Part shown: one piece after another, positions 1-38,813 of the stretch
Numbering within the stretch: the stretch's first letter is position 1
Layout: every line of letters starts with the position of its first letter
Assembly: GCA_017455685.1 (NCBI GenBank)
Contig: JAFSZH010000060.1
Coordinates: forward strand, 1-38,813
Reading direction: 5' to 3'
Length of the DNA stretch: 38,813 nt
Origin: Oscillospiraceae bacterium
Lineage (GTDB): Bacteria; Bacillota; Clostridia; Oscillospirales; Oscillospiraceae
The notes under the pieces: model-generated
The model's input: the letters and a program-made list of their open reading frames with translations, nothing else
Databases searched by the model: none
What the model was told of the DNA's origin: nothing
Program-made: the position numbers and the translations under genes

Positions 1-2
1 AT

Positions 3-1253
3 TTTGCCGGGATTCGCATGTGGTTCAACGAGTTTTATGCCCGCGATACCAGCCGGAAGGTTCGTGCCGTCGTCAAAGCCAAGGGCGAGCGCGGCGAGCC
101 GCTGACCGGATTTCTGCCGTATGGCTACATCAAAGATCCGAGCGACCCGAAGAAATGGATCGTGGACGAGGAAGCCGCAAAAGTGGTCAAACGCATCTTC
201 GCGCTCTGCATGGAAGGCCGCGGTCCGACGCAGATCGCAAATCAGCTTGAAACGGAAAAGGTGCTGAATGTCACGGCGTACTACATGAAGGAAGGGCGCA
301 AGTCAAACCATCCGGAACCAGCCAACCCCTATCATTGGGAGTCCAGAACCATCTCGGATATTCTTGCCCGCCGTGAATACACCGGCTGCACGGTCAACTT
401 CAAGACCTACTCCAATTCCATTTGGGACAAGACGACGCGCAAGAATCCGGTTGAGAATCAGGCGATCTTCTACAACACGCACCCTGCCATCATCGACATC
501 GACACCTTCGACAAGGTGCAGGAGATCCGCGAGCAGCGCCACCGTAGAACGAAATCCGGCAAATCTCACATGTTTTCCGGTCTGGTATTCTGTGCGGACT
601 GCAAGGGCAAGATGTATTTCAACAGCTCGAAGGGTGAGGAACGCGACTGGTTTTTCACATGCTCGAATGCCCGCAGCGGAACCGGCCAATGCACAAGCCA
701 CTATATCCGTGCGATCGTGTTGGAACGTCTTGTCTGGAATTACACTCAAAGGGTTATTGAGCTTGTGCTCCGCTATGAAGCCCATTTCCGGGCGATCATG
801 GAAGAGAAGATGCAGACGGAGAGCAAGGCGATCCTCAAGGCCAAGCAGAAGCAGCTTGAAAAAGCGGAGAAGCGCATCCAGGAGCTCGACCGGCTGTTCG
901 TGCGAACCTACGAGGACAATGTATCCGGTAAACTGAGCGACGAGCGTTTTGCCTCAATGAGCCGGGGTTACGAGGAAGAACAGCAGGACTTGAAGGAAGC
1001 GGCAGACACTCTCCGCAAGGAGATCGAAGTACAGGAACAGCAGAGCCAGAATTTAGACCTGTTCATTGAGCGTGTTCAGAAGTACACGGCCTTGGAGGAG
1101 CTGACGCCCTATGTGGCGCATGAGCTCATCAAGGCGATTTATGTGGGAGCACCGGACAAGAGCAGCGGCAAGCGCCGCCAGAGCATCCACATTGAGTACG
1201 ATCTGATCGGTTTCATCCCGCTGAATGAACTGATGAAGCAGGAAACGGCATGA
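3..1253 (+). CDS. Large serine recombinase, 5' end outside the window
   Basis: Site-specific DNA recombinase of the large serine family (TnpX/Tn4451-like), which integrates and excises mobile elements through a serine-DNA intermediate. The reading frame is open to the window start, so the N-terminal catalytic domain with the nucleophilic serine is missing; what remains starts in its last part (FNEFYARDTSRKVRAV, typical of the family). Then come the recombinase domain (about residues 25-180 of the visible part), a zinc ribbon (FCADC, later FTCSN and GQC), a long Glu/Lys coiled coil and a C-terminal DUF4368-like part ending IEYDLIGFIPL. No cargo genes follow, only the host-like minus-strand operon from 1310, so this is probably the terminal gene of an integrated element lying to the left. 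Family assignment is sure; the element type is inferred. Confidence 0.93.
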   Translation, partial: FAGIRMWFNEFYARDTSRKVRAVVKAKGERGEPLTGFLPYGYIKDPSDPKKWIVDEEAAKVVKRIFALCMEGRGPTQIANQLETEKVLNVTAYYMKEGRKSNHPEPANPYHWESRTISDILARREYTGCTVNFKTYSNSIWDKTTRKNPVENQAIFYNTHPAIIDIDTFDKVQEIREQRHRRTKSGKSHMFSGLVFCADCKGKMYFNSSKGEERDWFFTCSNARSGTGQCTSHYIRAIVLERLVWNYTQRVIELVLRYEAHFRAIMEEKMQTESKAILKAKQKQLEKAEKRIQELDRLFVRTYEDNVSGKLSDERFASMSRGYEEEQQDLKEAADTLRKEIEVQEQQSQNLDLFIERVQKYTALEELTPYVAHELIKAIYVGAPDKSSGKRRQSIHIEYDLIGFIPLNELMKQETA

Positions 1254-1268
1254 CCAATGCCATGCCGT
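1245..1268. repeat. Inverted repeat over the recombinase stop codon
   Basis: ACGGCATG (1245-1252) and CATGCCGT (1261-1268) form a perfect 8-bp dyad with an 8-base loop that includes the recombinase stop codon. No T-run follows, so it is a poor terminator. It lies where the end of the integrated element is expected and might be part of the attachment site; this is inference. Confidence 0.4.
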
Positions 1269-1309
1269 CCCTGCGAAGACGATAAAACTATCTTACGGGT
1301 GAAGGCCCT

Positions 1310-1450
1310 TCAGCCGACCTGCAGGGGGCAGCCCACGTAGTCGATGCGCATGCTCTGCACGATCGCCATGCGGACGGCGGGGTCCTTTTCCCAGCTGTCG
1401 TCATTGAGAAGCCGGAGCCAGAGCTCGTCGATGGGATAATGTTCTTCCAT
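1310..1450 (-). CDS. Small protein (46 aa) behind UroD-fold gene 1
   Basis: Uncharacterised small protein. It begins with ATG 15 bases after the stop of the UroD-fold gene at 1466, preceded by GGGAGGAG at good distance, so it is very probably translated and coupled to that gene. The product begins MEEHYPIDELWLRLL, is mixed acidic and hydrophobic, contains KDPAVRMAIV and ends GCPLQVG; no signal peptide or membrane helix is evident. The other two UroD-fold genes here (7843, 29427) are also followed by small genes in the same place. Similarity between this one and the other two is faint at best. Function unknown; a partner or stabilising subunit of the UroD-fold protein is one possibility. Its stop is only 56 bases from the recombinase gene. 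Confidence 0.72.
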   Translation of the reverse strand: MEEHYPIDELWLRLLNDDSWEKDPAVRMAIVQSMRIDYVGCPLQVG

Positions 1451-1465
1451 AAGTGTTCTCCTCCC

Positions 1466-2632
1466 TTACTGTCTGCTGTACTGATCCGCGAACTGATAGG
1501 CGGCGATGATGTTTTCCGTTTTGGCGTCCCGGGCACCCAGCAGCGGCTTGTTGTTGCCGAAGATGAACCCGCCGCCGGGGGCAAAGGTATCGAAGCATTT
1601 CTTCGCGTAGGCCACGCACTCGTCCCTGGTGCCGCACTGGAGCAGCTCCAGCGGGGCCCCGGCGATCAGCGTGTGCTTTTCACCGATGATCTTGTAGGCC
1701 TCGAAGGGATCGTCCTGCTCCAGCATGAAGATCATGGAGTGATCGGGCAGATCGTTGTAGTAGTCAATGGTGTTCAGGAACGAGCCCTCGCCCTTGAGCA
1801 GGAACTTGACGCCCTGCTCCATCATGGGCCGGTATTGCCGTGTGAAGGGTTCCCAGAAATACTTCTCGAACTGTTTGGGGTTCAGGAAGCACTCAATGTG
1901 ATAAATGGTCATGCCGATCTTGTAGGGCAGACCGTCAGCCCAGTGGGGGTTGAGCGGCATGGGCATGCTCTCCAGGATCTGAATGAGGGCGTCCACCTTT
2001 TCCGGGCGGCGGCGCAGGTCAACGAGCGTCTCCTTCAGGCCCCGGATCTCATCGCAGATCTGGCTCAGCGGAGCGCGGTACATGGGACCGCCGGCGAACA
2101 TGGCCACCGCCTGGAACCGGCCTTTTTCCAGCCTCCGGCGCTCGATCTCCGCGTTGAACAACCGGAAGTTTCTGGTGGCGAGGGCGGCTTCCTTCAGCTT
2201 GGCATAGGCCTCTTCCCTGGGAAGATCATAAATGCTGTAGAGCCGCCGGACCCGCTTATCGAACATATAGGCGGGATAGTTGTTCAGCAGCATGTCGTAC
2301 TCCTCCGCGGAAGCGAACTCGGTGCCGATCTGGTTGTGGACCGGGTAGACCCCGTCGCTGCCCATGGTGTAAAGATCCGAGCCCAGCATGTTGTAAATGG
2401 GGGGCGCCCACATGTAGCCCGCGTCCATCACGTGCAGGTCGAAGGGCACGTCGTCCAGGTATTTGCTGTAAGCCTCCGCGCCCTTGACGGGGTCGGCCAG
2501 GGCCTCGGTCAGCGTCATGCCTCCGTAGGCCAGGGGCCAGCCGGTGACCTCGATCTCACAGGGGATCTTTTTGGGCTCCTTGTGGTCGATGGCGTCGGCA
2601 AAATATTGCATTCTCTCCTGAATGGTATCCAT
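1466..2632 (-). CDS. UroD/MtaA-fold protein 1
   Basis: 388-residue protein of the uroporphyrinogen decarboxylase / cobalamin methyltransferase superfamily. Family signs are LVDLRRRPEKVDALI (mid-protein), IYHIECFLNPKQFEKYF, the late APLELLQCGTRDECV and APGGGFIF. It is not haem-pathway HemE: the N-terminal substrate-binding arginine motif is absent. The zinc ligands of MtaA/MtbA methyltransferases are also missing: where HxCG is expected there is LLKG, and the late PGCG is PGGG. The ATG at 2632 is chosen because AAGGA lies before it and the homologous start begins here; a longer reading frame upstream runs through the preceding gene on another frame. It follows a small membrane protein gene (29-base gap) and precedes a 46-aa gene. 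Substrate unknown; a methyl transfer or another reaction on the same barrel is inferred. Confidence 0.88.
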   Translation of the reverse strand: MDTIQERMQYFADAIDHKEPKKIPCEIEVTGWPLAYGGMTLTEALADPVKGAEAYSKYLDDVPFDLHVMDAGYMWAPPIYNMLGSDLYTMGSDGVYPVHNQIGTEFASAEEYDMLLNNYPAYMFDKRVRRLYSIYDLPREEAYAKLKEAALATRNFRLFNAEIERRRLEKGRFQAVAMFAGGPMYRAPLSQICDEIRGLKETLVDLRRRPEKVDALIQILESMPMPLNPHWADGLPYKIGMTIYHIECFLNPKQFEKYFWEPFTRQYRPMMEQGVKFLLKGEGSFLNTIDYYNDLPDHSMIFMLEQDDPFEAYKIIGEKHTLIAGAPLELLQCGTRDECVAYAKKCFDTFAPGGGFIFGNNKPLLGARDAKTENIIAAYQFADQYSRQ

Positions 2633-2661
2633 AGCAAAGCATCCTTTCCTTGTCTTTGGGA

Positions 2662-3117
2662 TCACGGCCGCCCCTTCGGGTGGGCGGTTTTTGCGGCCAG
2701 AGCGGCCACCTTGTTTCCGATCAACTGCAGCACGATGGACCCGGGGATGTAAAAGGGCATAAACGTGCTGTAAGCGCCGGGCAGCACCGCCGAGAGGGGC
2801 GCCCCGCCCAGGACGCAGCCGAAGATCACCGTCATGATGGGACACATGAACAGCAGCATCAGCAGCAGAATAACGTTGAACATAACGAACGTGAAACCGG
2901 GCGTCCCCGGCTGGCAAAGCTTGGCGGCTACGGCGCCGCCGATCTCTCCTACCGGGATGATCAGGCCCACGGCCACGCCCACCACCAGCCCCACCAGGAA
3001 CTGAACGGGGATCGCGGCCCAGTCAAAGCCGTTGAGCAGTCCGCCCACCACCGTGAAGACGATGGAGAACACAATGCCCATGTAGATCGTGAGAAACAGG
3101 TTTGTTTTTTTATCCAT
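2662..3117 (-). CDS. Small integral membrane protein of unknown function (151 aa)
   Basis: Not recognised with certainty. The protein has about four hydrophobic helices: LFLTIYMGIVFSIVFTVV near the start, a Val/Gly-rich segment (FLVGLVVGVAVGLII), VMFNVILLLMLLFMCPIMTVIF, and a less hydrophobic one near YIPGSIVLQLIG. It ends in a short basic tail. ATG at 3117 has GGAGGG nine bases upstream; an ATG six codons earlier lacks this. It is first in the transcript from the operator-bearing promoter at 3181-3210 and is followed by UroD-fold gene 1, so it may move or sense the compound handled by that protein. This is inference from position only. Confidence 0.72.
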   Translation of the reverse strand: MDKKTNLFLTIYMGIVFSIVFTVVGGLLNGFDWAAIPVQFLVGLVVGVAVGLIIPVGEIGGAVAAKLCQPGTPGFTFVMFNVILLLMLLFMCPIMTVIFGCVLGGAPLSAVLPGAYSTFMPFYIPGSIVLQLIGNKVAALAAKTAHPKGRP

Positions 3118-3164
3118 CGGCAGATCCCTCCTCAAATACGGCCTTTTTGAGAAAAGGCCAAAAA

Positions 3165-3210
3165 TTAACCATGGTAAGAATATTTAACCATGGTAAACCG
3201 GCGTTGTCAA
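3165..3210 (-). promoter_or_regulatory. Promoter with two ACCATGGT operators
   Basis: On the minus strand TTGACA (3205-3210) and TAAATA (3181-3186) are 18 bases apart and point at the membrane protein/UroD operon. Two copies of TTAACCATGGTAA, each centred on the palindrome ACCATGGT (3168-3175 and 3187-3194), are exactly 19 bp apart. One fills the end of the -10/-35 spacer, the other lies at the start-site region. A repressor bound here would block transcription. The TetR gene next door (3241-3906) is the obvious candidate. Confidence 0.75.
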
Positions 3211-3221
3211 TAGGGAAACAG

Positions 3222-3257
3222 AAAAAACCGGCCGCAGTTTTCAAAAACTGCAGCCGG
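3222..3257 (-). terminator. Rho-independent terminator of TetR gene 1
   Basis: On the minus strand CCGGCTGCAGTTTT pairs with AAACTGCGGCCGG (one mismatch) and is followed by six T. The stop codon of the TetR gene (3241-3243) lies in the loop, so the last codons form one arm of the hairpin. It separates the regulator from the operon promoter just downstream. Confidence 0.85.
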
Positions 3258-3906
3258 CGTGGATCCTTTTCAGGTTTTCCGGTTCAATCAGATCGAGCAT
3301 CAGAGATACATCCCGTTCCAGAGTCGTCCTGGGCGGTTTCTTTCCTGTGAACAGAAGGGAAAGGAGCGCAAGCATATAGCAGGCGGCTTCCCGCAGGGTG
3401 ATCATGCCGCTGAGCAGCATTTCAATGGAGCGATAATCCGCATCGGACAGTACCCCGGTCTTCCAGGCCAGCAGCTTGTGGCTTTCCCGCTCCTTCACGT
3501 TGAACAGGGCCGACATAGGCGTAGTGCCCTGTTCCTCCTGTATTTGCAGAATGATGTCCGCAAGGAGTTCCCGCTGCTGCCAGAGAGCGTCTACGAAGAA
3601 CCGGGCAAACTCGGGATATTCCGTCATATAGCACAGGTGAGTTACCCAGAAGAGAGAGGCAAACGCCGGAGACGTCCGAACGGCGTGCCGGGCGGCAATC
3701 CAATCAGCTTCCGTTTTCAGGGTGTTGAGGTATCTGCCGATGATCTGCCTGGCGATATCCTCTTTGCCCTTGAAGTGGTAGAGGACGTTGGCATGGGTGA
3801 TGCCGCAGGCCTCGGCGATCGCCCGAAGAGTGGTCTGAGAATATCCGCGCTCCAAAAACAGCGAATAGGATTCGCCGAGGATTTTATCTTTGATGCCTGC
3901 CGCCAT
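3241..3906 (-). CDS. TetR/AcrR family regulator 1
   Basis: 221-residue one-component DNA-binding regulator. The N-terminal helix-turn-helix spans about residues 8-50 (GYSQTTLRAIAEACGITHANVLYHFKGKEDI, written here only as its landmarks: TTLRAIAEACGIT and LYHFKGKE). The rest is the helical ligand-binding and dimer domain, rich in aromatic residues. ATG at 3906 is preceded by GAGG. It is read in the same direction as the membrane protein/UroD operon but is separated from it by its own terminator and the tandem ACCATGGT operators, which it probably binds. Ligand unknown; likely the substrate of the UroD-fold protein or a relative of it. Confidence 0.9.
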   Translation of the reverse strand: MAAGIKDKILGESYSLFLERGYSQTTLRAIAEACGITHANVLYHFKGKEDIARQIIGRYLNTLKTEADWIAARHAVRTSPAFASLFWVTHLCYMTEYPEFARFFVDALWQQRELLADIILQIQEEQGTTPMSALFNVKERESHKLLAWKTGVLSDADYRSIEMLLSGMITLREAACYMLALLSLLFTGKKPPRTTLERDVSLMLDLIEPENLKRIHAGCSF

Positions 3907-3939
3907 AAGAAAACCTCGTTCACGTGTCGGTGATTTAGA

Positions 3940-3967
3940 ATTATACCATGCTTTTCGAGAAAAACAA
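3940..3967 (-). promoter_or_regulatory. Promoter of TetR gene 1
   Basis: TTGTTT (3962-3967) and an extended TGGTATAAT -10 (hexamer 3940-3945) on the minus strand, 16 bases apart, lie 34 bases before the TetR start codon. No ACCATGGT copy is seen here, so autoregulation through that operator is not supported. Confidence 0.6.
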
Positions 3968-3976
3968 TCCCCGTTG

Positions 3977-5782
3977 TCAGCGGCGCTTTTGTCCGGCGGG
4001 GCGTTCCGGCCGGACCAGACAGTTCTTTCCGGTGCCGATCAGGTCCTCCCGGCCGCACTCGCGCAGGGCGGCGCGGACCAGCGGGGCGTTTTTGGGCACG
4101 GTGTACTGCAGCAGGGCCCGCTGCATGGCCTTCTCCCGGGGGGAGCGGGGCACGTACACCGGCTTCATGGTGGTGGGGTCGATGCCGGTGTAGTACATGC
4201 AGGTGCTGATGGTGCCGGGGGTGGGGTAAAAGTCCTGGACCTGCTCGGGCCGGGCGTTGTGCCGCTTTAAGTACAGCGCCAGCTCCACCGCGTCGGCAAG
4301 GGTGCTGCCCGGGTGGGAGCTCATCAGATAGGGCACCAGGAACTGCTCCTTGCCGTAGCGCTTGTTGAGAGCGCCGTATTTCTGCAGAAACCGCTCGTAG
4401 ACCTCCGCAGGCGGCTTGCCCATGTAGCCCAGCACGCTGTCCACGCAGTGCTCCGGGGCCACCTTCAGCTGGCCGGAGATGTGGTAGCGCACCAGCTCGG
4501 AGAGGAAGGGGCTGTCCTTGTCGCAGAGCACGTAGTCGAAGCGGATGCCGGAGCGGACGAAGACCTTTTTCACCCCCGGGATGGCCCGGAGCTTCCGCAG
4601 CAGGGCCAGGTAATCACGGTGGTCCGCGATAAGATGCTCGCAGGGTTTGGGGGTCAGACAGTGTTTTAAGGGGCACATGCCGTCTTTTAACTGTTTGTCG
4701 CAGGAGGGACGGCGGAAATCCGCGGTGGGCCCGCCCACGTCGGACACGTAGCCCTTCCAGGCGGGGTGCCGGGTCATGGCCTCCACCTCCGCGATGACGC
4801 TCTCATGGCTCCGGCTGGTGACCATCCGGCCCTGGTGGAAAGCCAGGGCGCAGAAATTGCACCCGCCGAAGCAGCCCCGGTTGTGGATCACGCTGAAGTG
4901 GACCTCCTCGATGGCGGGGACGCCGCCCAGGGCGTCGTACATGGGATGGGGCTCCCGGGTGTAGGGCAGGGCGGCCACCGCGTCCAGCTCCGCCGTGGTC
5001 AGGGGCATGGACGGGGGATAGACCGACAGGTATTTATCCCCGTGGCGCTGGATCAGCGTCCGGCCCCGGATGGGGTCGTGCTCGGCGTTTTCGGTCCGGG
5101 TCGCTTTGGCATAGAGCTTTTTATCGGCGGCGACCTCCTCGTAAGAGGGCAGGGCCAGGGCGTCCCTGGGCGGCTGGGAGAGGATCACCGCGGTGCCCCG
5201 GATGCCCCACAGGGGCCGGCGGTCCCGCATCCGGTCGGCGGCCTCCAGCGTAGCCGTCTCCCCCATGCCGTAGACCAGGATATCCGCCCGGGCGTCGAAA
5301 AGGATGCTCCGGCGGACCTTGTTGTCCCAGTAGTCGTAGTGAGCGAAGCGGCGCAGGGACGCCTCCAGCCCGCCCAGCAGGATGGGAGTCCCGGGGAAAG
5401 CCTCCCGGGCCCGGTTGGCGTAGACGATGCAGGCCCGGTCCGGCCGAAGCCCCGCCTTGCGGCCGGGGGAGTAGAAGTCCTCGCTCCGGCGCTTTTTGGC
5501 GGCGGTGTAGTGGGCCACCATGCTGTCCAGATTTCCCGCGTTGATGAAAACGCCCACCTCCGGCCGCCCCATGGCGGCGAAGGCGGAAGCGTCCTTCCAG
5601 GCGGGCTGGGCCAGCACGGCCACCCGGTAGCCCGCATCGGAGAGCACCCGGGAGATCACCGCCGTGCCGAAGGACGGGTGATCTACGTAGGCGTCGCCCG
5701 TCACCAGCAATATATCGTACCACTCCCAGCCCCGGGAGAGCATGTCCTCCCGGGAGACAGGCAGAAAATCGTTCCGGTCCAC
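3977..5782 (-). CDS. ygiQ: YgiQ family radical SAM protein
   Basis: 601-residue radical S-adenosylmethionine protein of the YgiQ family (UPF0313), whose reaction is not known. An N-terminal cobalamin-binding-like region (DILLVTGDAYVDHPSFG) precedes the radical SAM domain with the iron-sulfur motif GCFGGCNFC (Cys 304, 308, 311). Conserved family blocks follow: DVGGPTADF, CDKQLKDGMCPLKHC, VRSGIRFDY, KVAPEHC and FYPTPGTISTCMYYTG. The start is taken as GTG at 5782, giving VDRNDFLPVS; the stop of the upstream gene is five bases before it and its last codons supply GGAGG, so the two genes are translationally coupled. The longer frame upstream lies inside the preceding gene. Slightly shorter than the enterobacterial protein, normal for Clostridia. 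Confidence 0.95.
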   Translation of the reverse strand: MDRNDFLPVSREDMLSRGWEWYDILLVTGDAYVDHPSFGTAVISRVLSDAGYRVAVLAQPAWKDASAFAAMGRPEVGVFINAGNLDSMVAHYTAAKKRRSEDFYSPGRKAGLRPDRACIVYANRAREAFPGTPILLGGLEASLRRFAHYDYWDNKVRRSILFDARADILVYGMGETATLEAADRMRDRRPLWGIRGTAVILSQPPRDALALPSYEEVAADKKLYAKATRTENAEHDPIRGRTLIQRHGDKYLSVYPPSMPLTTAELDAVAALPYTREPHPMYDALGGVPAIEEVHFSVIHNRGCFGGCNFCALAFHQGRMVTSRSHESVIAEVEAMTRHPAWKGYVSDVGGPTADFRRPSCDKQLKDGMCPLKHCLTPKPCEHLIADHRDYLALLRKLRAIPGVKKVFVRSGIRFDYVLCDKDSPFLSELVRYHISGQLKVAPEHCVDSVLGYMGKPPAEVYERFLQKYGALNKRYGKEQFLVPYLMSSHPGSTLADAVELALYLKRHNARPEQVQDFYPTPGTISTCMYYTGIDPTTMKPVYVPRSPREKAMQRALLQYTVPKNAPLVRAALRECGREDLIGTGKNCLVRPERPAGQKRR

Positions 5783-5787
5783 AGGTC

Positions 5788-6576
5788 TTATTCCTCCAGG
5801 GACCAGGCTTCCGCCCCGGTCCATTCCCGGGCCGCCCGGCAGCACTCCCGCCGCATGGCCTCGCCCTGGGGGCCGACGACCCCGATGAAATCCGTCCAGG
5901 TCCCCGGCTGGATGCGCAGCACGTTCCGCAGGGGGGCGCGGAAATCACCCTTCGCCATGGCCTGGGCGGTCAGCTGCTGGTAGACCGTCCCGGCGGAGGG
6001 GATCCGGCCGTGGATCAGGTCCCGGCGCATGTCAGAGTCGGAGACCACGTGCAGCACGAAGCCCACCCGGGTCTCTCCCAGCTGCCGGGCTTCCCGCAGG
6101 TCCCGGATCAGACGGTAGGCCCGGACGTGGACGCAGGCCACGTGGGAAATGGCGGTGGTGGTCCCCATGGGCAGCGGGAAGCGGAGCAGCTGCTGATTGG
6201 GGGCGTAAAAGGTGATATACGACCCCGCCAGATGGCCCACGGAGCGGACCACCCGGCCCACATACCGCAGATAGCAGCGCAGGTTGTCCTCCTTGCGCCA
6301 GCCGCCCCGGGCGGTGAACCAGACGGGGTCCTCCCCCCGGTACAGACACAGCACCGGCTCGATGTCCAGCGCGGACACCGCGATCAGCCGCCGCCGCAGG
6401 TTTTCCACCGCCTCGGCGTCCAGCTGTCCCTCCTCCGGCTCCAGCGCCGCCCAGGAGGCGAACACCACGCACCGCTCCGGCTCCAGCCAGCGCAGAAAGC
6501 GCACCGTGTCCTCCCGCAGCGCGGCGGGGGCCGGCACGTGGATCACGGGATATTCGATTGTGGCCTGCTGTGCCAT
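5788..6576 (-). CDS. Shortened GH1-like protein without catalytic residues
   Basis: 262-residue protein resembling the first half of a family 1 glycoside hydrolase barrel. Matching blocks are FASWAALEPEEGQLD (GH1: FSISWSRIFPxGxG), IEPVLCLYRGEDPVWF (GH1: IEPxVTLYHWDLP), GGW, and a ITFYAPNQ where GH1 enzymes have ITFNEPN. The acid/base glutamate of NEP is therefore alanine, and the second half that carries the nucleophile motif ENG is lacking. The protein is unlikely to hydrolyse glycosides; a binding or scaffold role is more probable. It lies directly before ygiQ (five-base gap) under its own promoter at 6610-6638, implying a shared role. ATG at 6576 follows a weak AGAGGATAAG site. Confidence 0.75.
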   Translation of the reverse strand: MAQQATIEYPVIHVPAPAALREDTVRFLRWLEPERCVVFASWAALEPEEGQLDAEAVENLRRRLIAVSALDIEPVLCLYRGEDPVWFTARGGWRKEDNLRCYLRYVGRVVRSVGHLAGSYITFYAPNQQLLRFPLPMGTTTAISHVACVHVRAYRLIRDLREARQLGETRVGFVLHVVSDSDMRRDLIHGRIPSAGTVYQQLTAQAMAKGDFRAPLRNVLRIQPGTWTDFIGVVGPQGEAMRRECCRAAREWTGAEAWSLEE

Positions 6577-6609
6577 AGGCTCTTATCCTCTGTCAGTTTC
6601 TTCGGTTAT

Positions 6610-6638
6610 AGAATAGCCGCTTTCCCCGGCGCTGTCAA
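6610..6638 (-). promoter_or_regulatory. Promoter of GH1-like/ygiQ operon
   Basis: TTGACA (6633-6638) and TATTCT (6610-6615) on the minus strand are 17 bases apart, 34 bases before the ATG at 6576. No operator dyad stands out. Confidence 0.7.
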
Positions 6639-6643
6639 TGAAG

Positions 6644-6681
6644 AAGCCCGGAAACGGACGGGGAAGTCCGCTTCCGGGCTT
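6644..6681 (-). terminator. Hairpin after MerR gene, probable terminator
   Basis: AAGCCCGGAAGCGGAC and GTCCGTTTCCGGGCTT on the minus strand make a 16-bp stem with one mismatch. The following CTTCTTCATT is only a weak T-run, so termination may be partial; read-through would reach the ygiQ operon promoter. Confidence 0.6.
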
Positions 6682-6778
6682 ATGCGATTACGCCATTCCT
6701 GTCAGTTCCGCGCTCCCTGCATGCAGAATGCATCAGTTGCAAATGATGCGACGCCGGGGAACACTGGCCTCTCCGATG

Positions 6779-7630
6779 TTATGTATTAAAAACGCAGGAA
6801 GAGCCTTCCATGCTTTTGAGGGGAATATATAAGACAACATATCGGTGATATGTGTCTTCAGCACGGACCCGGGCAAGGTATTTCCCGTAAATTTCTCCGG
6901 AGGCTTTCCACCCCCTTTCTGAAAGATACTTTGACACCGGGATAAAAACGGAAGCATTCAGCTCTCCAATGTCCCCGATGTCCACCGCATACTTCAGATA
7001 TATCTTCTCCGGGAGAAGGATCGCTTTTTCTTTGTCGATCTCGATCCCTGTCTTTTGCAGATCGCTGTCAAAAATCAATCCGCCACGGACTATTTTTATA
7101 TCACCGTCAGCCCTCAGCTGGGAAAAAGCCGTCTGAAAAGTCGGGACGCAGTAAGGCGTCATGGAGGCCATGGCAGCCATTTCCTCACTCGTTATCTCGA
7201 ACCCGTCCAGATCGTCCCCCGCGTGTTTTTTTCCTATCGGCAAAAACCACATATCCGGGACTCTCTCGACCAGAAACGTGCCCTGGTTCAAAATGCATTG
7301 CTCCAATTGTTCCTGCCAGAAAGTCATGTACTCCAAAAGAAGCTGTTCCCGAAAGATCTGTTCTTTCAGAGAACTGCTTTTTTCTTTCATTGTTTGATGA
7401 AATTGCCGTAGCGTGCCGCTGTCCACGGCGTCCGCGTAATCCTGCAGGGAGAAGTTGAATTTCCTGTATACAGAGCTGTCCATCAAACTGAACATATCCC
7501 ACTCGCTGTAAACTCTATAGTTGTTTTCCTTGTTTCTTTTCGGATGGATCAGGCCTTTCGCCTCATAATGACGAATAGACTCCGCCGTTACTCCAAAGGC
7601 CCTGGCTATTTCCCCTATTTTGAAAAGCAT
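6779..7630 (-). CDS. MerR family transcription activator
   Basis: 283-residue MerR regulator. The N-terminal winged helix-turn-helix starts FKIGEIARAFGVTAESIRHYE, KGLIHPKR follows, and YRVYSEWDM is the usual second helix block. A coiled-coil dimer segment (KEKSSSLKEQI) leads to a long C-terminal effector domain of about 170 residues of the GyrI-like/multidrug-binding size, without the cysteines of metal sensors. ATG at 7630 has GGAGG eight bases upstream; a TTG five codons earlier is less likely because it would start inside that site. It is divergent from UroD-fold gene 2, whose promoter has the 19-base spacer that MerR proteins act on. A small organic ligand is likely; its identity cannot be read. 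Confidence 0.9.
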   Translation of the reverse strand: MLFKIGEIARAFGVTAESIRHYEAKGLIHPKRNKENNYRVYSEWDMFSLMDSSVYRKFNFSLQDYADAVDSGTLRQFHQTMKEKSSSLKEQIFREQLLLEYMTFWQEQLEQCILNQGTFLVERVPDMWFLPIGKKHAGDDLDGFEITSEEMAAMASMTPYCVPTFQTAFSQLRADGDIKIVRGGLIFDSDLQKTGIEIDKEKAILLPEKIYLKYAVDIGDIGELNASVFIPVSKYLSERGWKASGEIYGKYLARVRAEDTYHRYVVLYIPLKSMEGSSCVFNT

Positions 7631-7688
7631 TTCCTTCGCCTCCAAGTCTCAAACTGTTTGAAGATCGGATTTGCTGCCTCTAATACAA

Positions 7689-7717
7689 ATTATAGGACGC
7701 CAAAAAATATTTTTCAA
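7689..7717 (-). promoter_or_regulatory. Promoter of the MerR gene
   Basis: TTGAAA (7712-7717) and TATAAT (7689-7694) on the minus strand are 17 bases apart and 58 bases before the MerR start. It is a normal-spacing promoter, separate from the 19-base-spacer promoter that faces the other way. Confidence 0.72.
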
Positions 7718-7783
7718 TGGTATTTTGGAAAGGGCCGTCGGATTGCTGCGAAAAGCCGCCGACGCCGGGAAGAAAAATAATCC

Positions 7784-7814
7784 TTGACCTTCAAATGAGT
7801 GGAGAACCTACTAT
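7784..7814 (+). promoter_or_regulatory. MerR-type promoter (19-base spacer) of UroD-fold gene 2
   Basis: TTGACC (7784-7789) and TACTAT (7809-7814) are 19 bases apart, two more than optimum, as in promoters that MerR proteins activate by untwisting the spacer. An interrupted dyad ATGAGT (7795-7800) with ACTCAT (7817-7822) and outer CCTTGA with CAAGG encloses the -10. The ATG of UroD-fold gene 2 follows 28 bases after the -10. Activation by the divergent MerR protein is inferred. Confidence 0.75.
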
Positions 7815-7842
7815 TTACTCATCAAGGAAAGGAGGCGGCCAA

Positions 7843-9012
7843 ATGAGTCAGGAAACATATCAAACCAGACTGGATCGCATTAAGAAGGCTGTGAAACGCG
7901 AGGAACTGCCGGACCGCGTACCGGCGCTGTTTCAGTATTTCGGATGGATCATCGAATATTACGGCTATTCCCTGGCGGACTACTACCGCGACGACCCGGC
8001 CATCGCGCCGGAATGTTATCGGAAGGGCATGGAAGAATTCGGATTTGACGGCGCGTTTAATCTGAACAATGTTTCTTCCTACAAATCGACGGAGGCCATG
8101 GGCGGCGGAATGTACGCCGTGACCGAACGGGGGATCCAGGTATCCAACATCGCCACCGCGGAGGTCATGAGCGAGAACGAATATCCTCTGCTCACAAAAG
8201 ACTTTATCGGTTATCTGCGTGACTACACCATGCCCAGGAGGTTTTCCAAGCTGGCCGGGGGGAACACCGACGAAGCTCTGCAGGCCCTGAAAACGGCCCA
8301 GACGGAAAAGCTCAAGTTCCTGAGCGTCGTGGCGCCCGGCTGGGGTCAGATCGAAAAGGCAGGCTGCCCCATCATGTGGCACGCCGGCGTACTGACGCAC
8401 CCTGTGGATTTCTTGCTGGACTATCTGCGGGACTTCAAGGGCATCACCCTGGATCTTCGCCGCAGGCCGCAGGAGGTGCTGGACGCCATGGCGGTGATCC
8501 AGGATTACCTGATGAAAAACGTCTATCCCGCCTTCAAGGCCGATCCGGACTGCAAGGGGCCCTTCTGGCCAACGCATCTGGCGTGCTTCCTCAACCGCAA
8601 GCAGTTTGAAAAGTTCTATTTCCCCTATTTCAACGAAACGCTCACCTATTGCATCGACCGCAAGATCTACAGCGGCCTGATCCTGGAGGGCAACTGGGAA
8701 GCGTATTTTGACACCATGCAGGACATCCCGGACAACAATTATCTGGTGAGCACCATGGAGTTCGGTGATTTCAAGAACTTCAAGGCGCGGATGGGCAAAA
8801 AGTTCACAGTCTGCGGCGGGTTGCCCGTGAGCACCCTGGCGCTGGCCTCCCGGGAGGACTGTGTGGACCAGGTAAAGAAGATCCTGGACGACTGCGCCCC
8901 GGGCGGCGGGTTCATCCTGTCGGCGGACAAGGCACTGCTCAATGCCGGCGACGCCAAGGGTGAAAACATGAAGGCCGTGATGGAGACCCTGGAGCTTTAC
9001 GGAAAATACTGA
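7843..9012 (+). CDS. UroD/MtaA-fold protein 2
   Basis: 389-residue UroD/cobalamin-methyltransferase superfamily protein, closest in this window to the one at 1466: shared blocks are LDLRRRPQEVLDAM, ACFLNRKQFEKFYF, GLPVSTLALASREDCV, CAPGGGFILS and a terminal GDAKGEN. The methyltransferase zinc ligands are replaced: LILEG stands at the HxCG site and PGGG at PGCG. The HemE arginine loop is absent as well. ATG at 7843 follows AAAGGAGG; longer frames start upstream of the promoter. It is the first gene of a transcript with a 41-aa gene, an MFS transporter and a second carrier, which suggests catabolism or modification of an imported small acid. The reaction cannot be named. Confidence 0.88.
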   Translation: MSQETYQTRLDRIKKAVKREELPDRVPALFQYFGWIIEYYGYSLADYYRDDPAIAPECYRKGMEEFGFDGAFNLNNVSSYKSTEAMGGGMYAVTERGIQVSNIATAEVMSENEYPLLTKDFIGYLRDYTMPRRFSKLAGGNTDEALQALKTAQTEKLKFLSVVAPGWGQIEKAGCPIMWHAGVLTHPVDFLLDYLRDFKGITLDLRRRPQEVLDAMAVIQDYLMKNVYPAFKADPDCKGPFWPTHLACFLNRKQFEKFYFPYFNETLTYCIDRKIYSGLILEGNWEAYFDTMQDIPDNNYLVSTMEFGDFKNFKARMGKKFTVCGGLPVSTLALASREDCVDQVKKILDDCAPGGGFILSADKALLNAGDAKGENMKAVMETLELYGKY

Positions 9013-9026
9013 AAAGGAGAAGGATC

Positions 9027-9152
9027 ATGGAAAACAACGAAATGAAAGCACTGTTCGATCGTTTCAGGGATGAGACCTTTTCTTCCCTGCCTACGGAGGC
9101 GGCGAAAGATGCGGCGATTGCCGCATTCATCTTCGGCTTTGCCAAGCTTTGA
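9027..9152 (+). CDS. Small protein (41 aa) behind UroD-fold gene 2
   Basis: Uncharacterised small protein. ATG at 9027 lies 14 bases after the UroD-fold stop and follows AAAAGGAGAAGG, so translation is likely. The N-terminal half is charged (MENNEMKALFDRFRDE), the C-terminal third hydrophobic, ending AAIAAFIFGFAKL. The tail resembles that of the 57-aa protein at 30575 (VFAVVFGSIQM): Ala, Phe and Gly are identical and hydrophobic positions are kept, and both proteins end at the same point. This supports a small family tied to UroD-fold proteins. Function unknown. A longer frame on this strand that covers the last part belongs to a different phase and is not coding. Confidence 0.72.
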   Translation: MENNEMKALFDRFRDETFSSLPTEAAKDAAIAAFIFGFAKL

Positions 9153-9225
9153 CCGTTACGAACGCACTTCAGCGTTTCAGCGTATCCGGAAATCAAGTTA
9201 TAAAACTGAGGAAAGGGAGATAAAA

Positions 9226-10449
9226 ATGAAAAAGAAGCTTTTTTACGGTTGGATCCTTATGGTAGTCACGTTTGTGACGATGGGTCTTGTGAATTACCTC
9301 GGCGTCAGCAGCTTTGGCCTGTTCGTTGCCCCGGTTGTTAAAACCATGGGCATCAGCGCAACGGCGTTCCTTGTCTGCGCAACCATGAATTCCCTGGGCG
9401 GAATGCTGGGCGGCGCCATAGGCGGGAAGCTGCTTGATAAATACGGGCTCAAGCTCAGCGGGACCGTCGCTTCTATCCTTCTTGCGGCCGCGTTCATTGG
9501 CCTGAGCCTCGCCAAGACTCTTCCGGTGTTTTATGTCTGCTATTTTGTTATCGGTTTCTCCTCGATTGCCACCGGAACGATTTTCATTAACAAATTCGCG
9601 GCCAAATGGTTTGACAAATACCGCGGCACCGTGTCCGGCATCTGCGCTGCAGGCCAAAGCACCTTTACAGTGCTTCTCGCGTCTGTCTTTGCAAAAGACA
9701 TTCAGGCAGCTGGGTATTCTCACACCTATCGGATTATCGCTTACATTCTTGCGGGCGTCGCAGTCGCAAATCTCCTCTTCATGAAGAACGATCCCTCGGA
9801 CGTCGGACAATACCCCGACGGCGGCGATGCCTCGAGCGGTGAAAAGAAGGCTATGCAGCTGACGGGCATGACGGCAAAGGAGGCCATGAAGACCTCCGCC
9901 TTCTGGCTCATCGTCATCGGCTTCGGCGTGCTGAACATTGCCTCGCTCGGCGTGATCCAGACGTATAATGCGCATTTCCAGAGCGTTGGGTATCCTGCGG
10001 TCATCGCGGCTATTTCAGCAACGACGTACGGCGTTGCAGGCATCGTTGCGCGGGTGCTTTGGGGCAGAATCGCGGACAAGGTCAATTATAAATTCGCGAC
10101 GGCGATCGGCGGGGTCATTTTTATTGCAGCCGTTCTGTATCTTTCTTTCGTGAAGAGCGCCGTATCCAATACCCCGCTGTACATCTTCGGCATCCTCTTT
10201 GCCCTCGGCAACGGCTATATTTGGGCGCTGATGGTCAAATTTGTCGGCAACAACTTCGGAACAAGAGCTTTTGGGCAGCTCAACGGATATATCATGACGG
10301 CTATGATGGCTGGCGCAATGCTGGGTTCTCCCATAGCCGGAGCTATTTTCGACAAAACCGGGTCCTACTCTACAGCATATTTGCTATTCGGAGCGATCGC
10401 TGCTGTGGCTACTGTTATGATGGTGGCGGCAAAGAAGCCGAAATCCTGA
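9226..10449 (+). CDS. MFS transporter, oxalate/formate antiporter-like
   Basis: 407-residue major facilitator with about 12 membrane helices, of the OFA/monocarboxylate-like group: FYGWILMVVTFVTMGLVNYLG opening, the loop GGKLLDKYGLK between helices 2 and 3, KWFDKYRGTVSGICAAGQS, and GRIADKVNYK in the second half. The central loop near residues 195-215 is hydrophilic (DPSDVGQYPDGG is typical of the group). ATG at 9226 follows GGGAGA. It lies 73 bases after the small gene of UroD cassette 2, in the same direction and with no terminator between. Substrate is probably an organic acid or methylated small acid, by family and context. Base composition is less GC-rich than in the flanking housekeeping genes. 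Confidence 0.88.
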   Translation: MKKKLFYGWILMVVTFVTMGLVNYLGVSSFGLFVAPVVKTMGISATAFLVCATMNSLGGMLGGAIGGKLLDKYGLKLSGTVASILLAAAFIGLSLAKTLPVFYVCYFVIGFSSIATGTIFINKFAAKWFDKYRGTVSGICAAGQSTFTVLLASVFAKDIQAAGYSHTYRIIAYILAGVAVANLLFMKNDPSDVGQYPDGGDASSGEKKAMQLTGMTAKEAMKTSAFWLIVIGFGVLNIASLGVIQTYNAHFQSVGYPAVIAAISATTYGVAGIVARVLWGRIADKVNYKFATAIGGVIFIAAVLYLSFVKSAVSNTPLYIFGILFALGNGYIWALMVKFVGNNFGTRAFGQLNGYIMTAMMAGAMLGSPIAGAIFDKTGSYSTAYLLFGAIAAVATVMMVAAKKPKS

Positions 10450-10505
10450 ATACAGCAGCCGTTTGACGCCCGCATGATTACTCCCATGGAAGAAAGGGGA
10501 TTCAA

Positions 10506-11954
10506 ATGAAACAAGGCTTGCTGGATATCAAAGGAAAACTCGCAGATCCCTTCTCTTGGAGAATAGTCATCTCAATCATTATTACCGCAGCATGCATTAT
10601 CATAGGAAACGCGCTGCCTCTTGACGCGTTCGGGGAAAGCACAGGACTGGCGTTGGGCTTTTTCGTCGGGTTCGTGTCAATGTTCATCATTAATCCATGG
10701 TCATTGGTCGTTTCCTCGATTCTGATGGTGATAACTGGTTATATGCTTGGATTCTGGACCTGGCCAGAGTTTCAGGCGTCTACGGGAACGTCCTCCTTTT
10801 TACAGCTTTTATGCATGATGGTCGTCGCGCTTGGTGCGGAGACAACGCCTGTTGGGCGAAGGATAGCGCTGACCATGCTGAAAAAATGGGGAAAAAAGCC
10901 CGTTACAATGGTTGTTGTATTCGGCGCATTGTCTGCGATCCTGTCCTCCGTGGTCTCAGACAACGCAGTAATGATCCTTATGGCCAGCATTGCCAACAAC
11001 ATGCTTTTGACCATGGAGGAAAAGCCCGGAGAATCCAGGCTCGGAAGGGCGATTATTACGGTGATCTGCGCCGGTTCGTTCCTGGGCGGAAGCATTCTGA
11101 TCAGCGGTGCACCGCTTGGAAATACATACGCAATATCTCTTATGAAAGCCGCCTCCGGAGGCATTGGCGGTATCTCCTTCCGGCAATGGGCGGCCATGGG
11201 GATCCCTGCTTTTATCGTAGTGGCAATCCCTCTCGGATTGATTTATGCAAAGTGCAACAAACTAAGCAATCATAATCAAACGAGCACCGTATCCGATGAT
11301 TATTACGACAAGCTTTTGAAAGAACTTGGGCCAATAGACGGATCAGAAATTCGGTGGATACTGATCACGCTTACTATGGTTGTTCTCCTGCTGATGAACT
11401 ACCATGGAACAATCGTCCCCTTGGCGTGCGCCGCAGCCAGCATTATGCCCATGATCGGCACCATGAGGGACGTCGACATGTTCAAGAGGATCCCTTGGTT
11501 CATCCTTATGGCCGTGTATTTCATGACCATCTTCGGGACTCTGTTTTCAAATACAGGTCTCGGAAACTTTATCGGAACGCTGATCAGTCCGATCATGAGA
11601 GGCCTCTCGCCGTACGCATTCTCTGTGATCGGGTGCTTGATCGGAGTGACCCTGGTCAACATTTGCGTGAACGGGCAGCTAGCTATGTACCCGTTGGTGA
11701 TAGGAGTGCTGACGCCGATCTGCGTAAGTCTCGGGTATAACCCCTCTGTTGTTATGTGGCCGGTGATCTGCTGCCTGGCATTCTTCGTAATCATCATGCT
11801 CAATAAAGAAATGCTTATTACAAAGGGATACGGCTGGTGGAACACAAAGGATGGATTACTTCCCGGGACATTGTCTGGGATAATGCTCTCTTTTGTCTTT
11901 CCGCTCTCTGCAATAGTCATCGGGCCGCTTGTCGGATTGCCCCTGTATTTGTAA
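10506..11954 (+). CDS. Ion transporter superfamily carrier (DASS/SLC13-like)
   Basis: 482-residue membrane carrier with about 11-12 helices and an inverted-repeat plan of the ion transporter superfamily (DASS, ArsB, NhaD relatives). The two half-site regions are visible as ILSSVVSDNAVMILMASIANN (landmark SDNAVM) near residue 155 and VTLVNICVNGQLAMYP near residue 385, where DASS proteins have SNT motifs; here they read SDN and VNG, so the ion site may differ. A hydrophilic loop with SDDYYDKLLKELGP lies at about 260-280. ATG at 10506 follows AAAGGGG. Probably in one transcript with the MFS gene (56-base gap), ended by the terminator at 12053. Substrate likely a carboxylate; not certain. Confidence 0.78.
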   Translation: MKQGLLDIKGKLADPFSWRIVISIIITAACIIIGNALPLDAFGESTGLALGFFVGFVSMFIINPWSLVVSSILMVITGYMLGFWTWPEFQASTGTSSFLQLLCMMVVALGAETTPVGRRIALTMLKKWGKKPVTMVVVFGALSAILSSVVSDNAVMILMASIANNMLLTMEEKPGESRLGRAIITVICAGSFLGGSILISGAPLGNTYAISLMKAASGGIGGISFRQWAAMGIPAFIVVAIPLGLIYAKCNKLSNHNQTSTVSDDYYDKLLKELGPIDGSEIRWILITLTMVVLLLMNYHGTIVPLACAAASIMPMIGTMRDVDMFKRIPWFILMAVYFMTIFGTLFSNTGLGNFIGTLISPIMRGLSPYAFSVIGCLIGVTLVNICVNGQLAMYPLVIGVLTPICVSLGYNPSVVMWPVICCLAFFVIIMLNKEMLITKGYGWWNTKDGLLPGTLSGIMLSFVFPLSAIVIGPLVGLPLYL

Positions 11955-12052
11955 TTCATTCTATAGCCGTTTTGGTATGAATGCCGACACGAGCGTGTAT
12001 GGAAATCCGAATAAACGGCAGATGAACGGATTACGGAACAAAAAACTCAAAA

Positions 12053-12098
12053 AGAGCAAGCCCTCCGCCATTCCAAAGCGGAGGGCTTGCTCTTTTTT
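12053..12098. terminator. Bidirectional terminator between convergent operons
   Basis: AGAGCAAGCCCTCCGC and GCGGAGGGCTTGCTCT form a perfect 16-bp stem around a 9-base loop, with T-runs on both strands (TTTTTT at 12093-12098 on plus; CTTTTTGAGTTTTTT on minus). It ends the transporter operon from the left and the ABC exporter operon from the right. Confidence 0.92.
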
Positions 12099-12162
12099 CT
12101 TCATTTCAGTCACTGCCATGCGCCGTTGACATACAACGAGTGGGGTGATGGTGATGGCGCAT

Positions 12163-14043
12163 TCACGAAGCGGCGTTGGAGCCGGTGTAGAGCTGGTAGT
12201 ACCGGCCCTTCCTGGCGATGAGCTCCTCGTGGGTGCCCCGCTCGATGATGCGGCCCTGCTCCAGCACCATGATGCAGTCGCTGTTGCGGACCGTGGAGAG
12301 CCGGTGGGCGATCACGAAGGTGGTGCGGCCCTTCATCAGCGCGTCCATGGCCTTCTGCACCAGCGCCTCGGTGCGGGTGTCGATGGAGGAGGTGGCCTCG
12401 TCCAGCACCATCACCGGGGGATCGGCCACCGCCGCCCGGGCGATGGAGAGCATCTGCCGCTCGCCCTGGGACAGGCTGCTGCCGTTGCCGTTGATATAGG
12501 TGTTGTAGCCCTCGGGCAGGCGGCGGATGAAGCTGTCCGCGTTGGCCAGCCGGGCCGCGGCCATGCACTCCTCGTCCGTGGCGTCCAGCCGCCCGTAGCG
12601 GATGTTGTCCATGATGGTGCCGGAGAACAGCTGGGTGTCCTGGAGCACCATGCCCAGGGACGAGCGGAGGGAGGGCTTTTTGATCTTCTGGATGTTGATG
12701 CCATCGTAGCGGATCTTGCCGTCGGCGATGTCGTAAAACCGGTTGAGCAGGATGGTGATGGTGGTCTTGCCCGCGCCGGTGGAGCCCACAAAGGCGATCT
12801 TCTGGCCCGGGTCCGCCCGGAGGGAGATGTCGTGGAGCACGGTCTTCTTCCCGTCGTAGGAGAAATCCACGTCCAGCATGGTGATCTCCCCGGCCAGGGG
12901 GGTGTAGGTAAGGGTGCCGTCCCCGTGGGGGTGCTTCCAGGCCCAGAGCCCGGTGTGCTCGGCGGTCTCGGTCAGCTCGCCGTTCTCGTTCCGGCGGGCG
13001 TTGACCAGCTCCACGTAGCCCTCGTCCTGTTCGGAGGGCTCGTCCATCAGCGCGAAGATCCGCTCCGCGCCGGCCATGGCCATGACCAGGGAGTTGACCT
13101 GCATGGAGATCTGAGTCACGGGCCGGGAGAAGTTCCGGTTCAGCGTCAGGAAGGATACCAGCGTGCCCAGGGACAGGCTGATCCAGTTGCCGATGGACAG
13201 CACCGCGCCGATCACCGCCAGCAGCACGTAGGTGATGTTGCCGATGCTGCCGTTGACGGGCATGAGGATGTTGGCGATGCCGTTGGCCTTGACGGAGCTC
13301 TCCCGGAGCTGCTCGTTGAGCGCATCGAATTCCCGGATGGCGGCCCGCTCATGGCTGAACACCTTGACAACCCGCTGGCCCTCCAGCATTTCCTCCACGA
13401 AGGCGTTCTCCTTGCCCAGGTCGATCTGGCGCTGGACGAAGTATTTCCGGGACATGCCGCCCAGCTTGCCGGAGACGCCGATCTGCACGGCGATCATCAC
13501 CAGCGAGACCAGGGTCAGGGGGATGCTCATGCGCACCATGCTGATAAAGGTGACCACCACGGTGATCAGGGAGGTGACCACCTGGGGGATGGTCTGCCCG
13601 ATGAGCTGGCGCATGGTGTCCACGTCGTTGGAGTAGATGGACATGATGTCGCCCCGCTCGTGGGTGTCGAAATACCGGATGGGCAGGGTCTGCATGTGGT
13701 CGAAGAGCTCGTTGCGCAGCCGCTCCATGGTGCCCTGGGACACGGCGATCATCAGCCAGTTCTGCACGTAGGAGGCCAGAATGCCGATGCTCAGTATCCC
13801 GGCCAGCCGCAGGATGGCCCTGGCCAGCGGGGCGAAGTCATGGCTGTGGGCGTTGACCATGGGGAGGATATAGTCGTCGATGAGGGTCTGCATGAACAGG
13901 GTGCTCTGGAGGGTGGCCACGGCGGTGATCAGGATGCACAGCACCACCAGGATCAGGCGGACGCGGTAGCCCTCGACCATGTAGCCCAGCGCCCGGCTGA
14001 GGGTGCTCCGGTTCAGATGGGGGACCTGTTTCTTTTCATCCAT
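12163..14043 (-). CDS. ABC exporter half-transporter, catalytic-Glu subunit
   Basis: 626-residue fused membrane/ATPase half of a type IV ABC exporter. Six-helix domain in about residues 1-330, ATPase in about 365-600 with Walker A GSTGAGKTT, Walker B MVLDEATSSID with the catalytic Glu, and H-loop VIAHRLSTV. The signature is SLSQGE rather than LSGGQ. The partner at 14061 has the opposite pattern, so the two form a heterodimer with one working and one degenerate ATP site, as in TM287/288 and BmrCD (family knowledge). There is an insert of about 40 residues before the ATPase domain. Third gene of a MarR-led operon; 17 bases behind its partner with AGGAGG. Drug, peptide or lipid export is likely. 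Confidence 0.95.
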   Translation of the reverse strand: MDEKKQVPHLNRSTLSRALGYMVEGYRVRLILVVLCILITAVATLQSTLFMQTLIDDYILPMVNAHSHDFAPLARAILRLAGILSIGILASYVQNWLMIAVSQGTMERLRNELFDHMQTLPIRYFDTHERGDIMSIYSNDVDTMRQLIGQTIPQVVTSLITVVVTFISMVRMSIPLTLVSLVMIAVQIGVSGKLGGMSRKYFVQRQIDLGKENAFVEEMLEGQRVVKVFSHERAAIREFDALNEQLRESSVKANGIANILMPVNGSIGNITYVLLAVIGAVLSIGNWISLSLGTLVSFLTLNRNFSRPVTQISMQVNSLVMAMAGAERIFALMDEPSEQDEGYVELVNARRNENGELTETAEHTGLWAWKHPHGDGTLTYTPLAGEITMLDVDFSYDGKKTVLHDISLRADPGQKIAFVGSTGAGKTTITILLNRFYDIADGKIRYDGINIQKIKKPSLRSSLGMVLQDTQLFSGTIMDNIRYGRLDATDEECMAAARLANADSFIRRLPEGYNTYINGNGSSLSQGERQMLSIARAAVADPPVMVLDEATSSIDTRTEALVQKAMDALMKGRTTFVIAHRLSTVRNSDCIMVLEQGRIIERGTHEELIARKGRYYQLYTGSNAAS

Positions 14044-14060
14044 GTCGGCGTCCTCCTTTC

Positions 14061-15806
14061 TCAGACGGCCTGGGGCTCGTCGAAGTCCCCGCCGTCCCGT
14101 GTCTGCATCTCGTAGATCTCCTGGTAGAGCGGATTGGTCCGCAGCAGGTTCTCATGGGTGTCGAAGCCGGTGATCTTCCCGTCGTCCATGACAATGATCC
14201 TGTCCGCGTCCCGGACGCTGGCGATCCGCTGGGCGATGATGATCTTGGTGGTGTCGGGGATCACCGTGCGGAAGGCCCTGCGGATCCGGGCGTCGGTGGC
14301 GGTGTCCACCGCGGAGGTGGAGTCGTCCAGCACCAGGATCTTCGGGGATTTCAGCAGGGCCCGGGCGATGCACAGCCGCTGCTTCTGCCCGCCGGAGAAG
14401 TTGCTGCCGCCCTGTTCCACTCGGCTGTCGTAGCCGTCGGGCAGCTTGTCGATGAATTCGTCGGCGCAGGCCAGCGCGCAGGCCGCCCGGCACTCCTCCA
14501 GCGTGGCGTCGGCCTTGCCCCAGCGCAGGTTGGACAGGACCGTGCCAGAAAAGAGCACGTTTTTCTGCAGCACCACGGAGACGCTGTTCCGCAGCGCGGT
14601 GAGGTCGTACTCCCGCACGTCCCGGCCGCCTACCTTCACGCTGCCTTCCGCAACGTCGTACAGCCGGGAGAGCAGGCCCACCAGAGAGGACTTGCCCGAG
14701 CCGGTGCCGCCGATGATGCCGATGGTCTCGCCGGAGCGGATGTGGAGATCCACGTCCCTGAGCACCGGCTCGCCGCCGGCGTGGTAGCGGAAGGTCACGT
14801 TGTCAAAGTCGATGCTGCCGTCCTCGATGACCTTGACGCCGTTTTTGGGGTTTTCCAGATCCGGGGCCTCGGAGAGCACCTCGGCGATCCGGCGGACCCC
14901 CGCCAGCGCCATGGAGGAAAACACCAGGATCATGGACAGCATCATCAGACTGATGAGGATCTGCATCACGTAGGTGAACATGCTGGTGAGCTCGCCGGTA
15001 GTGAAGCGGCCACCCACGATCTGTTTCGCGCCGAACCAGCTCAGGGAGAGGATGCAGCCGAAGACCACAAAGTTCATCAGCGGGGCGTTGAAGGCGATGG
15101 CCTTCTGGGCCATTTCAAAAATATGGCGCAGGTTGCGGGTGGCCCGGTTGAACTTTTCCTTTTCGTAGTCCTCCCGAACGTAAGCCTTGACCACCCGGGC
15201 CGCGGCCACGTTTTCCTCCACGCTGCTGTTGAGCGCGTCGTACTTCTGGAAGGCCTGGCGGAAATACTTGGTGGCGTAGAGATGGATAAAGGCCAGGCCG
15301 ATCCCCAGCACCGGGATGGCCGCCAGGAAGATCAGACTCATGGAGGGGCTGGTGATCACGCACATGACGACGGCCGTCACCAGCATCACCGGGGTCCGGG
15401 TGCCGATGCGGATGGCCATCTGAAAGGCGTTCTGCAGGTTGCTCACGTCTGTGGTCATCCGGGTCACGAGACTGGCGGTGGTGAACCGGTCGATGTTGGC
15501 AAAGGAATACTTCTGGATCTTCCGGTACATGGCGGCCCGCACGTTGGTGGCAAAGCCGCCCGCCGCGGCGGCGGCGCAGCGGCCCGAGGCCACGCCCGTG
15601 GCCAGCATCAGCAGCGCCAGCAGCACCATGATGCCGCCGTATTTCCAGATGGCGGCCACGTCCCGGGCCTGGATGCCCAGGTCGATGAGACGGGCGATCA
15701 CGTAGGGGATCAGCACGTCGAAGACCACCTCCAGGATGGTGAAAATGATCCCCAGGATGGTGGGCCTCTTATATTGCTTCAATTCTTTCAGTATGGTTTT
15801 GATCAT
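14061..15806 (-). CDS. ABC exporter half-transporter, degenerate-site subunit
   Basis: 581-residue fused membrane/ATPase half, partner of the protein at 12163. Six-helix domain in residues 1-320; ATPase with Walker A GGTGSGKSS, canonical signature NFSGGQKQR, but Walker B ILVLDDSTSAVD has Asp in place of the catalytic Glu and the H-loop reads IIAQRIASV with Gln for His. The weak Walker B and H-loop here, combined with the odd signature of the partner, define the non-hydrolysing site of a heterodimeric exporter. Its ATG overlaps the MarR stop by four bases (ATGA), so translation is coupled; AAAGGAG lies upstream. Confidence 0.95.
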   Translation of the reverse strand: MIKTILKELKQYKRPTILGIIFTILEVVFDVLIPYVIARLIDLGIQARDVAAIWKYGGIMVLLALLMLATGVASGRCAAAAAGGFATNVRAAMYRKIQKYSFANIDRFTTASLVTRMTTDVSNLQNAFQMAIRIGTRTPVMLVTAVVMCVITSPSMSLIFLAAIPVLGIGLAFIHLYATKYFRQAFQKYDALNSSVEENVAAARVVKAYVREDYEKEKFNRATRNLRHIFEMAQKAIAFNAPLMNFVVFGCILSLSWFGAKQIVGGRFTTGELTSMFTYVMQILISLMMLSMILVFSSMALAGVRRIAEVLSEAPDLENPKNGVKVIEDGSIDFDNVTFRYHAGGEPVLRDVDLHIRSGETIGIIGGTGSGKSSLVGLLSRLYDVAEGSVKVGGRDVREYDLTALRNSVSVVLQKNVLFSGTVLSNLRWGKADATLEECRAACALACADEFIDKLPDGYDSRVEQGGSNFSGGQKQRLCIARALLKSPKILVLDDSTSAVDTATDARIRRAFRTVIPDTTKIIIAQRIASVRDADRIIVMDDGKITGFDTHENLLRTNPLYQEIYEMQTRDGGDFDEPQAV

Positions 15807-16264
15807 CGATCGCGGCTCCTTTCGCCCTCCGGGTCTTTGCTGCTCTCCTCGTCCTGCAGATTGCGGTACACCACGCCCAGCAGCCGCTCCAGCTCCGCCT
15901 GTTCGGCGTCGGTCAGCCCGGCCACCATCTGGGCGCCGTGGGCCTTCAGCTTGTCCACCGCCCGACGGCTGAGGACAAGCCCCTGCTCCGTCAGCCGGAT
16001 CAGCTTGATGCGCTTGTCCGTGGGGTGCTGCAGCGCCTCCACGTAGCCCTTGCTCTCCAGCCGCTGGGCGATGCCCGCCATGGTGGCCTGGGCCACGCAG
16101 AAGTGGCGTTCCAGCTCCTTGAGCTCGGCGGTGTGGTCCTCCCGGGCGGAGAGATACAGCAGCGCGTGGTGTTGGGAGAGCGTCAGGTCCATCTCCTGCA
16201 GGTCGCTGTTGGCCTGCCGCTGGATGGCCTCGTGGATCTGTTTGAGTTTCCAGCCCAATGACAT
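15803..16264 (-). CDS. MarR family regulator of the ABC exporter
   Basis: 153-residue winged-helix regulator. DLTLSQHHALLYLS and TAELKELERHFCVAQATMAGIAQRLESKGYV form the helix-turn-helix (landmarks LSQHHAL, QATMAGIAQRLE), followed by the wing HPTDKRIKLIRLTEQG and a C-terminal dimer helix. A cysteine in the recognition region (HFCVAQ) is noted; redox sensing is not implied. ATG at 16264 has GGAGG nine bases upstream; an earlier in-frame ATG would lie in the promoter. It leads the exporter operon and probably represses it through the 38-bp palindrome on the promoter, with release by an exported compound. Confidence 0.92.
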   Translation of the reverse strand: MSLGWKLKQIHEAIQRQANSDLQEMDLTLSQHHALLYLSAREDHTAELKELERHFCVAQATMAGIAQRLESKGYVEALQHPTDKRIKLIRLTEQGLVLSRRAVDKLKAHGAQMVAGLTDAEQAELERLLGVVYRNLQDEESSKDPEGERSRDR

Positions 16265-16294
16265 GCTCCGCTGCCTCCTTACAGTAATGGCAAC

Positions 16295-16340
16295 AGTATA
16301 ATAAATCAAACGCACGCTGTCAATAGCGTGCGTTTGATTT
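16295..16340 (-). promoter_or_regulatory. MarR operon promoter with 38-bp palindromic operator
   Basis: On the minus strand TTGACA (16318-16323) and TATACT (16295-16300) are 17 bases apart, near consensus. The perfect inverted repeat AAATCAAACGCACGCT (16303-16318) / AGCGTGCGTTTGATTT (16325-16340), with a 6-base centre, covers the -35 and the spacer. It is the probable MarR operator, so the operon is autoregulated. It could also form a hairpin downstream of the UPF0210 gene, but no T-run follows. Confidence 0.85.
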
Positions 16341-16360
16341 TATAATGTTTTTCGATCGGA

Positions 16361-17728
16361 TCAGTTCCGCAGGGAGTGGAGCGGCGCCGGGATGCGGCCG
16401 CCCCGGGCGACGAACTCCGCGCTGGAGGCCTTGTGGACCTCCATCACCGGGGCCTCCCCGAAGAGCCCGCCGATCTCCACCGTGTCCCCGGCGGTCTTTC
16501 CCGGGGCGGGGATCAGCCGGACGGCGGTGGTCTTGTTGTTGATCATGCCGATGGCGGCCTCGTCGGCCAGGATGGCGGACAGGGTCTCCGCCGGGGTGTC
16601 CCCGGGCACGGCGATCATGTCCAGCCCCACGGAGCACACGCAGGTCATGGCCTCCAGCTTGTCGATGGTCAGGGTACCCTCCCGGGCGGCGGCGATCATT
16701 CCCTCGTCCTCGCTGACGGGGATGAACGCGCCGGAAAGACCGCCCACATGGGAAGAGGCCATCACGCCGCCCTTCTTCACCGCGTCGTTCAGCACCGCCA
16801 GGGCGGCGGTGGTGCCGTGGGTGCCGCAGACCTCCAGCCCCATGGCCTCCAGGATCCGGGCCACGCTGTCCCCCTTCACCGGGGTGGGAGCCAGGGACAG
16901 GTCCACGATGCCGAAGGGGACCCCCAGCCGGGCGGAGGCCTCCCGGGCCACCAGCTGGCCCATGCGGGTCACCTTGAAGGCGGTGCGCTTGATGGTCTCG
17001 GCCACGGCGTCAAAGGGCATGCCGGCGCACTCCTTCAGCGCCTCGTACACCACGCCCGGGCCGGACACGCCCACGTTCACGGCGCACTCCGCCTCGCCCA
17101 CGCCGTGGAAGGCCCCGGCCATGAAGGGGTTGTCCTCCACCGCGTTGCAGAACACCACCAGCTTGGAGCAGCCCAGCCCGTCCCGGTCGGCGGTGAGCCG
17201 GGCGGTCTCCTTGATGATCCGGCCCATCTCCGCCACCGCGTCCATGTTGATGCCGGAGCGGGTGGAGCCCACGTTCACGCTGGCGCAGACTCGTTCCGTT
17301 TCCGCCAGGGCCCGGGGGATGGAGCGGATCAGCTTCCGGTCCGACTGGGAATACCCCTTGTGGACCAGGGCGGAAAAGCCGCCGATGTAGTTGACGCCCA
17401 CCTCCCGGGCGGCGGCGTCCATGGCCAGGGCCAGCCTGACCAGGTCCTCGTCCCGGCAGGCGGCGCCCACCAGGGCCATGGGGGTCACGCTCAGCCGCTT
17501 GTTCACGATGGGAATGCCGAACTCCCGCTCGATGGCCTCCCCGGTGGGTACCAGGTCTCTGGCCAGGCGGCAGATCTTGTCGTAGATCCGCCCGGCGCAC
17601 AGCTCCGCGCTGTCCGCGGCGCAGTCCAGCAGATCCACGCCCAGGGTGATGGTCCGCACGTCCAGATGCTGCTGGTCGATCATGCGGATGGTCTGCAGGA
17701 TCTCGTTGGTGTTCATCAGATAACTCAT
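16361..17728 (-). CDS. UPF0210 (PFL/DUF711) family protein
   Basis: 455-residue cytoplasmic protein of the UPF0210 family, distantly related in fold to pyruvate formate-lyase-like barrels; its reaction is not established. Conserved blocks visible are [77 protein letters not shown] and [18 protein letters not shown]. Full length for the family. ATG at 17728 follows GGAGG at eight bases. It lies 32 bases after the UPF0237 ACT gene, the usual pairing, which implies that the ACT protein binds an amino acid and controls or assists this enzyme. Confidence 0.94.
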
Positions 17729-17760
17729 GTCGTTTTCCTCCGTGACGGGACGCGCTCGCG

Positions 17761-18030
17761 TCAGATCCGGTGCATGGCGTCGAAAATGTCCTGCCGCTGG
17801 ATGTGGACGGCCAGGCTCTTTTCCCGGCCCCGCTCCTGCAGCATGCGGCTCAGAGCGTCGAAGGGCAGGGGGCAGTCGGCCAGGTCCACCAGCATGATCA
17901 TGGTGAAGTACTCCTGCATCAGCGTCTGGCTGATGTCCAGAATGTTGATGTCCTCCTGGGCCAGCAGACCGGTGACGTAGGCGGTGATGCCCTTGGCGTC
18001 CCGGGCGTAGACGGAAACGATGGCTTTCAT
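17761..18030 (-). CDS. UPF0237 ACT-domain protein
   Basis: 89-residue single ACT domain: [36 protein letters not shown] landmarks are DAKGITAYV (ligand turn) and NILDISQT, with LVDL near residue 50. ACT domains bind amino acids or similar small ligands and give allosteric control. ATG at 18030 with GGGAGG nine bases upstream is preferred over a longer frame that runs back through the promoter. Partner of the UPF0210 protein downstream, by the conserved gene pair. Confidence 0.92.
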
Positions 18031-18060
18031 GGCGGTCCTCCCGAAATGGCTTTTTCTTCT

Positions 18061-18088
18061 ATTATACCGCCCCGGGGCAAATATGCAA
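18061..18088 (-). promoter_or_regulatory. Promoter of UPF0237/UPF0210 operon
   Basis: TATAAT (18061-18066, minus strand) with TTGCAT (18083-18088) 16 bases upstream. It lies 31 bases before the ATG at 18030 and is divergent from the pheB promoter. Confidence 0.6.
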
Positions 18089-18110
18089 CGGAAATGCGCG
18101 CCGAAAACCC

Positions 18111-18139
18111 TTGTCAATTCCGGCGGAGCATGCTATGAT
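18111..18139 (+). promoter_or_regulatory. Promoter of pheB-like gene
   Basis: TTGTCA (18111-18116) and TATGAT (18134-18139) with 17 bases between them, 41 bases before the start codon at 18181. Confidence 0.72.
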
Positions 18140-18180
18140 TTTCCCGTACGAACAAATGCTTTTTTCCGGAGGACAACCCC

Positions 18181-18627
18181 ATGGCAAAAGGAAAAACGAC
18201 CCGGCTCTTTCTGGTGGAGGCGGACATTCTCCCGGAGGTCTTCCTGAAGGTGATGGAGGCCAAGGAGCTGCTGCAGACCGGCGAATGCAGGACCGTCGGC
18301 GAGGCGGTGGGCCGGGCGGGCATCAGCCGCAGCGCGTTTTATAAGTACAAGGACGGGATCTCCGCGTTCCAGGACCTGCACCGGGGGCACATCTTTACCT
18401 TCCAGGTGCTGCTCCGGGACCAGCCGGGGCTGCTGTCCGGGGTGCTGGCCGTGTTCGCCCAGAGCGGGGCCAACATCCTCACCATCAACCAGAGCATCCC
18501 GGTGAGCGGCTGCGCCACCATCACCGTCTCCGCCGAGACCGCCGAGGACTCCGGGGACGTGGACGCTCTGCTGGCCCGGCTCCGGGCCGGGGAGGGGGTC
18601 CTCCGGGCAGAGATCCTGGCGGGATAA
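18181..18627 (+). CDS. pheB: PheB-type ACT-domain protein (UPF0735)
   Basis: 148-residue protein with an N-terminal helix-turn-helix-like part (ECRTVGEAVGRAGISRSAFYKYKDG, landmark GISRSAFYKYKD) and a C-terminal ACT domain (about 72-145; VLLRDQPGLLSGVLAVFAQSGANILTINQ, landmark DQPGLLSGVL). PheB-like proteins are linked to aromatic or aspartate-family amino acid control, but their exact action is not settled. The next gene is an aspartokinase reading frame, so an amino acid sensing role in that pathway fits. ATG at 18181 follows CCGGAGGA. A terminator after this gene separates it from the aspartokinase. Confidence 0.9.
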   Translation: MAKGKTTRLFLVEADILPEVFLKVMEAKELLQTGECRTVGEAVGRAGISRSAFYKYKDGISAFQDLHRGHIFTFQVLLRDQPGLLSGVLAVFAQSGANILTINQSIPVSGCATITVSAETAEDSGDVDALLARLRAGEGVLRAEILAG

Positions 18628-18645
18628 ATACGAACAGGGAGCAAA

Positions 18646-18675
18646 AGAGCGCGCCGCGCAGGCGCGCTCTTTTTA
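18646..18675 (+). terminator. Terminator of pheB-like gene
   Basis: AGAGCGCGCC pairs with GGCGCGCTCT around GCGCA and is followed by TTTTTAT. Confidence 0.88.
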
Positions 18676-18750
18676 TATCCGCAGGGGGCCTGAGCGAATA
18701 TACTGGAATGTCTTTTCGGACGATTCGGGAGCATTCGGAGGTTTTCATAT

Positions 18751-19719
18751 ATGCTGATCGTTGAATAATTCGGCGGTTCGTCCCTGGCGGGGCCGGAGGC
18801 CGTGCGGCGCTGCGCCGGCGTCATCGCCGACACGGCGCTCCGGGGCCACACGGTGGCGGCGGTGCTCTCCGCCCAGGGGGACGCCACAGACGAGCTGCTG
18901 TCCACGGCGGCGCTCTACGGCGCGGACCCATCACCCCGGGAGCTGGATATGCTGCTGTCCACCGGAGAGCAGGCCTCGGCGGCGCTGATGGCCATGGCCC
19001 TGCAGGAGATGGGGCTTGCCGCCGTGTCCCTTGCCGGCTGGCAGGCCGGGGTGGAGACGGACGCCGCTTTCGGCAGCGCCCGCATCCGGCGGCTGGACGT
19101 GCGGCGGGTGCGCGCCGAGCTGGCGGCGGGGAAGATCGTGCTGGTCACCGGCTTTCAGGGCGTCTCCCCGGAGGGGGACGTGACCACCCTGGGCCGGGGC
19201 GGGTCCGACACCAGCGCCGTGGCGCTGGCCGCAGCGCTCCGGGCGGACGAATGCCGGATCTATACCGACGTGGAGGGGATCTATACCGCCGACCCCCGGC
19301 TGGTGCCGGGGGCGAAAAAGCTCGACGCCGTGGACGTGGGGGAGATGCGCCGTCTGGCGGCTTTGGGCTCTCAGGTGCTCCATGAGCGGAGCGTGATCCT
19401 TGCGGAGCGGTACGCCGTGCCGCTGGAGGTGCTCTCCAGTCTGGTGCGCGCTCCGGGCACGAGGGTGCTGCCTCTGCCCCCGGCGCCGGGGGAGAGCCGC
19501 ATCACCGCTCTGAGCCGCAGCGGGGCGCTGGTGAGCATGGTGGGTGCCGGGCTCCACCGTTTTCCCGAACTGGAAGCGCGGGCCCTCCGGGCGCTGGAGG
19601 CCGCCGGGATCGCCCCGGAAGCCACGCTGGAGCGGGACGGCAGCTTTTCCGTACAGGTGCCGCCGGAGCAAAGTCTGGAGGCCCTGCGGGTCCTGCACCG
19701 GGAATTCATGGAGAGATAA
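18751..19719 (+). pseudogene. Aspartate kinase with nonsense codon at the catalytic lysine
   Basis: Aspartokinase catalyses the first step of lysine, threonine and methionine synthesis. From ATG 18751 (GGAGG nine bases upstream) the frame reads MLIVE, TAA, FGGSS: the stop at 18766-18768 stands exactly where all aspartokinases have the Lys of KFGGTS. Behind it the frame is intact: SAQGDATDELL, STGEQASAALMAMAL, GWQAGVETD, VTGFQGVSPEGDVTTLGRGGSD (landmark TTLGRGGSD), YTDVEGIYTADPR and VLHERSV. AAA to TAA is one base. Restart at the GTG 18802 would remove the whole KFGGS strand and give a dead kinase. The C-terminal regulatory part is short, about one ACT domain instead of two. Recent inactivation or a sequencing error are the main readings; conserved reading frame argues it is very recent or not real. 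Confidence 0.85.
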
Positions 19720-19757
19720 AAAACCGCCGCCGGAGGATCCTCCGGCGGCGGTTTTTT
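19718..19757. terminator. Bidirectional terminator
   Basis: A 40-base perfect palindrome, AAAAAACCGCCGCCGGAGGA and its complement, ends in TTTTTT on both strands. It overlaps the aspartokinase stop and serves the convergent TIR-like gene. Confidence 0.93.
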
Positions 19758-19759
19758 CG

Positions 19760-20470
19760 TTATTTCAAGACCAGCACCAGCACCACCACCGCGACGACGG
19801 CGGCGGCGAGGATCACCCACTTCCAGGGGAAGGGCTTTTTCGCCGCGGGCGCTTCGGCGGGCTCAACTTCCGGCTCGGCTTCCGGCGCGGGCGCCTCCTC
19901 CGGTTCCGGCTCGGCTTCCGGCGCGGGCGCCTCCTCCGGCTCCGGCTCGGCTTCCGGCGCGGGCACCTCCTCCGGCTCCGCCGGGGCCGTCTCGGCCCGG
20001 ACGGGCGCGGGCAGAACCTCTCCCAGCCGCTTTTTCAGTTTCACCAGGAATTCCAGGTCGCTCATATCCAGAAGGCCCTGGTCCGCGGCCTTCTCCGGCG
20101 CGGGCGCGTCTCCGTCGTCCTTCCAGCAGGGGATGAAGGCCCGGGTGGGATCGTCCCGGATCTCCTCCCGGAAGGTGTTCCACAGCTTGACGGCCACGGG
20201 GTCCTCCAGGGCCTCCCGGCCCACGGCGGCGGCCACCATGACCTTGGAATGGCGCAGAGCGCCTACCATCAGCTCTGCCAGCTGTTCCGGGGGCGTGTCT
20301 TTGGGCAGGGCCGGGGGGAAGAAGACCCGATAGCCCTCCCCGGCCAGCGCGCTGCAGAGCTGGCGCAGCGCGGCGGTCTCCGCCGTGAGCTTGTCAGGCA
20401 GCTCCCGGGTGCAGAGGAAAACGTCATATTCCTGATCCACGTTGAACAGCGGCACAAATTGTTCTGCCAT
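19760..20470 (-). CDS. Tail-anchored TIR-like protein
   Basis: 236-residue protein. Residues about 14-115 look like a TIR domain of the kind found in Firmicutes: YDVFLCTREL (usual YDVFICYKE), ALAGEGYRVFFPP, ALRHSKVMVAAAVG (usual ALNSAKVML), VKLWNTFREE and AFIPCWKD (usual LIPCYRDM). A linker of about 60 residues made of Ala, Pro and Glu follows, with a 12-residue unit repeated three times, then basic KKPFPWKW and a single hydrophobic helix up to the C-terminus. It should sit on the inner membrane face with the TIR domain in the cytosol. A Glu (AELMV) lies close to the place of the NADase catalytic Glu, but alignment there is uncertain. Alternatives: a TIR-fold scaffold without activity. ATG at 20470 follows AAAGGATG. 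Confidence 0.72.
   Translation of the reverse strand: MAEQFVPLFNVDQEYDVFLCTRELPDKLTAETAALRQLCSALAGEGYRVFFPPALPKDTPPEQLAELMVGALRHSKVMVAAAVGREALEDPVAVKLWNTFREEIRDDPTRAFIPCWKDDGDAPAPEKAADQGLLDMSDLEFLVKLKKRLGEVLPAPVRAETAPAEPEEVPAPEAEPEPEEAPAPEAEPEPEEAPAPEAEPEVEPAEAPAAKKPFPWKWVILAAAVVAVVVLVLVLK
19872..19979 (-). repeat. Three 36-bp tandem repeats in the TIR-like gene
   Basis: Three adjoining copies (19872-19907, 19908-19943, 19944-19979) differ by one or two bases each. They code for a 12-residue Ala/Pro/Glu unit (EPEPEEAPAPEA, phase arbitrary) in the linker before the membrane anchor. Near-identity suggests recent slippage and variable length between strains. Confidence 0.88.
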
Positions 20471-20508
20471 GGCGATTCATCCTTTCCGCGTGAGGATCTT
20501 TCCTGTCC

Positions 20509-20537
20509 ATCATACCTTTTTCTGCCCGGTCCGTCAA
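20509..20537 (-). promoter_or_regulatory. Promoter of the TIR-like gene
   Basis: TTGACG (20532-20537) and TATGAT (20509-20514) on the minus strand with 17 bases between them, 39 bases before the start codon. Confidence 0.72.
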
Positions 20538-20604
20538 TCATGCGCGCAAGAAAAACCCTCCGATATGGAAAATCTTGATCGAGCAAACAGATTTACACAA
20601 CATC

Positions 20605-20633
20605 TTGATTTTATTCGACACATCTGATAATAT
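20605..20633 (+). promoter_or_regulatory. Promoter of the SH3-like gene pair
   Basis: TTGATT (20605-20610) and extended TGATAATAT -10 (hexamer 20628-20633), 17 bases apart. It is divergent from the TIR-like gene promoter about 70 bases away. Confidence 0.65.
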
Positions 20634-20664
20634 TATGTCAATCCACAAGGGAGGAGAGCTTGTA

Positions 20665-21390
20665 ATGGCACGCAAAACCAAAAAACTGAACGATTACGAT
20701 GAGTATGACGAATATGACGAGGAGTACGAAGGCGAATACGACGACGAGGAGTATGACGGCGAGTACGACGACGAAGACTATGACGACGAGTACGACGACA
20801 GCCGTTCCCGCCGGAACCCGCTGAAGGGCGTCGTCATCGCGCTGGTGATCCTGGCGCTGCTGATGGGCGCCATCATCGGACTGCTGTATATGCGGCTGCA
20901 GAGCGCCGAAAAGCGCAACGAAGAACTCACCGGCTCGCTGAACGCGGCCCGGAACGAGGTGAACGCGCTGCTGCAGGAGCGCACGGCCACGCCGGAGCCG
21001 GTGATCGCCACGCCGGAGCCCGTGTCCACGCCCGAGCCCACCGCCACCCCGGAGCCCATCGTCACCCCCGCGCCCACTCCGGAACCCACGCCCGAGCCCA
21101 CCGCCACCCCCGAGCCGCTGCTGAAGGACGCCATCACCGATGCGATGCTCAACGGCGTGGCCCGGCCCGACGAGGCCAGCTGGCTCGAGAAGCCCCAGCC
21201 CGCCGAGGTGATCCCCTTTATGTACGCCCTCCACTGGGGCCCCGGCATGGGCTGGACGGAAAACATGGCCCTCCGGCAGGGGGATAAGGTAGAGATCGTC
21301 GCCCGTCAGAACGGCTGGGTACTGCTGCGCATCGGCGGCGACAAGTTCGGCTGGGGCGCCGGCACGCTGGTGACCGAGACGGCAGGCTGA
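20665..21390 (+). CDS. Membrane-anchored SH3-like protein with acidic tail
   Basis: 241-residue single-span membrane protein of unknown function. Residues 9-48 are almost only Asp, Glu and Tyr (repeats of DEYDEEYEGEYDD type), then RSRR, one membrane helix (GVVIALVILALLMGAIIGLLY), a short coiled coil, a long extracellular linker of TPEP/PTATPEP repeats, and a C-terminal SH3-like domain of about 80 residues (LHWGPGMGW, VEIVARQNGWVLLRIGG, GWGAGTLV). By charge rule the acidic tail would be cytosolic and the SH3-like domain outside, where such domains bind peptidoglycan. ATG at 20665 with GGGAGGAGAG upstream. The next gene is a paralogue sharing ITDxMLNGxARP. Confidence 0.82.
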   Translation: MARKTKKLNDYDEYDEYDEEYEGEYDDEEYDGEYDDEDYDDEYDDSRSRRNPLKGVVIALVILALLMGAIIGLLYMRLQSAEKRNEELTGSLNAARNEVNALLQERTATPEPVIATPEPVSTPEPTATPEPIVTPAPTPEPTPEPTATPEPLLKDAITDAMLNGVARPDEASWLEKPQPAEVIPFMYALHWGPGMGWTENMALRQGDKVEIVARQNGWVLLRIGGDKFGWGAGTLVTETAG

Positions 21391-21415
21391 TCGACGCAGC
21401 GGAGGAGGCTTTTCC

Positions 21416-21991
21416 ATGGCTGAAGAGCCGGTTGAAAAAACTGAATCCACCCCCAAAGCCGCTCCGGCCAAAAAGAAAAAGCGGATGGGAGTCGCGGCGC
21501 GGTGCTATCTGGCGACGGCGCTGTTGATCCTGGGCGGATTTCTCTTTCTGGCGCTTCGGGACGCCAAAGCAAAAGCGGATTATGCGGCCCGGGCTGCCGC
21601 CGCGGCAGAGCTGTGGCGCCAGCACGAAGAGTTCGTCACCCCCGCACCCACCGAGACCCCGGCGCCCACCGAGACCCCGGCGCCCACGCCCACCCCTTCC
21701 CCCGTGCCCACGGAGGAGCCGCCGCTGAACGAACAGATCACCGACGAGATGCTCAACGGCGCGGCCCGGCCCCGGGACGACGCCTGGTATGAAAGCGCCC
21801 GGCCGGGGTTTGTGGCACACGAGGGGATGATCGCCGTCCGGTTCGGGCCGGGCCTGGCCTGGAAGGAGCGGACCGTGCTGCGCCACAACGACGAGGTGAC
21901 GATCCTGGCCGCGCAGGACGGCTGGACCTTCCTGCGCATCGCGGACGGACGCCTGGGCTGGGTCGGAACCACGCTGGTGGCGGAAAAATAA
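21416..21991 (+). CDS. Membrane-anchored SH3-like protein, paralogue
   Basis: 191-residue protein with the same plan as its upstream neighbour: lysine-rich cytosolic head instead of an acidic one (PAKKKKRMG), one membrane helix (CYLATALLILGGFLFLAL), Pro/Thr linker (TPAPTETPAPTET), then ITDEMLNGAARP and an SH3-like domain ending LGWVGTTLVAEK. The opposite charge of the two cytosolic tails is notable: together with tandem order it suggests that the pair may associate. ATG at 21416 follows GGAGGAGG, 25 bases after the first gene's stop. Function unknown; cell-wall sensing or anchoring is inferred. Confidence 0.8.
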   Translation: MAEEPVEKTESTPKAAPAKKKKRMGVAARCYLATALLILGGFLFLALRDAKAKADYAARAAAAAELWRQHEEFVTPAPTETPAPTETPAPTPTPSPVPTEEPPLNEQITDEMLNGAARPRDDAWYESARPGFVAHEGMIAVRFGPGLAWKERTVLRHNDEVTILAAQDGWTFLRIADGRLGWVGTTLVAEK

Positions 21992-21999
21992 AGAACGAA

Positions 22000-22026
22000 A
22001 AAAGGAGCCGCCCAGCGGCTCCTTTT
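22000..22026 (+). terminator. Terminator of the SH3-like gene pair
   Basis: AAAAGGAGCCGC and GCGGCTCCTTTT make a 12-bp stem with a three-base loop; the stem's own T-run ends it. Confidence 0.82.
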
Positions 22027-22060
22027 CGCAGAGAAACGAACGTTACGGGAGGAATCGCAC

Positions 22061-22543
22061 GTGAAAACCATCATCGTTTTTTACTCGCTGGAGGGCAACA
22101 CCGCCTTCGCCGCCAACGAGATCGCCGCCGCCATCGGCGGGACCACCCTGCGGCTGCGGCCGAAAAAGGCCTACCCCGACAGCGGCTTCAGAAAGTTCTT
22201 CTGGGGCGGCAAGAGTGCCGTCATGGCGGAGACCCCCGCGCTGGAACCCTATTTCTTCGATAGTGAGCAGTATGACCGGGTGATCATCGGCTTCCCCGTG
22301 TGGGCCGGGAACGTGACCCCGCCCATCCGCACCTTCCTCAGGGAGAACGATCTCACCGGCAAGCGGGTGGCCGCCTTCGCCTGCGAGAGCGGCGCCGGGG
22401 CGGAAAAGGCCTTCGGCAAGCTCAAGGAGGCCCTGGGCCGGGACGAGCTGGAAGCGGAGCTGATCCTCATCGACCCCAAGACCAGACCCCAGCCGGGCAA
22501 CATGGAGAAGATCCGGGAATTCTGCGCCAAGCTCAAAGACTGA
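22061..22543 (+). CDS. Flavodoxin-like protein
   Basis: 160-residue flavodoxin-fold protein that should bind FMN and act in electron transfer or as a small NAD(P)H-dependent reductase. The phosphate loop is YSLEGNTAFAA near residue 8; IIGFPVWAGNVTPPIRTFL is the flavin-contact loop, and FACESGAGAEKAFGKL the next strand and helix. The start is GTG at 22061, preceded by GGGAGG. It lies 21 bases before the PHP gene, probably in one transcript. Confidence 0.9.
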   Translation: MKTIIVFYSLEGNTAFAANEIAAAIGGTTLRLRPKKAYPDSGFRKFFWGGKSAVMAETPALEPYFFDSEQYDRVIIGFPVWAGNVTPPIRTFLRENDLTGKRVAAFACESGAGAEKAFGKLKEALGRDELEAELILIDPKTRPQPGNMEKIREFCAKLKD

Positions 22544-22564
22544 GAGCCCTGCGGAGGAAGAACC

Positions 22565-23272
22565 ATGAAGCGGATCATCGCGGATATCCACACCCATACC
22601 ATCGCCAGCGGCCACGCCTACGGCACCATCCGGGAGATGGCTCAGGCCGCCGGAGAAAAAGGGCTGGAGGTGCTGGGCTTTGCCGAGCACGCCCCGGGGA
22701 TCCCGGGGACGGTGCACCCCTTTTATTTCCTCAATCTGGAGGTGATCCCCCAGACGCTGTACGGCGTGCGGCTGATCCACGGCAGCGAGGTCAATATCCT
22801 CAGCGACGGCACCCTCTCCCTGGAGGAGCGGTATCTCCAGCGGCTGGACTACGCCGTGGCAGGGATCCATCTGACCTGCTACGAGGACGCGGGCCGGGAG
22901 CGGAACACGGCCAACGTGATCGCGTGCATGCGTCATGAAAAGGTCAAGCTCATCTCCCACCCGGACGACGACGCCACGCCTCTGGATTACGCCCTGCTGA
23001 CGGAAGCAGCGCTGGAGACCGGCACCGCGCTGGAGGTCAACAACAGCTCTCTGGTGAAGAACCACCGGAAGAACTGCGTGGAGAACTACCGGACCATGCT
23101 CCGGCTGTGCCGGGAGAAGGGCGCGCCGGTGATCGTCAGCTCCGACGCCCACGATCCCAGCTGGGTGGGCCGGTTCGAGCTGGCGGAGACCCTACTGGAG
23201 GAGGAGAACTTCCCCTCGGAGCTGGTGCTGAACACGGACAGAGAACGGCTGCTGACATTCCTGGGCATGTAA
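22565..23272 (+). CDS. PHP-domain phosphoesterase, YcdX-like
   Basis: 235-residue metal-dependent hydrolase of the PHP family. Metal ligands are seen in DIHTHT (N-terminus), FAEHAPG (about residue 42), HGSEVNIL, HPDDD and SSDAHD. Related proteins bind three metals and cleave phosphate esters; the substrate here is not known. ATG at 22565 follows GCGGAGGAAG. It is the second gene behind the flavodoxin-like protein and is closed by a hairpin at 23289. Confidence 0.92.
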   Translation: MKRIIADIHTHTIASGHAYGTIREMAQAAGEKGLEVLGFAEHAPGIPGTVHPFYFLNLEVIPQTLYGVRLIHGSEVNILSDGTLSLEERYLQRLDYAVAGIHLTCYEDAGRERNTANVIACMRHEKVKLISHPDDDATPLDYALLTEAALETGTALEVNNSSLVKNHRKNCVENYRTMLRLCREKGAPVIVSSDAHDPSWVGRFELAETLLEEENFPSELVLNTDRERLLTFLGM

Positions 23273-23288
23273 AATGAATACGAAATCA

Positions 23289-23315
23289 CGGGAGCGCTCT
23301 ATCCGAGCGCTCCCG
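23289..23315. terminator. Hairpin between convergent genes
   Basis: CGGGAGCGCTC (23289-23299) pairs with GAGCGCTCCCG (23305-23315). The tail on plus is CTTCTTATT, moderate. It lies between the PHP gene and the convergent M14 peptidase gene. Confidence 0.72.
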
Positions 23316-23319
23316 CTTC

Positions 23320-24603
23320 TTATTCCTCCGGGCCCAGGGCGGCGGCGTTCATCAGCGGCGCGCAGGCCCGCCAGATGGGATCGAAGGCCGACAGGGGCAG
23401 AGGATTTTCCCCGCTGCCCGCTTCCACGGTGTAGCCGGGCCGGTCAAAGACGTCGATGAACCAGTCCTTGTACCCGGCGAAGCCGGAGGCGTAGGGCGTT
23501 TCCTCCAGCGCGTAGCCGCTGCGCTCTGCCAGCAGCCGCCCGATGACCAGACCCAGCGGCGGCTCCCGGTCCAGGAATTTCCAGTAAATGACCTCTCCCT
23601 GGGTGTGGAAGGACAGCACCAGCGCCGGATCCAGCTCCCGGGTCAGAGCCGCCAGCGCCCGGCTCTCCGGCTCGGAGAGGGGCGCGCTGCCCACGAAATC
23701 CCGGGGCGCGGGACGGTCATAGCCCTGGGCGAACTTGATCTCCCGGGCCGTTTCCCACAGCGCCGGGAACTGCAGATTCAGGTCCACTCCCCGCAGATTG
23801 GCCTTCCAGCCCGCCGGAAAGGGGATGGCGGGCCAGCCTTCTCCGATGGCGGCGGCCTGCTTCAGCGGCAGGCCCGCCAGCGCCCCGGTGACCAGGTCCA
23901 CCCCGTCCGGGTTCACCGTGGGCACCAGCGTGATCTGACAGCGCTCGTACAGCTCGTCGGCGTCGTCCCCGAGAAACGGCTCCCCGGCGGCGCGGCAGCG
24001 CAGCAGCTCCTCGGCCCAGCGCAGCACCAGCGGCGCGGTGATCCACTCGTTGGCGTGAGTGGCGGCGGCGTACAGCACCCGCCGGGGCCCCTCGCCCACC
24101 GTCAGCGCCCGGATGGGCGTGACCCGGACGGCGCTGTGGCCGACGACCCGGCTCTTCGCCCCGGGATAGCGCAGGGACAGCCCCTGAAAGCAGTATTCCT
24201 CCGCGGCGCTGCACCAGGGGACCGTCAAGGGCACCACCGGAAAGGGCAGCGGAACCGTCACCCGCCCGCCCGGCCGCAGGTCGAAGGGGTCCAGGCCGGG
24301 GTTGGCCGTCTCCACCGCCGAGGGGTCCGCGCCGTAGCGGAGGGCGATGCGCCAGAGGGTCTCTCCCGGTTGAACGGTGTGGACGGCGGCGCCCCGCAGC
24401 CAGGGGGCCAGAGCCCGCTCGGAGGCGGGACCGAAAACGCCGTCGGCGGTCAGACCGTTTCTGCGCTGAAAGGTGCGGAGCGCCTCCGCCGTGGCGGAAC
24501 CGAAATCGCCGTCCGTGACAAGACCGCTCTGTCCTGAGCGGACCAGGCCCAGCTGTAAAAAAGACACCTCCGCGCCGGAGGAGCCCCGTTTCAAAATCTG
24601 CAA
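23320..24603 (-). CDS. M14 peptidoglycan peptidase with PG-binding and LysM domains
   Basis: 427-residue protein of the gamma-D-glutamyl-meso-diaminopimelate peptidase I type, which cleaves peptidoglycan stem peptides. Order: PG_binding_1 domain (LKRGSSGAEVSFLQ, DGDFGSATAEALRTFQ), LysM (HTVQPGETLWRIALRYG), then the M14 zinc peptidase with THANEW (His, Glu ligands), PTVNPDGVDL, NLRGVDLNLQFP, SFHTQG (third ligand) and a late TVEAGSG with the catalytic Glu. The start is taken as TTG at 24603, seven bases after AGGAGG; the longer frame has no such site. No signal peptide is evident, as in forms made inside the mother cell or forespore, so a role in spore cortex or germination is possible. Confidence 0.92.
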   Translation of the reverse strand: MQILKRGSSGAEVSFLQLGLVRSGQSGLVTDGDFGSATAEALRTFQRRNGLTADGVFGPASERALAPWLRGAAVHTVQPGETLWRIALRYGADPSAVETANPGLDPFDLRPGGRVTVPLPFPVVPLTVPWCSAAEEYCFQGLSLRYPGAKSRVVGHSAVRVTPIRALTVGEGPRRVLYAAATHANEWITAPLVLRWAEELLRCRAAGEPFLGDDADELYERCQITLVPTVNPDGVDLVTGALAGLPLKQAAAIGEGWPAIPFPAGWKANLRGVDLNLQFPALWETAREIKFAQGYDRPAPRDFVGSAPLSEPESRALAALTRELDPALVLSFHTQGEVIYWKFLDREPPLGLVIGRLLAERSGYALEETPYASGFAGYKDWFIDVFDRPGYTVEAGSGENPLPLSAFDPIWRACAPLMNAAALGPEE

Positions 24604-24758
24604 AAAAATACCTCCTTGTATTTGCCGTGGTTTTTCAAGGAAAAGGACGCGCCGCTGGAAAAGCAGGTCAAATTTCTCGGGTTTGTTTTTCGCGTTCAAA
24701 GCCATACTGTTACGGCGCGAAAAAAGCGCTCAAATCACACGATTCGAGAGGGAGAGGC

Positions 24759-25772
24759 ATGAAAAAAAGAAAGATCTTACCAATGACCGCCGCGGTGCTG
24801 CTGGCGTTGGGGAGCGTCCGGGCGCTGGCGGCGGGGGAGATGCTGGTGCCCGGAGGACAGACCGTGGGCATCGAGCTTCGCTGCGACGGCGTGATGGTCT
24901 CGGGCCTGGCGGAGATCTCCACGGAAGAGGGCGGCGTGTGCCCGGCGGAGGAGGCGGGCGTCCGCGCCGGGGACAGGATCATCGAATTGAACGGGCAGTC
25001 GGTACACACCGCCGAGGAATTCGTGGCCCGGACCGAGGCGCTGGACGGAGGCGCGGTGACGCTGCGGGCCGTCCGGGAGGGCCGGGAGCTGGAGCTCACC
25101 GTTGAGCCCCGGGAAAACCGGGAGGGCCGTCGGCAGCTGGGGCTCTGGCTCCGGGACAGCATCCGGGGCATCGGCACCGTGACCTTTTACGACCCCGCCA
25201 CCGGCGCTTACGGGGCGCTGGGCCATGGGGTCAGTTTGCCGGAGAGCCGGGAGCTGCTGCCGGCCGGCGGCGGGACCATCACCGCTGCCCGGGTGGTGGA
25301 CGTGGTCCCCGGCAAACAGGGCGAGCCGGGCGAGCTCTGCGGCATGCCCGAGCCGGGGCTGATCCTGGGAACGGTGGAGCAGAACACGCCCCGGGGCATT
25401 TTCGGCACCATGACCGGCATGGCCGCAGACAGGGACGCCCTGCCCGTGGCGGCGGACGCGGAGATCCGCCCCGGGAAAGCCAGTATCCTGACCACCGTGG
25501 ACGACGGCGGGCCCCGGGAATACCAGGTGGAGATCCTGCGGCTGGAGACCTCCGAGACCGGAGGAAGGCAGTTCACTCTGAGGGTGACGGACCCGGAGCT
25601 GCTGGCCGTCACCGGCGGCATCGTCCAGGGCATGAGCGGCTCCCCGGTGCTCCAGAACGGCAGGCTCGTGGGCGCTGTGACCCACGTTCTGGTCCAGGAC
25701 CCCGGGAAAGGATATGGCGTCACCATGGAGAATATGCTCTCCGCCGCCCGGACGGAGAACGCCGCCGCCTGA
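24759..25772 (+). CDS. spoIVB: SpoIVB peptidase (family S55)
   Basis: 337-residue sporulation serine peptidase that in Bacillus is made in the forespore, secreted to the intermembrane space and starts pro-sigma-K processing. Signal peptide or anchor in residues 1-25 (KILPMTAAVLLALGSVRALAA), PDZ domain about 60-120 (AEEAGVRAGDRIIELNGQSV), then the peptidase domain with His in GALGHGVS (about 156) and Ser in GMSGSP (about 295). ATG at 24759 follows GAGGGAGAGG. Upstream CATACTG (24703) resembles the -10 of forespore sigma factors, but no clear -35 is seen. Good evidence that the organism makes endospores. Confidence 0.95.
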   Translation: MKKRKILPMTAAVLLALGSVRALAAGEMLVPGGQTVGIELRCDGVMVSGLAEISTEEGGVCPAEEAGVRAGDRIIELNGQSVHTAEEFVARTEALDGGAVTLRAVREGRELELTVEPRENREGRRQLGLWLRDSIRGIGTVTFYDPATGAYGALGHGVSLPESRELLPAGGGTITAARVVDVVPGKQGEPGELCGMPEPGLILGTVEQNTPRGIFGTMTGMAADRDALPVAADAEIRPGKASILTTVDDGGPREYQVEILRLETSETGGRQFTLRVTDPELLAVTGGIVQGMSGSPVLQNGRLVGAVTHVLVQDPGKGYGVTMENMLSAARTENAAA

Positions 25773-25777
25773 AATAG

Positions 25778-25818
25778 AAAACGCGGGACGCCGATAAAAA
25801 TTCGGCGTCCCGCGTTTT
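25778..25818 (+). terminator. Terminator of spoIVB
   Basis: AAAACGCGGGACGCCGA and its complement (25802-25818) form a 17-bp perfect stem, TTTT at the end. Confidence 0.88.
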
Positions 25819-25849
25819 ACGATCATTATTGATTTGTCCCCGGGAAACA

Positions 25850-25878
25850 ACGGGCCGACGAGGGCGTCGGCCCCTGCA
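25850..25878. repeat. REP-like hairpin repeat
   Basis: GGGCCGACG (25852-25860), loop AGGG, CGTCGGCCC (25865-25873), then CTGCAT; on the minus strand it reads GCAGGGGCCGACGCCCTCGT. Short extragenic hairpins that begin TGCAGGGGC are common in Oscillospiraceae genomes by my recollection. Only this one copy lies in the window. It is between the spoIVB terminator and the end of the PAP2 gene. Confidence 0.55.
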
Positions 25879-25880
25879 TA

Positions 25881-26822
25881 TTACTTGTGTTTCTTCCCGA
25901 TCCTGGCGGTGAGCTTGAACAGAGCCGGATAGAGGGCGACCACTGCGAAGAGCACGACGGCGTAGCGCCCGGTGCGCACCAGAAGGGACGGCAGGGTGCC
26001 GGAGCTCAGAAACTCGCCGGAGAAGGGCAGCTTCAGCGCGGTGTTCAGCCCGAAGTACACGGCGCCGCCGCCCACCACCCGGAGCACGGCCCGGACAGGG
26101 CTGCGGGTGTTCTCGAAGCAGACGTATTTTTCCTCAAAGGGCTCGGCCAGCACGAAGCCCAGCAGCATGCCGTAGGCGGAGAAATAATCGGTGCTGGTGC
26201 AGAAGAAGAAACCGGGGGCCGTCACCGCCAGCAGCAGGGCGTAGAAGAGCGTCCGGCTTTTGCACCTGCGCTTGAGCCAGGGCACCAGCGCCACCACCAG
26301 AAAGCCCAGGGCCCAGCCCGCCAGCACGTCGGTGGGATAGTGGGCGCCTACCGTCACCCGGGAAATGCCCACCAGCAGCGGCAGCACGACGGCCATGGTC
26401 ACGGCCCATTTCTTCTTGGTGAACGCGGCGACGGATCCGTACACCGACACGGCGGAGGCCGAATGACCGCTGGGGAAGGAATAGCCCTGGGCGGCTACGT
26501 CGTAAACGTCCGCCTCCGTGTCGATCTTCCGCAGCAGCCGGATCCTGTCGCTGGCGAAATAGGGCCGCAGCCGGAGAAAGATATTCTTGATCAGCGGGTT
26601 GAGCACGTTGGCCATCAGCATGTTCAGCCCGACGAATTTGCCGAATTCCTTGTCATAGCTCCAGTAGAGAAAGCCCATGATGGCCACCATCAGCATTTCT
26701 TCTCCGAACATGGAGAGCAGGGAGATCGCGCCGATCAGCCCAGAGGGGAGATGGGCCTGAAGCCACTCCATCAGCGTCAGCTCCCAGTTGAGATAAAAGA
26801 GATTGCCCGCCACAGCCGTCAT
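25881..26822 (-). CDS. PAP2 family membrane phosphatase
   Basis: 313-residue integral membrane protein with the three PAP2 motifs: KNIFLRLRPY (KxxxxxxRP), SFPSGHS and SRVTVGAHYPTDV (SRxxxxxHxxxD). Members remove phosphate from phosphatidic acid, undecaprenyl pyrophosphate or similar lipids on the outer membrane face. N-terminal helices precede the motifs; about 130 residues with further helices follow them, longer than the simplest members. ATG at 26822 has AGGAGG nine bases upstream. Single gene, divergent from sortase B. Confidence 0.93.
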   Translation of the reverse strand: MTAVAGNLFYLNWELTLMEWLQAHLPSGLIGAISLLSMFGEEMLMVAIMGFLYWSYDKEFGKFVGLNMLMANVLNPLIKNIFLRLRPYFASDRIRLLRKIDTEADVYDVAAQGYSFPSGHSASAVSVYGSVAAFTKKKWAVTMAVVLPLLVGISRVTVGAHYPTDVLAGWALGFLVVALVPWLKRRCKSRTLFYALLLAVTAPGFFFCTSTDYFSAYGMLLGFVLAEPFEEKYVCFENTRSPVRAVLRVVGGGAVYFGLNTALKLPFSGEFLSSGTLPSLLVRTGRYAVVLFAVVALYPALFKLTARIGKKHK

Positions 26823-26918
26823 AAGGTCATCCTCCTGTATTTGTTGCGATCTGTGCCAACGGCATTATACCACCTTTTGGGAAAAAAGGAAGAGAGAACC
26901 CCGCTGCGGAAAGGGGCA

Positions 26919-26947
26919 TTGTAATCCCGGCGGGTTTTTGGTATAAT
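26919..26947 (+). promoter_or_regulatory. Promoter upstream of sortase B
   Basis: TTGTAA (26919-26924) and extended TGGTATAAT -10 (hexamer 26942-26947) with 17 bases between. It implies a 5' leader of roughly 155 bases before the sortase start. Confidence 0.68.
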
Positions 26948-27110
26948 ATCCTTCGCACCCCGGCGGCCGCAAAGGGGAAAACCGGCAGAAAGACGCCTGC
27001 AGGCGTCACTGCCGGGATGACCGCGGCGCCCGGGAAGCTTTGCTTCGTCAGTCTGCCCGCCTGCATCGTGCTGTTCCGCGCGCCGGCCGGCCGGCTTCGG
27101 GAGGATACCA
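26948..27110 (+). other. Long structured leader of the sortase gene
   Basis: The leader holds a long composite hairpin: CCGGCAG (26982-26988) with CTGCCGG (27009-27015), enclosing GACGCC TGCA GGCGTC (26992-27007), then GAAGC TTT GCTTC (27034-27046), and a CCGGCCGG run shortly before the ribosome site GGGAGG. Motifs such as AAAGGGGAAAACC, GGGATGACCG and CGTCAGTC recall riboswitch joining regions, loosely the c-di-AMP (ydaO) class, but the diagnostic GGGGTGAAT is absent. It may be a regulatory leader or simply a dispersed repeat. Confidence 0.4.
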
Positions 27111-27956
27111 ATGCGTAAATGGCTCATCAGAATCATCTTTATCGCGCTGCTGTGCGTGTTCGCGTTTTCAGCCACCCGGCTGGTGATGATCCGGCTGAAG
27201 TACCGCACCGGTGAGAAGACCTACAGCCAGGCGGTCAGCGAGTTTACCCGCCCGGCAGGAAGCACCGCCGCCGGCGGCAGAGAGGGGAACGGGACCGGCG
27301 ACGTGACCCAGTACGGGCTCCCCGGCTCGGTGACCGTGGAACCCCCCCGGCCCGACCAGGCACCCATCGAGGTGGACTTTGATCTGCTCATCTCCCGGAG
27401 CAAAAACGTGGCCGGCTGGATCTACTGCGAGGGCACGGTCATCAACTACCCCGTCATGGCGGCGCAGCGGAACAACTACTATTACGTGGAGCATGACTTC
27501 ATGGGCAACCGGGACTTTTGCGGCGCCATTTTCATCGACTACGAGAACGAGCGGGACTTCACGGACTGCAACACCATTGTCTATGGTCACAATATGAAAA
27601 ACAACACCATGTTCGCCACCCTGGAATACTGGGAGGAACAGGAGTATTACGACAAGCACCCCTGCCTGTGGCTGCTGACGCCGGAGCAGGATTACCGGGT
27701 GGACGTCTTCTCCGTCTGCCATACCGCCGCCGACTCTGAGATCTACGACATTCACCCCGAGCCCTGTGCGGGCTTCGACGAGTACCTGGAACGGGCGATC
27801 TCCGCGTCGATGATCGAGACCAGCACGGAAGTCACCGGACAGGACCGGATCGTGGTGCTGTCCACCTGCACCAACGTGTACGATCTGGAGCGCATCGTGG
27901 TCTTTGGCAGGCTGACGCCGGTGAACAGCGCCGGCGGCGTGCCGTTCGCCGCGTAA
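27111..27956 (+). CDS. srtB: Class B sortase
   Basis: 281-residue cysteine transpeptidase that anchors surface proteins to peptidoglycan. N-terminal membrane anchor in residues 3-25 (WLIRIIFIALLCVFAFSATRL), a Gly/Thr-rich linker, then the sortase barrel from about residue 90 (NVAGWIYCEGTVINYPVM). Catalytic residues are His in VYGHNM, Cys in VLSTCTN and Arg in ERIVVFGR, all in class B context. No LPXTG/NPXTG substrate gene is adjacent. ATG at 27111 follows GGGAGGATACCA. Ended by the terminator at 27971. Confidence 0.95.
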   Translation: MRKWLIRIIFIALLCVFAFSATRLVMIRLKYRTGEKTYSQAVSEFTRPAGSTAAGGREGNGTGDVTQYGLPGSVTVEPPRPDQAPIEVDFDLLISRSKNVAGWIYCEGTVINYPVMAAQRNNYYYVEHDFMGNRDFCGAIFIDYENERDFTDCNTIVYGHNMKNNTMFATLEYWEEQEYYDKHPCLWLLTPEQDYRVDVFSVCHTAADSEIYDIHPEPCAGFDEYLERAISASMIETSTEVTGQDRIVVLSTCTNVYDLERIVVFGRLTPVNSAGGVPFAA

Positions 27957-27970
27957 GGATAAAAAATGAG

Positions 27971-28008
27971 CCGGGGCGGTTCCCGCGTGGGGAACCGCCC
28001 CGGTTTTC
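27971..28008. terminator. Terminator after sortase B
   Basis: CCGGGGCGGTTCCC and GGGAACCGCCCCGG form a 14-bp stem followed by TTTTCATTTTT; A-rich sequence on the left side lets it serve the convergent acetyltransferase gene also. Confidence 0.9.
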
Positions 28009-28624
28009 ATTTTTCCAGCAGCTCCGGCGGCACGCCCAGGTCCCGGCAGTAGAACGCCCGGTCCCGCTCGCCGATCTCCCGGAGCACCCGGCAGGGGACG
28101 CCCGCCGCCACCACGTTGGCGGGCAGGTCCCGGGTCACCACGCTGCCGGCGCCCACCACCGTGTTGTCCCCGATGGCGACTCCGGGCAGCACCGTGCATC
28201 CGGCCCCCAGCCAGCAGTTCCGGCCGATGCGCACGGGAAGGTTGTACTGCAGCCCCCGCTCCCGCAGCTCCGGCAGGATCGGGTGGGCCGCGGTGACCAG
28301 CGTCACGTTGGGCCCGATCATGGTATGGTCCCCCACGTAGATGTGGGGGTCATCCACCAGCGTCAGATGGAAGTTGGCGTAGACCTGCCGGCCGAAGTGG
28401 CAGTGGGCCCCGCCGAAGTTGGCGTAAAAGGGCGGCTCGATCCAGCAGCCCTCTCCGAGCTCGGCAAACATCTCCCGCAGCAGGGCTGCCCGCCGGTCCG
28501 CCCGGGAGGGCGGCAGGGCGTTGTACTCGTACAGCTTTTCCACCAGCGGCTGCTGGATCGCCATGATCTCCGGGTCGTTGGGATCGTAGAGCTCCCCCGT
28601 GTGGAGCTTGTCCAGCGGGCTCAT
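28007..28624 (-). CDS. Maltose/galactoside O-acetyltransferase-like protein
   Basis: 205-residue acetyltransferase with left-handed beta-helix hexapeptide repeats, of the Maa/LacA/NodL group that acetylates sugars from acetyl-CoA. N-terminal Mac domain (KLHTGELYDPNDPE to LLREMF), then repeats including HTMIGPNVTLVTAAHP with the catalytic His, IGRNCWLGAGCTVLPGVAIGDNTVVGAGSVV (landmarks NCWLG, GDNTVVGAGS), and a C-terminal GVPCRVLREI. ATG at 28624 overlaps the TetR stop by four bases (ATGA), so it is coupled to the regulator. Why a sugar acetyltransferase travels with the TetR of UroD cassette 3 is not clear. Confidence 0.92.
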   Translation of the reverse strand: MSPLDKLHTGELYDPNDPEIMAIQQPLVEKLYEYNALPPSRADRRAALLREMFAELGEGCWIEPPFYANFGGAHCHFGRQVYANFHLTLVDDPHIYVGDHTMIGPNVTLVTAAHPILPELRERGLQYNLPVRIGRNCWLGAGCTVLPGVAIGDNTVVGAGSVVTRDLPANVVAAGVPCRVLREIGERDRAFYCRDLGVPPELLEK

Positions 28625-29274
28625 TTCCCCGCCTCCCGGCCCGTTCTCTCCACTGTCCGCACCCGGATCGGCCGATCCGTCACGGCGGAGAAGACCCGGG
28701 GCAGCAGACGGGCGGCCGTCTCCCGGTAGCTCTCCCCCTGGGTCAGGGTGACCCAGTACATCAGCACCCCGTGGGCGCCCATCAGAAGATATTCCGCGTC
28801 GCCCCGGCAGTCCGCCCCGGGCGCTACGGTCCCCGCGTCCTTGCCCGCCTCCAGAAATGCCTGGATCTGCCGGATGCCGCTGTCCCGGGGCAGGGCGTCG
28901 TAGCCGCCGGCGGTGAGCCGGGGCACGCTGATCACCGCCTGCTGCACCACGTCCTTGCCGAACCGGTCGCAGAAATCCGCGATGCTGGTGAAATAATCGC
29001 ACAGCGACTGATAGGGCTGAGCCAGATTATCCTCCGTCAGCTCCAGATAGCAGGCCCCCCGGGCCAGGATCTCATAGTAAAACTGCAGCAGCACCCCCAG
29101 CTTGTCCCCGAAAAAGTTATAAAAAGAACTGGTGGTGATCCCCGCGTTCCGGCAGATGTCCCGGACGGTGGTCTGCTCGTAGCCGTATTCCTCAAACATC
29201 TGCATGGCGATCTCAAAGATCGCCTGTTTCTTTTCCCTTGACCGGAGGGCCTGGGGCGTATTGCGTTCTTTCAT
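28621..29274 (-). CDS. TetR/AcrR family regulator 2
   Basis: 217-residue regulator. Helix-turn-helix in about residues 15-60 (FEEYGYEQTTVRDICRNAGITTSSFYNFFGDK; landmarks TTVRDICRNAGIT and FYNFFGDK), then a helical effector domain. ATG at 29274 has AGGAGG upstream; a longer frame runs back through the promoter and operator. It is divergent from UroD-fold gene 3. The dyad TGTAACACGTTACA sits in its own leader, and related half-sites cover the start region of the opposite promoter, so it probably represses both. Not closely similar to TetR 1. Confidence 0.92.
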   Translation of the reverse strand: MKERNTPQALRSREKKQAIFEIAMQMFEEYGYEQTTVRDICRNAGITTSSFYNFFGDKLGVLLQFYYEILARGACYLELTEDNLAQPYQSLCDYFTSIADFCDRFGKDVVQQAVISVPRLTAGGYDALPRDSGIRQIQAFLEAGKDAGTVAPGADCRGDAEYLLMGAHGVLMYWVTLTQGESYRETAARLLPRVFSAVTDRPIRVRTVERTGREAGK

Positions 29275-29284
29275 AGCTGCCTCC

Positions 29285-29331
29285 TGTAACACGTTACAAC
29301 AAATCATACAGGATTTTTCCCCGAATTTCAA
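29285..29331 (-). promoter_or_regulatory. TetR gene 2 promoter and operator
   Basis: TTGAAA (29326-29331) and TATGAT (29303-29308) on the minus strand, 17 bases apart. The dyad TGTAAC AC GTTACA (29285-29298) lies just after the -10, between promoter and ribosome site, consistent with autorepression. Confidence 0.78.
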
Positions 29332-29344
29332 TAGATCTGTTGAT

Positions 29345-29400
29345 TGACGGGAAAAGACTTTCTCCTCTATAATTGTAACATGTTTTGGAACGCGTTACAA
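29345..29400 (+). promoter_or_regulatory. UroD-fold gene 3 promoter with overlapping operators
   Basis: TTGACG (29345-29350) and TATAAT (29369-29374), 18 bases apart. Two 14-base operator-like sites follow at once and overlap by two bases: TGTAACATGTTTTG (29375-29388) and TGGAACGCGTTACA (29387-29400). Each has one good arm matching the TGTAAC/GTTACA dyad in the TetR leader. Two TetR dimers side by side would cover the start site. Confidence 0.8.
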
Positions 29401-29426
29401 TTATTATCACAGAGGAGGAGAGCCAC

Positions 29427-30560
29427 ATGTATTCCCAGGAATTCCAGGACAAGGTACAGCTGTTCCTGGATGCCGCCCGGTTTGAAAACAAAACTGTGCC
29501 CAATCTCAGCAACGACTACACCTGGAAGATCAGCGACTCGAAGTACAGCTACAAGGAGGCCTACTTCGACAGCAAGAAGATGAAAAAGCTGGTGTGCGAG
29601 AACCACGAGCGCTACAACTACGACGCCTATCTGGATCTGGGCACCCGGAACCACTTCCCCCAGATGCAGGCCCTGGGCGGCGGCAGCTACGTGCTCAACG
29701 AGGCCACCGGCGGCATCAACGTCACCGATCAGCCCACCCTGCAGCCGGAGGAGTACGGCGAGTTCGCCCAAAACCCCATGGCCTGGTTCAACATCCTGTT
29801 CCAGCGGAAGTTCCCGGATCTGAAGACCGAGGACTTCGTGAAGGCCACCATGGCCTTCCTCCAGGGCAGCGGCTACGCCAAGGATATCGCCGAGCTCTTT
29901 GCCGCAAAGTACAGCCGCCCCGCCATGGTCACCACCAGCGCCAGCGTACAGCCCGCCTTTGAGCTGTTCCACAGCTCTCTCCGGGGCATCGCCGGGGTGT
30001 CCACGGACATGCGCCGCCACAAGGCCGCCCTGCTGGAAGCCTGCCAGAGCTACTGGAACGTGATGGGCCGGCCTGCCCTGCAGCGGGCGCTCTCGGCCAG
30101 GGACAAGAACTATATCGCGGACGTGTACTTTGCCATCATCGGCCAGGCCGTGCTCAACCGGAAGCAGTGGGAGGAATTCTACTGGCCCCAGGCCAAAGAG
30201 ATCCTGGAGACCACCGCGGCGGCGGGGCGGCTTACCTTCATCTACGTGGAGAGCAACGTCGACCGCTTTGCCGATTATTTCCGGGACGTGCCCCGGGGCA
30301 GCGCCATCATGCACCTGGAGCTGGACGACATTTTTGCCATGCGGCAGGCTCTGCCGGATATGCCCCTGGCCGGCGGCATGAACACCGAGCTGCTGGGCGC
30401 CGGCACGCCGGAGCAGTGCGTGGAGCGGGCCAAAGAGCTCATCGGCACCCTGGGCGCGGGCTTCGTGATGAGCCAGAACAAGATGCTGTCCTTCAAGAAC
30501 GATTGCAGGCGGGAAAACCAGCTGGCGGTGAACGAGTACGTCCGCGGCGTGAAGCTGTGA
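29427..30560 (+). CDS. UroD/MtaA-fold protein 3
   Basis: 377-residue UroD superfamily protein, more distant from the other two in the window but sharing IIGQAVLNRKQWEEFYWPQ (block LNRKQ), GMNTELLGAGTPEQCVERAKEL near the C-terminus (canonical GTPExV site) and the position of the late loop. Zinc ligands of the methyltransferases are again missing: FIYVES stands at HxCG and LGAGF at PGCG. The N-terminal part is rich in Tyr and Lys and lacks the HemE arginine motif. ATG at 29427 follows GAGGAGGAG; a frame starting 14 codons earlier would begin in the operator. It is controlled by the divergent TetR 2 and followed by a 57-aa gene. No transporter is present in this cassette. Reaction unknown. Confidence 0.85.
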   Translation: MYSQEFQDKVQLFLDAARFENKTVPNLSNDYTWKISDSKYSYKEAYFDSKKMKKLVCENHERYNYDAYLDLGTRNHFPQMQALGGGSYVLNEATGGINVTDQPTLQPEEYGEFAQNPMAWFNILFQRKFPDLKTEDFVKATMAFLQGSGYAKDIAELFAAKYSRPAMVTTSASVQPAFELFHSSLRGIAGVSTDMRRHKAALLEACQSYWNVMGRPALQRALSARDKNYIADVYFAIIGQAVLNRKQWEEFYWPQAKEILETTAAAGRLTFIYVESNVDRFADYFRDVPRGSAIMHLELDDIFAMRQALPDMPLAGGMNTELLGAGTPEQCVERAKELIGTLGAGFVMSQNKMLSFKNDCRRENQLAVNEYVRGVKL

Positions 30561-30574
30561 TAAGGAGGAAGAGC

Positions 30575-30748
30575 ATGAACATTCTCAAAGCCGTGATCGA
30601 CCAGAAAAAGGCTGTGAAAAAGCTGAAAAAAATGGAAGTCTACAGCCCCGAGTGGTGGAAGACCCTGCCCGAGACGGTGACCTTCGTGGACGAGGAGCTG
30701 CGCCCCATGATGGTCTTCGCCGTGGTATTCGGCAGCATCCAGATGTAA
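30575..30748 (+). CDS. Small protein (57 aa) behind UroD-fold gene 3
   Basis: Uncharacterised small protein. ATG at 30575 lies 14 bases after the UroD-fold stop, with AAGGAGGAAG between, and a terminator follows 14 bases after its own stop, so it is the last gene of the transcript. The N-terminal half is lysine-rich and helical (VIDQKKAVKKLKKME), then YSPEWWKTLPE, and a hydrophobic end MMVFAVVFGSIQM. The end resembles that of the 41-aa protein behind UroD-fold gene 2. It may bind the UroD-fold protein or the membrane; unknown. Confidence 0.78.
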   Translation: MNILKAVIDQKKAVKKLKKMEVYSPEWWKTLPETVTFVDEELRPMMVFAVVFGSIQM

Positions 30749-30762
30749 GACGCCGGGAAAGG

Positions 30763-30799
30763 ACCGGGAGAGCCGTTTTGACGTGCTCTCCCGGTTTTT
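30763..30799 (+). terminator. Terminator of UroD cassette 3
   Basis: ACCGGGAGAG pairs with CTCTCCCGGT around a 13-base loop, followed by TTTT. Confidence 0.85.
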
Positions 30800-30824
30800 G
30801 CATCCGCCGGCCGGCCGGGGACGC

Positions 30825-30853
30825 TTGACGGAAAGCCCCGGATATGATACATT
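30825..30853 (+). promoter_or_regulatory. Promoter of the CNNM/CorC-type operon
   Basis: TTGACG (30825-30830) and TACATT (30848-30853) with 17 bases between; a TATGAT lies closer but at poor spacing. The start codon is 38 bases further. Confidence 0.5.
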
Positions 30854-30891
30854 AACCTTTAACTATATATACATTGGAGTGATGACCCTAC

Positions 30892-32172
30892 ATGGACGGC
30901 GACAGTATGCTGTCTTTGGTTTTTCTTGCGTTTCTGCTGGCCATGGCGGCTTATTTTGCCCTGGCCGAGACAGCCATAGCCTCCGTCAGCCGGATCCGGC
31001 TGAAGCTGCGGCTGGACCGGGGCGACGGCAGGGCGGAAAAGGCCCTGTACGTTCTGGACCATTTTGATAAAGCGATCTCCGCGATCCTCATCGGCACCAA
31101 TATCGCCCACCTGACTGCCGCGACCCTGACCACCCTGCTGGTGAACCGGGTCTGGGGCAGCCGATGGGTCGCTCTGGGCACCGTGGTGTGCACCCTTGCC
31201 GTGTTCTTCGCCGGGGAGATGCTGCCCAAAAGTCTGGGCAAGAGATACAGTGAACGGTGCTCCCTGGCTGTGGCTCCGTCCCTGTGCTTTTTTATGCGCA
31301 TTTTCGCCCCGCTGGCGGCGGCGCTCACCGCGGTGGGCGAGTTTTTCGCGGGCCTGTTCCAGGGCGACGCCGAGATCACCGTCACCGAGGACGAGCTCTA
31401 CGACATCATCGAGACCATGACCGACGAGGGCGAGCTGGACGAGGAGAGCGGCGAGCTGATCCACTCCGCCCTGGAATTCGGGGACGTGACGGTGGAGCGG
31501 GTGTTCACCCCCCGGGTGGACCTGGCCGCCCTGGACGTGAACGCCTCGCCGGAGCAGATCCTCTCCGCCGTGCGGCTCAATCACAGCCGGCTGCCCGTGT
31601 ACGAGGGCAGCATCGACAACATCATCGGCGTCCTGCAGACGCAGAAGCTGATCCGCGGCTATCTGCGCACCGGGGAAGTCCCTGCGCTGCGCCCGCTGCT
31701 GGACGAGCCCTGCTTCGTGCACGAATCCGCCTCGGTGGACGAGCTGCTGGAGGAGCTGAACCGGCGCAAGCTGTCCATAGCCGTGGTCACAGACAACTAC
31801 GGCGGCACCGCCGGCATCATCACCGTGGAGGACATCCTGGAGGAGCTGGTAGGCGAGATCTGGGATGAGGAGGACGTGGCGCGGGTGGACTTCCAGTCCC
31901 TGCCCGACGGCAGTTACGAGGTCAGCGCGGAGCTGGACATGGAGGACCTCTTCGACCGACTGGACTATCCGGACCCGGAGGACACCGACTGGGAGCACAA
32001 GCCCGTGGGCGAGTGGGTCTATGAGCAGTTCGACGTGATCCCCGCCCAGGGGGACAGCTTCACCTGGCACCGGCTGAAGGTGACGGTGGAGAGCATTCAG
32101 CACCGTCGCATCCTGAAGCTGCGCGTCACGCTCCTGCCCGAGGAGACCGGGAAAGGAGGCGACGGCGAATGA
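30892..32172 (+). CDS. CNNM/CorC (DUF21-CBS) membrane protein 1
   Basis: 426-residue protein of the hemolysin-C/CorC/CNNM family, linked to magnesium or cobalt efflux and homeostasis. DUF21 membrane domain in about residues 5-165 (FALAETAIASVSRIRL, GTNIAHLTAA, FAGEMLPKSLGKRY), two CBS domains at about 200-315 (FTPRVDLAALD, RLPVYEGSIDNIIGVL, AVVTDNYGGTAGIITVEDILEELVGEI in landmarks AVVTDNYGG and EDILEELVG), and a C-terminal CorC_HlyC domain. Its stop overlaps the next start by four bases. The family is sure, the ion is not. Confidence 0.93.
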   Translation: MDGDSMLSLVFLAFLLAMAAYFALAETAIASVSRIRLKLRLDRGDGRAEKALYVLDHFDKAISAILIGTNIAHLTAATLTTLLVNRVWGSRWVALGTVVCTLAVFFAGEMLPKSLGKRYSERCSLAVAPSLCFFMRIFAPLAAALTAVGEFFAGLFQGDAEITVTEDELYDIIETMTDEGELDEESGELIHSALEFGDVTVERVFTPRVDLAALDVNASPEQILSAVRLNHSRLPVYEGSIDNIIGVLQTQKLIRGYLRTGEVPALRPLLDEPCFVHESASVDELLEELNRRKLSIAVVTDNYGGTAGIITVEDILEELVGEIWDEEDVARVDFQSLPDGSYEVSAELDMEDLFDRLDYPDPEDTDWEHKPVGEWVYEQFDVIPAQGDSFTWHRLKVTVESIQHRRILKLRVTLLPEETGKGGDGE

Positions 32173-33446
32173 TCACCGGATATATCGTCGCCATCGCGGC
32201 GCTGCTGGCAGGCTCCGCGTTCTTCTCCGCCTCGGAGATGGCCCTGTCCTCTGCCAACCGGCTGCGGCTCTCCGCCGCTGCCGAGGACGGCTCCCGGCAG
32301 GCCAAAACCGCCGTGAAGCTGCTGGACCGGTTCGAGGACGCCCTCTCCGCCATTCTGGTGGGGAACAATCTGTGCAATATCGGGGCCGATTCCCTGCTGA
32401 CCCTGCTGCTGGTGACGGCGCTGGGCAGCCGCTATAACGGCCTGGCGGCCGCGCTGGCCACGGCGGGAATGACGGTGTTCATCATCTTCTTCTGCGAGTC
32501 GGCGCCCAAGATCACCGCCAAGAAAAACGCCAACCGGGCCAGCATGGCCTTCGCGGGCGTGCTCACGGTGCTGACGACGCTGCTCTGGCCGGTGGTGTTC
32601 CTGGTGCGCTCGCTGATCCGGCTGCTCACCGCCCCCTTCAAGGGAGAGGAGCACGATGTGGAGCCCGAGGAGGCCGCCGCGGAGCTCCAGTCCATCATCG
32701 AGACCGTGGAGGACGAGGGCGTCATCGACGAGGACCGCAGCGAGCTGCTGCTCTCCGCCCTGGACTTCTCCCAGATCCCCGTGATGGACGTGATGACCGC
32801 CCGGGTGGACGTGGAAGCCCTGGACGTGGATGACGACTGGCGGGAGGCCCTGCTGGACCGGGAGGAGATGCCCTACTCCCGCATGCCGGTCTACAAGGAC
32901 AGCATCGACAACATCATCGGCATCCTCTACCTCAACGGATTTTTCAAGGCGCTGCTGGACGATCCCGACGCGGACGTCCGGGACCATCTGAAGAAGCCTT
33001 TGTATCTTTACAAGACCGTGAAGCTGCCGGACGCTCTCAGTCAGTTCCGGCGCTGTCAGCAGCACATGGCCGTGGTCACCGACGAGTACGGCGGGACCCT
33101 GGGCGTGGTGACGCTGGAGGACGTGCTGGAGCAGATCGTGGGCGAGATCTGGGACGAGACCGACGAAGTGGAGACCGAGATCGTGGAGCGGCCCGACGGC
33201 GCCTTCGAGGTGGACGGGGACCTGCCCATCGCGGATTTCGCGGAGCTGCTGGGCATGGAGGAGGACGACCTCCACACCGACAGCGCCACCGCCGGCGGCT
33301 GGACCATCGAGAAGTTCGGCGCCTTCCCCCGGGAGGGACAGACCCTGACCGCCGAGGGCGTCAGCGTCAAGGTGCTGGCCATGGACGGGGACGGCCTCCG
33401 CGTGGAAAAGATCCTGGTACAGAAAGAAAGCGAAAAAGAGAAATAA
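32169..33446 (+). CDS. CNNM/CorC (DUF21-CBS) membrane protein 2
   Basis: 425-residue paralogue of the preceding protein with the same order: DUF21 (FFSASEMALSSANRLRL, VGNNLCNIGADSLLTLL, FCESAPKITAKKNA), CBS pair (VMTARVDVEALDVD, SRMPVYKDSIDNIIGILY, AVVTDEYGGTLGVVTLEDVLEQI in landmarks) and CorC_HlyC domain. ATG at 32169 overlaps the first gene (ATGA). Tandem duplication with divergence; the two may form a heteromer. hflX starts directly after its stop with no gap. Confidence 0.93.
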   Translation: MITGYIVAIAALLAGSAFFSASEMALSSANRLRLSAAAEDGSRQAKTAVKLLDRFEDALSAILVGNNLCNIGADSLLTLLLVTALGSRYNGLAAALATAGMTVFIIFFCESAPKITAKKNANRASMAFAGVLTVLTTLLWPVVFLVRSLIRLLTAPFKGEEHDVEPEEAAAELQSIIETVEDEGVIDEDRSELLLSALDFSQIPVMDVMTARVDVEALDVDDDWREALLDREEMPYSRMPVYKDSIDNIIGILYLNGFFKALLDDPDADVRDHLKKPLYLYKTVKLPDALSQFRRCQQHMAVVTDEYGGTLGVVTLEDVLEQIVGEIWDETDEVETEIVERPDGAFEVDGDLPIADFAELLGMEEDDLHTDSATAGGWTIEKFGAFPREGQTLTAEGVSVKVLAMDGDGLRVEKILVQKESEKEK

Positions 33447-34556
33447 ATGGCATTGCAGGATTTGACACCCAAAAGAGAACGGGCCGTGCTGGCCGGGCTG
33501 AACGCCGCAAGCATGGACGCGGCCGAGCGCTCCACGGACGCCTCCATGGAGGAGCTGGCCGCCCTGGTGGACACCGCCGGCGCGGACACCGTGGCCATGG
33601 TGCTCCAGACCAGACAGGCTCCGGCCCCCCGGAGCTTTCTCGGCGCGGGCAAGATCCGTGAGATCAAGGAGCTGGTGGCCGCCCAGGAGTGCGATCTTGT
33701 AGTGGTGGACAACGAGCTATCCCCCTCCCAGGCCCGGGCCATGGAGGAGGAGCTGGGGGTCCGGGTGGTAGACCGGAGCGGCCTGATCCTGGACATCTTC
33801 GCCCAGCGGGCCGCCACCAAGGAAGGTCGGCTCCAGGTGGAGCTGGCCCAGTACCAGTATCTGCTGCCCCGGCTCACGGGCATGTGGACCCACCTGAAAC
33901 GGCAGGCGGGCACCTCTGCCCCCATCGGCACCCGGGGCCCCGGCGAGACCCAGCTGGAGACCGACCGGCGGCACATCCGCCGGATCATTCAGAATCTGGA
34001 AGCGGATCTGGAACAGGTGCGCCGGGTGCGCTCCACCCAGCGCCGCCGCCGGGAGAAGAACGCCATGCCCATGGTGGCCCTGGTGGGCTACACCAACGCG
34101 GGGAAATCCACGGTTCTCAACCGGCTGACCCGCTCGGACATCCCGGCCAACGACCGGCTTTTCGACACCCTGGACACCACCACCCGCCGGCTCTGGCTGG
34201 CCGATTTGGGCAGGGAGGTGCTGCTCTCCGACACGGTAGGCTTCATCCGCAAGCTGCCCACCCACCTGATCGAGGCCTTCAAGGCCACGCTGGAGGAGCT
34301 GCGGTACGCGGACCTGCTGCTGCACGTCATCGACGTATCCGCCCCGGACTGGGAGGAGCAGGCGGACGTGACCGACGCGCTCATCCGGGAGCTGGGAGCG
34401 GAGCAGACCCCGGTGCTCCGGGTCTACAACAAGTGCGACGCCCTGCCGCCCCTCACCGAGCTGCCCCGGTCCCGGGACGGCGTGTGCATCTCCGCCCGGA
34501 CGGGGGAGGGCGTGGACGAGCTGCTCTCCCGGATCACGAAGGAGCTGTTGACATGA
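33447..34556 (+). CDS. hflX: GTPase HflX
   Basis: 369-residue ribosome-associated GTPase that rescues or splits stalled ribosomes. N-terminal HflX domain (GAGKIREIKELV, DNELSPSQARAME, VRVVDRSGLILDIFAQRA), the linker coiled coil with GTRGPGETQLETDRR, then the G domain: GYTNAGKST, TTRRLWL, DTVGFIRKLP, NKCD and SART. ATG at 33447 follows the preceding TAA directly and uses AAAGAGA within that gene as a weak ribosome site, so it is probably coupled. Confidence 0.96.
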   Translation: MALQDLTPKRERAVLAGLNAASMDAAERSTDASMEELAALVDTAGADTVAMVLQTRQAPAPRSFLGAGKIREIKELVAAQECDLVVVDNELSPSQARAMEEELGVRVVDRSGLILDIFAQRAATKEGRLQVELAQYQYLLPRLTGMWTHLKRQAGTSAPIGTRGPGETQLETDRRHIRRIIQNLEADLEQVRRVRSTQRRRREKNAMPMVALVGYTNAGKSTVLNRLTRSDIPANDRLFDTLDTTTRRLWLADLGREVLLSDTVGFIRKLPTHLIEAFKATLEELRYADLLLHVIDVSAPDWEEQADVTDALIRELGAEQTPVLRVYNKCDALPPLTELPRSRDGVCISARTGEGVDELLSRITKELLT

Positions 34557-35179
34557 CCGGGTATCTCACCGCCGCCGGGTACGGCCAGGCGGAATACGAG
34601 GACAAGCACAGCCGCTTTTTCGCCCACGTGAAGAGCGTGACCGGCGAGGCGGAGGCCCGCGCCTTTCTGGAGGAGATCAAAAAGAAATACCCGGACGCCA
34701 CCCATCACGTATACGCCTACGTGCTGCGGGAGGGGAACGCGCTGCGCTGGTCCGACGACGGGGAGCCGGGGGGCACATCCGGCCAGCCCACACTGAACGT
34801 GCTGCAGGGCGCGGGGCTCACGGACGTGATGTGCGTCACCGCCCGGTACTTCGGCGGTACCCTGCTGGGCTCCGGCGGGCTGGTGCGGGCCTATTCCAAC
34901 GCCGCCCGGCTGGCGCTGGCCCGGGCGGGCACGGCCCGGATGACCCCCTGGCGCAAGGCGGCCTTTTCCTGCTCCTACGCCCGGTACGAACGGCTCCGGC
35001 GGCTGCTGGAGGACCGGGGCGCCCGGATCGAGGACACGTCCTTCGGCGCGGAGGTGGAGATCGTCTTTTCCGCCCCCGACGCCCAGTGCGAGGCCCTGGG
35101 GGAGCTGCTGCGGGACGTGACCGCCGGGGAGATCGAGGCGGTCTACGGCGGCGCCGTGTTCCGCCCTACGGCCGAGTGA
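34553..35179 (+). CDS. yigZ: YigZ/IMPACT family protein
   Basis: 208-residue protein of the YigZ (UPF0029/IMPACT) family. DKHSRFFAHVKSV opening, HHVYAYVL, RWSDDGEPGGTSGQP, TARYFGGTLLGSGGLVRAYS landmark ARYFGGTLLGSGGLVRAY, and a C-terminal DUF1949 ferredoxin-like part (about 140-205). Its role in bacteria is unsettled; translation or nucleic-acid links are proposed for the family. ATG at 34553 overlaps the hflX stop (ATGA). Confidence 0.95.
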   Translation: MTGYLTAAGYGQAEYEDKHSRFFAHVKSVTGEAEARAFLEEIKKKYPDATHHVYAYVLREGNALRWSDDGEPGGTSGQPTLNVLQGAGLTDVMCVTARYFGGTLLGSGGLVRAYSNAARLALARAGTARMTPWRKAAFSCSYARYERLRRLLEDRGARIEDTSFGAEVEIVFSAPDAQCEALGELLRDVTAGEIEAVYGGAVFRPTAE

Positions 35180-35228
35180 AAAATTATTTTGCAAAGATAA
35201 AGGGAAAAACACCGGAAATGTCGTATAT

Positions 35229-35267
35229 AAGGTATGCAGGCAAATGGCCTGCATACCTTATCTTTTT
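35229..35267 (+). terminator. Terminator after yigZ
   Basis: AAGGTATGCAGGC (35229-35241) and GCCTGCATACCTT (35247-35259) form a 13-bp stem followed by ATCTTTTTT. It lies between yigZ and dgt, close to the dgt ribosome site. Confidence 0.85.
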
Positions 35268-35283
35268 TCGGGAGGCGAGAGCG

Positions 35284-36288
35284 ATGCCCTGTCCGCGGGA
35301 GGAACGGGAAGCCGTGGAGGAGATCCTTGTGGGCGAATACGGCGTCCGCGCCCGGGATTCCCGGGGTCGGGAACGCCCGGAGGAGGAGTGCTGGGACCGG
35401 ACCTGCTTCCAGCGGGACGCGGACCGGATCATCCACTCCAAAGCCTTCCGCCGCCTGAAGCACAAGACCCAGGTGTTCCTCCAGCCCGAGGGGGATCATT
35501 ACCGCACCCGGCTGACCCACACGCTGGAGGTCACCCGGCTCTCCCGGGTGGTGGCCCGGGCCCTGCGCCTCAACGAGGATCTGGCCGAGGCCATCGCCCT
35601 GGGCCACGATCTGGGCCATACCCCCTTCGGTCACGCCGGGGAGCGGGCGCTGAACGTCATTTACGCCCCGGGCTTCCGCCACTACGAGCAGTCCCTGCGG
35701 GTGGTGGATTCCATCGAGAAGGACGGCGCTGGGCTGAATCTCTGCTACGAGACACGCATCGGCATCCTTGCCCATACCACCGGCCATCCGGAGGAATCCC
35801 GGGAGGCCCGGGTGGTGCGGCTGTGCGATCACGTGGCCTATCTCAACCACGACCTGGACGACGCCATCCGGGCGGGGATCCTCCGGGAGGAGGACGTGCC
35901 CGCGCTGATCCAGCAGCGGCTGGGCAGACGCAACAGCCAGCGCATCGACACCTTCATCCGCGACATCATCGAAAACGGCGCGGACGGCAGCATCGACATC
36001 TCCCCGGACATGCAGGCGGTGTGGGTGCAGTTCCACAACTTCATGTTCGACAGCGTTTACCACAACCCCCTGGCCAAGAGCGAGGAGACCAAGGTGGAAA
36101 ACATCCTCCGGGGCATCTGGGAGTACTACCGGGACCATCCGGACAGGCTGCCGGAGGACTTCCGGGCCATCGCCGAGCGGGACGGGCTGGACCGGGCCGT
36201 GACAGACTACGTTTCCGGCATGACCGACGATTACGCCATGTATCAATACAGTCAGATTTTCATTCCGATGGCATGGAGTGTTAAATAA
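35284..36288 (+). CDS. dgt: dGTP triphosphohydrolase
   Basis: 334-residue HD-domain deoxynucleoside triphosphate triphosphohydrolase, which converts dNTP to deoxynucleoside and triphosphate. Family N-terminus (RDADRIIHSKAFRRLKHKTQVF), first HD-domain His in RLTHTLEVTR, then LGHDLGHTPFGHAGE with the HD pair, and DHVAYLNHDLDDA. ATG at 35284 follows GGGAGGCGAG; the longer frame upstream crosses the terminator. Placed before dnaG and rpoD, as in many Clostridia. Confidence 0.95.
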   Translation: MPCPREEREAVEEILVGEYGVRARDSRGRERPEEECWDRTCFQRDADRIIHSKAFRRLKHKTQVFLQPEGDHYRTRLTHTLEVTRLSRVVARALRLNEDLAEAIALGHDLGHTPFGHAGERALNVIYAPGFRHYEQSLRVVDSIEKDGAGLNLCYETRIGILAHTTGHPEESREARVVRLCDHVAYLNHDLDDAIRAGILREEDVPALIQQRLGRRNSQRIDTFIRDIIENGADGSIDISPDMQAVWVQFHNFMFDSVYHNPLAKSEETKVENILRGIWEYYRDHPDRLPEDFRAIAERDGLDRAVTDYVSGMTDDYAMYQYSQIFIPMAWSVK

Positions 36289-36339
36289 CAAACTCTGCGA
36301 GGCTAAACAACGTCAATACTGTGGAAAGGAGGCGGAGAT

Positions 36340-38076
36340 ATGCCCATTCCGGAACGGTTTCTGGATGAACTGACAGAGAGAAACGATATCGTGGACGTGG
36401 TGAGCCAGTATGTCCGCCTGACCAAGCGGACCGGGGCCAACCTGTTCGGCCTGTGCCCGTTCCACAGCGAAAAGACCCCCAGCTTCTCGGTGAACCGGGA
36501 CCGCCAGATCTACCACTGCTTCGGCTGCGGCAAGGGCGGCGGGGTCATTAACTTCATCATGGAGGTCGAGAACCTGGACTTCCCGGACGCGGTGGCCTTC
36601 CTGGCCCGGCGGGCGAACATGCCCATGCCGGAGGAGGCCGAGGGAGAGGACACCTCCCGCCGGAAGCGGCTGCTGGAGCTGAACAAGGAGGCCGCCCGGT
36701 TTTTCTACGCCCAGCTGGTGGCCCCCACCGGCCGCCCGGCCCAGGAATACGTGAACCGGCGGCAGATCTCCCCGGCCATGGTCCGCGCCTTCGGCCTGGG
36801 CTACGCCCCGGATTCCTGGAGCGCCCTCACCGACGCCATGCGCCAGAAGGGCTATTCCGACCAGGACCTGTTCGACGCCGGGCTCATGAAGCACGGCCGG
36901 AACGGCGGCGGGTACGACGCCTTCCGCAACCGGCTCATGTTCCCGGTGATCGACGTGCGGGGCAGCGTCATCGGCTTTTCCGGCCGGATCTTGGGGGACG
37001 GGGAGCCCAAGTACCTCAACAGCCCCGAGACCCCGGTTTTCAGCAAGAGCCACAACCTGTTCGCGCTGAACCTGGCTAAAAAGTCAAAAAGCGGATATAT
37101 AATCCTTACGGAGGGCAATATAGACGTCGTATCCCTGCATCAGGCGGGGTTCGACAGCGCGGTGGCCTCCCTGGGCACCTCCCTCACGGCGGAGCAGGCC
37201 CGGCTGATCTCCCGGTACGTGTCCGAGGTGGTGCTCTGCTACGACAGCGACGAGGCGGGCCGGAAGGCCGCCCAGCGGGGCATCTCCATCCTGCAGAAGC
37301 TGGATCTGAAGGTCCGGGTGCTGCAGGTGCCCGGGGCCAAGGACCCGGACGAATTTATCAAAAAGAACGGCGCGGACGCCTTCCGCAACCTGCTGGAGGC
37401 CAGCGAGGGCCAGGTGGAATACCGGCTGAAGCTGATCGAGGAGCAGCACCCGCCCCTCACCGACGAAGGCAAGGTGGATTACTTCAAGGCCGCCGCGGCC
37501 CTGCTCTCCGCCCTGCCCAGCCAGGTGGAGCGGGAGGTCTACTCCGCCCGGGTGGCGGAAAAGGCGGCGGTCTCCCGGCAGGCGGTGGCCGACGAGGTGG
37601 AGCGGCTGCGGAAGCGGCGGCTCCGGGACGCCCGGAAGAAGGAGGAGCGGGAGCAGACCCGTCCGTCCGTCGCCTCCCAGCCGACCCAGCGGGGCATCCG
37701 GTACGACGATCCCCGGTCCGCCCGGGCCGAGGAGGGCGTGATCCGGCTGCTGTATCTGGACCCGGGACTGGCCAGGAACCGGGAGCTGCCCGCGCCGGAG
37801 AGCTTTTCCTCTCCCCTGCTGGGCCGGTTTTACGGCGAGCTGCTCCACCGGATCCAGGCGGGTGAGCGGATCTCCCTGGGGGTGCTGGCGGGACGCTTCA
37901 CGCCGGAGGAGATGAGCCACTTCACCTCGGTGGTGGACGGCACGGAGGATCTGTCCAACGCGGACAGGGCGCTGAACGACTACATACGGATCATTGCCGG
38001 ACGCAGTGAGGAGCAGGAGGACGATCTGCGCGCTCTGGCGGAGAAATACAGAAAGACAAAAAGCTACGGAGGATAA
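36340..38076 (+). CDS. dnaG: DNA primase
   Basis: 578-residue primase that makes RNA primers for replication. CHC2 zinc motif in residues 39-63 (Cys39, His42, Cys60, Cys63), then the catalytic core with a Toprim fold: LTEGNIDVVSLHQAG (acidic site; usual EGYMD, here EGNID) and CYDSDEAGRKA (DxD). The C-terminal part from about residue 440 is the helicase-binding domain. ATG at 36340 follows AAAGGAGG. Normal length for the phylum. It is followed by rpoD after three bases. Confidence 0.97.
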   Translation: MPIPERFLDELTERNDIVDVVSQYVRLTKRTGANLFGLCPFHSEKTPSFSVNRDRQIYHCFGCGKGGGVINFIMEVENLDFPDAVAFLARRANMPMPEEAEGEDTSRRKRLLELNKEAARFFYAQLVAPTGRPAQEYVNRRQISPAMVRAFGLGYAPDSWSALTDAMRQKGYSDQDLFDAGLMKHGRNGGGYDAFRNRLMFPVIDVRGSVIGFSGRILGDGEPKYLNSPETPVFSKSHNLFALNLAKKSKSGYIILTEGNIDVVSLHQAGFDSAVASLGTSLTAEQARLISRYVSEVVLCYDSDEAGRKAAQRGISILQKLDLKVRVLQVPGAKDPDEFIKKNGADAFRNLLEASEGQVEYRLKLIEEQHPPLTDEGKVDYFKAAAALLSALPSQVEREVYSARVAEKAAVSRQAVADEVERLRKRRLRDARKKEEREQTRPSVASQPTQRGIRYDDPRSARAEEGVIRLLYLDPGLARNRELPAPESFSSPLLGRFYGELLHRIQAGERISLGVLAGRFTPEEMSHFTSVVDGTEDLSNADRALNDYIRIIAGRSEEQEDDLRALAEKYRKTKSYGG

Positions 38077-38079
38077 ACT

Positions 38080-38813
38080 ATGAGCGAGAAAAAAGAAAAA
38101 AAGGTCACGGCCAGCGCTGCGGATATGGAGGCTCTGGCGGGCATCACCGCTCTGGCCAACGCCATCTTCGCCGAGAGCGAGCCGGAGGAGATCGCCGACG
38201 TGCCCGAGGAGAGCGCGTCCGGGGAGAAGAAGCCCCCGGAGGACGGCAAATCCAAGGAGGAGCGGCTGATCGCTCTGATGGAGCGGGGCAAGAAGACCGG
38301 CAAGCTGTCCCTTTCCGAGATCTCCGACGTGCTGGAGGCTTTGGATCTGTCAGTCGACCAGGAGCAGAAGTTCTACGCCGCGCTGGACGAGCTGAATATC
38401 GAGACCATGGGCGAGGACCTGCCCCCCATCGACGACGACGAGATGCTCCCCGCCCTGGAGGAGCTGGACGAGATCGAGGAGGTCACCGAGGAGGAGATCG
38501 CCGACACCGACTCCATGGCTGACGCCTTCGCCACCGACGATCCGGTACGCATGTACCTCAAGGAGATCGGCAAGGTGGCCCTGCTGACCCAGGACGAGGA
38601 GGTGGAGCTGGCCATCCGCATGTCCCAGGGGGACGAGGATGCCAAGCGGCGCATGGCCGAGGCCAACCTGCGTCTGGTGGTGAGCATCGCCAAGCGGTAC
38701 GTGGGTCGGGGCATGCAGTTCCTGGATCTGATCCAGGAGGGCAACTTAGGGCTCATCAAGGCCGTGGAGAAGTTCGACTACACCAAGGGCTACAAGTTCT
38801 CCACCTACGCCAC
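38080..38813 (+). CDS. rpoD: Primary sigma factor, 3' end outside the window
   Basis: First 244 codons of the housekeeping sigma factor (sigma-70/SigA). An acidic region 1.1 comes first (about 55-130; [21 protein letters not shown]), then region 1.2 ([16 protein letters not shown]), region 2.1 ([17 protein letters not shown]) and the start of region 2.2 ([21 protein letters not shown]), with KFSTYA at the very end. ATG at 38080 follows ACGGAGGA, which lies in the last codons of dnaG. The frame continues past the window, so regions 2.4 to 4 cannot be judged. Confidence 0.96.

Follow-up and report, generated by a model that had tools for sequence, protein, structure and literature searches.

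The stretch of DNA analysed here, referred to as the window, comprises 38,813 nucleotides of contig JAFSZH010000060.1 from an Oscillospiraceae bacterium. It carries three genes for proteins with the fold of uroporphyrinogen decarboxylase (UroD), which resemble methyltransferase I (MT I), and each is followed by a very short gene.

1310..1450, minus strand: putative small partner gene A, 46 aa, start 15 nt 3' of the UroD stop
1466..2632, minus strand: UroD-fold gene A, 388 aa, methyltransferase-I-like, full-length alignment to gene B
3241..3906, minus strand: TetR-type regulator upstream of gene A (PF00440, 3.1e-12)
6779..7645, minus strand: MerR-type regulator divergent from gene B (PF00376, 5e-13)
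7843..9012, plus strand: UroD-fold gene B, 389 aa, methyltransferase-I-like (PF01208, 2.8e-13)
9027..9152, plus strand: putative small partner gene B, 41 aa, start 14 nt 3' of the UroD stop
9226..10449, plus strand: MFS transporter 3' of small gene B, apparently in the same operon (MFS_1, 1.3e-37)
10506..11954, plus strand: DASS/CitMHS anion transporter, possibly in the gene B operon (CitMHS, 2.9e-21)
28621..29331, minus strand: TetR-type regulator divergent from gene C (PF00440, 2.6e-11)
29427..30560, plus strand: UroD-fold gene C, 377 aa, methyltransferase-I-like (PF01208, 3.8e-5, slightly below the cut-off; match to CdmB)
30575..30748, plus strand: putative small partner gene C, 57 aa, start 14 nt 3' of the UroD stop

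The coordinates that an earlier note had given for the three pairs were confirmed, and on re-reading the sequence we also find, as described there, small genes of 46, 41 and 57 codons placed 14-15 nt behind the UroD stops. The ribosome sites ahead of small genes A, B and C are GGGAGGAG, AAGGAG and AAGGAGG, respectively. UroD-fold genes A and B are 28% identical over their whole length (E=7e-40).

The closest solved relative of the UroD-fold proteins is the corrinoid methyltransferase I CdmB (PDB 9rui). In searches of the PDB, CdmB was matched at 1.5e-65 with profile A8 (an alignment of natural fusions, described below, with L080 as its first row), at 8.8e-49 with profile A3 (made from 19 of the 25 UroD proteins of the source genome), and at 6.6e-11 in a single-sequence search with window gene C. 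Uroporphyrinogen decarboxylase was matched only at 3.8e-4 with profile A8. We rejected the heme-pathway decarboxylase HemE as an identity on this difference and on the 25 copies in the source genome. None of the three window proteins matches PF01208 over its full length: the model covers only the C-terminal half of gene B, gene C falls under the cut-off, and the Pfam search with gene A gave no URO-D match. There was also no match at E≤1 between these proteins and any model in NCBIfam, a library that presumably includes the MtaA/CmuA model TIGR01463. The enzyme is thus a relative of corrinoid-dependent MT I and not a heme-pathway decarboxylase, with MT I as its probable activity.

The source genome carries 25 UroD-fold genes belonging to a single subfamily. 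Directly behind 21 of these lies a small gene of 34-58 codons with a ribosome site, in three a C-terminal extension of the UroD protein replaces the small gene, and the remaining one sits upstream of a UroD/small-gene pair in an apparent operon. Among the collected loci there are 139 unique UroD frames scoring at least 255 bits, a cut-off that was set after the list was inspected; 131 have the small gene, six the extension, and two have neither, both of which adjoin a UroD gene with a small gene or extension. A further 29 loci, from the order of strain CEB3, comprise 27 with the small gene and two with the C-terminal extension. As a control, a frame of 30-72 codons with a ribosome site was found no more than 40 nt behind 9 of 526 other genes in the same loci (1.7%), compared to 111 of 164 UroD frames, whatever their kind, under the same criteria, which bears out the earlier view that the triple arrangement in the window did not arise by chance. 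A small-protein profile searched over six whole genomes gave 24 matches, and every one lay directly 3' of a UroD gene. The small frames behind the distant UroD genes L066 and L048 are chance-like and were scored 'none' in the tree, where support is weak (60, FastTree) for the branch that sets 'none' apart. We considered the UroD match L162/L251 as a broken copy and rejected this, as its in-frame TAA is the gene's own stop. Divergence of the UroD proteins is mirrored by that of the small proteins (Mantel r=0.75; the highest of 500 permutations was 0.07), for which shared descent alone may be the cause. This genomic distribution assigns the small gene to this UroD subfamily.

Purifying selection acts on the small genes, with pN at 0.135 and pS at 0.607 across 40 independent pairs. 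The excess of synonymous change that the earlier note had proposed looking for is therefore present, and the substitution pattern marks the small gene as protein-coding. Within the window, small gene C is 84% identical to the small gene of a related UroD in L136, the two differing by 32 synonymous and 13 non-synonymous changes, and small gene A shares 41% identity over 37 aa (E=1e-8, single comparison) with its counterpart behind a related UroD in a congeneric genome (L044). Small gene B has no close ortholog among the 120 pairs compared, in which the closest UroD relative of gene B is just 35% identical; in a whole-genome search it matched the small-protein profile A6, which includes small gene B, at E=0.006. 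The 21 small proteins of the source genome have a mean pairwise identity of 18%, against a shuffled baseline of 11%, and mean column identity in alignment A6 is 14%. A shared end pattern had been noted earlier for two small proteins of the window (AAFIFGFAKL and FAVVFGSIQM); this pattern exists, but it is wider than those two, as in 121 distinct small proteins the residues V/I/L/M/F/W/Y/A/C account for 50-91% at every one of the positions -12 to -3 relative to the C-end. The helical moment of residues 6-23 is 0.314, significantly above the shuffled value of 0.199 (sd 0.009), while that of the C-terminal 18 residues is 0.240, not significantly different from 0.231 (sd 0.010) after shuffling; the C-terminal segment is hydrophobic and has no amphipathic face. 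For a membrane anchor, also considered, its hydrophobic stretch of some 10 residues is short. When 86 small proteins were compared to Pfam and NCBIfam, no fitting family was found, and the only matches at E≤0.01 were three isolated ones to unrelated families, each with one small protein (E 0.005-0.009). A comparison with Rfam found nothing in the window, nor in 10 of the stretches taken from the source genome. The small protein is a so far uncatalogued family.

A profile of class-2 small proteins was searched against 2036 long frames, and below E=0.3 it matched UroD C-termini only (3.5e-9 to 3.9e-5). A small protein from a second class also matched the end of UroD L145 at 3e-9 (BLAST, single comparison). 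Sequence comparison identifies the C-terminal extension of some members as the small gene fused onto that of the enzyme. MAFFT placed separate small proteins over the barrel of the fusions, so the fusion claim is based on the class-2 profile and BLAST; the extensions of L041 and L042, for which this profile gave no match and E=0.3, were called as fusions only from layout and tree. Since the small protein is fused onto the enzyme in some species, it is probably a missing part of the enzyme.

Neither a corrinoid protein gene nor one for methyltransferase II (MT II) lies in the window; in the stretches around the 25 UroD genes of the source genome, no corrinoid protein was found, and a single MT II close to one of the UroD genes. 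Among 25 representative loci, 13 have both in their flanks and 12 have neither; in the 29 loci from the order of strain CEB3, the corrinoid protein is found in 26 and MT II in 18. At G198:C10, genes for a corrinoid protein and RACo lie directly behind the UroD gene. Pfam assignment of 70 same-strand neighbours (from 105 references, setting aside UroD genes, repeats and a small number of further proteins from L143, L096 and L098) gave MFS_1 in 11, MFS_2 in 9 (overlap possible), B12-binding in 11, Pterin_bind in 10 and RACo in 2. Neighbours in the source genome were chosen for Pfam by eye (20, less the window recombinase, plus 10), and typical ones include substrate-type regulators. The RACo family PF14574 is present in 18 of 18 genomes with the subfamily and in 1 of 14 control genomes. 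The corresponding counts are 18/18 and 9/14 for PF02607, and 6/6 and 13/14 for PF00809; the presence of these two as such is unspecific. By Pfam, the source genome encodes a corrinoid protein, MT II and a RACo-type activator (proteins L223, L204 and L205). It has two PF02607 matches, and one stand-alone corrinoid protein was identified in this genome, which is 72% complete. Together with the 25 MT I-like genes, many with an adjoining transporter and regulator, this single protein suggests substrate modules feeding a shared methyl carrier.

The two-part system of barrel enzyme and small partner proposed in the earlier note gains support from purifying selection, the fusions, the pairing and the exclusive location behind UroD genes, and we infer that the small protein physically binds the UroD enzyme in unfused members as well. 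We consider it probable, with good confidence, that the small protein is an obligate small subunit of UroD-type MT I. The UroD-fold enzyme would act as a corrinoid-dependent MT I that demethylates one substrate and passes the methyl group to a corrinoid protein's cobalt, and the small gene would supply a dedicated subunit of about 45 aa bound to its own MT I. This subunit would begin with an amphipathic part, in many cases include an 'LP'-type turn, and end in a hydrophobic segment packed on the barrel close to the barrel's C-terminus. More tentatively, the subunit may serve to shape or close the cavity in which its own MT I binds the substrate, and not to dock the corrinoid protein. Somewhat more doubtful is the extension to the whole clade, in which UroD-type MT I from gut Clostridia, acetogens and organohalide respirers would be two-subunit enzymes, with a subunit of about 45 residues completing the cavity and setting the methylated substrate; if true, the large gene expressed alone would be an enzyme missing a part.

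Two alternatives compete for the subunit's role only, inside the reading as a small subunit of MT I. One is that the small protein, as a subunit, docks the corrinoid protein or RACo and lies outside the substrate pocket. Corrinoid protein genes, with those for MT II, are the commonest among the neighbours that encode enzymes, and the gene order at G198:C10 agrees with docking, but the small proteins of the source genome are as dissimilar as reported above although few corrinoid proteins are seen in that incomplete genome, and a common partner should keep a common surface; we regard this role as unlikely. The other, a non-catalytic factor for folding, stability or dimerisation of MT I, would explain the hydrophobic C-terminal segment without an amphipathic face, the tight gene pairing and the fusions. 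It seems to us about as likely as docking, as the strong divergence of paralogs and the conservation of orthologs are a better fit to an enzyme-specific substrate role.

It is quite improbable that the UroD protein is a maturation or insertion factor for the corrinoid cofactor, as suggested for rdhUVWX, with the small protein assisting. RdhU-V-W-X are co-induced with a reductive dehalogenase cluster, and a role in corrinoid biosynthesis or assembly has been proposed for them (PMC9888536), yet the closest solved relative of the enzyme is an MT I, its typical neighbours are MT II, MFS transporters and, in the source genome, substrate-type regulators, and 25 diverse copies in one genome fit substrate diversity. 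Readings of the frames as chance occurrences, as leader peptides or as a conserved RNA element have a negligible probability. The frames are short and the paralogs only weakly alike in A6, but we rejected these readings on the low control rate, a pN far below pS, the fusion to the enzyme and the Rfam result. The preferred reading as an obligate subunit of MT I matters because UroD-type MT I enzymes determine which methoxylated, methylated and halogenated compounds anaerobes use. Should the small protein belong to the enzyme, activity screens in which only the large gene is expressed could be unsuccessful or misleading, and such short genes readily escape annotation.

CdmB, from Acetobacterium dehalogenans, is a chloromethane:corrinoid methyltransferase I, with MtvB, OdmB, VdmB and MtoB as UroD-superfamily MT I relatives (PMC13222342). 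It resembles the family in its UroD-fold barrel, where the homology covers the N-terminal region and then runs from mid-protein through the last helix. The operon partners of this kind of MT I, a corrinoid protein and MT II, adjoin many loci of the family and are missing from the flanks of others. In contrast to the family, CdmB lacks both the small gene and the C-terminal extension (L254, with a C-terminus identical to that of 9rui), so MT I chemistry can in principle do without the small protein. Five other matches in the same genome all rank above CdmB; three have a small gene and two are fused. The soluble coenzyme M methyltransferases MtaA/CmuA likewise belong to the UroD superfamily and are corrinoid-dependent (PMC10418091), but the UroD proteins of the window differ from them in having no NCBIfam match at the level given above.

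A full-text literature search for a small partner of MT I, covering mostly papers outside subscription, returned only RdhX among the papers examined (PMC9888536). This protein of 48 aa and unknown function is encoded in the rdhUVWX cluster of Desulfitobacterium hafniense DCB-2, with rdhUVX in Dehalobacter restrictus. The cluster also encodes a corrinoid protein, a UroD protein and MeTr, and the four proteins show similar up-regulation in the proteome (PMC9888536). In the accessible text of that report, RdhX is a lone unknown with a proposed part in corrinoid assembly for dehalogenases, and is neither a member of a family nor an MT I partner. We find three clusters of corrinoid protein, UroD and a 47 aa gene in a Dehalobacter genome (G1129), where the class-2 profile matches the three 47 aa genes at 4e-8 to 1.5e-7; a fourth UroD gene has a 40-aa small gene of a different class. 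Two nearby genes that were checked encode a TAT signal and a double Fe-S cluster domain; they matched no dehalogenase Pfam model, and their identity as dehalogenases is taken from the published description (PMC9888536, accessible text). The RdhX layout, a gene of 47-48 aa behind the UroD gene rdhV with a corrinoid protein and rdh genes, is thus found for the Dehalobacter genes, and RdhX of D. hafniense is likened to them by description; no dehalogenase was seen adjoining the UroD/small genes of the window. RdhX seems to be an already published member of the small-protein family. The proposed reading would give RdhX, a protein induced in organohalide respiration, a family and a testable role.

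The window carries three genes of the uroporphyrinogen decarboxylase-type (UroD) fold, each followed by a small frame with a strong ribosome site, and the positions that the earlier note gave for all six proved correct. They are listed here together with a neighbouring recombinase gene:

1466..2632, minus strand: UroD gene A, followed by a small gene of 46 codons
7843..9012, plus strand: UroD gene B, followed by a small gene of 41 codons
29427..30560, plus strand: UroD gene C, followed by a small gene of 57 codons
18..1253, plus strand: serine-type recombinase (Pfam Recombinase 1.5e-20, zinc ribbon 3.2e-14)

The small genes start 15, 14 and 14 nt after the UroD stops, as had been claimed. Pfam identifies URO-D in gene B, marginally in gene C and not in gene A, which aligns with gene B end to end. 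Between the ends of the recombinase gene and small gene A, which lie on opposite strands, there are 56 bases; given this adjoining gene, the operon of gene A may be bordered by a mobile element. Of 164 UroD frames, whatever their kind, 111 are followed within 40 nt by a frame of 30–72 codons with a ribosome site, compared with 9 of 526 other genes of at least 200 codons in the same loci.

By its pattern of substitution, the small frame is a protein. A lack of synonymous excess had been named beforehand as refuting the idea of an enzyme with a small partner; instead, 40 independent pairs of related small genes gave a pS of 0.607 (718.7 differences at 1183.7 sites) and a pN of 0.135 (599.3 differences at 4438.3 sites), close to the values for UroD genes (0.594 and 0.108). 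Window small gene C is 84% identical to that of the related locus L136, with 32 synonymous and 13 non-synonymous differences. Rfam gave no match in the window or in 10 stretches of the assembly to which it belongs (the own genome).

A score of at least 255 bits was reached by 139 of 191 unique UroD frames, and 128 of these have a small gene within 45 nt. Three more have one at a longer gap (L110, L125, L092), six have a C-terminal extension (L011, L041, L080, L081, L173, L183), and the remaining two (L037 and the first gene of L087), with neither, both lie upstream of a UroD–small-gene pair. Below 255 bits there are 52 frames: a small gene follows one (L143, a cut frame), extensions occur in five (L042, two in L145, L146, L154), two (L048, L066) are followed by a frame that looks like chance, and 44 have nothing behind them, some being cut by contig ends. 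In a FastTree phylogeny of 178 rows, one branch (support 60) separates the 35 rows without either from all others, and three changes are required to explain the fused state. Desulfitobacteriales, the order of strain CEB3, had matches in 42 of 70 genomes; the 29 loci newly taken from it comprise 23 with a small gene found by script, four found by eye (L259, L283, L284, L285) and two fusions (L275, L287). A goat jejunum Bacillota MAG contig (JAFRIQ010000019.1, L096) holds an array of five UroD frames within 11 kb, with a different small gene behind each.

The own genome (1.89 Mb, 72% complete) has 25 UroD genes, found with a profile (A3) built from 19 of its UroD proteins. A small frame of 34–58 codons follows 21 of them, and three (L011, L041, L042) have an extension of about 65–70 residues instead; behind the last, L037, come a transporter and then UroD gene L038 with its small gene. 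In the part of the tree that has small genes, most branches include UroD genes of the own genome; the set therefore did not arise by recent local duplication. Mean identity is 18% among the 21 small proteins (shuffled baseline 11%) and 26% among their UroD partners. Across six whole genomes, a profile of 86 small proteins gave 24 matches (14 in the own genome), every one immediately downstream of a UroD gene. The shortest small frame (L003, own genome C63; 34 aa from ATG) ends before the hydrophobic C-terminal segment and may be a decayed copy.

A class-2 profile, built from 17 small proteins of MKTEYYKTWEQY type, was searched against all 2036 long frames from the loci. Every match below E=0.3 is the C-terminal end of a UroD frame (L173, 3.5e-9; L081, 2e-7; L080, 5.9e-6; L011, 1.1e-5; L183, 3.9e-5). 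L042 appears at 0.3 only and the extension gene of L041 has no match among these frames; their reading as fusions rests on layout and tree. When a domain is a separate gene in certain genomes but part of a fusion elsewhere, this is a classical sign of physical association; the small protein behaves in this way and is, judged from sequence, probably a partner of the UroD enzyme. A second class of small gene (59–61 aa, PWEEK...W type) occurs in L243 (Syntrophaceticus schinkii) and L244 (CEB3), behind UroD genes ending in EYGVY or EFGTY, so the pairing reaches beyond the main clade; the L244 protein was compared singly with the fused L145 and matched the end of that frame at 3e-9. Identities among the UroD proteins are correlated with those among their small proteins (Mantel r 0.75, against at most 0.07 in 500 permutations), as shared descent could also produce.

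The best relative among all PDB chains is CdmB (1.5e-65), a methyltransferase I from Acetobacterium dehalogenans that acts on chloromethane; next comes uroporphyrinogen decarboxylase (3.8e-4). The published account of CdmB makes it a UroD superfamily methyltransferase I akin to MtvB, OdmB, VdmB and MtoB, with a corrinoid protein as methyl-group acceptor (PMC13222342). Among 70 same-strand neighbour proteins of representative loci, Pfam matches were to MFS_1 (11), MFS_2 (9, overlap possible), B12-binding (11), Pterin_bind of the methyltransferase II (MT II) type (10) and the corrinoid-protein reactivating enzyme RACo (2). Corrinoid protein and MT II occur together in the flanks of 13 of 25 loci and are both absent from 12; of the 29 CEB3-order loci, 26 have a corrinoid protein and 18 an MT II. 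In the own genome a single stand-alone corrinoid protein was identified (L223), along with a second PF02607 match, one MT II (L204) and a complete RACo (L205). Among 22 own neighbourhoods (19 stretches and the three window sites), Pfam confirmed a TetR, MerR or LysR regulator in at least 17; at least 13 have a confirmed transporter, of MFS, DASS/CitMHS, GntP, SSF or amino acid permease type. We read the own loci as putative substrate modules with a common carrier.

The N-terminal part of the small protein is amphipathic (moment 0.314 vs 0.199 shuffled) and its end is hydrophobic; of 121 proteins, 77 have a basic residue at position −15, and a YPEG-type motif (YP[EDKN][GDA]) is common, occurring in 55. 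The hydrophobic end would pack on the UroD barrel, and the small subunit might shape the cavity in which its own enzyme binds substrate, a tentative guess that falls somewhat short of probable and is made because paralogs presumably with few common corrinoid proteins have very different small proteins. Docking or stability may be its role instead.

None of the papers found and consulted reports the small-protein family, its fusion or its partnership with methyltransferase I. Whereas CdmB itself (L254) lacks a small gene, other UroD genes of the same A. dehalogenans genome are followed by one (L242, L245, L251) or are fusions (L239, L248). In Desulfitobacterium hafniense DCB-2, rdhUVWX is reported to encode a corrinoid protein, a UroD protein, a MeTr and RdhX, the last of 48 aa and described there as without similarity in UniProt; all four were in the proteome with similar up-regulation, and Dehalobacter restrictus has three rdhUVX copies (PMC9888536). 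In the genome we take as D. restrictus PER-K23, genes for a corrinoid protein, a UroD protein and a 47-aa product are clustered three times, once in L288 and twice, adjacently, in L289; near each of these two places lies a gene whose product has both a TAT signal and a double Fe-S cluster domain. A fourth corrinoid–UroD cluster (L288, 12235–14278), beyond the published count of three, adjoins a TAT-signal-like gene; its small gene encodes 40 aa, belongs to another class and lies about 65 nt downstream of the UroD stop. In a search of 3530 small frames, the class-2 profile, built earlier, matches the three 47-aa genes with E-values of 4e-8 to 1.5e-7, so RdhX is probably a family member, and one such protein is probably already known to be expressed. 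The layout of the three clusters agrees with the description published for D. restrictus rdhUVX (PMC9888536).
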